64,000 nt of DNA, from the NCBI RefSeq assembly GCF_036711975.1, contig NC_091968.1, forward strand, positions 27,637,001 to 27,701,000, written 5' to 3'. Numbering within the stretch: position 1 is the first letter of the stretch; each line of letters opens with the position of its first letter. Source of the stretch: Onthophagus taurus (taxonomy: Eukaryota > Arthropoda > Insecta > Coleoptera > Scarabaeidae). A program made the position numbers and the translations under genes. The notes beneath the pieces were generated by a model. The model saw only the letters and a list, made by a program, of their open reading frames with translations. It did not search any database and was not told the DNA's origin. Of the stretch, positions 1 to 64,000 are shown piece after piece.

Positions 1-49
1 AGAAACCCAAGCCATACTCAATTTATAAGTTGTTCCACGCGAAAGGAGG

Positions 50-3000
50 ATGGAAGTAGAAAATAGTAAGTTTACGATTTTGATCTTAAAAAAAGGAAGT
101 GCCGATTTGTTCTAATCGAAGTCGTTTTCTTTCCCTTTCGTAAGCGAAAATTGCTAAAACTGGGGGATATCGTTACGATAACGGCACGGTTTACGTTGGA
201 AATTGGAGCAACGGTGGTTTAAGGGAAGGATTGGGCCATTTACAGTTTCAGGATAATTCCCGATACGACGGTTACTTTCAGGATGGGTTATTTAACGGTC
301 TCGGGGTGTTAACTTTCCCCGATGGAGCCAAGTAAGGTCAAAACGGACCGATTAACCTTTACAAAAATATTTTAGAGATCCCCCCAATTTACTCGTAGCA
401 TTTATTACCCATATAGAAACAATAAACGTAATTATTACACCTATTTTTATGGTAGAAACATGACCGGAATATCGAAAAATATTTAGAAAAGTAGTAATCG
501 TAAAGTGTGATTTATTACAGTGTAGATTTGTTGTTTATTATAAAAGAATCTAAAACGATCTTTGTCGCGTCAGGTACGAAGGTGAATTTCTTGAAGGTTG
601 GTTTCATGGTTTTGGTATTTTTTGGAGGTCAGATGGAATGAAGCACGAAGGAGAATTTCGTGGAGGAAAAATGTGGGGATTAGGTAAAGATTTTGTTTGT
701 ATAAAACGTAATACAATGTCAAATTGACTAGATATCTGTCAAATGCACTGTCATTTATACGACAATTTAAATGTTAAATATTAATTATTATTCCAACTTT
801 TGTGTAAAACAAATATAAATTAAATAGTTCAACAAATCTATTTGTTTCAAATATCAGAAATATGTTTTTTTAAATTTTTAGTTATAATTTACAGGAAACT
901 GTAAATTTAATTTCTTTGACAACACTAAAAAAAAGTTTATTTTAGCTTTATTCTAAAACAATAAGAAATAGACCTATCTAACCCCATATTTTTGTAATCA
1001 GAATAAAATAACGAATTTAATAAACGGATAATTAGTGGTTATTTCCATTTAAAAAAACGAAAATTGTCAATATCTCAAAATTTAAAACCGAAAATTTTTT
1101 TTTGACTACGTCATCAAATTCTCTGTAAAAAAGTGTCCATATAATGCCTTAGTTATAATACTCCACCTATTATAATAATCAAGATGATTGCAACTTGTTG
1201 TTTTTACATTTTCAATTTTGGCCTCTAGGGGAAAAACCAAAGACGATAGCGCTTTGAGGTTTTCGGCATTAGCAGTTTCTCGAAAAACGAGATCATGACT
1301 TGTAAGCTACTTTTTTTCTAACTCTTATAGTTTCCGAGATAGCCTATTCGGACATCGAATTTGAACCACCCTGTACTTCATTATTTTAATATTTTCATTT
1401 CTTAATAAATAGCCAAGAAGCTATCGAATATCTAAAAAATTATAAATATATACAATAAAATCCTTTAAAACGAACTCAAATATAACCAAAGTAGATAAAT
1501 GTCAAATTGACTAGATATCTGTCAAATGCACTGTCATTTCTTTGATAATTTAAATGTTAAATATTAATTATTATTCCAACTTTTGTGTAAAACAAATATA
1601 AATTAAATAGTTCAACAAATCTATTTGTTTCAAATATCAGAAATATGTTTTTTTTAAATTTTTAGTTATAATTTACAGGAAACTGTAAATTAAATATCTT
1701 TGACAACACTAAAAAAAGGTTTATTTTTAGCTTTATTCTAAAACAATAAGAAATAGACCTATCTAACCCCATATTTTTGTAATCAGAAAAAAATAACGAA
1801 TTTAATAAACGAATAATTAGTGGTTATTTCCATTTAAAAAAACCAAAATTGTCATAATATCTCAAAATCTAAAACCGAAAATTTTTTTTGACTACGTCAT
1901 CAAATTCTCTGTAAAAAAATGTCCATATAATGCCTTAGTTATAATACTCCACCTATTATAATAATCAAGATGATTGCAACTTGTTGGTTTTACATTTTCA
2001 ATTTTGGCCTCTAGGGGAAAAACCAAAGATGATAGCGCTTTGAGGTTTTCGGCATTAGCAGTTTCTCGAAAAACGAGATCATGACTTGTAAGCTACTTTT
2101 TTTCTAACTCTTATAGTTTCCGAGATAGCCTATTCGGACATCGAATTCGAACCACCCTGTACTTCATTATTTTAATATTTTCATTTCTTAATAAATAGCC
2201 AAGAAGCTGTCGAATATCTAAAAAATTATAAATATATACAATAAAATCCTTTAAAACGAACTCAAATATAACCAAAGTAGATAAATGTCAAATTGACTAG
2301 ATATCTGTCAAATGCACTGTCATTTATATGATAATTTAAATGTTAAATATTAATTATTATTCCAACTTTTGTGTAAAACAAATATAAATTAAATAGTTCA
2401 ACAAATCTATTTGTTTCAAATATCAGAAATATGTTTTTTTAAATTTTTAGTTATAATTTACAGGAAACTGTAAATTTAATATCTTTGACAACACTAAAAG
2501 AAAGTTTATTTTTAGCTTTATTCTAAAACAATAAGAAATAGACCTATCTAACCCCATATTTTTGTAATCAGAAAAAAATAACGAATTTAATAAACGAATA
2601 ATTAGTGGTTATTTCCATTTAAAAAAACCAAAATTGTCATAATATCTCAAAATCTAAAACCGAAAATTTTTTTTTGACTACGTCATCAAATTCTCTGTAA
2701 AAAAGTGTCCATATAATGCCTTAGTTATAATACTCCACCTATTATAATAATCAAGATGATTGCAACTTGTTGGTTTTACATTTTCAATTTTGGCCTCTAG
2801 GGGAAAAACCAAAGACGATAGCGCTTTGAGGTTTTCGGCATTAGCAGTTTCTCGAAAAACGAGATCATGACTTGTAAGCTACTTTTTTTCTAACTCTTAT
2901 AGTTTCCGAGATAGCCTATTCGGACATCGAATTTGAACCACCCTGTACTTCATTATTTTAATATTTTCATTTCTTAATAAATAGCCAAGAAGCTGTCGAA

Positions 3001-5272
3001 TATCTAAAAAATTATAAATATATACAATAAAAATCCTTTAAAACGAGCTCAAATATAACCAAAGTAGATAAATGTCAAATTGGAAAGATATCTGTCAAAT
3101 GCACTGTCACTTTTATGACATTCAATAATTATGCTATAAATTGACAAAATTCAAGGTAGTTTGTTCAATTTAAACGTTTTAATAGACACGATAAATGTCA
3201 AATTAGAAACCTCTCTGACAAATTAACATTTATAAAGTGTGATTCTCTAAGCTAAATGTTTTTTTTTGTAAAAATTTGTTTAAAATGTCAAATTAACTGT
3301 TTATCCCACTTATTTCGATGTATTTAAGCTTAATAATCTTGCTCTAAGATCTTATGTTGCTCAAAGTGTTTGGAATATGGAGTGGTTTTAACTTGGTCAA
3401 TGCATTTAGCTTAAATAATAGATTTGGGTTGATCCTACAATTCAAGCACAATTCGAATTTTACATTCCCAAGCAACATCTATGATCAACAGTTGCTACTT
3501 TGTTGGCTTTGTTAAGAAGACTTCGAAATGGGCCAAAAGACTTTCATATTAGATATAGTTTTATGCCACATGCTTCAAAAAGTTGTTTACCTTATATCAT
3601 TTTCTTCCAAGATCATTTTTTAACATGAGTTAAAGCGAGATATAAGAAAATTTATTCCATTTCCATTTGCAAATGTAAATGGCCGAATTCTTCAAAATTT
3701 TAGAACTTATTCTGCATTAACTTACTACTTGATTCTAGTATCAAATTGATCAGCCAATAACTGTCCTTGTTGGTTTGGAGCAAAAGTAAGCAGCGTTTAG
3801 ATGATTTTGAAGTCGACGTTGGGTTGGGTTGGGCTTTTGATATTTTCATTTTTTAATAAATAGCCAAGAAGCTGTTGAATATCTAAAAAATTATAAATAT
3901 ATACAATAAAAATCCTTTAAAACGAGCTCAAATATTACCAAAGTAGATAAATGTCAAATTGGAAAGATATCTGTCAAATGCACTGTCACTATTATGTCAC
4001 ATTCAATAATTATGCTATAAATTGACATAAAATTCAAGATACTTTGTTCAATTTAAACGTCTTAATAGCAATTAATACAATAGAATATTACGGGACACGG
4101 TAAATGTCAAATTAGAAACCTCTCTGACAAATTAACATTTATAAAGTGTGATTCTCTAGGCTAAATGTTTTTTTTTTGTAAAAATTTATGTTTAAAATGT
4201 CAAATTAACTGTTTATCCCACTTATTTCGATGTATTTAAGCTTAATAATCTTGCTCTAAGATCTTATGTTGCTCAAAGTGTTTGGAATGTGAAGTGGTTT
4301 TAACTTGGCCAATGCATTTAGCTTAAATAATAGATTTGGGTTGATCCTACAATTCAAGCACAAATCGAATTTTACATTCCCAAGCAACATCTATGATCAA
4401 CAGTTGCTACTTTGTTGGCTTTGTTAAGAAGACTTCGAAATAGGCCAAAAGACTTTCATATTAGATATTGTTTTATGCCACAAAGCTTCAAGGCAATGAA
4501 AAGTTGTTTAGCTTATATCATTTTCCAAGCGAGATATAAGAACATTTATTCCATTTCCATTTGCAAATGTAAATGGCCGAATTCTTCAATATTTTAGAAC
4601 TTATTCTGCATTAATTTATTACTTAATTCTAGTATCAAATTGATCAGCCAATAACTGTCCTTGTTGGTTTGGAGCAAAAGTAAGCAGCGTTTAGATGATT
4701 TTGAAGTCGACGTTGGGTTGGGTTGGGCTTTTGATATTTTCATTTTTTAATAAATAACCCAGAAGCTGTCGAATATCTAAATCCGAATGTTTCTAGTTCT
4801 CGGTCTAGTGTTAGTTCTAGTGGCAGTAGTAGGTAGTGCTAGTTAGCATAAAATATTACTATGTTGTATATTTCTATTGAACTAAAACTAGAACTAACAC
4901 TAGACCTAGAACTAGAAAGTCTGATATTTCTAGTTCTAGGTCTAGTGCAGAGATAATGTCTAGTGTTAGTTCTAGTTTTACACTAGCACTATCATTAGAA
5001 CTAACACAATACCTAGAACTAGAATCATTCGGGTTTAGCCGTCTTGAGAGACGTGCGGCTAAATCTGAATGATTCTACTTCTCCGATTTTCATTCGAATT
5101 TTTTTATTTATTAGGTTTAACAACTTTTACTGATGGAACGACTGGATTTCCAAAATGTGAAGGATTTTACCAAGACTGTCGAATGGTTAGAAAAAAACCT
5201 TGCCCAGAAATAATACAAAGGGCTCAAAAAATCGCTTTTATGGCCAGAAATTTAATTGATACCTCCTCTTAA
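50..5272 (+). CDS. MORN4: MORN repeat protein 4 / retinophilin
   Basis: Exons 50-65, 145-331, 574-683 and 5115-5272 give a closed 156-residue protein; human MORN4 is about 146. The 16-nt first coding exon is chosen because ATG at 50, a GTAAG donor at 66 and the acceptor at 143-144 restore the frame exactly. Four MORN repeats are visible at about residues 22-44, 46-67, 69-90 and 92-113 (YxGxF/W plus GxG pattern, e.g. YEGEF and GFGIF). They are followed by the family's C-terminal tail with CPEIIQRAQK and MARNL. In the family, MORN4/retinophilin binds class III myosin (NinaC in flies) and acts in photoreceptors and other actin-rich protrusions; that role is inferred here. Intron 3 is 4.4 kb and entirely repeats. 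A polyadenylation signal AATAAA lies at 5311. The gene is same-strand with CPE, whose ATG is 321 bp after this stop. The 5' UTR is cut by the window edge. Confidence 0.9.
718..3072 (+). repeat. Three tandem copies of a ~785-bp repeat in MORN4 intron 3
   Basis: Copies start at about 718, 1501 and 2287 and are nearly identical. Each contains the palindromic stretch CAGGAAACTG and, near its end, a transposon-like terminus reading GAACCACCCTGTA (reverse of TACAGGGTGGTTC). A single inverted relative lies at 39771-40270 in PHTF intron 8, so the unit derives from a dispersed mobile repeat that was tandemly amplified here. No coding potential was seen. Confidence 0.85.
2960..4770 (+). repeat. Pair of ~880-bp direct repeats in MORN4 intron 3
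   Basis: The sequence from about 2960 is repeated from about 3838 with small indels. It shares its first ~110 bp with the 785-bp unit upstream and then diverges. Short ORFs in it are not conserved between the two copies. It is non-coding as far as I can see. Confidence 0.75.
4776..5075. repeat. Palindromic CTAG/GTTTAGCCG repeat cluster
   Basis: Two kinds of inverted repeat alternate. One is built on AGTGTTAGTTCTAG and its complement. The other is built on CGGGTTTAGCCG, a short GTCT/AGAC loop, and CGGCTAAA. The same family occurs at 22607, 39711, 44150, 45058, 46139-48300 (interrupted), 50180 and 63765. Here it ends 40 bp before the last MORN4 acceptor. Confidence 0.8.
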
Positions 5273-5429
5273 TTATTAATTGTGTTCGTGATTTTGTCAA
5301 AAATGACATTAATAAAAATTGATTAATCAATTCGTGTTAAATTTAGCTTGTCCCAAAAATAACCCTATCATATACTTGGAAGAAATAAAAATACTTATCA
5401 AGTCAATCAAAAAAATATCGCCCACGTCT

Positions 5430-5593
5430 CTCACACTGAAAATCCATAAGCTTTTCGCAAGTTCGAATGACGTCGAAGCGCTTGCGCGGCGGTGTAATTT
5501 TCATTCACAACGTTCGTTTTCCAGCGGCGGCGCGGCGCGAACGATATTGGCAAGTTTTCCACGAGTGTCGGGCTCATTTTAGGCGCGACAGCC
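5430..5593 (+). promoter_or_regulatory. GC-rich promoter region of the CPE gene
   Basis: This block just upstream of the CPE ATG is far richer in GC and CpG (runs such as GCGCTTGCGCGGCGG) than the surrounding ~30% GC sequence. Antisense and overlapping ORFs through it are by-products of this composition. No TATA box was seen. The role is inferred from position and composition only. Confidence 0.4.
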
Positions 5594-8500
5594 ATGTTCT
5601 TAACAACCACTAGCGTTTCCAATATTTTGATCATCCTCTCGCTCATCGCAACATCATCACAATTCCAATTTAAACATCACACCAATGAAGAATTGATCGA
5701 AACCCTTGAAAACGTCCATAGAAGATGTCCGAACGTAACAAGAATTTATACTTTAAGCGAGCCGTCTGTTCGTGGAGTTCCTTTATACGTCATTGAGTTT
5801 TCAGCAAAACCTGGAAGACATCAAATATGTAAGTTAATTAATTTTTATTTTTAATTCATAATGGAGAATTATAAAAGGGTTAGTTTTTAATTTGTGGTGG
5901 AGCTAAAGGGGTATTAAAAGTTCTAAAAGTGTTCGAGAGTAATTTAATCGTCCATAAAAGTTTTTTTGCCACTTTCAAAACGAAACTTTTTAAAGGGAGT
6001 AAAACTAATTATCCACACAAAGAGGGGGAAAAGGTTTAAGTGTACAAAATGAGTTTAGAAATTGATCTCCTCTTTCAAATAAAATTAGCCATCCAATTTA
6101 AAGAAGCTGATGTGGTAGAAAAATTTTCCCTTTAAATCTCGACTTTAGAAGACGAAGAGGAATTGAAGTAAATGAAAAGATTACTCTGATTTTTATTATT
6201 TTCTTATCACAATCAATTTAAGTTAACTAGGCGATAAATCATTAAAATTTTTTCGAAATAAACCGGAAATTTATTGATATAATCAACAATTCATCTCATT
6301 TCGAAACTAATGATTTTATTCGAGTTCATTATTCATTTCCATGACAAAAAAGAAACACAAATTGCATGAGTACAAAACCAGGATAACAAAGGGAGACGAT
6401 TTGTGAAAAAAGTGACCTAAAAAACGATTGGGGTGATAAAACAAAAACGAGGTATTGTTACGAACCGTATCTATTACGGTGTGGTTTGGATTTGCAAACG
6501 GGTTTTGTGGAAATAAAACATTCGTCACTCGAGAGATACCAATACAGCTCGAAGAGTAATATCTCGAGAGCTTTAAGGGTGGAGAAAATGTTGTTTAAGA
6601 TGAAATATGGGTGGAAATAAAGTTTGAACAGAGATAATTAAGAGATAATCGTCACGATTCAAAAAGAAAAACATTTTCTTTCTTTTTTGTTGAATTATTT
6701 TCCGTGGATTATTCTCGTGTGAACTGTGGTTTTGGTCCGGAAGTGTCCTGGACGCAAATTTATGATTCGATTTTGCGTCGTCGCAATTTTCATCCCAGAC
6801 CGTTTGCGGTAATGCGATTTTCCCCGGGAAACGAACGTTCCCCGTGTTAGAAAATCGTCCGGGAAAACCGTCTGCGGCTTGATTTACTGTCCGCAACCAT
6901 CGGGCGAATTGGATTCTATTCCATGCTAATTTTCCAATCGAATTATTTTCATTGCAAAAATAGTTTCCCTCCAATTATTCAGAAACTTCAAAATGACAAG
7001 ATAATATATTAAAATGACAGTTTAATGTCACGATGACAAATTCAAATGTCATAATACAGGTACCTACTTAATATAGTGTTCATAATCCTAAAAATATTAA
7101 GCATCATGAATTTGCAATTTCATTTTCAGTTAAGTGCTATAAAGAAGCTTTACTTTTTAGTAACTGTTATTTATAAAACTTTCTCTTTATTTTCTTCTAA
7201 CCATTCACATCGCTCCATTTTATCACAATAATCATCATTGTTATTACAAAGCTTTTTTGTATGGGGTGATCATCGTTCGAAAATTCGTTTCCACATCTCT
7301 AACCCAAACTCGTTCTGAAAATTTAATAATACATAATTAAAATAAATTTGACGTTATAAAAAGTGAGGTTATGAAAAAATAAAAACTTCAATGATTAATT
7401 TTAAAGAAAAAAACACTTCGTGATACCTACATCCACTTTAAATAAATAATTTAGGTCTTCAAAAACGTATTTTGATGGGTTGTTTAGTTCAATTAAACAT
7501 TTCTTTATCAAATTCGATGATTTTAAGGAATAAAATTTAAACGTCAAAATGACAAGATAATATATTAAAATGACAGTTTAATGTCAAGATGGCAAGTTCA
7601 AATGTCATAATACAGGTACCTACGTAATATAGTGTTTGAATTTCCAATTTCATTTTCAGATAAGTGCTATAAACAAGTTTTACTTCTTACTAACTGTTAT
7701 TTATAAAACCTTACTTTTATTTCTCTTTATTTTCTTCTAACCATTCACATCGCTCCATTTTATCACAATAATCATCATTGATATTACAAAGCTTTTTTGT
7801 ATGGGGTGATCATCGTTCGAAAATTCGTTTTCACATCGCCAACAAAAGTTCGTTCTGAAAATTTAATAATAATTAAAATAAAGCGATAAAAATAAATTTG
7901 ACGTTATAAAAAAGTGAGGTTATGAAAAAATAAAAACTTGAATGATTAATTTTAAAGAATAAATCACTTCGTGATACCTACATTCACTTTATATAAATAG
8001 TTTAAGTCTTCAAAAACGTATTTTGATGGGTTGTTCAGTTCAATTAAACATTTCTTTATAAAATTTGATGATTTTAAGGAATAAGATTTAAACGTTAAAA
8101 TATTGAGACTTAGTACGCATGGTTAACGCTAGATGGAGTTAATTTCCGATATAAATTTTATTTATAAAATAATAAATAAAGAAATCACATTTTAATTAGA
8201 ATCAATTAATTGATTTTTTTTATTCAATTAATGTTTATTTTGTAAAAGATCTCAATTTTACGAAGAACATAATTAAAATAAATTTGACGTTATAAAAAGT
8301 GAGGTTAAGAAAAAATAAAAACTTCAATGATTAATTTTAAAGAAAGAAACACTTCGTCATACTTACATCCACTTTAAATAAATAGTTTAGGTCTTCAAAA
8401 TCGTATTTTGATGGGTTATTTACTTCAATTAAACATTTCTTTATCAAATTCGATGATTTTAAGGAATAAGATTTAAACGTCAAAATGACAAGATAATATA

Positions 8501-11500
8501 TTAAAATGACAGTTTAATGTCAAGATGACAAGTTCAAATGTCATAATACAGGTACCTACGTAATATAGTGTTTGAATTTCCAATTTCATTTTCAGATAAG
8601 TGCTATAAACAAGTTTTACTTCTTAGTAACTGTTACTTATAAAACCTTACTTTTATTTCTCTTTATTTTCGTCTAACCATTCACATCGCTCCATTTTATC
8701 ACAATAATCATTATTGATATTACAAAGCTTTTTTGTATGGGGTGATCATCGTTCGAAAATTCGTTTCCACATCGCTAACCTAAGTTCGTTCTGAAAATTT
8801 AATAATACATAATTAAAATAAATTTGACGTTATAAAAAAGTGAGGTTATGAAAAAATAAAAACTTGAATGATTAATTTTAAAGAAAAAATCGCTTCGTGA
8901 TACTTACATTCACTTTATACAAATAGTTTAGGTCTTCAAAAACGTATTTTGATGGGTTGTTCAGTTCAATTAAACATTTCTTTATAAAATTTGTTGATTT
9001 TAAGGAATAAGATTTAAACGTCAAAATATCGAGACTTAGTACGCGTGGTTAACGCTAGATGGAGTTAATTTCCGATAAAAATTTTATTTATAAAATAATA
9101 AATAAAGAAATCACATTCTAATTAGAATCAATTAATTGATTTTTTTTATTCAATTAATGTTTATTTTGAAAAAGATTTCAATTTTACGAAGAAATTCTGG
9201 TCAAATTAATGTCAAATTTAATTTAATAATGATGATTACCGCTAGGTGGGGTATTTATATCATTTATTTTAATTATTTATTCTTAAAAATTAATATTTTT
9301 CAACTCAATTTGTTTTATTTATTAAATTGATTTATAATCAAATTATTTATGGCATTATTTCTTTTATAATTCGTTATATATTTATTTTTTGTATGTACTC
9401 GTTAAAAAAGACTATTTTATTCGTAGCATCGGTGGTTCAATGGTAGAATGCTCGCCTGCCACGCGGGCGATCCGGGTTCGATTCCCGGCCGATGCATTTT
9501 TTTTTCTTTTTTTAAATTTATTATAAACATAACATTATTAATTATTACATTAAATATATTAATGAGGATTCGTTATAAATAAATAAAACATTTTTTAGAG
9601 TCTAATATTCCCATCTAAATGGGTTAAACACAATTCGTTTTTCAATCCGGCAAAAAACAGCCACAGAAAAGTTAAAACGACCATCTCTCATCGTGATTTA
9701 CCACTTCTGTAAACAAATTTCCATTCTACTCTAAAACTTTAAACGTAAATCATCTCGAATTGTGGAGATATCACGAAATTAACATCATAAATTAATTAAG
9801 GCGTTCTGAATACCTAAAATGAAACCATTTTTGTTCAACTTTAATGGTTTAAAGCAAAATTGTTTAGAAATGTACATGTAAAATAAAGTTGCATGTTTTG
9901 AATTCTTGTTCTACATATTTCAGTTGATAGCTAACCATTAAGAAAGGTCGTTCAATGGATATGTTCGTGACATCTTTCTTTTATTCCTTTTTATATATTT
10001 TTTAACCATTCGCGCATCGAAAGCATATTTCCGCCCTATTTACGTCGAGTTTACGTCACAGCTGTTGTGCTGAAAACGACAGCTGGATAAAACCTTTTTT
10101 ATTCTCCTCAATTTATTCAAATCGATATCTCATTAAATGATAACTTAATAATAATAAAACTATTTATTTTTATCTTCTTTATAGTAACACCTGAATTCAA
10201 ATACATTGGAAATATGCATGGAAATGAAGTGTTGGGTAGAGAAATGTTGCTGGCTTTAATAACATATCTCTGCGATCAATATTTGATACGTGACAAAGAA
10301 ATAACGACGTTATTATCGATGACAAGGATTCATATTTTGCCTTCGATGAATCCCGATGGGTGGCAAAGAGCTACGGACACAGTAACTAATCTAATCTCGA
10401 TTACAAAAATATATTTAAATAATTAATTTTATTTTTAGGGAGGTAAAGATTACTTAATAGGTCGCCCGAATAATAATTCGGTCGATTTAAATCGAAATTT
10501 CCCCGATTTAAATAAAATTATGTACAGTAACGAACGAAATATGGTCGATCATAATAATCATTTATTACAAGAAATCGATAAATTGAGTCAACCCGTAAAT
10601 AAATATTAATTTCTTAATACAATAAACATTTTAATTAACGCATTTTTAGCTCCAACCCGAAACGAGAGCAGTAATTCGTTGGATAATGTCGATACCATTC
10701 GTTTTAAGTTCAAATCTACACGGTGGCGATTTAGTTGCAAATTATCCCTACGACGAAAGTAGATCGGGAAAACCAAGCGGTCAATACGCCAAAACACCCG
10801 ATGATGACACATTTCGTCATTTAGCTTTAAGTTATTCAACTTATCATAAAGATATGGCCGATCCCAGTCGGAAAGGTTGTGGAGATTCCGATTCGGATAA
10901 CTTTGCGAAAGAAGGTGGGATAACGAATGGAGCGAAATGGTACAGTTTAGAAGGCGGCATGCAAGATTTTAATTATTTATCGAGCAACGATTTCGAAATC
11001 ACCTTGGAATTGGGTTGTCAAAAATATCCGCCGGGTGGACAATTGCAAAATGAGTGGCATAAAAATAAAAACGCTTTAATGAATTTCATGTGGCAAACTC
11101 ATCTTGGAATTAAAGGAATTGTTTATAGTACGGCTAGTAAACAACCAATTAGTAATGCTATTATTCATGTAAAGAATATAACTAATGGAATGGAGAAAGA
11201 TATCGAACATGATATAACATCCGGTAATTAAAAAATACTCCTTTTGTCCCAAATTATGGCATACAAAACTTTAGAAACTGCTTTATTGTATTTGTAAAAT
11301 TGTTTTTTGTTGCAAAAATTGTTATTGGCGATGTTTGGTGCTGCAAAAATTGAATAGCATTGAAGAAGCCAAGGTCTAAAACATTCAAATCAGGACTATT
11401 CGGTGGCTATGATTTGAATTTAATACACCATCCATCTCTTGATCCTTCATCCAGCAATTCTGCATCGTTTTCATAAGAATGCGGTTTTGCATTATCGATA

Positions 11501-14500
11501 ATCATCTTTTTGCGTTCTTCTGCGTTAATAGAGTCGATGTTTTTGGTCACCATTGTTCCTCTTGCACAGTTCTTGCTGTTTCTTTTTAGCCACAGTCCTA
11601 TTTTGCCGTTGAAATACTGTTTTCTGGCACTGTCATAACGTGGTCTGGCCACTGCAGCCATAAACATAACGTTAGTGATGAATAGTTTATAAATTTTTGA
11701 AATGATCGACAATTTTTTCGAATTTTGCAATTTTCCGATTAAGTTTTAAAAATTCGTATAAAATCCATTTCTTGGAATATGAGTTTGAAAATTTCTCAAA
11801 GTGTTGATAAAAGTGTCCTCTTTCCAATAAACCAACCCGTTTTGAAAAATAACTTTTAGTTTTTGAGAAAACAATACTTGAAGTTTTGATTAAATTTTCG
11901 ATGTTGCAATTTTCATCGATAATTTTCAAAATTCGCTATAAAATTAATTTCCTGAAGGATCCTTGTGGAAATATCATCAATTATTAATTAAAGTATCCTC
12001 TTTTTAATGCAAAAAACCGTTTTGGAAAATCACTTTTAGTTCTTGAGAAATAAATTTTATTAATCGACAATTTTTTCGAATTTTGCAATTTTTGCCGATT
12101 AAGTTTTAAAAATTCGTATAAAATCCATTTCTTGGAATATGAGTTTGAAAATTTCCAAAAGTGTTAATAAAAGTGTCCTCTTTCCAATGAACCAACCCGT
12201 TTTGAAAAATAACTTTTAGTTTTTGAGAAAACAATATTTGAAGTTTTGATAAAATTTTCGATGTTGCAATTTTCATCGATAACTTTCAAAATTCGCTATA
12301 AAATTAATTTCTTGAAGCATCCTTGTGGAAATATCACCAATTATTTATTAAAGTATCCTCTTTTTAATGCAAAAAGCCGTTTTGGAAAATCACTTTTAGT
12401 TCTTGAGAAATAAATTTTTTTAATCGAAAATTTTTTCGAATTTTACATATTTCGCCAATTAAGTTTTAAAAATTCGTATAAAATCCATTTCTTGGAATAT
12501 GAGTTTGAAAATTTCCAAAAGTGTTAATAAAAGTGTCCTCTTTCCAATGAACCAACCCGTTTTGAAAAATAACTTTTAGTTTTTGAGAAAACAATACTCG
12601 AAGTTTTGATAAAATTTTCGATGTTGCAATTTTCATCGATAATTTTCAAAATTCGCTATAAAATTAATTTCTTGAAGGATCCTTGTGGAAATATCATCAA
12701 TTATTAATTAAAGTATCCTCTTTTTAATGCAAAAAACCGTTTTGGAAAATCACTTTTAGTTCTTGAGAAATAAATTTTTTTAATCGACAATTTTTTCGAT
12801 TTTTGCATATTTCGCCGATTAAGTTTTAAAAATTCATATAAAATCCATTTCTTGGAATATGAATTTCAAAATTTCCCAAAATGTTAATAAGAGTGTCCTC
12901 TTTCCAATGAACCAACCCGATTTGAAAAATAACTTTTAGTTTTTGAGAAAACAATATTTGAAGTTTTGATAAAATTTTCGATGTTGCAATTTTCATCGAG
13001 AACTTTCAAAATTTGCTATAAAATTAATTTCTTGAAGGATCCTTGTGGAAATATCACCAATTATTAATTAAAGTATCCTCTTTTTAATGCAACAAGCCGT
13101 TTTGAAAAATCACTTTCAGTTCTTGAGAAATAAATTTTTGAAATAATCGACAATTTATTCGAATTTTGCATATTTCGCCAATTAAGTTTTAAAAATTCGT
13201 TAAAATCCAATTCTTAGAATATGAATTTGAAAATTTCCCAAAGTGTTAATAAAACTGTCCTCTTTCCAATAAACCAACCCGCTTTGAAAAATAACTTTTA
13301 GTTTTTGAGAAAACAATACTTGAAGATTTGATAAAATTTTCGATGTTGCAATTTTCATCGATAATTTTCAAAATTCGCTATAAAATTAATTTCTTGAAGG
13401 ATCCTAGTGGAAATATCATCAATTATTAATTAAAGTATCCTCTTTTTAATGCAAAAAACCGTTTTGGAAAATCACTTTTAGTTCTTGAGAAATAAATTTT
13501 TTTAATCGACATTTTTTTCGAATTTTGCAATTTTTGCCAAGTAAGTTTTAAAAATTCGTATAAAATCCATTTCTTGGAATATGAGTTTGAAAATTTCCCA
13601 AAGTGTTAATAAAAATGTCCTCTTTCCAATGAACCAACCCGTTTTGAAAAATAACTTTTAGTTTTTGAGAAAACTATATTTGAAGTTTTGATAAAATTTT
13701 CGATGTTGCAATTTTCATCGATAATTTTCAAAATTCGCTATAAAATTAATTTCTTGAAGGATCCTTGTGGAAATATCATCAATTATTAATTAAAGTATCC
13801 TCTTTTTAATGCAAAAAACCGTTTTGGAAAATCACTTTTAGTTCTTGAGAAATAAATTTTTTTAATCGACAATTTTTTCGATTTTTGCATATTTCGCCGA
13901 TTAAGTTTTAAAAATTCATATAAAATCCATTTCTTGGAATATGAATTTCAAAATTTCCCAAAATGTTAATAAGAGTGTCCTCTTTCCAATGAACCAACCC
14001 GATTTGAAAAATAACTTTTAGTTTTTGAGAAAACAATATTTGAAGTTTTGATAAAATTTTCGATGTTGCAATTTTCATCGAGAACTTTCAAAATTTGCTA
14101 TAAAATTAATTTCTTGAAGGATCCTTGTGGAAATATCACCAATTATTAATTAAAGTATCCTCTTTTTAATGCAACAAGCCGTTTTGAAAAATCACTTTCA
14201 GTTCTTGAGAAATAAATTTTTGAAATAATCGACAATTTATTCGAATTTTGCATATTTCGCCAATTAAGTTTTAAAAATTCGTTAAAATCCAATTCTTAGA
14301 ATATGAATTTGAAAATTTCCCAAAGTGTTAATAAAACTGTCCTCTTTCCAATAAACCAACCCGCTTTGAAAAATAACTTTTAGTTTTTGAGAAAACAATA
14401 CTTGAAGATTTGATAAAATTTTCGATGTTGCAATTTTCATCGATAATTTTCAAAATTCGCTATAAAATTAATTTCTTGAAGGATCCTAGTGGAAATATCA

Positions 14501-17500
14501 TCAATTATTAATTAAAGTATCCTCTTTTTAATGCAAAAAACCGTTTTGGAAAATCACTTTTAGTTCTTGAGAAATAAATTTTTTTAATCGACATTTTTTT
14601 CGAATTTTGCAATTTTTGCCAAGTAAGTTTTAAAAATTCGTATAAAATCCATTTCTTGGAATATGAGTTTGAAAATTTCCCAAAGTGTTAATAAAAATGT
14701 CCTCTTTCCAATGAACCAACCCGTTTTGAAAAATAACTTTTAGTTTTTGAGAAAACTATATTTGAAGTTTTGATAAAATTTTCGATGTTGCAATTTTCAT
14801 CGATAATTTTCAAAATTCGCTATAAAATTAATTTCTTGAAGAACCCTTGTGGAAATATCACCAATTATTAATTAAAGTATCCTCTTTTTAATGCAAATAA
14901 CCGTTTTGGAAAATCACTTTTAGTTCTTGAGAAATAAATTTTTTTAATCGACATTTTTTTCGAATTTTGCAATTTTTGCCAAGTAAGTTTTAAAAATTCG
15001 TATAAAATCCATTTCTTGGAATATGAGTTTGAAAATTTCCCAAAGTGTTAATAAAAGTGTCCTCTTTCCAATGAACCAACCCGTTTTGAAAAATAACTTT
15101 TAGTTTTTGAGAAAACAATGCTTGAAGTTTTGATAAAATTTTCGATGTTGCAATTTTCATCGATAATTTTCAAAATTCGCTATAAAATTAATTTCTTGAA
15201 GAATCCTTGTGGAAATATCATCAATTATTAATTAAAGTATCCTCTTTTTAATGCAAAAAACCGTTTTGGAAAATCACTTTTAGTTCTTGAGAAATAAATT
15301 TTTTTAATCGACAATTTTTTCGATTTTTGCATATTTCGCCGATTAAGTTTTAAAAATTCATATAAAATCCATTTCTTGGAATATGAATTTCAAAATTTCC
15401 CAAAATGTTAATAAGAGTGTCCTCTTTCCAATGAACCAACCCGTTTTGAAAAATAACTTTTAGTTTTTGAGAAAACAATATTTGAAGTTTTGATAAAATT
15501 TTCGATGTTGCAATTTTCATCGAGAACTTTCAAAATTTGCTATAAAATTAATTTCTTGAAGGATCCTTGTGGAAATATCATCAATTATTAATTAAAGCAT
15601 CCTCTTTTTAATGCGAAAAACCGTTTTGGAAAATCACTTTCAGTTCTTGAGAAATAAATTTTTGAAATAATCGACATTTTTTTCGAATTTTGCATATTTC
15701 GCCAATTAAGTTTTAAAAATTCGTATAAAATCCATTTCTTGGAATATGAGTTTGAAAATTTCCCAAAGTGTTAATAAAAGTGTCCTCTTTCCAATGAACC
15801 AATCCGTTTTGAAAAATAACTTTTAGTTTTTGAGAAAACTATATTTGAAGTTTTGATAAAATTTCCGATGTTGCAATTTTCATCGATAATTTTCAAAATT
15901 CGCTATAAAATTAATTTCTTGAAGAATCCTTGTGGAAATATCATCAATTATTAATTAAAGTATCCTCTTTTTAATGCAAAAAACCGTTTTGGAAAATCAC
16001 TTTCAGTTCTTGAGAAATAAATTTTTGAAATAATCGACATTTTTTTCGAATTTTGCATATTTCGCCAATTAAGTTTTAAAAATTCGTATAAAATCCATAT
16101 CTTGGAATATGAGTTTGAAAATTTCCCAAAGTGTTAATAAAAGTGTCCTCTTTCCAATGAACCAATCCGTTTTGAAAAATAACTTTTAGTTTTTGAGAAA
16201 ACTATATTTGAAGTTTTGATAAAATTTCCGATGTTGCAATTTTCATCGATAATTTTCAAAATTCGCTATAAAATTAATTTCTTGAAGAATCCTTGTGGAA
16301 ATATCATCAATTATTAATTAAAGTATCCTCTTTTTAATGCAAAAAACCGTTTTGGAAAATCACTTTCAGTTCTTGAGAAATAAATTTTTGAAATAATCGA
16401 CTATTTTTTTGAATTTTGCATATTTCGCCAATTAAGTTTTAAAAATTCGTATAAAATCCATTTCTTGGAATATGAGTTTGAAATTTTCCCAAAGTGTTGA
16501 TAAAAGTGTCCTCTTTCCAATGAACCAACCCGTTTTGAAAAATAACTTTTAGTTTTTGAGAAAACAATACTTGAAGTTTTGATAAAATTTTCGATGTTGC
16601 AATTTTCATCGATAACATTCAAAATGCGTTATAAAATTAATTTCTTGAAGGATCCTTGTGGAAATATCAACAATTATTAATTAAAGCATCCTCTTTTTAA
16701 TGCGAAAAACCGTTTTGGAAAATCACTTTCAGTTCTTGAGAAATAAATTTTTGAAATAATCGACCATTTTTTCGAATTTTGCATATTTCGCCAATTAAGT
16801 TTTAAAAATTCGTATAAAATTCATTTCTTGGAATATGAGTTTGAAAATTTCCCAAAGTGTTAATAAAAGTGTCCTCTTTCCAATGAACCAACCCGTTTTG
16901 AAAAATAACTTTTAGTTTTTCAGAAAACAATACTTGAAGTTTTGATAAAATTTTCTATGTTGCTTTTTTATTAATATCATTTTTATTCAAATATCGCAAT
17001 AATATGGGAATATAGGGTACCACTTTAGAAATGCACCAGAAGAGGATGCCGAATATCCGGCTCGAAGGGGATACCATAATTTGGGACAAAGGGAATATTA
17101 TAAACGAGTTTTAAATAATTTTGTTTGTTGTAGTTTTTGGTGGAGATTATTATAGATTATTAACCCCCGGAAAATATAAAGTTACTGCATATCGTGATGG
17201 GTTTTTACCTCATAGTAGAATTGTTACGATTACAAACCCACCTTTTACTGAAGCTCAACGAGTCGATTTTGGTTTAAAACCAATTACGGTAAATTAGAAC
17301 AAATTTTAATTAATCGTTGTAATTACTTTTTGTTGCTTATTTTATTTTTTTAGGTTGATGATATTCATAAAAGAAAAAACAAAAAGCATTCTAAACACAG
17401 AGTGTAACTTTTTTTATTATTTTAAAACTATTTTTGTTGGCTTATTATAAACGTTAGTTGTTAAAGTTAATTCTTTTAAAGTAAAATATTAATTACTTTT

Positions 17501-17640
17501 TTTGTTTTCTACAGATTCCTCCGTACGTAAGAATACAAGATAATTTAGATACAAACAACAACATAGATTTTAATACAAGATTTGCTGGACAACTTTGGAA
17601 GCAATGGAACGCACAGCAAGATCAAATGCAAATTGATTAA
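5594..17640 (+). CDS. Carboxypeptidase E-like M14 metallocarboxypeptidase
   Basis: Seven exons (5594-5828, 10185-10381, 10439-10594, 10650-11223, 17134-17288, 17354-17401, 17515-17640) join in phase to 496 residues. Human CPE has 476. Order: signal peptide (about residues 1-22), M14 catalytic domain, then a transthyretin-like domain ([20 protein letters not shown]) and a short C-terminal helix ([10 protein letters not shown]). Zinc ligands are in HGNE and SNLHGGD. Substrate arginine is in NRNFPD, tyrosine in GGMQDFNY and the catalytic glutamate in FEITLEL. CPE-type enzymes trim C-terminal Lys/Arg from neuropeptides and hormones in secretory granules; this function is inferred from homology. 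Exon 6 can be read through its GT donor into a stop after one residue, so an alternative shorter C-terminus is possible. Introns 1 (4.4 kb) and 4 (5.9 kb) are repeat-filled. AATAAA-type signals follow at about 17887. Confidence 0.93.
6700..6960. other. GC-richer unique patch in CPE intron 1
   Basis: About 250 bp with balanced base composition and several CG-containing words stands out in an AT-rich intron. The minus strand is open for 133 codons across it, but the predicted peptide resembles nothing I know and has no domain signature. It could be an intronic enhancer or a decayed insertion. The rest of 5829-6990 holds nothing I recognise. Confidence 0.25.
6990..9180 (+). repeat. Three copies of a 0.55-0.93-kb repeat in CPE intron 1
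   Basis: The start AAATGACAAGATAATATATT recurs at about 6992, 7548 and 8484, followed by shared sequence including GTATGGGGTGATCATCGTTC. Copies two and three carry an extra ~380-bp segment ending near TTAACGCTAGATGGAG that the first lacks. No coding potential was seen. Confidence 0.8.
9426..9496 (+). tRNA. tRNA-Gly (GCC anticodon)
   Basis: The 71-nt sequence folds as a full cloverleaf. The acceptor arm GCATCGG pairs perfectly with CCGATGC, with A as discriminator base. The D loop has TGGTTCAATGGTAGAA (box A) and the anticodon loop carries GCC in CTGCCAC. The T arm is GGGTTCGATTCCC (box B). A run of eight or more T residues directly downstream is a Pol III terminator. It lies inside intron 1 of CPE in the same orientation. 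Confidence 0.97.
11270..11670 (-). pseudogene. DD39D mariner-like transposase fragment
   Basis: Reading down the minus strand shows [13 protein letters not shown], then GKIGLW, KRNSKN, DNAKPH and, after one in-frame stop, [15 protein letters not shown]. From the aspartate of DNAKPH to that of VLDLGFF there are exactly 39 residues, counting the stop. This is the DD39D spacing typical of the plant-type mariner branch. About 20 residues before DNAKPH are missing and the N-terminal half with the first aspartate is absent, so it cannot be active. Confidence 0.8.
11690..16965. repeat. 360-bp dimeric satellite array, ~14.5 copies
   Basis: The unit repeats every ~360 bp (for example GGAATATGAGTTTGAAA at about 11776, 12136, 12496). 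Each unit is two diverged ~180-bp halves sharing an AAATT...TTTTAGTT(T/C)TTGAGAAA layout. A higher-order period of about 1080 bp (three units) is visible: the block at 12781 recurs at 13861 and part at 15301. ORFs of 70-80 codons inside it are chance readings. Confidence 0.92.
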
Positions 17641-18030
17641 ATTAGAGTACTTAATGGATATATGTTTTGAGGATTGAGTGGAATTAAAAACAAATCGGTG
17701 AACCATAAACAGTGGTAATTTTAACAAGAACGTGTTACGTAGTTAGTTTTAAATATATTTTATCATCTTATTGTTGTATATCATTGTATAATACGTATAT
17801 ATTATTAATATTTATCCCTATCTAAAGTGGATTTAAATATAAATAGAGTTTATGTTTAATCGTCAAAGAATTTGTTTTATCTTATCCCTAAATAATTAAT
17901 AAATAAATAAATTCCTCATTAATAAATGACACTTTTTTTAATTTATTATAATACATTGCCAATACATAAATGTTTATTTTATTAATTTAAAAAATAATTT
18001 TAATCCTTGTTTGTAGATATACACAATTAT
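17641..18030. other. CPE 3' UTR and spacer
   Basis: AT-rich sequence holding the CPE 3' end, with overlapping AATAAA motifs at about 17887-17905. Nothing else was recognised before the satellite begins. Confidence 0.4.
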
Positions 18031-20545
18031 ATGTATATTCACAATTTGTTAATGAAAAAAAAAACGGTATTACGAGCATGGTACAGAAAAACTTTTAGAA
18101 CGAAAGTTGTAGCAAATTTTACTCTTTACACATTGCTCTCTAACACTTTTGCTCTCAGCTGCATCAATGTCGAGAAAAATTCGAAAATATGAAAATTAGA
18201 AGAATAGTAGTTTCACAATTGGGTAATGAAAAAAAAACGGTATTCTGAGCATGATACAGTAAAACTTTTACAGCAAAAGTTGTAGCAAATTTTGCCCTTT
18301 TACACATTGCTCTGTAACACTTTTGTCCTCAGATGCATCAATGTAGAGAAATATTTGAAAATATGAAAATTGGAAGAATTCGTAGTTTCACAATTGGGTA
18401 ATAAAAAAAAACGGTATTCCGAGCATGATACAGAAAAACTTTTACAACAAAATTTGTAGCAAATTTAACCCTTTACACATTGCTCTTTAGCACTTTTGCT
18501 CGCAGATTCATCAGTTTAGAGAAATATTCGAAAATATGAAAATTGGAAGAATTCGTAGTTTCACAATTGGGTAATAAAAAAAAACGGTATTCCGAGCATG
18601 ATACAGAAAAACTTTTACAACAAAATTTGTAGCAAATTTAACCCTTTACACATTGCTCTTTAGCACTTTTGCTCGCAGATTCATCAGTTTAGAGAAATAT
18701 TCGAAAATATGAAAATTGGACAAATTCGTAGTTTCACAATTGGGTAATGAAAAAAAAACGGTATTCTGAGCATGATACAGAAAAACTTTTACAATAAAAG
18801 TTGTGGCAAATTTAACCCTTTACACATTGCTCTTTAACACTTTTGCTCTCAGCTGCTTCAATGTCGAGAAATACTCGAAAATACGAAAATTGGAAGAATT
18901 CGTAATTTCACAATTTGCTAATGGAAAAAATATGGTGTTCCGAGCATGATACAGAAAAACTTTTACAACAAAAGTTGCAACAAATTTGACGCTTTTACAC
19001 ATTGCTCTCTTACACTTTTGCTCTCAGCTGCATCAATATAGAGAAATATTCGAAAATATGAAAATTGGAAGAATTCGTAGCTTCACAATTGGGTAATGGA
19101 AAAAAAACGATATTCCGAGCATGATACAGAAAAACTTTTAGACCAAAAGTTGTAGCAAATTTTACCCTTTACACATTGCTCTCTAACACTTTTGCTCTCA
19201 GCTGCATCAATGTCGAGAAATATTCGAAAATATGAAAATTGGAAGAATTCGTAGTTTCACAATTGGGTAATGAAAAGAAAACGATATTTCGAGCATGATA
19301 CAGAAAAACTTTTAGACCAAAAGTTGTAGCAAATTTTACCCTTTACACATTACTCTCTAACACTTTTGCTCTCAGCTGCTTCAATGTCGAGAAATATTCG
19401 AAAATATGAAAATTGGAAGAATTCGTAGTTTCACAATTGGTTAATGAAAAAAAGCGGTATTCCGAGCATGATACAGAAAAACTTTTACAGCAAAAGTTGT
19501 AGCAAATTTTACCCTTTACACATTACTCTCTAACACTTTTGCTCTTATCTGCATCAATATCGAGAAATATTCGAAAATATGAAAATTGGAAGAATTCGTA
19601 GTTTCACAAATGGGTAATGAAAAAAAAACGATATTCCGAGCATGATACAGAAAAACTTTTAGACCAAAAGTTGTAGCAAAATTTACCCTTTACACATTGC
19701 TCTCTAACACTTTTGCTCTCAGCTGCACCAATGTCGAAATATATTCGAAAATATGAAAATTGGAAAAATTCGTAGTTTCACAAGTTGCTTTATGGAAAGA
19801 AATACGGTATTCAGAGCATGATACAGTAAATCTTTTACAACAAAAGTTGTAGCAAATTTTACCCTTTACATATTGCTTTCTAACACTTTTGCTCTCAGCT
19901 GCACCAATGTCGAAATATATTCGAAAATATGAAAATTGGAAAAATTCGTAGTTTCACAAGTTGCTTTATGGAAAAAAATACGGTATTCAGAGCATGATAC
20001 AGTAAATCTTTTACAACAAAAGTTGTTGCAAATTTAACCCTTTACACATTGCTCTCTAACACTTTTGCTCTCAGCTGCTTCAATGTCGAGAAATATTCGA
20101 AAATATGTAAATTGGAAGAATTCGTAGTTTCACAATTGGTTAATGAAAAAAAGTGGTATTCCGAGCATGATACAGAAAAACTTTTACAACAAAAGTTGTA
20201 GCAAATTTAACCCTTTACACATTGCTCTTTAGCACTTTTGCTCTCAGCTGCATCAATGTAGAGAAATATTCGAAAATATGAAAATTGGGAGAATTCGTAA
20301 TTTCACAATTTGCTAATGGAAAAAATATGGTGTTCCGAGCATGATACAGAATAACTTTTACAACAAAAGTTGTAACAAATTTTACCGTTTACACATTATT
20401 CTCTATCACTTTTGCCCTTAGATGCATCAATGTAGAGCAATACTCGAAAATATGAAAATTGGAAAAATTCGTAGTTTCACAAGTTCCTAATGGAAAAAAA
20501 GGATATTGCGAGTATGATACAGAATAGCTTTTACAACAAAAGTTG
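18030..20545. repeat. 174-bp tandem array between CPE and eIF2B beta, ~14 copies
   Basis: Units carry GAGCATGATACAGAAAAACT and end in GAAAATTGGAAGAATTCG, spaced about 174 bp. Divergence between units is modest. No terminal inverted repeats were found around this array. The last copy stops about 170 bp before the eIF2B beta ATG, so it adjoins or overlaps that gene's promoter. Confidence 0.92.
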
Positions 20546-20712
20546 TAGCAAATAATATATTTATAAACAAGACTTTAATTTTCTAAATTTATAAACATAA
20601 CCTATAAACGTCAAACGTGAACGTCAAATTAACCTAACCTTAATCTAACCCGCTAATAAAAAAAGCATAAATTTCATAAAATTACACATTTTAAAAACTA
20701 TTTACTTCAAAA

Positions 20713-22048
20713 ATGGAAGAAACGGATAACTTAAAAGATATTATGAAGTTAATAACGGATATAAAAGTGCGGTAAGTAATTAAAATATCAACATATGTGC
20801 GATTTTCATCATAACTATAAAATAAATCTTTCTATATTAATCAGAAGAGTGAAAACTTCGTACGATATAGCTTTAAAGACCGAGAAATTAATTGAAAATT
20901 ACATTGCTGTAGGAAAATGGAACACAGCAAGGTAAATATTTTTTTTTAGGTTATGTATCAATGAAAGAATTTTTTTTTCATCAGAGATTTAATGGGAACG
21001 ATTCGAAAATACATGGAAACAATCAAACAATACCTTCCCCACGAAGCAACAATAAATAACGTAATGAGACATATTTTAAAAATAATCAGGGATGAGTACG
21101 ATTTAGGTTTTAAAAATAAAGGTGATGAATCCACGTTGTATGCTTTATTAACATCGAATCCCGATGATCAAAGCTTGAAATACGGCCAAAAAATGGAAAG
21201 TTTAAAAACGGCTTTATTGGATCATTTATCAGAATACAAAACGGAACTTGAAACAAGCGCCGATAACATTGCAAGTCAAGCGGCGGATCATATTCATACA
21301 AACGAAATTATTTTAACAATTGGACAATCCGATACGGTTACTAAATTTTTATTGCAAGCGGCTAAAACGAGGAAATTTCAAGTTATCGTTGTTGAATCTG
21401 CTCCAAATTATGATGTAAGATATAATAAATCAAATTATAATTATAATTTAGTTAACAATTTTTGATTAGGGTCATAATATGGCTGTAAATTTGGCGAATC
21501 ATAATATTCAAACAACTGTAATTCCGGATGCTTGTATTTTTGCGATGATGTCTCGAGTTAATAAAGTTATAATTGGAACACATACTGTAATGGCTGATGG
21601 AAGTTTAAGATCAGTTTGTGGAGTACACACCGTTACTTTGGCTGCACAACATTATTCAATACCTGTAATAAAATAAATCCCATAATTTAAATTAATTTAT
21701 TTGATACATTTCGTTTTAGGTAATTTGTCTTGTACATATGTATAAATTAAGCACCATTTATGCCACATCCCCAGAACATCCAACTTTTAACATTTTAGGT
21801 TCACCTGGTGCTATTTTACCATATTCAAGTGGACCAATTTTAAATAAAGTTCACGTTTATAACCCAGTTTTTGATCATGTCGAACCGGAATTAATCTCTT
21901 TATTTGTTACACATCAGTAAGATTTTATTATTTTTAAATTTTAACCTCACTTTTTACTATTTTTTAATGTTTTAGAGGAGGGAATACTCCATCCTATGTT
22001 TATCACATGTTGTCTGAGCTTTATCACCCAGACGACTATGAATTATAA
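20713..22048 (+). CDS. eIF2Bbeta: Translation initiation factor eIF2B, beta subunit
   Basis: Six exons (20713-20771, 20845-20931, 20985-21414, 21470-21664, 21720-21916, 21976-22048) join in phase to 346 residues, against 351 in human EIF2B2. Diagnostic stretches include [53 protein letters not shown] and the C-terminal [20 protein letters not shown]. The subunit is part of the regulatory core of the decameric eIF2B exchange factor, which reloads eIF2 with GTP in the cytosol and senses phosphorylated eIF2 alpha (family knowledge). Introns are 53-77 bp, in sharp contrast to its neighbours. AATAAA lies at 22074. Confidence 0.97.
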
Positions 22049-22606
22049 ATTAATTATAATTAAAACAAATAGAAATAAAAAAAGTTTTGGAAAAATTGAA
22101 GAATCATCATGTGGCTTAAAATCGACGATTTTTTTTTTAATCTATACATATAAATAACCCAAAAAAACGTTAAAAATAAAAAGGAAGCGCGGAAAAGTGC
22201 AGAACATATCGAAAAATCACTTTAAAGTTTCGATGTGACGTCACAATAATAATAATATACTTTGTAAAGGACCTAATTATTTGAAACGTCAAAATTTCAA
22301 AAAACGTCAATTTAATTTAATATTTTTAGGACTTTCTAAAGATTTAACATTAAAAAAACGTAAACAAATTCCTTTTTTCCTATGGTTTAAGCATAAATTA
22401 ATTAATTTTTGTAACAAAAATGACGTTTCATAAAATTGACATTTAATTTTGACAAATTGTTGTGAAGTTGGTTACAGTTGGTAATATTGAATTAGTATCA
22501 CCTTGACGTTTAAACTTTATTCAAAAATTTATTTAAAAATCATTATTTAAACACTAAACAAGTGTTATTAAACTCAAGAAATAAAGAGTTAAAATTGATC
22601 TCTCAA
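22049..22606. other. eIF2B beta 3' region and left copy of a direct repeat
   Basis: After the 3' UTR, the ~180 bp at about 22380-22560 (with GTTGGTTACAGTTGGT) recurs at about 26030-26190 on the other side of the 146-bp array. The copies differ by several substitutions and small indels. No gene was seen. Confidence 0.6.
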
Positions 22607-22760
22607 TACGGCTAAATCCGAATGATTCTAGGTCTACTGTTAGTTCTACTTTTATTTCAGTAAGAATAGGCAACAATTTAGCGCTTAATAACAATTAAAA
22701 CTAGAATTAACACTAGACGTAGTCTTCAGACGCACGGCTAAATCCGAATATTTGTAGTTC
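22607..22760. repeat. Palindromic CTAG repeat, partial copy
   Basis: A partial member of the palindromic family, with CGGCTAAATCCGAATGATTC and a second GGCTAAATCCGAAT end. It forms the left border of the 146-bp array. Confidence 0.6.
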
Positions 22761-25700
22761 TACAAAAGTTGTTCCTTGTTTAATTCTTAACAAGTTTTAT
22801 TTGAAAAATATTTTAATACAAACAATAATTAGGAAGATAATTTTAAATTTCATTTTTTACTGTTCACAGGGAAATGCAAAAATTGATAATTTTAAAAAAT
22901 GGTGCCTACAAAAGTTGTTCCTTGTTTAATTCTTAACAAGTTTTATTTGAAAAATATTTTAATACAAACAATAATTAGGAAGATAATCTTAAACTTCATT
23001 TTTGTACTGTTCACAGGGAAATGCAAAAATTGATAATTTTAAAAAATGGTGCCTACAAAAGTGGTTCCTTGTTTAATTCTTAACAAGTTTTATTTGAAAA
23101 ATATTTTAATACAAACAATAATTAGGAAGATAATCTTAAATTTCATTTTTTTACTGTTCATAGGGAAATGCAAAAATTGATAATTTTAAAAAATTGTGCC
23201 TACAAAAGTGGTTCCTTGTTTAATTCTTAACAAGTTTTATTTGAAAAATATTTTAATATAAACAATAATTAGGAAGATAATCTTAAATTTCATTTTTTTA
23301 CTGTTCACAGGGAAATGCAAAAATTGATAATTTTAAAAAATGGTGCCTGCAGAAGTTGTTCCTTGTTTAATTCTTAACAAGTTTTATTTGAAAAATATTT
23401 TAATACAAACAATAATTAGGAAGATAATCTTAAATTTCATTTTTATACTGTTCACAGGGAAATGCAAAAATTGATAATTTTAAAAAATGGTGCCTACAAA
23501 AGTTGTTCCTTGTTTAATTCTTAACAAGTTTTATTTGAAAAATATTTTAATACAAACAATAATTAGGAAGATAATCTTAAATTTCATTTTTTACTGTTCA
23601 CAGGGAAATGCAAAAATTGATAATTCTAAAAAATGGTGCCTACAAAAGTTGTTCCTTGTTTAATTCTTAATAAGTTTTACTTGAAAAATATTTTAATACA
23701 AACAATAATTAGGAAGATAATCTTAAATTTCATTTTTTTACTGTTCACAGGGAAATGCAAAAATTGATAATTTTAAAAAATGGTGCCTACAAAAGTTGTT
23801 CCTTGTTTAATTCTTAACAAGTTTTATTTGAAAAATATTTTAATACAAACAATAATTAGGAAGATAATTTTAAATTTCATTTTTATAATGTTCACAGGGA
23901 AATGCAAAAATTGATAATTTTAAAAAATGGTGCCTACAAAAGTTGTTCCTTGTTTAATTCTTAACAAGTTTTATTTGAAAAATATTTTAATACAAACAAT
24001 AATTAGGAAGATAATCTTAAATTTCATTTTTTTACTGTTCACAGGGAAATGCAAAAATTGATAATTTTAAAAAATGGTGCCTACAAAAGTTGTTCCTTGT
24101 TTAATTCTTAACAAGTTTTATTTGAAAAATATTTTAATACAAACAATAATTAGGAAGATAATCTTAAATTTCATTTTTTTACTGTTCACAGGGAAATGCA
24201 AAAATTGATAATTTTAACAAATGGTGCCTACAAAAGTTGTTCCTTGTTTAATTCTTAACAAGTTTTATTTGAAAAATATTTTAATACAAGCAATAATTAG
24301 GAAGATAATCTCAAATTTCATTTTTGTACTGTTTACAGGGAAATGCAAAAATTGATAATTTTAAAAAATGGTGCCTACAAAAGTTGTTCCTTGTTTAATT
24401 CTTAACAAGTTTTATTTGAAAAATATTTTAATACAAGCAATAATTAGGAAGATAATCTCAAATTTCATTTTTGTACTGTTTACAGGGAAATGCAAAAATT
24501 GATAATTTTAAAAAATGGTGCCTACAAAAGTTGTTCCTTGTTTAATTCTTAACAAGTTTTATTTGAAAAATATTTTAATACAAGCAATAATTAGGAAGAT
24601 AATCTCAAATTTCATTTTTGTACTGTTTACAGGGAAATGCAAAAATTGATAATTTTAAAAAATGGTGCCTACAAAAGTTGTTCCTTGTTTAATTCTTAAC
24701 AAGTTTTATTTGAAAAATATTTTAATACAAGCAATAATTAGGAAGATAATCTCAAATTTCATTTTTGTACTGTTTACAGGGAAATGCAAAAATTGATAAT
24801 TTTAAAAAATGGTGCCTACAAAAGTTGTTCCTTGTTTAATTCTTAACAAGTTTTATTTGAAAAATATTTTAATACAAGCAATAATTAGGAAGATAATCTC
24901 AAATTTCATTTTTGTACTGTTTACAGGGAAATGCAAAAATTGATAATTTTAAAAAATGGTGCCTACAAAAGTTGTTCCTTGTTTAATTCTTAACAAGTTT
25001 TATTTGAAAAATATTTTAATACAAGCAATAATTAGGAAGATAATCTCAAATTTCATTTTTGTACTGTTTACAGGGAAATGCAAAAATTGATAATTTTAAA
25101 AAATGGTGCCTACAAAAGTTGTTCCTTGTTTAATTCTTAACAAGTTTTATTTGGAAAATATTTTAATACAAACAATAATTAGGAAGATAATTTTAAATTT
25201 CATTTTTATAATGTTCACAGGGAAATGCAAAAATTGATAATTTTAAAAAATGGTGCCTACAAAAGTTGTTCCTTGTTTAATTCTTAACAAGTTTTATTTG
25301 AAAAATATTTTGATACAAAGAATAATTAGGAAGATAATCTTAAATTTCATTTTTTTACTGTTTACAGGGAAATGCAAAAATTGATAATTTTAAAAAATGG
25401 TGCCTACAAAAGTTGTTCCTTGTTTAATTCTTAACAAGTTTTATTTGAAAAATATTTTAATACAAACAATAATTAGGAAGATAATCTTAAATTTCATTTT
25501 TATACTGTTCACAGGGAAATGCAAAAATTGATAATTTTAAAAAATGGTGCCTACAAAAGTTGTTCCTCGTTTAATTCTTAACAAGTTTTATTTGAAAAAT
25601 ATTTTAATACAAGCAATAATTAGGAAGATAATCTCAAATTTCATTTTTGTACTGTTTACAGGGAAATGCAAAAATTGATAATTTTAAAAAATGGTGCCTA

Positions 25701-25990
25701 CAAAAGTTGTTCCTCGTTTAATTCTTAACAAGTTTTATTTGAAAAATATTTTGATACAAAGAATAATTAGGAAGATAATCTTAAATTTCATTTTTTTACT
25801 GTTTACAGGGAAATGCAAAAATTGATAATTTTAAAAAATGGTGCTTACAAAAGTTGTTCCTCGTTTAATTCTTAACAAGTTTTATTTGAAAAATATTTTA
25901 ATACAAACAATAATTAGGAAGATAATCTTAAATTTCATTTTTATACTGTTTATAGGGATACAGTTTTATTTGAAAAATATTTTGATACAT
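22757..25990. repeat. 146-bp tandem array, ~22 copies
   Basis: Units contain GTTGTTCCTTGTTTAATTC, then AATTAGGAAGATAAT and ACAGGGAAATGCAAAAATTG. Six or so copies between about 24286 and 25110 are essentially identical to each other and share private variants (ACAAGCAATAATTAGG, ATCTCAAATT). That indicates recent local homogenisation. The array is flanked by a direct duplication of single-copy-like sequence. Confidence 0.93.
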
Positions 25991-26200
25991 ACAATAATTA
26001 GGAAGATAATCTTGAATCGAGTTCTTTTTCGTATGATTTAAGCATAAATTAATTAATTTCCCTTAAAAAAACATGGGTTTCATACAATTGACATTTAATG
26101 TTGACAAATTGTTGTTAAGTTGGTTACAGTTGGTTACTTTGAATTTCTGTCACATTGACGTATAAACTTTATTCAAAAATTTACTTAGAAAAATAAATTT

Positions 26201-26625
26201 ATGGAATCAATTTCAATAGTAGTCATTATTGTATTAGTAATGAGCTATTATCAAATCGAATTATTTACACTTAAACAAGGAAAAACCTTTTATACCAGAA
26301 AAACACAAGAGTTAAAAAATCGAACGACAAGATTTCTAGGTGTAACATTATCTGAAACCTTTTCTTGGGGTGATCAGTATCACATAATAGAATTAAAAAA
26401 GAAATTAGCGAGTTTCCTGTATTGCCTGTGGTATTCTAAAATATTGCTTGGAGAAGAGCTAAAAAATATGGCAGTATATGGAATACTAACACGGAAGAAG
26501 GAGAGTCTGAAGAGATTTTTAAAATGCAAAAAAAGGCAATAAGGATTTTGAAGCAGTTAAAATACAGGAAAAGCTGTAGAGGACACTTTATGACGATTCT
26601 TGAATTATACCAAACTTTTATTTAA
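26201..26625 (+). pseudogene. Relic of a jockey/CR1-type LINE reverse transcriptase
   Basis: The frame from 26201 gives FLGVTLSETFSW and then a LYCLWYSKILL-type helix, the thumb-side end of non-LTR reverse transcriptases. After a frameshift near 26495 the reading continues in another frame as IFKMQKKAIRIL and KSCRGHF, matching the family's QKKAIR and CR.LF motifs. Only the 3' part of the ORF remains. The N-terminal ~35 residues of the open frame are not LINE-like. It cannot be functional. Confidence 0.75.
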
Positions 26626-26685
26626 TTTATTGGTTTTATTAATTTGAAATTTTTAGACATCAAACATATTACAAAAATAACTACA

Positions 26686-27126
26686 TTATATAGGTTTAAT
26701 TTTAAAATGTAACCCGATTAAAGAAAACACAAGACATTTCAAATCTTGCACTAAATAATAGAAACATCTCAATCCCTCAGGATCTTTCGATTGGCTCACA
26801 TCCACCAAAGAGCCCGTTTTAGACGTGGTGAAAGAAATATGTTCATCGTTGATGACAATTTCGAGTTCTTGGCGTCCAATACGATCGGGTGGGGGCCACA
26901 ATGAATCGTCTTCTTGCATTATTTCCGAATCAATTATAATCCTTTTGAGTTCTTCCATAACGCATTGGTGGACGTAGGCTTCTTTTCGGATCATCGTGTC
27001 GTTCTTGTAATTAGAATTGTTCGCGTAGCGGAGCTTTCCATCGGGGCGAAATTCGAATTCGAGAAATTCATGACCAAATTTACCTTTGTGGCCGACGTAA
27101 TAACGGATGTAGAAGTCGGCGGTCAT
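26686..27126 (-). CDS. mago: Mago nashi, exon junction complex core subunit
   Basis: A single open frame of 146 residues, essentially the full family length (147 in Drosophila), with no intron. It shows the near-invariant stretches [56 protein letters not shown] and [11 protein letters not shown]. Mago pairs with Y14/Tsunagi and clamps eIF4A3 on spliced mRNA in the nucleus; in flies it localises oskar mRNA (family knowledge). Start: the [10 protein letters not shown] context equals the normal N-terminus. The open frame on the opposite strand is its antisense shadow. Candidate polyadenylation motifs lie at about 26617-26640. It is divergent from PHTF. Confidence 0.98.
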
Positions 27127-28213
27127 TTTTTTATGAGAAATAAATCAATTGGAACGATATCAAACGTAAGCAAACTTACACTTTGTTTATAGGTTAACGT
27201 TTAAGTATGAAGTTAGGTTAAGATGCGTTCACTTTAAGGTGGGGGAATAATAACGGTTAATAAAAGATTACCTTCATTAAAGAAAATAGAATATTTTAAG
27301 TTTTTGATTACATTAGAATTAATGTTTAATTAAACATTTAAATTAAATTGTTTAAATTTGATTACAGTTTCCTGTAATTTTTGATGTGTCAAAGTCAAAA
27401 TTTTTGAAGTGTCAAATCGATGTTTATTAAATTAATATTTATATTTTTAAATTAATTTATTCAAGATAAAGGTATTTGTAACGGAGTAATATAATTAACT
27501 AATTTGTTTTTATTCTTTTAGGATTTTTAAACATAAACAAAACAATGATAAAAAAAATTTCTTATCGTATTTGTTTATTCGTATAAATAGCTGCGCAAAC
27601 ATTAAATTTATATTTATTTGCTTAAAACACCCACGTGTTGGTGCTATGTGTTATAGAAGAGTTGACGCAATCGATGAAAGGGAGTTTAGAAATAGAAATA
27701 ACAATTAAAGCAAGGTACGCGGCCTACAGGTGGGGATCTAATTTTGAATTGAGTTTAAACCTTTCTTGTGTGGTTAGAGAGACGAAATGATTTATAATTT
27801 AATCATTCAGTGTGACCGCGACTTGTGAATCGTGCGTTTCGCTTGCTTGTCAAAGCAATCAGCTGTTTGTCACTGGACTTAGATAACATGTAAAAGAGGT
27901 ACGTTTGCGGTCACATAAATATATTGCGTAATAATAAATTCGTTTAGTTTAGTTTATTTACACACACACGCAAAGATAACGTGTTTGTGAGATAAAAAAA
28001 TTTATTAGTTTAGGTTAGAATCGCAACAGGTCAATAATTAGAAATGCCAAGGTTACATTTTATTTTAGGCCACAGTGTTCCTTTAAAAAATCAATAAAAT
28101 GCGATTTGTTGCAGGTTTATTTTAAATTGGGTGGAATTAAAATTCCCAGTGCGCCGCCATAAAAGGAAAAACGAAGGATTTTAATTAAAAAAAAATCTTC
28201 TCCTAAGAGAAGA
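27127..28213. promoter_or_regulatory. Divergent mago/PHTF intergenic region
   Basis: The 1.1 kb between two head-to-head starts must hold both promoters and 5' UTRs. It is AT-rich with one GC-balanced patch at 27710-27900. I saw no tandem repeat or TATA box that I would assign, and no further coding sequence. Confidence 0.4.
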
Positions 28214-31200
28214 ATGGGCGCTCACAGCTCGAAGGACTTTGTCGCTTGGTGAGTGTTATTAATCATTTAATCAGACTCAATTAGAACCTATTTATTATTA
28301 GGTATCAAAAGAAAATCGGCCGATATGACAAACAAGAATGGGAAAAAACCATTGACAAAAAGAAACCAATTGGAATTTTAACAAGACGCGATCACGAAGG
28401 GGCTAATTACAAAAATTTCATTGATTTAGACTTAGTACAAGGCAAGAAAATTTTAATTTATAAAAATTATTTTCATAAATGTCACTTTGACAGGAAATGT
28501 CACTTTGACATATTGCACATCTAGTTCAATAATGCCATAAATGCATATTTTTAATCTCTTAATGTTAGTAAATTGTGTATAAACTTAAGGGTGCTGATAG
28601 TAATTACAAAAATTTCATTGATTTAGACTACAAAGCAAGAAAATTTTAAATTTATAAAAATTATTTCAATAAATGTCACTTTGACACATCTAGTTCAAAA
28701 ATGAATGGGATTATGTTTCATGGAAAAAAGATACTTTTTACTATTATAGTAAATAAATACAAGTAAATAAGAGTTAAAAAAATAAAATAAGGTATTGTGG
28801 TATTTTAATAGCATAATAATCCACTAGACTCATCCTTTACTGAATTACAAAACTTGAATTAATCACTTTTATGGAAAATATTATGCACTAATCGTATAGA
28901 AAAATGATTTCTAAATCGAAATAGAAGAATAACATTTTTTCATATCACCCTTCATTCTTGAGATATTCGCCTTGGAATTCTTAATTTTTGCAAAAAACGT
29001 CGAATTTGATTGTTTTAAACGGGAATATCTCAAGAACGAAAGATAATACGATAAAAAGTTACTCTTTATTTTCGATTTGAAATTCATTTTTCTACCGGAA
29101 ACAGACCTTAAAGTTTATGCAAAAATCATTTCTATGAATTGGGAAATGAAATAATAAAAGTTAACCTTATAAAGTCCCCGTTTTTAATCACTTTTTCGAA
29201 TGGTGTTTAATAACAATCACTTTTATAGGTAATATTGTACACTAATCGTATAGAAAAATGATTTCTAAATCGAAATAGAAGAATAACATTTTTTCATATC
29301 ACCCTTAGTTCTTGAGATATTCGTCTTGGAATTCTTAATTTTTAAAAAAAACGTTGAATTTGATTGTTTTAAAGGGGAATATCTCAAAAACGAAAGATAA
29401 TACGATAAAAAGTTACTCTTTATTTTCGATTTGAAATTCATTTTTCTACCGGAAACAGACCTTAAAGTTTATGCAAAAATCATTTCTATGAATTAGGAAA
29501 TAAAATAATAAAAGTTAACCTTATAAAGTCGCCGTTTTTAATCACTTTTTCGAATGGTGTTTAATAACAATCACTTTTATAGAAAATATTATGCACTAAT
29601 CGTATAGGAAAATGATTATTAAATCGAAATAGAAGAATAACATTTTTTTATATCACCCTTCGTTCTTGAGATATTTGCCTTGGAATTCTTAATTTTTGCA
29701 TAAAACGTCGAATTTGATTGTTTTAAACGGGAACATCTCAAAAACGAAAGATAATACGATAAAAAGTTACTCTTTATTTTCGATTTGAAATTTATTTTTC
29801 TACCGGAAATAGACCTTAAAGTTTATGCAAAAATCATTTCTATGAATTGGGAAATGAAATAATAAAAGTTAACCTTATAAAGTCGCCGTTTTTAATCACT
29901 TTTTCGAATGGTGTTTAATAACAATCACTTTTATAGAAAATATTATGCACTAATCGTATAGAAAAATGATTTCTAAATCGAAATAGAAGAATAACATTTT
30001 TTCATATCACCCTTCGTTCTTGCGATATTCGCCTTGGAATTCTTAATTTTTGCAAAAAACGTCGAATTTGATTGTTTTAAACGGGAATATCTCAAGAACG
30101 AACGATAATACGATAAAAAGTTACTCTTTATTTTCGATTTGAAATTCATTTTTCTATCGGAAACGGGCCTTAAAGTTTATGCAAAAATCATTTCTATGAA
30201 TTGGGAAATGAAATAATAAAAGTTAACCTTATAAAGTCCTCGTTTTTAATCACTTTTTCGAATGGTGTTTAGTAATAATCACTTTTATAGAAAATATTAT
30301 GCACTAATCGTATAGAAAAATGATTTCTAAATCGAAATAGAAGAATAACATTTTTTCATATCACCCTTCGTTCTTGAGATATTCGCCTTGGAATTCTTAA
30401 TTTTTGCAAAAAACGTCGAATTTGATTGTTTTAAACGGGAATATCTCAAGAACGAAAGATAATACGATAAAAAGTTACTCTTTATTTTCGATTTGAAATT
30501 GATTTTTCTACCGGAAACAGACCTTAAAGTTTATGCAAAAATCATTTCTATGAATTGGGAAATGAAATAATAAAAGTTAACCTTATAAAGTCGTCGTTTT
30601 TAATCACTTTTTCAAATGGTGTTTAATAATAATCACTTTTATAGAAAATATTATGCACTAGTCGTATTGAAAAATGATTTCTAAATCGAAATAGAAGAAT
30701 AACATTTTTTCATATCACTCTTCATTCTTGAGATATTCATCTTGGAATTCTTAATTTTTGCAAAAAACGTCGAATTTGATTGTTTTAAACGGGAATATCT
30801 CAAGAACGAAAGATAATACGATAAAAAGTTACTCTTTATTTTCGATTTGGAATTCATTTTTCTACCGGAAACAGACCTTAAAGTTTATGCAAAAATCATT
30901 TCTATGAATTGGGAAATGAAATAATAAAAGTTAACCTTATAAAGTCCCCGTTTTTAATCACTTTTTCGAATGGTGTTTAGTAATAATCACTTTTATAGAA
31001 AATATTATGCACTAATCGTATAGAAAAATGATTTCTACATCGAAATAGAAGAATAACATTTTTTTATATCACCTTTCGTTCTTGAGATATTCGCCTTGGA
31101 ATTCTTAATTTTTGCAAAAAACGTCGAATTTGATTGTTTTAAACGGGAATATCTCAAGAATAAAAGATAATACGATAAAAAGTTACTCTTTATTTTCGAT

Positions 31201-34200
31201 TTGAAATTAATTTTTCTACCGGAAACAGACCTTAAAGTTTATGCAAAAATCATTTCTATGAATTAGGAAATAAAATAATAAAAGTTAACCTTATAAAGTC
31301 CCCGTTTTTAATCACTTTTTCGAATGGTGTTTAATAACAATCACTTTTATAGAAAATATTATGCACTAGTCGTATTGAAAAATGATTTCTAAATCGAAAT
31401 AGAAGAATAACATTTTTTTATATCACCCTTCGTTTTTGAGATATTCGCCTTGGAATTTTTAATTTTTGCAAAAAACGTCGAATTTGATTGTTTTAAACGG
31501 AAATATCTCAAGAACGAACGACAATACGATAAGAAGTTACTCTTTATTTTCGATTTGAAATTAATTTTTCTACCGGAAACAGACCTTAAAGTTTATGCAA
31601 AAATCATTTCTATGAATTGGGAAATGAAATAATAAAAGTTAACCTTATAAAGTCCCCGTTTTTAATCACTTTTTCGAATTTTGTTTAATAATAATCACTT
31701 TTATAAAAAATATTATGCACTAATCGTATAGAAAAATGATTTCTAAATCGAAATAGAAGAATAACATTTTTTCATATCACCCTTCGTTCTTGAGATATTC
31801 GTCTTGGACTTTTTAATTTTTGCAAAAACGTCGAATTTGATTGGTTTAAACGGGAATATCTCAAGAACGAAAGATAATACGATAAAAAGTTACGCTTTAT
31901 TTTCGATTTGAAATTTATTTTTCTATCGGAAACAGGCCTTAAAGTTTATGCAAAAATCATTTCTATAAATTGGGAAATGAAATAATAAAAGTTAACCTTA
32001 TAAAGTCCCCGTTTTTAATCACTTTTTCAAATGGTGTTTAATAACAATCACTTTTATGGAAAATATTGTGCACTAATCGTATAGAAAAATGATTTCTAAA
32101 TCGAAATAGAAGAATAACATTTTTTCATATCACCCTTCGTTTTTGAGATATTCGCCTTGGACTTTTTATTTTTTGCAAAAAACCGTCGAATTTGGTTGTT
32201 TTAAAAGAGAATAATAATAGTAATAGATAATAATAATAGAGTTTTAAAGAAAATAACGAAAATATAATAACACTGTTATATTTGCTCAAAATGGTTAAAA
32301 CTGCATTTTTATTTGATTTTTATATACAGGTGTCTCACGTAACTGGTTCTATAGAACTTTTTCAAGTTCGACTATTCCTAGAGGTTTGAAATTTTGGTAG
32401 CATGGGTTGATCATTCGAAACATTCGATCTAAAATATTTTCAAGATGGCCACCACTTCCGGTATACCGGAAGTAGACCATAACTTCGTTATTTTAAATGA
32501 AATGCCATAGTTTTTATTGCACCTTTTAATTGTACGTAAAAAATATGTTGATTTTGATAAAAGTTATTTGCACCTAGCGTTTTTCGTTTTCGAGTTATTT
32601 TGGTTTTAAGCTTTTTTTGGTAAATTTCACCATGCTCTTTAAAACAACATATCTCAGCCAACGTTCATTGAAAAAAGCTCTAAATTGGCACGATTACTCT
32701 TCAGATGATGTCAAATAGATTGTCATTTTTTGTTGTGACAGAGTAGTTTATACAGGGTGGTCAAAAATTCAATTACCGTTGCTTCATATTCAATGTCGAA
32801 AAAGTAGAAAATTTTAAATGGAACTTCCCATATTTGTTTAGCCTATCAGAAAGGTAATTTAATTCTCTACAAATTATTTATAAACATTTCCATACCTATT
32901 TATTGTAGTTTCCCTCATATTGGGAAATTTATCAAAACATGGCACTATTCAACTGGATGTGCGAATATAAACGTCAAATCAAAATTAAAAAAGATTTAAA
33001 CGTTTTTTTAGGTGCATCATTTACAAAAGCAAAACCAAAACATGGTTTTTTAACGGTCGCTTTCCTCGCTACATTTCGTTTCGTCTTTTTACCATTTTAT
33101 TTAACCTGGTGGACTCGGCAAACATCAACGGCAGTATCGAGATGCATCCTCGTTTTATATTTAGTTGAAATTATTCATATCGTAATATATCTGCACAAGC
33201 AGAGTTACGCGAGTTTCGATGACGAAAATGAGGTTTAATATCATTTAAATTCAATAATTAAATAAAAATAACACAAAGTACTTTTTAGGAAGACGTTCCT
33301 TTATCGGAAATACTCATCCCAATCATGATGATGTGGGTACACAGCGTAATTCAGTCCCAAATCGGTGCTACGAGTCCCCCGGATAAAACCAGATACAAAC
33401 CCACAATCCATAGGCAACACGTTCGAAAGAAACACAGGAAACGTCCGGATATTATGGGTGAAGATACCGAGGAAGATGAAAGTAGTGGGAGTACTGAGAG
33501 GAAACGTAGAAAGTGTAAAGGTGTAACTAAAAAAAATCCGAATTTGGGGATTCGCCATCACCCGGGAGTTGATAATGAAGGTTTAGGGGCGAATGTTGTT
33601 CGTTCTATGGAAGACGATGGTTTTGAAAGTTTAAAAAGTAATGGTACAAGTACGAGTGATAGTAGTGATGCGGAAATTAGGCAAAGATTATTAAATGGAG
33701 ATTGTGATCATATGGAAAAATTAGTGAGTATTATTAAAAAAGAAAAATTATGTACAGGGTGGTTCAGTTTTTAATGGGAAAACTTTACTAAGACGTAGTA
33801 CTTGCCAAAATAATACAAGTCAAATTGAGAAAAAAATTGACATTTTATCGTTTATTTCGGGTATGTACTACTGGTTTATACTACTTTATTATTATTACTA
33901 CTTTATTTTCATTTGCATTTTTTGGCTTGTTTTTTGGTTCGTTGCTGTGGCAACCAACATTGTTATTTTAAATGGGATGGATTAAATATGGTTGTATAAG
34001 AAAAAATCGAGAAAAAACGCGTTTTCTGAAAATATTAAACCAGTAAATTACAATCAAAGTAGGTGCCGAAATAACGCCGCGCGCCGTTGACAACTTTAAA
34101 TGTCAAAAAAATGACAGTTTCAACAATTATGAATTATTAATAATGTATGGATACGGCGACACACATTTAATATAGTTTCGTCATTAGTAGCCGTCCACTT

Positions 34201-37200
34201 TTTGGAAGGTTTTTAACACTTCCGGTGTTAAAAATTTTTTGTTTGACATTTTGGATAGTGTGGATTTCGTAATTTGTGAATAGTGTACAAACTTCATTTT
34301 GAGTGCGTTTTCTTTCACCGTATCCATACATCATTAATATTTGGATTCTTAATTGTGCCATATTTGTTTGAACTGTCAATTTTTTGACATTTAAAGCTGT
34401 CAGCGGCGTTATTTCGGTGCCTACCTTGATTGTACTAAATTGTTTATTTTCGAAAATTAACTCAATCATAACTCAAAAACTAAAAACGATGGAGAAATAC
34501 TTTTTATACATAAAACCTTAGTAATGGACCATAAAGACTAGATCCATAACACTATTGAACCCAATTATTACCATTTTTTATTTATAAGCTCTAAATCGAT
34601 TAAACATCAAAATTGTTGATTTTCGAAAATTAACTCAATTATAACTCATAAACTAAAAGCGATGGGGAAATATTTTTTATACATAAAACCTTAGTAATGG
34701 GCCATAAAGACTAAACCCATAACAAGATTGAACCCAATTATTACTACTTTTTATTTATAAGCTCTAAATCGATTAAACATCAAAATTGTTGATTTTCGAA
34801 AATTAACTCAATCATAACTCAAAAACTAAAAGCGATGGGGAAATACTTTTTGTACATAAAACCTTAGTAATGGATCATAAAGACAAGATCCATAAAAAGA
34901 TTGAACCCAATTATTATCATTTTTATTTTTAAGCTATAAACCGATTAAACATCAAAATTGTTGATTTTCGAAAATTAACTCAATCATAACTCAAAAACTA
35001 AAAGCGATGGGGAAATACTTTTTATACATAAAACCTTAGTAATGGGCGATAAAGACTAAACCCATAACAAGATTGAACCCAATTATTACCATTTTTTATT
35101 TATAAGCTCTAAATCGATTAAACATCAAAATTGTTGATTTTCGAAAATTAACTCAATCATAACCCATAAACTAAAAGCGATGGGGAAATATTTTTTATAC
35201 ATAAAACCTTAGTAATGGATCATAAAGACAAGATCCATAAAAAGATTGAACCCAATTATTATCATTTTTATTTTTAAGCTCTAAACCGATTAAACATCAA
35301 AATTGTTGATTTTCGAAAGTTAACTCAATCATAACTCAAAAACTAAAAGCGATGGGGAAATACTTTTTATACATAAAACCTTAGTAATGGACCATAAAAA
35401 CTGGATCCATAAAAAGATTGAACCCAATTATTACCATTTTTTATTTATAAGCTCTAAACCGATTAAACATCAAAATTGTTGATTTTCGAAAATTAACTCA
35501 ATTATAACTCAAAAACTAAAAGCGATGGGGAAATACTTTTTATACATAAAACCCTAGTAATGGACCATAAAGACTAGATCCATAACAAGATTGAACCCAA
35601 TTATTACCATTTTTTATTTATAAGCTCTAAACCGATTAAACATCAAAATTGTTGTTTTTCGAAAATTAACTCAATTATAACTCATAAACTAAAAGCGATG
35701 GGGAAATATTTTTTATACATAAAACCTTAGTAATGCATCATAAAGACTAGATCCACAGAAAGATTGACCCCAATTATTACCATTTTTTATTTTTAAGCTC
35801 TAAACCGATTAAACATCAAAATTGTTGATTTTCGAAAATTAACTCAATCATAACCCATAAACTAAAAGCGATGGGGAAATATTTTTTATACATAAAACCT
35901 TAGTAATGGATCATAAAGACAAGATCCATAAAAAGATTGAACCCAATTATTATCATTTTTATTTTTAAGCTCTAAACCGATTAAACATCAAAATTGTTGA
36001 TTTTCGAAAGTTAACTCAATCATAACTCAAAAACTAAAAGCGATGGGGAAATACTTTTTATACATAAAACCTTAGTAATGGACCATAAAAACTGGATCCA
36101 TAAAAAGATTGAACCCAATTATTACCATTTTTTATTTATAAGCTCTAAACCGATTAAACATCAAAATTGTTGATTTTCGAAAATTAACTCAATTATAACT
36201 CAAAAACTAAAAGCGATGGGGAAATACTTTTTATACATAAAACCCTAGTAATGGACCATAAAGACTAGATCCATAACAAGATTGAACCCAATTATTACCA
36301 TTTTTTATTTATAAGCTCTAAACCGATTAAACATCAAAATTGTTGTTTTTCGAAAATTAACTCAATTATAACTCATAAACTAAAAGCGATGGGGAAATAT
36401 TTTTTATACATAAAACCTTAGTAATGCATCATAAAGACTAGATCCACAGAAAGATTGACCCCAATTATTACCATTTTTTATTTTTAAGCTCTAAACCGAT
36501 TAAACATCAAAATTGTTGATTTTCGAAAATTAACTCAATCATAACCCATAAACTAAAAGCGATGGGGAAATATTTTTTATACATAAAACCTTAGTAATGG
36601 ATCATAAAGACAAGATCCATAAAAAGATTGAACCCAATTATTATCATTTTTATTTTTAAGCTATAAACCGATTAAACATCAAAATTGTTGATTTTCGAAA
36701 ATTAACTCAATCATAACTCAAAAACTAAAAGCGATGGGGAAATACTTTTTATACATAAAACCTTAGTAATGGGCGATAAAGACTAAACCCATAACAAGAT
36801 TGAACCGAATTATTACCATTTTTTATTTATAAGCTCTAAATCGATTAAACATTAAAATTGTTGATTTTCGCAAATTAACTCAATCATAACTCAAAAACTA
36901 AAAGCGATGGGGAAATACTTTTTGTACATAAAACCTTAGTAATGGATCATAAAGACAAGATCCATAAAAAGATTGAACCCAATTATTATCATTTTTATTT
37001 TTAAGCTCTAAACCGATTAAACATCAAAATTGTTGATTTTCGAAAATTAACTCAATCATAACCCAAAAACTAAAAGCGATGGGGAAATACTTTTTATACA
37101 TAAAACCTTAGTAATGGACCATAAAGACTAGATCCATAACAAGATTGAACCCAATTATTACTATTTTTTATTTATAAGCTCTAAATCGATTAAAATCAAA

Positions 37201-40200
37201 ATTGTTGATTTTCGAAAATTAACTCAATCATAACTCAAAAACTAAAAGCGATGGAAAAAAACTTTTTATACATAAAACCTTAGTAATGGGCAATAAAGAC
37301 TAGATCCATAACAAGATTGAACCCAATTATTACTATTTTTTATTTATAAGCTCTAAATCGATTAAACATCAAAATTGTTGATTTTCGAAAATTAACTCAA
37401 TTATAACTCAAAAACTAAAAGCGATGGAGAAAAACTTTTTATACATAAAACCTTAGTAATGGACCATAAAGACTAGATCCATAAAAATATTGAACCCAAT
37501 TATTACCATTTTTTATTTATAAGCTCTAAACCGATTAAACATCAAAATTGTTGATTTTCGAAAATTAACTCAATTATAACTCAAAAACTAAAAGCGATGG
37601 GGAAATACTTTTTATACATAAAACTTTAGTAATGGTCGATAAAGACTAGATCCATAAAAAGATTGAACCCAATTATTACCATTTTTTATTTATAAGCTCT
37701 AAATCGATTAAACATTAAAATTGTTGATTTTCGCAAATTAACTCAATCATAACTCAAAAACTAAAAGCGATGGGAAATACTTTTTGTACATAAAACCTTA
37801 GTAATGGGCCATAAAGACTAAACCCATAACAAGATTGAACCCAATTATTACCATTTTTTATTTATAAGCTCTAAATCGATTAAATATCAAAATTGTTAAT
37901 TTCGAAAATTAACTCAATCATAACTCAAAAACTAAAAGCGATGGAAAAAAACTTTTTATACATAAAACCTTAGTAATGGGCAATAAAGACTAGATCCATA
38001 ACAAGGTTGAACCCAATTATTACCATTTTTTATTTATAAGCTCAAAATCGATTAAACATCAAAATTGTTGATTTTCGAAAATTAACTCAATCATAACTCA
38101 AAAACTAAAAGCGATGGAGAAAAACTTTTTATACATAAAACCTTAGTAATGGACCATAAAGATTAAATCCATAACAAGATTGAACCTAATTATTACCATT
38201 TTTTATTTATAAGCTCTAAACCGATTAAAATGGCGAAGTTATTGGCTATATTCCAGACATTTCACACATCCTCTATAAAAAATTTGCGTTATTTTGGCAA
38301 GTACTACGTCCTAGTAAAGAGTCCCGATTAAAAATTGAACCAACCTGTATAAAATGAATAAATTTATTTATTTTTTGTAAAAGAAACAGTGGGATCTGGA
38401 ATTATTTAACGATTCTCAAGGACACGCAACAATCCGTAACTGCGAAATGAGTCAATCCAGTCAATATGAATCAAGCGATAATGACGATATTGATAATGAT
38501 ATTAAAGCGTGTTTATCTGGAAAAGAAGCTGGTGTGTAATAACTTAATAATTTAATAATTAATGATTAATATTGACGTTTTTTTTTGTCAATAGTGAATT
38601 GCATAATTTGGGTGCGTGGCGAAATGCGAAAAGCTCGACTAAAAGTTTTAGATATAAGCTCTCTAATTATACGAAAAGTTGAGGCGATGCCGAATAGCAT
38701 GGAATATTTTTATTTGGGTCTGATATTTTCGACTTTTTTTGCTTTGACCCCACCGATGTGTAGATTTTTTAAAAACATGCAAACAACCTCGAATGATGAG
38801 CACGATTTCAAGAACGATTACAAAAACGATTTTCATCAATTATCCGTTTTTGGCATTGTTAATAATGCTTTTGATAAAGATTCGGTTACTTCAGCCCTTG
38901 AAGCATCATTTGGTTATTCAACTTTGTAAGTTTAGTTGCTATTTTAAATTTCTTATTAATTTTAATTTTTTTATTGTAGGGCACAAATTATATTATTATT
39001 ATCTTGCGTCCAACGTTTCGTCCTCTCTTTTTTCTATTTCTTTTTATTATCTGTGGCCGAAAGAACTTTCAAACATCGCTTATTATACGCAAAGTTTTTT
39101 ACGCATTTAACATCAAGCAGAAGAGCGAGAAATTCCGATTTGCCACATTTTCGCCTCGATCGCGTCGCAAATATAAAGACATGGCTTTCAGTTCGATCGT
39201 ATTTAAAGAAGCAGGGTCCCTTACGATCAGTTGATGTCATTGTATCATCATCCTTTTTGATCACGATACCGTTATTGGTATTTCTTTGTACTGAATTTTT
39301 AAAGGTAAATGATTTAGCTTAAGAAATAATTTAATAATAATCTTTTTTTTGTTTAAGGATTCGATTTCGTTCCAATCTGAGAATATAATTGAAGCAATGA
39401 TTTTGTGTACTCTTTTGGGTATTTATTTGTTTCGTTTTTTAACCTTGGGTGCTAAAATCAATGAGAAATCTCGTAACTTTTCCGTTATTACAATGGAACA
39501 AATCAATTTAAACCTACAATTGGAGCAGAAACCCAAAAACAAAGACACATTGAGTATAGCTAATAACGTGTTAAAATTAGCATCAGATTTACTTAAAGTA
39601 AGTACAGAAAATTTCACTTAAAATGCAATAATATACTAAAATATATTTTCATAGAAACCAGGGCGTACCTATTTACATTGTTCCACATAAAATGTAACAT
39701 GTCAAATAGACTAGACTAACACTAGCAGTAAAACTAACTCTAGAACTAGAAACACTCCGTTTAGCTGTATGTACAGGGTGGTTCAAATTCGATGTCCAAA
39801 TAGGCTAACTCAGAAACTATAAGAGTTAGAAAAAAAGTAGCTTACATGTCATGATCTCGTTTTTCGAGAAACTGCTAATGCCGAAAACCTCAAAGCACTA
39901 TCGTTTTTTCTTTTTCCCCTAGAGGCCAAAATTGAAAATATCGTAAAACCAAGAAGTGCAATTATCTTGGTTATTATTATAGGTAGAGTATTATAACTAA
40001 GATATTATATGGACACTTTTTTACAGAGAATTTGATGACGTAGTCAAAAAAATTTTTTCGCTTTTAGATTTTGAGATATGACAATTTTCGTTTTTTTTAA
40101 TTACTGAGTATTCGTTTATTAAATTCGTTATTTTTTTCTGATTACAAAAATATGGGGTTAGATAGGTCTATTTCTTATTGTTTAAGAATAAAGCTAAAAA

Positions 40201-43200
40201 TAAATTTTTTTTAGTGTCGTCAAAGAAAGTAAATTTACAGTTTCCTGTAAATTTATATAAAATTTATTTTGTAACATTCTAACATGTTAAACTTTTCGTA
40301 ATCCATCTTAAAAAATAGGATTTTTAATTTGACACTTCAGAAAATTTTTGAATACAAACAAATGTTGCTATTCTATGTTTATTTGAATTAAAATATATAT
40401 ATATATGAGTGCCATCTATCAACAATTTATCAAGTCATTTAATAATAATATTAAATATTAATAAAAAATGTGAAATAATGTAATCTATTCCAACTTTTGT
40501 GTAAAACAAATATAAATTAAATGGTTCAACAAATGTATTTGTTTCAAATGTCAGAAATATGTTTATTTAATTATTAGTTATAATTTACAGGAAACTGTAA
40601 ATTTAATTTCTTTGACAACACTAAAAAATAAGTTTATTTTTAACTTTATTCTAAAACAATAAGAAATAGACCTGTCGAACCCTATATTTTTGTAATCAGA
40701 AAAAAATAACGAATTTAATAAGCGAATAATGGAAACTTATTGTAAATTAATCTGGTAACGACAGTTACGTCAAAGTCAAAATAACGGCGATTTATTTTCG
40801 AACAGCGAATACATGCGAATAGCAGTTGCCCATTTCCGTTTAGTTGGTTGTAGGTTTGAGAGCGTTCTGCTAAAACAAAGACATCACAAAACAGTTTGAT
40901 AAACTGCTATTATTCATTTTGAATTTTCAATCATTTCGTGTAATTGAAGATGAAGGCTTTAAAAATTTGTTTCTGGGTTAAATCCTGCTTACCAGTTACC
41001 CGGTTACACTATATCTAAAACTATGATACCCGCTTTATACGCGGAATGTCTTGTAAACATGAAAAATCGAATGTTTTAACTTTTTTGGACCCTCGCTTTA
41101 AAGATTTAGGGTTTTCAGATAAAAACGCAAAGAAAATTATTATACTGGCAGTTTCGGAAAAGTATTGTACTCAAACTCGTGCAGAAATTGGTAAGTACTG
41201 AAGGCACTTTTGATGAAATAAATAGTTATCAATATGGAGCTGCTTTGACCAAAGCATAGCAGTCGCTCGACATATTGCCATTATTGAGGTACAAATGTTT
41301 CTTGAGGAAGAAATCACTACTGGCAGCAATGAAAGTTCAATAACTTCCCTTTTTTGAACGACTTTGACTTAGCGAGATAAAGAAATTAAAGTTTGTTTCG
41401 TCTAAATAGATGTTTTAACTTTGAAGCTCAAGCAAACTTCTTATGCATTGAGATCTCATCGACGGTGTTGGTTTTTTCCGGTTCAAAAAGTATTTGTTTT
41501 AACCCTTTGTGTCCCAAAAAGTCAAAAATTTTGAAAGTTTGTGACAGAATTAAAACGCTAGGCCTTTGGAATCAATTTTAGCAAAATATGCAATCCCCCT
41601 ATTCCAGGGGGAAACAAATATAAATTAAATGGTTCAACAAATGTATTTGTTTCAAATGTCAGAAATATGTTTATTTAATTATTAGTTATAATTTACAGGA
41701 AACTGTAAATTTAATTTCTTTGACAACACTAAAAAATAAGTTTATTTTTAACTTTATTCTAAAACAATAAGAAATAGACCTGTCGAACCCTATATTTTTG
41801 TAATCAGAAAAAAATAACGAATTTAATAAGCGAATAATGGAAACTTATTGTAAATTAATCTGGTAACGACAGTTACGTCAAAGTCAAAATAACGGCGATT
41901 TATTTTCGAACAGCGAATACATGCGAATAGCAGTTGCCCATTTCCGTTTAGTTGGTTGTAGGTTTGAGAGCGTTCTGCTAAAACAAAGACATCACAAAAC
42001 AGTTTGATAAACTGCTATTATTCATTTTGAATTTTCAATCATTTCGTGTAATTGAAGATGAAGGCTTTAAAAATTTGTTTCTGGGTTAAATCCTGCTTAC
42101 CAGTTACCCGGTTACACTATATCTAAAACTATGATACCCGCTTTATACGCGGAATGTCTTGTAAACATGAAAAATCGAATGTTTTAACTTTTTTGGACCC
42201 TCGCTTTAAAGATTTAGGGTTTTCAGATAAAAACGCAAAGAAAATTATTATACTGGCAGTTTCGGAAAAGTATTGTACTCAAACTCGTGCAGAAATTGGT
42301 AAGTACTGAAGGCACTTTTGATGAAATAAATAGTTATCAATATGGAGCTGCTTTGACCAAAGCATAGCAGTCGCTCGACATATTGCCATTATTGAGGTAC
42401 AAATGTTTCTTGAGGAAGAAATCACTACTGGCAGCAATGAAAGTTCAATAACTTCCCTTTTTTGAACGACTTTGACTTAGCGAGATAAAGAAATTAAAGT
42501 TTGTTTCGTCTAAATAGATGTTTTAACTTTGAAGCTCAAGCAAACTTCTTATGCATTGAGATCTCATCGACGGTGTTGGTTTTTTCCGGTTCAAAAAGTA
42601 TTTGTTTTAACCCTTTGTGTCCCAAAAAGTCAAAAATTTTGAAAGTTTGTGACAGAATTAAAACGCTAGGCCTTTGGAATCAATTTTAGCAAAATATGCA
42701 ATCCCCCTATTCCAGGGGGATAATGGTACTTGAGAGTAACATCTAAATCACATTATGATATTCAGAAAAACAGATCTTTCTTCTTTCATTACAATATAAA
42801 TAAACATTTCACGCAGTACATTTTGGGTGGGGTCTAGCTTTGGCAGAACAATTTTCACAACTTCCTCTTTCTTTTGAATTTGTGCTATCACCTTTTCGTG
42901 GACGCAGTAAATTTGAATATTTATTTATTAGACCTGTAGCTACAGAACAACGAAAATCTGAGAGAATATTGAGAAAAAACATATTGAGCAAAAACTAACA
43001 TTTTCGCATAATATAAGTGTCAAAAAAGATGCTAATTCAAAAATTCCTGGAAGCCGTGTTTATTGAAATTAAGAAATGAAACTTATTTTAAATTGAAGCT
43101 TAAAGCTTTCTGTTTAAATCGATGTATAATAATCGTTGGGTTGGATTGGAAAAATATTGAAAGAAAAAATGTTGAAATAAAACTTACATTTTTTTATAAC

Positions 43201-46200
43201 CTAAAAGTGTCAAAAAAGATGCTAATTTAAAAATTCCTGGAAGATGTATTTGTTGAAATTAAGGAATGAGATTTATTTTAAATTAAAGCTCAAAGCTTTC
43301 TCTTTAAAATGATGTATAATAATTGTTGGGTTGGATTGGAAAAATATTAAGAAAAAAAATTTTGAAACAAAGCTTACATTTTCGTATAACCTAAAAGTGT
43401 CAAAAAAGATGCTAATTTAAAAATTCCTGGAAGCTGTGTTTATTGAAATTAAGGAATGAAACTTATTCTAAATTAAAGCTGAAAGCTTTCTCTTTAAAAT
43501 GATGTATAATAATTGTTGGGTTGAATTGGAAAAATATTGGGAGATAAAATGTTAAAATAAAACTTACATTTTTTTATAACCTAAAAGTGTCAAAAAAGAT
43601 GCTAATTTAAAAATTCCTGGAAGATGTATTTCTTGAAATTAAGGAATGAGATTTATTTTAAATTAAAGCTTAAAGCTTTCTCTTTAAAATGATGTATAAT
43701 AATTGTTGGGTTGGATTGGAAAAATATTAAGAAAAAAAATTTTGAAACAAAGCTTACATTTTCGTATAACCTAAAAGTGTCAAAAAAGATGCTAATTTAA
43801 AAATTCCTGGAAGCCGTGTTTATTGAAATTAAGGAATGAGATTTATTTTAAATTAAAGCTTAAAGCTTTCTCTTTAAAATGATGTATAATAATTGTTGGG
43901 TTGGATTGGAAAAATATTGAGAAAAAAAATGTTGAAACAAAACTTACATTTTCGTATAACCTAAAAGTGTCAAAAAAGATTCTTATTTAAAAATTCCTGG
44001 AAGCCGTGTTTATTGAAATTAAGGAATAAGACTTATTTTAAATTAAAGCTCAATGCTTTCTTTTTAAAATGAGTGTTTAAAACTCCCGGTACTTTAAAGT
44101 ACCGTCGGGACACAAAGGGTTAAATAGATTTAAATAGTTTTCTATGTATAGTGTTAGTTCTAGTTGTACGCTAACACTATCACTAAAACGAACACTATAC
44201 CTAGAACTAGAATCAATTGGGTTTAGCCGCACGTCTATAAAGACGGCTAAACCCAAATGATTCTATTTCTAGGTATAGTGTTAGTTCTAATTTTATAGTA
44301 ACACTATCACTAAAACGAACACTATACCTAGAAATAGAATCATTTGGCTTTAGACGCACGTCTCTAAAGACGGCTAAACCCGAATGATTCTAGTTCTAGG
44401 TATAGTGTTAGTTCTAGTTTTACACTAACATTATCACTGAAACGAACACTATACCTACAACTAGAATCATTTGGGTTTAGCCGTCTTGAGAGACGTGCGG
44501 CTAAACCCAAATGATTCTAGTACTAGGTATAGTGTTAGTTCTAGTTTTACACTTGCACTGTCACTAGAACTATCATTTGACCTAGAACTAGAAACATTTG
44601 GGTTTAGCCTACGTCTCTTAAGACGGCTAAACCCAAATGATTCTATTTCTAGGTATAACAATGCATAACAATTAAAACTAGAACTAATACTAGACCTAGA
44701 ACTAGAAACGTTTTAGTTCTAGGTCTAGTGTTAGTTCTAGTAGCAGTATCACTAGAAATGTCATTAATGTCAAAAATGACGTTTACTAAAGATTTCTAAA
44801 TTTTATTTATTTAAGGTTGGTCACATTGAAATGTCAAATTAAATGTCAAAAGTGACGTTTTAAATATTTAACATAAGAATTTAAATCTGATTTAACACTT
44901 TTTTTTTTAAAAAAGCCATTGTCGCAAAGAGTTATTAAAAATCTTTAGTAAAATAGATTACCACGTTTTAAAAAGGAAAGAAAACATTGCTGTCCAGCGG
45001 TTTTTCTATTTCTTCACTTCTCATGTTCAATCTTTCTTCAAAATTTTCGGCCCATGTTTTAGGTCTTGTGTTAGTTCTCTAGCAATAATACTAGACCGAG
45101 AACTAGAAACCTTTGGGTTTAGCCGTGTGTCTTCAGCGAATGTCAAGTTGACGTTTAAAAGTCAAATAATAGTTTTACTTTTTGTACAGATCATTTTCCA
45201 ATAACGGTGTTAATAATTTCATTCTAATAAATGTTACAGTTTTCCATTTTCCATCCAACTTTTTTGTTGAAATTTATTTTTCTTATTCTATTTATAACCC
45301 TTTTTGATTTTTTTAATAGTTTTGACATGCTTCTTAACATTTAAACGTCATTTTGACGTTTATATCCTTAAAATGGTACCAACCTAAGTTTTTGGAAATC
45401 TTTTGATAAATATCGAATATTTCATACCAGTTTTTTATAAATTTTTTTATTTATAGTAACATATTTCGCTAATTTTAGTATTTCTATAAGATTTTTTACA
45501 TTAAATTATCTCATTTTAGAGTGTTTTGAAATTTACATTTTTAACGATATTGACGTTTAATTGTCAAATTGACGTTTAAAAGTCAAATAACAGTTTTACT
45601 TTTTGTACAGATCATTTTCCAATAACGGTGTTAATAATTTCATTCTAATAAATGTTACAGTTTTCCATTTTTTTCCAACTTTTTTGTTGAAATTTATTTT
45701 TCTTATTCTATTTATAACTCTTTTTGATTTTTTTAAATAGTTTTGACATGCTACAAATGTCTTCTTAACATTTAAACGTCATTTTGACATTTATATCCTT
45801 AAAATGGTACCAACCTAAGTTTTTGGAAATCTTTTGATAAATATCGAATATTTCATACCAGTTTTTTATACATTTTTTTATTTATAGTAATATATTTCGC
45901 TAATTTTCGTAATTTCCATAAGATTTTTTACATAAAATTAACTCATTTTTGAGTGTTTTAAGATCTATGTAGATTTTTAACGATATTGACATTTAATTGT
46001 CAAATTGACGTTTAAAAGTGAAATAATTGTGAGTCGTAAAGTTATTAAACTTAAAATTTATTATAAAAACTTTATTATTTAATTTTTTGTATTAAATCAT
46101 TATAACTTAGCTCATTTGTATCATACGATACTTGAGGAACCACTAAAACTAGAACTAACACAGAACAGACTAGAACAAGAATCATTCGGGTTTAGCAGTA

Positions 46201-48715
46201 TGTCTCTAAAGACGGCTAAACCCGAATGATTCTAGTTCTAGGTATAGTGTTAGTTCTAGTTTTACACTAATATTATCACTAGGGCACGGAACTTTTGTAA
46301 CAAAACGATACGATTTCCCCTCTCCACTCGTTCTCAGGAGAAAATTTCATACAAAAGTTGTTCTAAATAAAATTCTAAAACTATTTTCTCAATAAAAAAA
46401 ATATATAAAAATATATATATAAAAATTTTTTTGAGATTATGTTCTTAATTATTGATCAAATCAAAAATTTTTATTAACAATATTTGTTTAGAATTACTTC
46501 AGGAACAGTGTTTGTTAATACAATTTTTTGCTAACTTGAAATTTTAATTTCCCTCTGAATAGTATGGTATCAAAATTAATTATCTCAATAATTATTGTTT
46601 TTATCAAAAAATGTTTTAAATAAAATTTGTTTCAATTTCGATTTTGAATCGATTATCTTAATAAAAAAATTTTACATCTCTATTAATTAAGCCTCTAAAT
46701 GTAATTATGTATAAAAATGGAAAAATTATTGTTTTGAGGTTATCTCCTTAATTATTGATTAAATCAAAAAATTTTGTTAACAATATTTGTTTAAAATTGT
46801 TTCAGGAACAATTTTTGTTAACACAATTTTTTTCTAACTTGAAATTTTAATTTCCCTCTGAATAGTATGCTACAAAAATTAATATTTTTGAGGTTATATC
46901 CTGATTGTTGATTTAATCAAAAAATGTTGTTAACAAAATTTGTTTAGAAATACTTCAGGAACAGTGTTTGTGAATACAATTTTTTGCTAACTTGAAATTT
47001 TAATTTCCCTCTGAATAGTATGGTATCAAAATTAATTATCTCAATAATTATTGTTTTTATCAAAAAATGTTTTAAATAAAATTTGTTTCAATTTCGATTT
47101 TGAATCGATTATCTTAATAAAAAAAATTTACATCTCTATTAATTAAGCCTCTAAATGTAATTATGTATAAAAATGGAAAAATTATTATTTTGAGGTTATC
47201 TCCTTAATTATTGATTAAATCAAAAAATTTTGTTAACAATATTTGTTTAAAATTGTTTCAGGAACAATTTTTGTTAACACAATTTTTTTCTAACTTAAAA
47301 TTTTAATTTCCCTCTGAATAGTATGCTACAAAAATTAATATTTTTGAGGTTCTATCTTTATTGTTGATTTAATCAAAAAATGTTGTTAACAAAATTTGTT
47401 TAGAAATACTTCAGGAACAGTGTTTGTTAATACAATTTTTTGCTAACTTGAAATTTTAATTTCCCTCTGAATAGTATGCCATCAAAATTAATTATCTCAA
47501 TAATTATTGTTTTTATTAAAAAATGTTTTAAATAAAATTTGTTTCAATTTCGATTTTGAATCAATTATCTTAATAAAAAAATTTTACATCTCTATTAATT
47601 AAGCATCTAAGTATAATTAAGTATAAAAACGGAAAAATTATTATTTTGAGGTTATCTCCTTAATTATTGATTAAATTAAAAAATTTTGTTAACAATATTT
47701 GTTTAAAATTACTTCAGGAACAGTGTTTGTTAATAAAATTTTTTGCTAACTTGAAATTTTAATTTCCCTCTGAATAGTATGCTACAAAAATTAATATTTT
47801 TGAGGTTATATCCTTATTGTTGATTTAATCAAAAAATGTTGTTAACAAAATTTGTTTAAAAATACTTCAGGAACAGTGTTTGTTAATACAATTTTTTGCT
47901 AACTTGAAATTTTAATTTCCCACTGAACAGTATGCTGTTTTTTTAATCAAGATTTTCTGAGAACGAGTGGAGGGGGGAAATCGTATTTTGTTACAAAAGT
48001 TCCGTGCCCTGATTATCACTAAAACGAACACTATACCTAGAACTAGAATCATTTGGGTTTAGCCGCACGTCTCTAAAGACGGCTAAACCCAAACGATTCT
48101 AGTTCTAGGTATAGTGTTAGTTCTAGTTTTACACTAACACTATCATTAAAACGAACACTATACCTAGAACTAGAATCGTTTGGGTCAAATGATAGTTCTG
48201 ACAGTGTAAGTGTAAAACTAGAACTAACACTATACCTAGAACTAGAAACATTTGTGTTTAGCAGTACGTCTCTTAAGACGGCTAAACCCGAATGATAACA
48301 ATTATTATGCACAACAATTAATTATTATTAATGTCATTAATGTCAAAATGACGTTTTCTAAAGATTTCTAAATTTTATTTATTTAAGGTTGGTCACATTG
48401 AAATGTCAAATTAAATGTCAAAACTGACGTTTTAAATATTTAATATAAGAATTTATATTAAATTTGTTTGCAGTCCTGTTAGTCCTTGGACGTGTTGCAT
48501 TTTATTTGGGGCCCTGATTTCTATGGAAATATATTTTTGTATATTGCTATTATTAATTTAATTTTTTTTAGCAACTTGATAGTCCATTTAAAGTGTTGGG
48601 TCTTTCAGCGAATCCGATCGTTTACGCCACAATTAAATTAATAATACTCTCGGCTCTATCAGCCGTTGTTACTGAACTCCTTGGATTTAAAATAACTTTA
48701 GACAAACTTAAATAA
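28214..48715 (+). CDS. phtf: PHTF (putative homeodomain transcription factor family) membrane protein
   Basis: Nine exons (28214-28248, 28302-28441, 33012-33232, 33289-33723, 38390-38531, 38595-38925, 38980-39304, 39358-39597, 48572-48715) join in phase to 670 residues. The N-terminus has WYQKKIGRYDKQEWEK and a hydrophobic FLPFYLTWWTR segment. The middle is low-complexity and acidic. The C-terminal half has several hydrophobic helices and the family core LLYAKFFTHLTSSRRAR, PHFRLDRVANIKTWLSVRSY and RSVDVIVSSSFL, ending ELLGFKITLDKLK. Human PHTF1 has 762 residues. Despite the name, the family is an ER-type multipass protein; its molecular function is unclear. Intron 2 starts with GC rather than GT (AAG|GCAAG). 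Only 2 kb of 20.5 kb is coding. AATAAA overlaps the stop. Confidence 0.95.
28597..28705 (+). pseudogene. Duplicated 3' end of PHTF exon 2 and start of intron 2
   Basis: The last ~35 coding bases of exon 2 (AATTACAAAAATTTCATTG onward), its GC-type donor and about 70 bp of intron recur here in degenerate form. TTAGTACAAGGCAAG of the true site has become CTACAAAGCAAG. Lacking an acceptor, it should be silent. Confidence 0.8.
28855..32205. repeat. 355-bp tandem array with a hairpin in every unit, ~9.5 copies
   Basis: Units recur every ~355 bp (TTATGCACTAATCGTAT at about 28881, 29590, 29943, 30298). Each has perfect 18-bp arms (TTCGTTCTTGAGATATTC and its complement) separated by ~55 bp. The similarity extends outward imperfectly to about 75 bp per arm, to GATTT...AAATC blocks near AAAAATGA / TCATTTTT. 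It fills most of PHTF intron 2. Confidence 0.92.
32325..32940. repeat. Transposon-derived sequence in PHTF intron 2
   Basis: Begins with ACAGGTGTCTCACGTAACTG and contains CTTCCGGTATACCGGAAG, an 18-bp perfect palindrome. Another terminus-like TACAGGGTGGTCAAAA occurs at about 32753. These look like ends of non-autonomous DNA elements, but I could not pair them or find target duplications. Confidence 0.4.
34051..34432 (-). mobile_element. Internally deleted mariner relic with N-terminal transposase fragment
   Basis: Inverted ends (CAATCAAAGTAGGTGCCGAA at left; CAATCAAGGTAGGCACCGAA when the right is inverted) continue through ATAACGCCGC, with TA at 34049 and 34433. On the minus strand, within 34167-34358, the frame reads MAQLRIQILMMYGYGERKRT and TGSVKNLPKSGR. 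That is the N-terminal DNA-binding (DUF4817/HTH) part of insect mariner-type transposases. The catalytic domain is gone. It is nested in the larger TA-flanked element. Confidence 0.75.
34440..38235. repeat. 174-bp satellite array in PHTF intron 4, ~22 copies
   Basis: Units carry TTGTTGATTTTCGAAAATTA, then CTAAAAGCGATGGGGAAATA and GAACCCAATTATTACCAT. A higher-order period of ~690 bp (four units) is clear: the variant AACCCATAAACTAAAAGCG recurs at about 35161, 35851 and 36541. It is unrelated in sequence to the 174-bp array at 18030 despite equal unit length. Confidence 0.92.
39711..40270 (-). repeat. Palindrome fragment and inverted copy of the MORN4-intron repeat
   Basis: A short piece of the CTAG palindrome family (39711-39768) is followed by TACAGGGTGGTTCAAATTCG. 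About 480 bp then match the reverse complement of the 785-bp unit at 718-3072. This fixes TACAGGGTGGTTC as a genuine element terminus. Confidence 0.75.
41073..41196 (+). pseudogene. hAT (ZBED-like) transposase fragment, copy 1
   Basis: The frame reads VLTFLDPRFKDLGFSDKNAK then a helix ending EIGKY. The LDPRFK motif is the hallmark of hAT/ZBED transposases. No longer frame exists on either side. Confidence 0.7.
42181..42304 (+). pseudogene. hAT (ZBED-like) transposase fragment, copy 2
   Basis: The same LDPRFK-containing frame as at 41073, carried by the second copy of the 1108-bp duplication. Confidence 0.7.
42745..42991 (-). pseudogene. piggyBac transposase C-terminal cysteine-rich domain remnant
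   Basis: The minus strand reads KERGSCENCSAKARPHPKCT, then an in-frame stop two codons later, then NVYLYCNERRKICFSEYH. This follows the Cys-rich zinc domain that ends piggyBac transposases (CxxC ... LC ... CFxEYH). The catalytic DDD domain is absent. Confidence 0.7.
43010..44075. repeat. 190-bp tandem array inside the piggyBac-like element, ~5.6 copies
   Basis: GTGTCAAAAAAGATGCTAAT recurs at about 43018, 43208, 43398, 43588, 43778 and, diverged, 43968. Each unit also has AAAGCTTTCTCTTTAAAATG and GTTGGGTTGGATTGG. Confidence 0.92.
44150..44755. repeat. Largest palindromic CTAG/GTTTAGCCG array
   Basis: At least four tandem units of ~127 bp. Each joins a TAGCCG...CGGCTA hairpin (arms about 30 bp, loop with GTCT and AGAC) to a GTGTTAGTTCTAG...CTAGAACTAACAC-type hairpin. 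Open frames of ~65 codons on both strands here are products of the palindrome. A remnant lies at 45058-45130. Confidence 0.85.
45140..46030 (+). repeat. Pair of ~420-bp direct repeats in PHTF intron 8
   Basis: The block from TGACGTTTAAAAGTCAAATA at about 45150 recurs at about 45567 with few changes, including TGTACAGATCATTTTCCAAT. No coding potential was seen. Confidence 0.8.
46139..48300. repeat. Palindromic repeat block split by a hAT-like insertion
   Basis: Palindrome-family sequence at 46139-46279 continues at 48012-48300 once the 1732-bp insertion is removed. Sequence just outside (about 48320-48440) also duplicates 44765-44880, so the block 44.8-48.3 kb is bracketed by a direct repeat. 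Confidence 0.75.
46280..48011. mobile_element. Non-autonomous hAT-like element with internal 455-bp repeats
   Basis: The left end is TAGGGCACGGAACTTTTGTA; the right end, inverted, is CAGGGCACGGAACTTTTGTA. The inverted repeat extends through the CCACTCGTTCTCAG region. The host duplication ATTATCAC occurs at 46272-46279 and 48012-48019. CAGGG ends with 8-bp duplications are the hAT signature. The interior is ~3.5 copies of a ~455-bp AT-rich unit with no coding frame. Confidence 0.87.
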
Positions 48716-49280
48716 AATATAAATAATTTTATTGATATATGATAAATGTCAAAGTGACGTTTAACTTGATTGATTGATTTTAAACGTAATTAAAGTGAAA
48801 TAGTAAAATTAAGTAATAATTTGGATCTCAACACTAAATGGAAATAATAAAAATAAGAATCGACCGTAATTGTTGTTTTAGATTGTATCTTGGAAAAGTT
48901 TTTTTGTTCGAATTAGAGCTTTAGATAAACCTCGCTCGTAGATTAAATGTAGACACTTCGAACATTCCCTACAGCTAACTTGTACTAGTCACAATAAGAA
49001 TCTTTGTTCCTCTCCTAAAATAAGATTTATTAAGGTTAATCTCCAAATTTTACTTTTATTAAGTATTTTTTTGTTTGTTTCAAGGGAATGTTGGAAAGTT
49101 TTATTTTCTTTCATACAAATTGTGAACGTATCAAAATATGGCAGAAAGTAATTTCAATAAAAGTAAATGTTCTATTTTGTATAGAATAAAAATCTATACC
49201 GTAATTAATTAGTAATTAGCAAAATAAATAAAGTAATTAAAAATTTGATTTTTTTATTTATACTTTTCATTTAAAAATAA
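48716..49280. other. Tail-to-tail spacer between PHTF and FBP
   Basis: The 565 bp between two convergent stop codons hold the 3' UTRs. An AATAAA for FBP on the minus strand lies at about 49252. No other feature was recognised. Confidence 0.4.
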
Positions 49281-52200
49281 TTAATTAGCATGTTGATTAA
49301 TAAGAGCTTGAACTTCTTCGACATCTTCTTTAGATCCTAAGAAAATAGGGGATCTTTCATGGATACTAGTTGGGACAACATCTAAAATGGGAATTTTTCC
49401 GTTTGTTGCTAACCCCCCAGCTTGAGTTACAATAAACGCCATTGGATTACATTCATATTGGAGCCTTAATTTTCCTTTTGGTGCATCAGTCGTAATCGGA
49501 TACATAAAAATCCCGCCATATTTAATAGTACGGTGAACATCCGCAACCATCGAACCAACATAACGAGCTCCATATGGTTTTCCTTTCGATGGATCCTTTT
49601 TATTTTTAACATATTCTTTAATCGCAGGTTCCCATTTATTCTCATAAGCCTCGTTGATTGAATAAATTTTTCCTCTCAAAGGAATTTTCATTTGCGACTC
49701 AATGAGAATAAATTCACCAATAGATGGATCCAACATAAACATATCAACTCCATTTCCTGTTGTTAAAACCATAACAGTTGCACTTCCATAAAGAGCATAT
49801 CCAGCCGCTACCATCTTATTGCCAGGTTGTAATCCCAAAGAAGGAGATGGGGCTTCATCAGTTTCTTTACGGTAAATGCCAAAAATCGAACCAATCGATG
49901 CTAAACAATCAATATTCGATGAGCCGTCTAAAGGATCGAAACAAACTATGTATTTTCCACTTTGTTCAGCTTCAACCTAAAAAATTATCATTTAATTAAA
50001 TTAATTAAATGTTAATTGTCATTTTTGACGTTTTAAACGTCAATTTAAAGTTATGTTATTTTTAAAATGAAATAATTTATTATTTAACCTTGAAATGACC
50101 TTTTAATCAAAGAATGTTGTAAAAAGTCTTTCACATGGTAATTTAAAACCAGGTTTTTACCTCAATTATATTTTCACAAGACCTAGAACTAAAATCATTC
50201 GGGTTTAACCGGCTAAAAATTATTATTACGGCTAAAAACGAATGATTCTAGTGTTCTAGTTTTAAATGTTGATTTTAATGCCAAAAATGACATTTAGATG
50301 ACATTTTAAAGATTAAATTTACAATTTTCTTACAGTTTGACATTCCAAATGATGTTTCAACATCAATTCTTGCCACCAATTGACATTCTAACTGTCAAAT
50401 TTGATGACTTAGCATCACACGAAGATTTTAATATCAAAAGTGACATTTGAATAACATCTTCAAGATTAAATTTATAATTTTCTAACAGTTTGACATTCTA
50501 ATTGACATGTCAACCTCAATTTTTTCCAGCAATTAACGTTCTAACTGTCAAATTTGATTATTTTGCTTCACACGAAGATTTTAATGTCAAAAGTGACATT
50601 TGAATGACATCTTAAAGATTAAATTAACAATTTTTTTACATTTTGATATTCTAAATGACACGTCAACCTTAATTTTTGTTACCAATTGTCGTTCTAACTG
50701 TCAAATTTGATTATTTTGCATCACACGAAAATTTTAATGTCAAAAATTACATTTAGATGACATCTTAAAGATTAAATTAATATTTTTTTACAGTTTGACA
50801 TTCTATATGACACGTCAACCTAAATTTTTGTTACTAGTTGACATTCTAACTGTCAAATTTGATGACTTTGCATCACACGAAGGTTTTAATATCAAAAGTG
50901 ACATTTGAATGACATCTTAAAGAGTAAATTAACAATTTTTTTACAGTTTGACATTCTAAATGACACGTCAACCTTAATTTTTGTTATCAGTTGACATTCT
51001 AACTGTCAAATTTGATTATTTTGCATCACACGAAGATTTTAATGTCAAAAATGATATTTAGATGCCATCTTAAAGAGTAAATTTACAATTTTCTTACAGC
51101 TTGACATTCCAAATGACGTTTCAACATCAATTTTTGCCATTAATTGACGTTCTAACAGTCAAATTTGATGATTTTGCATCACACGAAGATTTTAATATCA
51201 AAAGTGACATTTGAATGACATCTTAAAGCGTAAATTAATTTTTTTTTTTACAGTTTGACATTCTCAATGACACGTTAACCTTAATTTTTGTTATCAGTTG
51301 ACGTTCTAACTGTCAAATTTGATTATTTTGCATCACACGAAGATTTTAATGTCAACAATGACATTTAGATGACATTTTAAAGATTAAATTTACAATTTTC
51401 TTACAGTTTGACATTCTAAATGATATTTCAACATCAATTTTTGCCACCAATTGACGTTCTAACTGTCAAATTTGATGATTTTGCATCACACGAACATTTT
51501 AATATCAAAAGTGACATTTGAATGACATCTTCAAGATCAAATTTATAATTTTCTAACAGTTTGATATTCTAATTTACATGTCAACCTCAATTTTTCCAGC
51601 AATTAACGTTCTAACTGTCAAATTTGATTATTTTGCATCTCACGAAGATTTTAATGTCAAAAATGACATTTAGATGACATCTTAAAGATTAAATTTCCAA
51701 TTTCTTACAGTTTGACATTACAAATGATATTTCAACATCAATTTCTGCCACCAATTGACGTTCTAACTGTCAAATTTGTTGATTTTGCATCACACGAAGA
51801 TTTTAATATCAAAAGTGACATTTGAATGACATCTTAAAGATTAAATAAACAATTTTTTTACAGTTTGACATTCTAAATAACACGTCAACCTTAATTTTTG
51901 TTACCAATTGACGTTTTAACTGTCAGATTTGTTGATTTTGCATCACGAAGATTTTAATATCAAAAGTGACATTTGAATGACATCTTAAAGATTAAATTAA
52001 CATTTTTTTTACAGTTTGACATTCTAAATGACACGTCAACCTTAATTTTTGTTACCAATTGACGTTTTAACTGTCAAATTTGTTGATTTTGCATCACACG
52101 AAGATTTTAATATCAAAAATGACATTTGAATGACACCTTAAAGAGTAAATTAACATTTTTTTTACAGTTTGACATTCTAAATGACACGTCAACCTTAATT

Positions 52201-55132
52201 TTTATTACCAATTGACGTTCTAACTGTCAAATTTGATGATTTTGCATCACACGAAGATTTTAATATCAAAAATGACATTTGAATGACACCTTAAAGAGTA
52301 AATTAACATTTTTTTTACAGTTTGACATTCTAAATGACACGTCAACCTTAATTTTTATTACCAATTGACGTTCTAACTGTCAAATTTGATGATTTTGCAT
52401 CTCACGAAGATTTTAATATCAAAAATGACATTTGAATGACACCTTAAAGAGTAAATTAACATTTTTTTTACAGTTTGACATTCTAAATGACACGTCAACC
52501 TTAATTTTTGTTACCAATTGACGTTTTAACTGTCAAATTTGTTGATTTTGCATCACACGAAGATTTTAATATCAAAAGTGACATTTGAATGACATCTTAA
52601 AGATTAAATTAACAATTTGTTTACAGTTTGACATTCTAAATGACACGTCAACCTTAATTTTTGTTACCAATTGACGTTCTAACTGTCAAATTTGATGATT
52701 TTGCATCACACGAAGATTTTAATATCAAAAATGACATTTGAATGACACCTTAAAGAGTAAATTAACATTTTTTTTACAGTTTGACATTCTAAATGACACG
52801 TCAACCTTAATTTTTATTACCAATTGACGTTCTAACTGTCAAATTTGATGATTTTGCATCACACGAAGATTTTAATATCAAAAGTGACATTTGAATGACA
52901 TCTTAAAAAGTAAATTAATTTTTTTTACAGTTTGACATTCTAAATGACACGTCAACCTTAATTTTTGTTACTAGTTGACGTTCTAATTGTCAAATTTGAT
53001 TATTTTGCTTCACACGAAGATTTTAATGTCAAAAATGACATTTAGATGCCATCTTAAAGAGTAAATTTACAATTTTCTTACACTTTGACATTCCAAATGA
53101 TATTTCAACATCAATTTTTGCCACCAATTGACGTTCTAACTGTCAAATTTGATGATTTTGCATCACACGAAGATTTTAATATCAAAAATGACATATGAAT
53201 GACATCTTAAAGAGTAAATTAACATTTTTTTTACAGTTTGACATTCTAAATGACACGTCAACGTTAATTTTTGTTACTAGTTGACGTTCTAATTGTCAAA
53301 TTTGATTATTTTGCTTCACACGAAGATTTTAATGTCAAAAATGACATTTAGATGCCATCTTAAAGAGTAAATTTACAATTTTCTTACACTTTGACATTCC
53401 AAATGATATTTCAACATCAATTTTTGCCACCAATTGACGTTCTAACTGTCAAATTTGATGATTTTGCATCACACGAAGATTTTAATATCAAAAATGACAT
53501 ATGAATGACATCTTAAAGAGTAAATTAACATTTTTTTTACAGTTTGACATTCTAAATGACACGTCAACGTTAATTTTTGTTACTAGTTGACGTTCTAATT
53601 GTCAAATTTGATTATTTTGCTTCACACGAAGATTTTAATGTCACAAGTGACATTTGAATGACATCTTAAAGATTAAATTAACAATTTTTTACATTTTGAC
53701 ATTCTAAATGACACGTCAACCTTAATTTTTATTACCAATTGACGTTCTAACTATTAAATTTGATGATTTTGCATCACACGAAGATTTTAATATCAAAAGT
53801 GACATTTGAATGACATCTTAAAGATTAAATCAACAATTTTTTTACAGTTTGACATTCTAAATGACACGTCAACCTTAATTTTTGTTACCAGTTCACGTTC
53901 TATCTGTCAAATTTGATTATTTTGCATCACACGAAGATTTTAATATCAACAATGACATTTAGATGCCATCTTAAAGAGTAAATTTACAATTTGACATTCC
54001 AAATGATATTTGAACATCAATTTTTGCCACCAATTGACGTTCTAAATTTGATGATTTTACATCACACGAAGATTTTAATAACAAAAGTGACATTTGAATG
54101 ACATCTTAAAGAGTAAATTAACAACTTTTTTACAGTTTGACATTCTAAATGACACGTCAACCTTAATTTTTGTTACCAATTGACGTTCTAACTGTCAAAT
54201 TTGATGATTTTGCATCACACGAAGATTTTGATATCAAAAGTGACATTTGAATGACATCTTAAAGAGTAAATTAACAGTTTGACATTCTAAATGACACGTC
54301 AACCTTAATTTTTATTACCAATTGACGTTCTAACTGTCAAATTTGTTGATTTTGCATCACACGAAGATTTTAATATCAAAAATGACATATGAATGACATC
54401 TTAAAGAGTAAATTAACATTTTTTTTTTCAGTTTGACATTCTAAATGACACGTCAACCTTAATTTTTGTTACCAGTTGATGTTCTAAGCTATTTGTTAAC
54501 TTATTCGTTAAGCTATGTGTAAAAGTTATCAATTAATTAATTAATGTTGTAATAAAAGTTGTTTAAGATAAGAAATTAATTAAATGAATTAAATTTAAAT
54601 CGTCATTTTTGACGTTTTAAACGTCAACTTAAAATTATGTTGCTTTTAAAATGAAATAACTTATTTTTTAACCTTGAAATGACCTTTTAATCAAAGAATG
54701 TTATAAAAAGCCTTTCACATGGTAATTTAAAACCATGTTTTTACGTTTTACCTCAATTATATTTTCATTTTCTTCAGAGACCATCATACACGTTGTATAA
54801 GATGATTTAAGCATGTTAATAAACAGATCATTGGCAAGAACATCAAGTTTTTTAACTTCTTCCCCTTGCACATTCGTTTTTTCTGCCGTTCCAAATCTAA
54901 TAAACCAAATAAACATTCAAAAATGACTCATAGTTATTATTTATTAAACAATTTCTTACAATTGTGTTATTCCAGCTTTTCTTACCGCGAAACTAACTAC
55001 TTTTACCGCAGTTTGAATGGATGTTAAAAGCTGTGTTAAATCTCCTGTGGCATTTTTTGCCAATTTTTGTTGAGCCAGAACGTGCCTGGTCAACGTCATC
55101 GTATCAGACGAAATTGAAGGAATTTTCGACAT
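49281..55132 (-). CDS. fbp: Fructose-1,6-bisphosphatase (canonical copy)
   Basis: Three exons, in coding order 55132-54960, 54896-54752 and 49976-49281, give 337 residues; human FBP1 has 338. Metal-binding residues are all visible: VSEEN (E99, E100), [11 protein letters not shown] (D120, D123) and the glutamate after GKLRLQYE. The AMP-site loop ATGDLTQLL (residues 28-36) and K114-Y115 are present, as are [17 protein letters not shown] and GKLRL for substrate phosphate. It hydrolyses fructose-1,6-bisphosphate to fructose-6-phosphate in gluconeogenesis, in the cytosol; AMP inhibition is expected from family knowledge. Intron 2 is 4.8 kb and mostly satellite. It is head-to-head with a second, divergent FBPase at 58041. 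Confidence 0.97.
49985..50175 (-). pseudogene. Duplicated FBP exon 2 end plus start of intron 2
   Basis: About 190 bp here match 54575-54770 around the true exon 2 donor. The match includes the last ~15 coding bases (GAAAATATAATTGAG) and the GT donor. The two copies bracket the satellite array. Without an upstream acceptor it should not be spliced in. Confidence 0.8.
50180..50255. repeat. Small palindromic CTAG-family fragment
   Basis: Has CTAGAACTAAAATCATTCGG and an inverted CGAATGATTCTAGTGTTCTA around a GGCTAAAA core. A partial copy at the edge of the 153-bp array. Confidence 0.65.
50260..54490. repeat. 153-bp satellite array in FBP intron 2, ~27 copies
   Basis: Units contain GCATCACACGAAGATTTTAA, GTGACATTTGAATGACATCT and AATGACACGTCAACCTTAAT. 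At least two unit types alternate in blocks (AAATGACACGTCAACC versus AAATGATATTTCAACATC), and a ~300-bp two-unit period is seen at 53040-53640. The unit is unusually dense in TGACA/TGACG words on both strands. Confidence 0.93.
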
Positions 55133-55139
55133 TTTAATA

Positions 55140-57860
55140 AAACGTGTTATTCGCTTTCGAAGCGGATTAGATATATAAAACGACTGAGGCTCGCGAGGCT
55201 CGTTTTTCGACTGAGAATGTTAAGGCTAAATCACGACGTAATCTTCTAGTTCAGCAAGTTTTTTATTGGAGGAGCATTAGGTACGTCATCGTAAATATGA
55301 TATGAAATAATATTTTATCAACAAATTCTGGTTAATTTATATTTTTTTAAAAAGTGTTATGCAAGAATCATAACCTATAACGTAATCTAAGACAATGAGG
55401 TTATGTTAATGTTAACCACACTTATTTATTTATTGATTCGATTAAGATTTCCTGTTTTTATTATTTAAAATTTGTTTTTATTTAATTTATATTTACTTTT
55501 TTTAATAAATTAATTGCAATTGAATCAAAAAATTAATTTTTAAAACTATTATTTCCCAGCCATCTATGGGTTAATAATCTAATTCGTTTTTAATACAGAT
55601 TCCTGTAATGTCTTGAATGTGGTGAACACAAATTTGATATCTTTCAGTATTTAACCATCTTCAAATACAAAATAAAGAACGTTTTTTAGAAATTCTTTCC
55701 ACTGGGTTATTTGCTTTCGAAGCGGAGGAGATATATAAAACGATTGCGGCTTAAAAACACTCCAAGAGAGTGAGTGGTTATTAAGAATTGAGATCAGCAA
55801 GGTTTTTTTTTATTAGAGGAGCATTAGGTACGTCATCTTAAATATGATATGAAATAATACTTTATCAACAAATTCTGGTTAATTTATATCTTTTTAAAAG
55901 TGTTATGCAAGAACCATACCCTATTATGTAATCTAGGACAATGAGGTTATGTTAATGTTAACCACATTTATTTATTTATTGATTCGATTAAGATTTCCTG
56001 TTTTTATTATTTAAAATTTGTTTTTATTTAATTTATATATACTTTTTTTGATAGATTAATTGTAATTGAATCAAAAAATTAATTTTTAAAACTATTATTT
56101 TCCAGCCATCTATTGGTTAATAACCTAATTAGTTTTTAATACAGATTCCTGTAATGTCTTGAAGTGGTGAACACAAATTTGATATCTTTCAGTATTTAAC
56201 CATCTTCAAATACAAGATAAGGAACATTTTTTAGAAAATCTTTTCACTGGGTTATTTGCTTTCGAAGCGGAGGAGATATATAAAACGACTGCGGCTTAAA
56301 AACACTACAAGAGAGTGAGTGGTTATTAAGAATTGAGATCAGCAAGGTTTTTTTTTTATTAGAGGAGCATTAGGTACGTCATCTTAAATATGATATGAAA
56401 TAATACTTTGTCAACAAATTCTGGTTAATTTATATCTTTTTAAAAGTGTTATGCAACCTATTATGTAATCTAGGACAATGAGGTTATGTTAATGTTAACC
56501 ACGCTTATTTATTGATTGATTCGATTAAGATTTCCTGTTTTTATTATTTAAAATTTGTTTTTATTTAATTTATATATACTTTTTTTGATAAATTAATTGT
56601 AATTGAATCAAAAAATTAATTTTTAAAACTATTATTTCCCAGCCATCTATGGGTTAAGAACCTAATTAGTTTTTAATACAGATTCCTGTAATGTCTTGAA
56701 GTGGTGAACACAAATTTGATATCTTCCAGTATTTAACCATCTTCAAATACAAAATAAAGAACATTTTTTAGAAATTCTTTCCACTGGGTTATTTGCTTTC
56801 GAAGCGGAGGAGATATATAAAACGATTGCGGCTTAAAAACACTCCAAGAGAGTGAGTGGTTATTAAGAATTGAGATCAGCAAGGTTTTTTTTTATTAGAG
56901 GAGCATTAGGTACGTCATCTTAAATACGATATGAAATAATACTTTATCAACAAATTCTGGTTAATTTATATCTTTTTAAAAGTGTTATGCAACCTATTAT
57001 GTAATCTAGGACAATGAGGTTATGTTAATGTTAACCACGCTTATTTATTTATTGATTCGATTAAGATTTCCTGTTTTTATGATTTAAAATTTGTTTTTAT
57101 TTAAATTACATATACTTTTTTGATAAATTAATAATAATTGAATCAAAAAAGGAATTTAAAAAAATATTATTTCCAGCCATCTATGGGTTAATAATCTAAT
57201 TAGTTTTTAGTACAGATTCCTGTAATGTCTTGAAGTGGTGAACACAAATTTGATATCTTTCAGTATTTAACCATCTTCAAATACAAAATAAAGAACGTTT
57301 TTTAGAAATTCTTTCCACTGGGTTATTTGCTTTCGAAGCGGAGGAGATATATAAAACGATTGCGGCTTAAAAACACTGAAAGAGAGTGAGTGGTTATTAA
57401 GAATTAAGGAATTAAGAGTTAAGGTTAAATCTCGACGTAATCTAGTTCAGCAAGTTTTTTTATTAGAGGAGCATTAGGTACGTCATCTTAAATATGATAT
57501 GAAATAATACTTTATCAACAAATTCTGGTTAATTTATATCTTTTTAAAAGTGTTATGCAACCTATTATGTAATCCAGGACAATGAGGTTATGTTAATGTT
57601 AACCACGCTTATTTATTTATTGATTCGATTAAGGTTTCCTGTTTTTATGATTTAAAATTTGTTTTTATTCAAATTACATATACTTTTTTGATAAATTAAT
57701 AATAATTGAATCAAAAAATGAATTTAAAAAAATATTACTTCCCAGCCATCTATGGGTTAATAATCTAATTAGTTTTTAGTACAGATTCCTGTAATGTCTT
57801 GAATGTGGTGAACACAAATTTGATATCTTCCAGTATTTAACCATTTTGAAATATAAAATA
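55140..57860 (+). promoter_or_regulatory. Tandem promoter-like array, five ~540-bp copies
   Basis: Each copy has GCTTTCGAAGCGGA then a TATATAAAACGA box (about 55172, 55732, 56277, 56814, 57348). About 95-110 bp later comes GAGGAGCATTAG|GTACGTCA, a good splice donor (GT at 55281, 55828, 56374, 56910, 57478). All read toward the second FBPase. An acceptor-like TTTTTGTCAG lies at 57989, 52 bp before that gene's ATG, so each copy could be an alternative promoter with a non-coding first exon (inference). The first copy sits 40 bp from the canonical FBP start and its TATATA may also serve that gene. Confidence 0.6.
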
Positions 57861-58040
57861 AAGAAATATAAGTTGTAAAAAATGCTTTATTAAAGCTTAA
57901 TTTATCAGCATGATATAGAATGAATCAGTGTAGGTCAGTAATTTCTTAATATCACCATAGTTTCAAGAAATATTCAAAATTTTTGTCAGATTATGATTGA
58001 TTTTTTTGATAATTTATATACAATTTAATTTTTTTTAACT

Positions 58041-59707
58041 ATGGCAGATGAAGAAGGTGAACAACCAGCTGAAGATGCACCCCCTACAGAAGATGCACCA
58101 CCTACAGAAGATGCACCACCCACTGATGATGCACCACCTATTGAAGATGAACCACCAGTTGAAGGTGAACTACCAGTTGAAGGTGAACAATCAGGTGAAG
58201 GAGGTGAGAAAGTTGAAGATGATGAAAATGCAGAATTAATCGAAGGAATTGAAGGAGATTCAAACACGTAATATTACTAAAATGACTCTAAAATAATCCT
58301 AATGTTAATTTTTTTTAGTGCAATGGCGAATTGTATTTGTGATCAACCAGATTTGTGGTATTTAAACCTTTTTTTAATCTTAAAATATCTCTTAAAACAT
58401 CTCCCTCTTTATGCAGGGATGATGATGACGATGAAGAAGAAGAAGATGCACCCAAAAAAGTTATTGAGAATATAACAATGACTCGTTATTTATTAAAAAA
58501 ACAACAAGTTGATGATGCAAGTGGTGAACTCACAAGACTTTTAATCTCGATTCAAACGGCTGTTAAATCAGTTAGTCACGCTGTAAGAAAATCAGGAATT
58601 AGCGATTTGTATAAACATGGAGAAAAAATTAGGAAGAAAAAAAAATAAATATTTCTTTTTATATATTTAGATTTGGTGCGTATGGAACAAAGAATGTCCA
58701 AGGAGAAACTGTCAGTAAACTTGATAAACTAGCAAATGACACGCTTATTGATATAATTAAATCGTCGTTTGCTGTTTGTATGATTGTCTCTGAAGAAAAC
58801 GATGAAATTATTGAAGTAATCTTTTTTAATTTATTATTATTATTATTAAACGATTCGTTTTTAGGTTGAACCAGAACGAAGTGGAAATTACATAATTTGT
58901 ATAGATCCATTAGATGGTTCAGCAGGTGTCGATAGTTTAACCACAGTTGGTTCAATTTTTGGAGTTTATCGCAAACAAGACGATGACCCACCATCAGAAA
59001 AACACGTTCTTCAACCTGGCAATACTTTAGTAGCGGCCGCTTATGCACTTTACGCAAGCGGAACCATGATAGTTTTAAGTACCGGAAACGGAGTCGATGC
59101 TTTTATGCTCGATCCATCCGTAGGCGAATTCCTTTTAATCGATCAAAACATGAAAATTCCCGATCGCGGTAAAGTTTATTCAATAAACGAAGCTTACGAA
59201 TTAAAATGGGAGGACGCAATAAAAGAATACATTCAAACCAAAAAAGATCCATCGAAAGGAAACCCTTACGGCGCCCGATATGTTGGTTCTATGGTTGCTG
59301 ATGTTCATCGAACGTTGAAAAACGGAGGGATTTTTATGTATCCAGCTACTACTGATTATCCTAATGGAAAATTAAGATTACTTTATGAGTGTATTCCGAT
59401 GTCTTTTATCGTTACTCAAGCAGGTGGATTAGCCAGTAATGGAGAAATGGATATTTTAGATATTGTTCCTAGTGAGAAACATCAAAGAGTGCCGATTTTT
59501 TTGGGTTCGAAAGGGGATGTTGCTGAATTTTTGGAGGTTGTAAGAAAATATAAAGGTCCTGATGATAATGTTGATACTCCTGAGAATGCTGAAAATCCTG
59601 AGAATGCTGAAAATCCTGAAAATGCTGATAATCCCGAAAATCCTGAAAATGCTGATAATCCAGAAAATCCCGAAACCGTTGATAATCCAGAAAATGCTGA
59701 AGAATAA
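58041..59707 (+). CDS. Divergent fructose-bisphosphatase paralogue with acidic tails
   Basis: Exons 58041-58267, 58319-58357, 58417-58608, 58671-58815 and 58865-59707 join in phase to 481 residues. Splice sites of the last exons match the canonical FBP positions. The N-terminus (1-106) is acidic low complexity: DAPPTE repeats, a small cysteine-containing exon and a run of D/E. The FBPase fold covers about 107-435. The tail is ~45 residues of PENA/PENP repeats. Metal-site residues are kept (E194, E195, D215, D218; GKLRLLYE), but the DGSSNID loop has become DGSAGVD. The lysine of the family's AMP site (KY) is N209, and ATGDLT is ASGELT. Catalytic ability is therefore uncertain. Continuing exon 3 past its donor gives a false basic tail ending in lysines. 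It probably arose by duplication of the neighbouring gene. Confidence 0.9.
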
Positions 59708-59876
59708 ATATTTTAAATCAATTCTGTTTTTAAATTTGAAGTTTTACAAATACTATGGATGAAATTTTTATAAGTTTGGTAAGTATTAACTAGGGGTATT
59801 CCCCGAGTTGTTTATACGATTTATAAATCAAGAATTTTAGTTCTAGTTTTAATTGTTATTCACCGCTAGATTGTTA
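59708..59876. other. Spacer after the divergent FBPase
   Basis: 3' UTR-like sequence, ending in a short CTAG-type fragment (TTTAGTTCTAGTTTTAATTG) that is the insertion site of the mariner element. Confidence 0.35.
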
Positions 59877-60354
59877 TACAGTCTGTCCGTAAAGTAACGG
59901 ATATAGCCGATCATTGTAAACGATTTATGGAAGAATCCCTGAAACGGGTCTAAAGATTTAAATTTTTTGCAATTGTTTAGTGTAGATTTTAAATTTTTTC
60001 CGCCATTTTTAAGCGAGTTATGACGTCATCGGTATTTTTTTCAAATGGCAATCCCCCATTTTTATTACGGAATATGAAATAAGATTTTTTTCTGAATCTA
60101 ATACAGTCAATATTAATATTGCTTACATAAGAAAATTTTCGAGAAAAATTACTTTAAAGTTTAACTACTTCAGATTTGTTGAGATGATGAAAATAGCAGT
60201 AGCCATGAGTAACTATGGTAACCAATTATTTTAAACAATTTCCTAAGTGTCAAAAACTGATTTAGTAAGTAGTTGACCTCTTTAATACAACATATCCTGA
60301 TCGCCAACTCATCTCTCGAAGCATTTCTCGAAGTCTGGCCTACTAAATGTTGCA

Positions 60355-60812
60355 AGAGAAGTTCAACAAATCGTGGTTTTGGCTGGGCAAGAAAACCCTC
60401 ATGTTACTATAGGGAGTATTGGGTCTAATTTCGACATTAGTAAATCAACGGTTCATAACATTTTAAAACCCGCAAAATATATTTCCCATAAAGTAAATCT
60501 GATTCACGAGCAATGAATCGTAGTTTTTGCAACAACAATTTTGCAACGATGACGAAGACTTTGTAAAAACATAATTTTTTCGACGAAGGGATATTTACAT
60601 TGAGACAAGTAAATAGACAAAGTAGCACTACCCAAAATGCAAATTAGCCAAGAAAGTCGCACACCTAATATCCGCAAAAGATTTGAGGAAACCTTAACTG
60701 GAAAGAGATATTTACTTTTTTTCAAAGCGATGTCATTCCTTCCATCCCGATAATGTTGACACAACTCAATTCCAACGGCAATTATTCCAACAAGATGGTG
60801 CGCCACCATCTA
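60355..60812 (+). pseudogene. Mariner transposase relic
   Basis: Readable pieces in shifting frames are NPHVTIGSIGSNFDISKSTV followed by HNILK (helix-turn-helix), GKRYLLFF and QLFQQDGAPPS, the last holding the second catalytic aspartate of insect mariner-type enzymes. There are several stops and frameshifts, and the segment after the catalytic motif is missing. Confidence 0.8.
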
Positions 60813-60863
60813 GAAGCTTTACTAAATCAGTTTTTGACACTCAGGGAATTGTTTAGAATAATT

Positions 60864-63456
60864 GAGTGGTGTAGATGCAAAACTCACATTCTCCATTTTC
60901 TTAAGATATGGAGTTAAATATATCACCGTGTTGGTCTTGTTAAAGCGAATCAAATTCTGATAGCAGTTTACAGCAAAACTTACAGTTTAACACCACAAAA
61001 CTATAGTGAAAATCGCGTTTTGAAACAAAAGTCACATTATCCAACAGTTGTTCTGCTACAAAATTCACATTCTCCATTCCAACCAGTCACAGACCGTGTA
61101 GCAAAAACAAGTAGGCGTCTTTGCCCTCTGTTTATGTTTTCGTCGACCTCACAATTTAAATTAACCTGTTGCATTATTATTACACAAAGTTATATAGTGC
61201 ATAATGAATCAACTAGTGCAACCATCAACCGGATGAACAAGAAAAAAGAAAAAGGCTCCTGAGAAATGGAAGCGAAACGAAACCAAATTAGCAAGGTTAG
61301 CATTATAGTCCAAGGCTAGTTCTATGTTTTATACTCGGCTCTTTCTTTCTTTTTTAGGTACTCAGCAAACAGTTTACCAGCATTTCCATCTTGCAACCAC
61401 AAATTTCAGTGCTTAACAGTGTCCCTACAAGATATAAGGAGATTTCATCAGAACTTCTACTTCCAAAAAGAAAAGATTTGCCAAGACAACTTTATTTTAA
61501 AGTTTACTTCATCAGTTGATATTAAGAGAAGGAGATCAACTTCTGGACGCTACAAAAAGCAGTCCTTAAGAACCAAATACTTTATAGGCTCTAAAAACAA
61601 ATCAATGATACCAGTATGTCTTAATACATTCTTAGGTGTTCTAAAAGTTTCAAGATTTCGAGTGAATGGTATTTTAAATCTTTTTAGACAAACAGGTCAG
61701 CTTTCTAAAGAAAACAGAGGGGGTGACAGGATTTCAAATAAATATATACCTAAGAAAGAGAATGTTATGCGTTTTATAAACACATTCAAATGTTCAGAGC
61801 CTCACTATTGCGCCAAACATACAGGTAGAAAATACCTTTCTGCTCAGCTAAATGTTAAAAAAATGTGGAAACAGTATAATAGTTCGCTCACAGAGGATCA
61901 GAGTGATTTAAAAGTAACACAATGGTACTTCAGAACTATTTTTAACACGGAGTATAATGTTGGATTTGGTTCACCAAGAGTTGACGTTTGCTCTACCTGT
62001 CTACAGCTAGATGAACAAATAAAACATACCTACTCCAACATTGAGGACAGACAGAAGCTTATGGTTGAAAAACGTATTCATAAATTGCGTGCTAAAGCTT
62101 TTTATGCAGCATTAAACAACACCGACCCTAATGTTTTTATGTTAAGCTACGACTGTCAAAAGAACTTACCATTACCAAAATTGCCTGACCAAGCCACGTA
62201 CTACAGTAGGCAAATATATTTAAACAACTTTACTGTAGTTAAGGGAAATTCGAAAAGTAGACTCAATCCAGAAAATGTGACAGCTTACATTTGGACAGAA
62301 AACGAGTTTAAAAAAGGATCCAACGAAATTGCTTCGTGTGTTTTTAATACACTGTTAACAACCGAAATGGAAGTGCCCATTGATACAGTTCGATTAGTGT
62401 GTGATGGATGTGGGGGTCAAAATAAAAACTCGATAGTTCTAGCCATGCTTTGTTTCTGGCATTCCAAACATGCACCAAAAAATATCAAAAAAGTGGAGCT
62501 CTTTTTCCCTGTAACAGGCCACAGCTTCCTTCCCCCAGACCGAGTATTTGGAATCACCGAAAAGGCTACAAGGAAAAAAGAAGTGATTTACAAACCATCA
62601 GAATACATTGATATTATTAGTAAGCAATCCAAGGTAGTAAATGTTGGTGTTGATTGTCAGGTTTTTGATTGGAAAAAAGAAAAAGAAACTTTTATGATCA
62701 AACCTGCTAAATTTCATTTTAAACTAGGAGCCTGCAAAAGAATAATTTTGACAAAAACCAATCAAAAGAACGTACTCGTTAGAGGAGAGTACACATACAA
62801 ATCCGACCTTGGAGTGCCTAAATCTATAGCAAAGCCTGGTAAACAGTATTTAAATATGAAACCAACTATTATCCCTAGGTCAAACGCAATAAAGCAATCC
62901 AAAAAAGTTGACGTCAACAACTTATTAAAGAAACATTATGGGGATCAGTGGAGAGAGATTGAAGATTTGGTATTTTGTAAAAATATTATTGATGGCGCTG
63001 AAGACAATGAAGAAGATGAGCCAACATGTGAGCCGACAGAAGAAGTCAATATCTTTAATATCTAAAAATATTAGCTTACCTCTACTTCCAAATTATATTT
63101 TGCAATAAAGTTAGTTCATTATAGCTAATGCATTTACTTCCTTTGTTACCAGTTGATTCCAAGATGTGATACTGTTTTGCTTCAAAACTAACATTATCCA
63201 TGTGAATTTGTTACAAAACCCACATTTGACCATATTTTGGCTCAAAACTCACATTTTACCAGTTTGAAAATAAAATTACAAAAAAACCTCTTCAACTAAA
63301 AGGTTTGCAGTGCAAGTAAAGAGTTTATTTGGTTACAAAATTTAAATTAAAAAAAAATTGCAGTAATACTACTTGAACTTCAATACGTCCTAGTTTTTTA
63401 CGTTTTTCCGAAAATTTGGAAAAGTGGAGAATGTGAAATTTGCATCTACACCACTC
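60864..63456 (+). mobile_element. 2.6-kb DNA transposon encoding a DUF7869 protein
   Basis: Terminal inverted repeats begin GAGTGGTGTAGATGCAAA (the right end reads inverted the same) and continue with TCACATTCTCCA. The site is known from the intact left mariner arm: AATAATTGGTTACC there is split here as AATT | element | AATT (60860-60863, 63457-63460). The target duplication is thus 4 bp. Subterminal copies of a CAAAAnTCACATT-type word (60877, 61022, 61057, 63181, 63214, 63240) resemble transposase-binding sites. The 4-bp duplication and GAG ends recall the Sola2 group, but I cannot confirm that. Confidence 0.82.
61237..63065 (+). CDS. DUF7869 transposase-like protein
   Basis: The main exon 61358-63065 is open throughout; the first ATG in it (61419) gives 548 residues. 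An upstream exon ending at 61295 (AAG|GTTAGC) splices in phase to 61358 and adds a basic stretch KKKKAPEKWKRNETKLAR typical of the family's N-terminus, so the real protein is longer. In that frame there is no ATG after the stop at 61234. The ATG at 61233 is one frame off across an A-rich run, suggesting a one-base lesion or error. Motifs: a CSTC knuckle near 61990, YDCQKN near 62147, CDGCGGQNKN at 62399 and GHSFLPPDRVFG at 62518. The acidic residues sit where an RNase H-like nuclease would have them. The C-terminus is acidic. It lies within inverted repeats and is the likely mobiliser (inference). Confidence 0.8.
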
Positions 63457-63764
63457 AATTGGTTACCATAGTTACTCATGGCTACTGCTACTTTTATCAT
63501 TATACAAATTTGAAGTAATTAAACTTTAAAGTAATTTTTCTCGAAAATTTTCTTATGTAACCAATATTAATATTGACTGTACTAGATTCAGAAGAAAATC
63601 CCCTTTCATATTCCGCAATAAAAATGGGGGATTGCCATTAAAAAAAAATATCACCAAAAAATTTATATCTTTAGACCCGTTTCAGGGATTTTTCCATAAA
63701 CCTTTTATTATCATTTTATCGCCTCTATCCGTTACTTTACGGACACACTGTATATTGTTATTGA

Positions 63765-64000
63765 CCTAACACTAGATCTAGAACTAGAAACATTCGGGTT
63801 TAGCCGAACGTCTCTCAAGACGGCTAAACCCGAATGATTCTAGTTCTAGGTCTTGTGTTACTTCTAATGATAGTGCTAGTGTAAAACTAGAACTAACAGT
63901 AGATCGAGAACTAAAAACATTCGGGATTAGCCGCACGTCTCTCAAGACGACTAAACCCGAATGATTCTAGTTATAAGTCTTATGTTAGTTCTAGTGATAG
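63765..64000. repeat. Palindromic CTAG/GTTTAGCCG cluster at window end
   Basis: Two units with CGGGTTTAGCCGAACGTCTC and inverted GACGGCTAAACCCGAATGAT halves, linked by CTAGGTCTTGTGTTACTTCT-type sequence. It continues past the window. Confidence 0.8.

Follow-up and report, generated by a model that had tools for sequence, protein, structure and literature searches.

Satellite arrays between the ends of several cut-and-paste transposon families, and their spread near genes

The origin of satellites and their spread through gene-rich DNA form an old question, which is raised again by a stretch of 64,000 bp (C3:27637001-27701000 of a 290.8-Mb genome; hereafter the window) where tandem arrays occupy both intergenic and intragenic positions among animal genes coding for a zinc carboxypeptidase, initiation factor 2B, Mago nashi and fructose-bisphosphatase. 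An initial annotation of this window placed four arrays between the inverted termini of four transposons. Are such arrays the regular cargo of the elements that surround them? Several cut-and-paste families do house short satellite arrays between their termini and appear to disperse them close to genes, and the elements described here are in our judgement likely to be non-autonomous transposons with satellite cargo of two grades, namely array-bearing families and private associations.

Examination of the window with Tandem Repeats Finder at a period limit of 500 revealed eight arrays of more than 1 kb, with a total of 24,980 bp (39% of the window); raising the limit to 600 adds one array (537 bp, 4.8 copies, 55259-57865). 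Four of the eight lie inside elements designated A, E, F and G, and the boundaries, inverted termini and target duplications that the initial annotation had given for these elements were all confirmed. Its periods of 360 and 190 bp were exact, while those of 174 and 455 bp are corrected to 173 and 456 bp. It had left out the four other arrays, around which no clear pair of termini was found. Elements and arrays are as follows, with no strand assigned.

11238-17095: element A, mariner-like termini (CTCCTTTTGTCCCAAATTATGG...), TA at 11236-11237 and 17096-17097
33755-38347: element E, Tc1/mariner-type termini (CAGGGTGGTTCA...), TA at 33753-33754 and 38348-38349
42611-44119: element F, piggyBac-like, ends CCCTTTGTGTCCC, TTAA at 42607-42610 and 44120-44123
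46280-48011: element G, hAT-like, 8-bp duplication ATTATCAC at 46272-46279 and 48012-48019
11689-16963: 360-bp satellite (two halves of ~180 bp), 14.6 copies, inside element A
34437-38229: 173-bp satellite, 22.0 copies, inside element E
42965-44080: 190-bp satellite, 5.9 copies, inside element F
46424-47934: 456-bp higher-order unit of three ~152-bp monomers a, b and c, 3.3 copies (abcabcabca), inside element G
18038-20553: 174-bp array, no clear termini, kin of an array in locus L025
22760-25958: 147-bp array, no clear termini, unit akin to the hAT-borne unit
28861-32213: 354-bp array within an apparent intron, with a weak pair of inverted repeats at 28504-28538 / 32939-32978
50271-54487: 153-bp array in an apparent intron (by eye) of the fructose-bisphosphatase gene

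Arrays filling so much of the window, half of them outside any clear termini, speak for chance nesting, in which arrays inserted into or grew inside resident transposons and were never moved by them. The evidence from other loci, given family by family below, bears on this alternative.

Other repeats were observed close to the arrays. Direct repeats flank the 147-bp array (22374-22549 / 26025-26201, 154 of 172 aligned bp identical) and the 153-bp array (49992-50176 / 54576-54767, 172 of 185 aligned bp identical), and to our knowledge these far exceed transposon target duplications in length. Left of the 354-bp array, a piece across the apparent exon-intron boundary is duplicated (28404-28492 and 28601-28686, 91%). 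A strongly palindromic repeat of 127 bp (GGGTTTAGCCG...CGGCTAAACCC) lies beside or around several arrays, and element G is inserted in one of its copies.

44139-44741, 46141-46281, 48014-48296, 50175-50280, 22599-22654 and 63766-64000: 127-bp palindromic repeat, no strand assigned

At 59875-63754, long inverted ends (73% over 331 bp) surround a stop-to-stop open frame of 581 codons with a DUF7869 match, and this element is probably a DNA transposon. At the start of the window, copies of a ~230-bp repeat are spaced ~785 bp apart (807-1032, 1590-1817, 2376-2602; 93-94% identity), and the repeat is found again upstream of element F (40504-40730, 41612-41838).

Searches of the whole genome with up to three mismatches gave 54, 446 and 568 matches for the terminus patterns of A, E and G, against 1, 0 and 1 for reversed-pattern controls; the F pattern (17 bases, starting with TTAA) gave 706 matches with up to one mismatch, against 0. 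By these counts, the four termini are no chance matches. Places of E, G and F termini are the first 100 among the matches listed. All locus counts below are samples biased to close relatives (38-40 candidates scored, first 100 to ~150 places listed), and termini with more mismatches than the allowed limit fall outside them. Contig C8 (21.1 of 290.8 Mb) carries none of the 54 A-type matches.

The initial annotation had proposed that non-autonomous elements repeatedly gain tandem cores, and the hAT-like family of element G is indeed array-bearing. Terminal inverted repeats of hAT elements are short and start like CAGGG; the G termini have NAGGGCACGGAACTTTTGTAAC at both ends, a frequency that is by construction, as copies were selected by this sequence. 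The sample is non-random, consisting of the window and 19 further loci with head-to-head pairs of exact termini from the first 100 matches listed (L029 and L032 are one locus). It yielded 21 elements with both termini, from 814 to 4317 bp in length. Arrays of ~152-bp a, b and c monomers, mostly (abc)n, are present in 20 of these, L042 being the exception, and their structures range from b'cbca to cbc(abc)8. Irregular monomer order with no regular abc run was seen in 4 of the 20 arrays (L030, L036, L043 and L044), and Tandem Repeats Finder reported no array in L039. The place and orientation of the array are constant among the 20 array-bearing elements, and the 8-bp duplication is perfect in 18 of the 21, matches at seven of eight positions in one and is absent in two. 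Such agreement in array kind, place and orientation, together with the duplications, argues against chance nesting.

The units of this family are homogenised within elements. Divergence among 55 complete abc units is 3.3% within elements vs 6.5% between them, and of 50 units from elements with more than one unit, 35 have their nearest relative among the units of their own element (expected 6.6%). In L032, units 1 and 3 form one identical pair and units 2 and 4 another. Since units are closer within than between elements, copy number appears to change locally too. The left subterminal ~90 bp of G resembles monomer b in register, a likeness reached by 0 of 200 shuffles in three of the four elements tested and by 2 of 200 in the window copy; this suggests that the hAT-like array may have grown out of the element's own end. 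The family offers a direct test of how satellites arise and spread, as its 568 terminus matches mark many insertions in which each array has a known birth site, and its copies let the growth and homogenisation of a higher-order satellite be traced copy by copy. Outside the element, a relative of the hAT unit is the 147-bp unit of the array at 22760-25958 (z 10.9). Among the matches listed (39 of 326 candidates scored), relatives of the 147-bp satellite besides the window were seen only on C8, a 21-Mb contig, on C16 and at C10:8.0-8.4 Mb, and this satellite could be chromosome-specific.

Termini of the mariner-like A type also house arrays, as first proposed, but the satellites are others than that of the window copy. 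Of ~45 terminus loci, 20 were sampled, mainly from the top of the list plus its terminus pairs. An array adjoins the terminus at 12 of them, made up of a 173-bp satellite (sat173) in ten and of a shared 249-257-bp satellite in two. The copy number of sat173 varies from 2.6 to 30 across the ten loci, and its orientation relative to the asymmetric A ends is constant in 10 of 10 elements. Arrays are enriched at the termini, 13 of 30 listed sat173 loci having an A terminus within 3 kb where 0.04 are expected. This enrichment and the fixed orientation count against chance nesting in the A family, so that it is improbable there as in the hAT-like family. The other 17 listed sat173 arrays have no detected A terminus, although one (C7:18839140-18840645) lies ~2 kb from an A-like stretch. 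This is compatible with the suggestion that transposons may seed satellites, seeding being one possible direction. Divergence of sat173 units is 7.5% within vs 10.1% between elements, and 81 of 104 units have their nearest neighbour in the same element. This closeness is driven by the larger arrays; L010 (12.9% within, 11.1% between) and L024 (10.4% and 10.3%) are exceptions, and no unit of L010 or L011 has a same-element nearest neighbour. A single sat173 monomer was sought in the array-free A-family loci examined, and none was found.

The window copy of A is atypical in its transposase remnant on the left, its family match of ~27 bp on the right and its 360-bp satellite.

11262-11688, minus strand: remnant of an A-family transposase gene (3' part), reading frame interrupted by a stop, with matches in other A-family loci

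The DD39D group of mariner elements, to which the initial annotation had related A, has a D-D spacing of 39. The spacing between the D residues of this transposase is 39 if the last D is taken from NVLD and 34 if it is taken from SPD (by eye, in broken copies only). Among A-family open reading frames, Pfam gave only DUF7769, in one frame of locus L003. Single stretches at six A-family loci resemble the 174-bp array at 18038-20553 over 110-132 bp, with best identities of 74-82%.

For the piggyBac-like family of element F, the window copy has its TTAA target duplication on both sides, and the comparison with other copies used coordinates only. The list of exact F termini is complete for C1 and the beginning of C2, and there such a terminus lies within 3 kb of three of seven listed 190-bp array loci, with 0.1 expected. 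Of 28 listed array loci outside the window, seven lie within 3 kb of an exact terminus or within 1 kb of the left end of F, and left end and array are on the same strand at all five loci where both are listed. These coordinates agree with the earlier view of F as an array-bearing family. A perfect tandem duplication of ~1.1 kb (40504-42720) has its breakpoint inside F and copies the left 110 bp of the element; it is either very recent or an assembly artefact. Although this duplication cuts the left end of F and could be a haplotype artefact, misassembly as the general source of array lengths or of the position of arrays inside elements is barely credible, as the same organisation between termini recurs at many separate loci on several contigs.

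Element E belongs by its TA at both ends and by the DDE-type transposase of its relatives to the Tc1/mariner group. Its inverted ends extend over at least 61 bp at 88.5%, and relatives of ~2.4 kb encode a Tc1/mariner-type transposase with DUF4817 and DDE_3 above cut-offs and HTH_Tnp_Tc3_2 below cut-off. A smaller element is nested on the left of the array.

34047-34436 (approximate), no strand assigned: small nested inverted-repeat element abutting the 173-bp array, ends matching inverted at 73% over 127 bp

The sample comprised 20 further loci from 100 listed of 446, namely ten terminus pairs and ten single termini with window-like variants. Both termini are in view at 14 loci, and at none of these does an array with a period above 140 bp lie between them; in L068 an array lies just outside the termini. 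Of the six loci with one terminus in view, only L060 has an inward array, its other end not being reached. When the 38 loci listed on C1-C6 for the E 173-bp satellite were checked for an E terminus (up to one mismatch) within 3 kb, one locus had it, the window itself, and matches outside the window to the right junction of the array end at the array edge (query positions 51-63 of 131, one at 75; 40 candidates scored). As far as the listed loci go, the E array was therefore rejected as a family-wide cargo of E termini, and the earlier proposal that it is a recurrent core of its element did not hold. Similarly, of the 36 loci listed for the 360-bp satellite the window alone has an A terminus within 3 kb, and on these loci the satellite was rejected as a family-wide cargo of A termini.

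Thus the proposal of repeated gain of tandem cores stands for the hAT-like and piggyBac-like elements and fails for the 360-bp and E 173-bp arrays: in the matches listed, two of the four window arrays belong to array-bearing families whose termini flank them elsewhere, and two are private associations of satellites located elsewhere. The 35 of 36 and 37 of 38 listed loci at which the two private satellites occur away from the termini are what chance nesting would predict, and this explanation keeps some weight for them, but as an account of the window as a whole we regard it as rather unlikely. A second alternative, that the satellites came first and transposon pieces landed on both sides of standing arrays, draws on the same loci without detected termini and on the right side of the window A copy, which matches its family over about 27 bp only. 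The perfect 8-bp duplications of 18 hAT-like elements stand against it, as do the introns of both private elements. Element A, whose inverted ends measure about 27 bp, fills an apparent intron of the zinc-carboxypeptidase gene (11224-17133, ends by eye; Peptidase_M14 in the upstream exon), and element E fills the apparent intron 33724-38389 (ends by eye). Without the element and one TA these introns would be about 50 and 71 bp long (by eye), which fits one insertion each, the TA duplications being two bases long only. We therefore find this second alternative very improbable.

The units themselves were compared in 153 pairs with 60 dinucleotide shuffles per pair, the top 40 of the 153 being examined. 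The four units inside elements are mutually unrelated, as had been stated (the best pair has a z of 2.3, and its score of 78 is exceeded by the top shuffle at 84), and one common ancestor for all window arrays was rejected by this shuffle-controlled comparison. Supported relations link the 174-bp array with that of L025 and the 360-bp satellite with arrays at two loci, L060 and L068. The hAT unit is likewise linked to the 147-bp unit. The E 173-bp unit is related to the downstream L028 array, and this array in turn to sat173 of the A family; the direct likeness of the E 173-bp unit to sat173 is weak, with a score of 96 and a z of 4.0 where the best shuffle reached 86. No resemblance was found between array units and flanking element parts for A, E and F, where this was tested. 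A motif chosen post hoc, WCTCAARAACKAAA, occurs 68 times with up to one mismatch in 11855-38109 vs 1.3 expected, and 63 of these occurrences are in the 360-, 354- and 173-bp satellites, which are otherwise unrelated. An unbiased search for a k-mer common to the satellite families found none that stood out from 30 shuffles.

Returning to transposons with satellite cargo as the preferred reading, the families could have formed as follows. In the hAT-like, piggyBac-like and mariner-like A elements, the last with its 173-bp and ~250-bp cargo, an array of single origin would be inherited and carried along at each move. During or after each move, unequal exchange or slippage would alter the array length in unit steps, and the units would homogenise within the element. 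In the private cases, the 360-bp and E 173-bp satellites may have been captured by an A- or E-type element, or inserted into the element later. The standalone 147-bp and 174-bp arrays, judged from their sequence, would fit shedding by transposons or the reverse direction.

A more far-reaching possibility, which we put forward tentatively and with less confidence than the carriage of cargo itself, is that transposon ends act as exchangeable satellite cassettes. Several terminus families would independently pick up satellites that already existed (one has held at least three, of 173, ~250 and 360 bp), carry them into introns, expand them in higher-order steps and shed them as standalone arrays such as the 147-bp array. 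If cargo is exchanged between terminus families in this manner, transposon families would be vehicles of satellites and not their source only.

Tandem-repeat-carrying MITEs are already known, and reviews describe the Scalvenzi-Pollet model, according to which standalone satellites derive from a mariner MITE that has a satellite inside (PMC12628747, PMC9659126, PMC10218199, PMC10048060). An array between termini, at many sites and in variable copy number, as in such MITEs, was found here for G (20 of 21 elements) and A (12 of 20 loci); among the listed loci it was not found for the 360-bp (1 of 36) and E 173-bp (1 of 38) arrays, for which more diverged termini are possible. The closest comparison described in these reviews is with miDNA4 of Xenopus, a Tc1/mariner MITE with an internal satellite (Scalvenzi and Pollet 2014, as cited in PMC12628747, PMC10218199 and PMC9659126). 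In both cases a mariner-type element is non-autonomous and its internal satellite varies in copy number, and the loss of termini proposed to precede standalone arrays of miDNA4 is a further likeness. Unlike miDNA4 as reported there, the present case includes hAT-like and piggyBac-like families, a higher-order hAT array, and one mariner-like terminus family with three satellites.

Other known elements share part of this organisation. Tetris, a foldback transposon of Drosophila virilis, and its TIR-220 are described as having internal tandem repeats of variable number related to longer arrays elsewhere, but these repeats lie inside long inverted termini whereas the arrays here lie between termini (PMC4079207). 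Non-autonomous Helentrons of oyster disperse short arrays, mainly of 140-180-bp monomers, genome-wide as transposon cargo; according to that account they are rolling-circle elements with no target duplications, unlike the cut-and-paste elements with duplications found here (PMC7492417). In Tribolium, TCsat23 is located in the transposon Rehavkus-1_TC, where the array is reported to be in the inverted termini of a 9.5-kb element (PMC10218199). In the open-licence literature searched, neither a hAT element with an internal higher-order array nor a cut-and-paste terminus family with three cargo satellites was met. The variant seen here consists of the higher-order array of the hAT-like family and the single terminus family with three satellites; the satellite vehicle as a kind is itself known and is here unusually varied.
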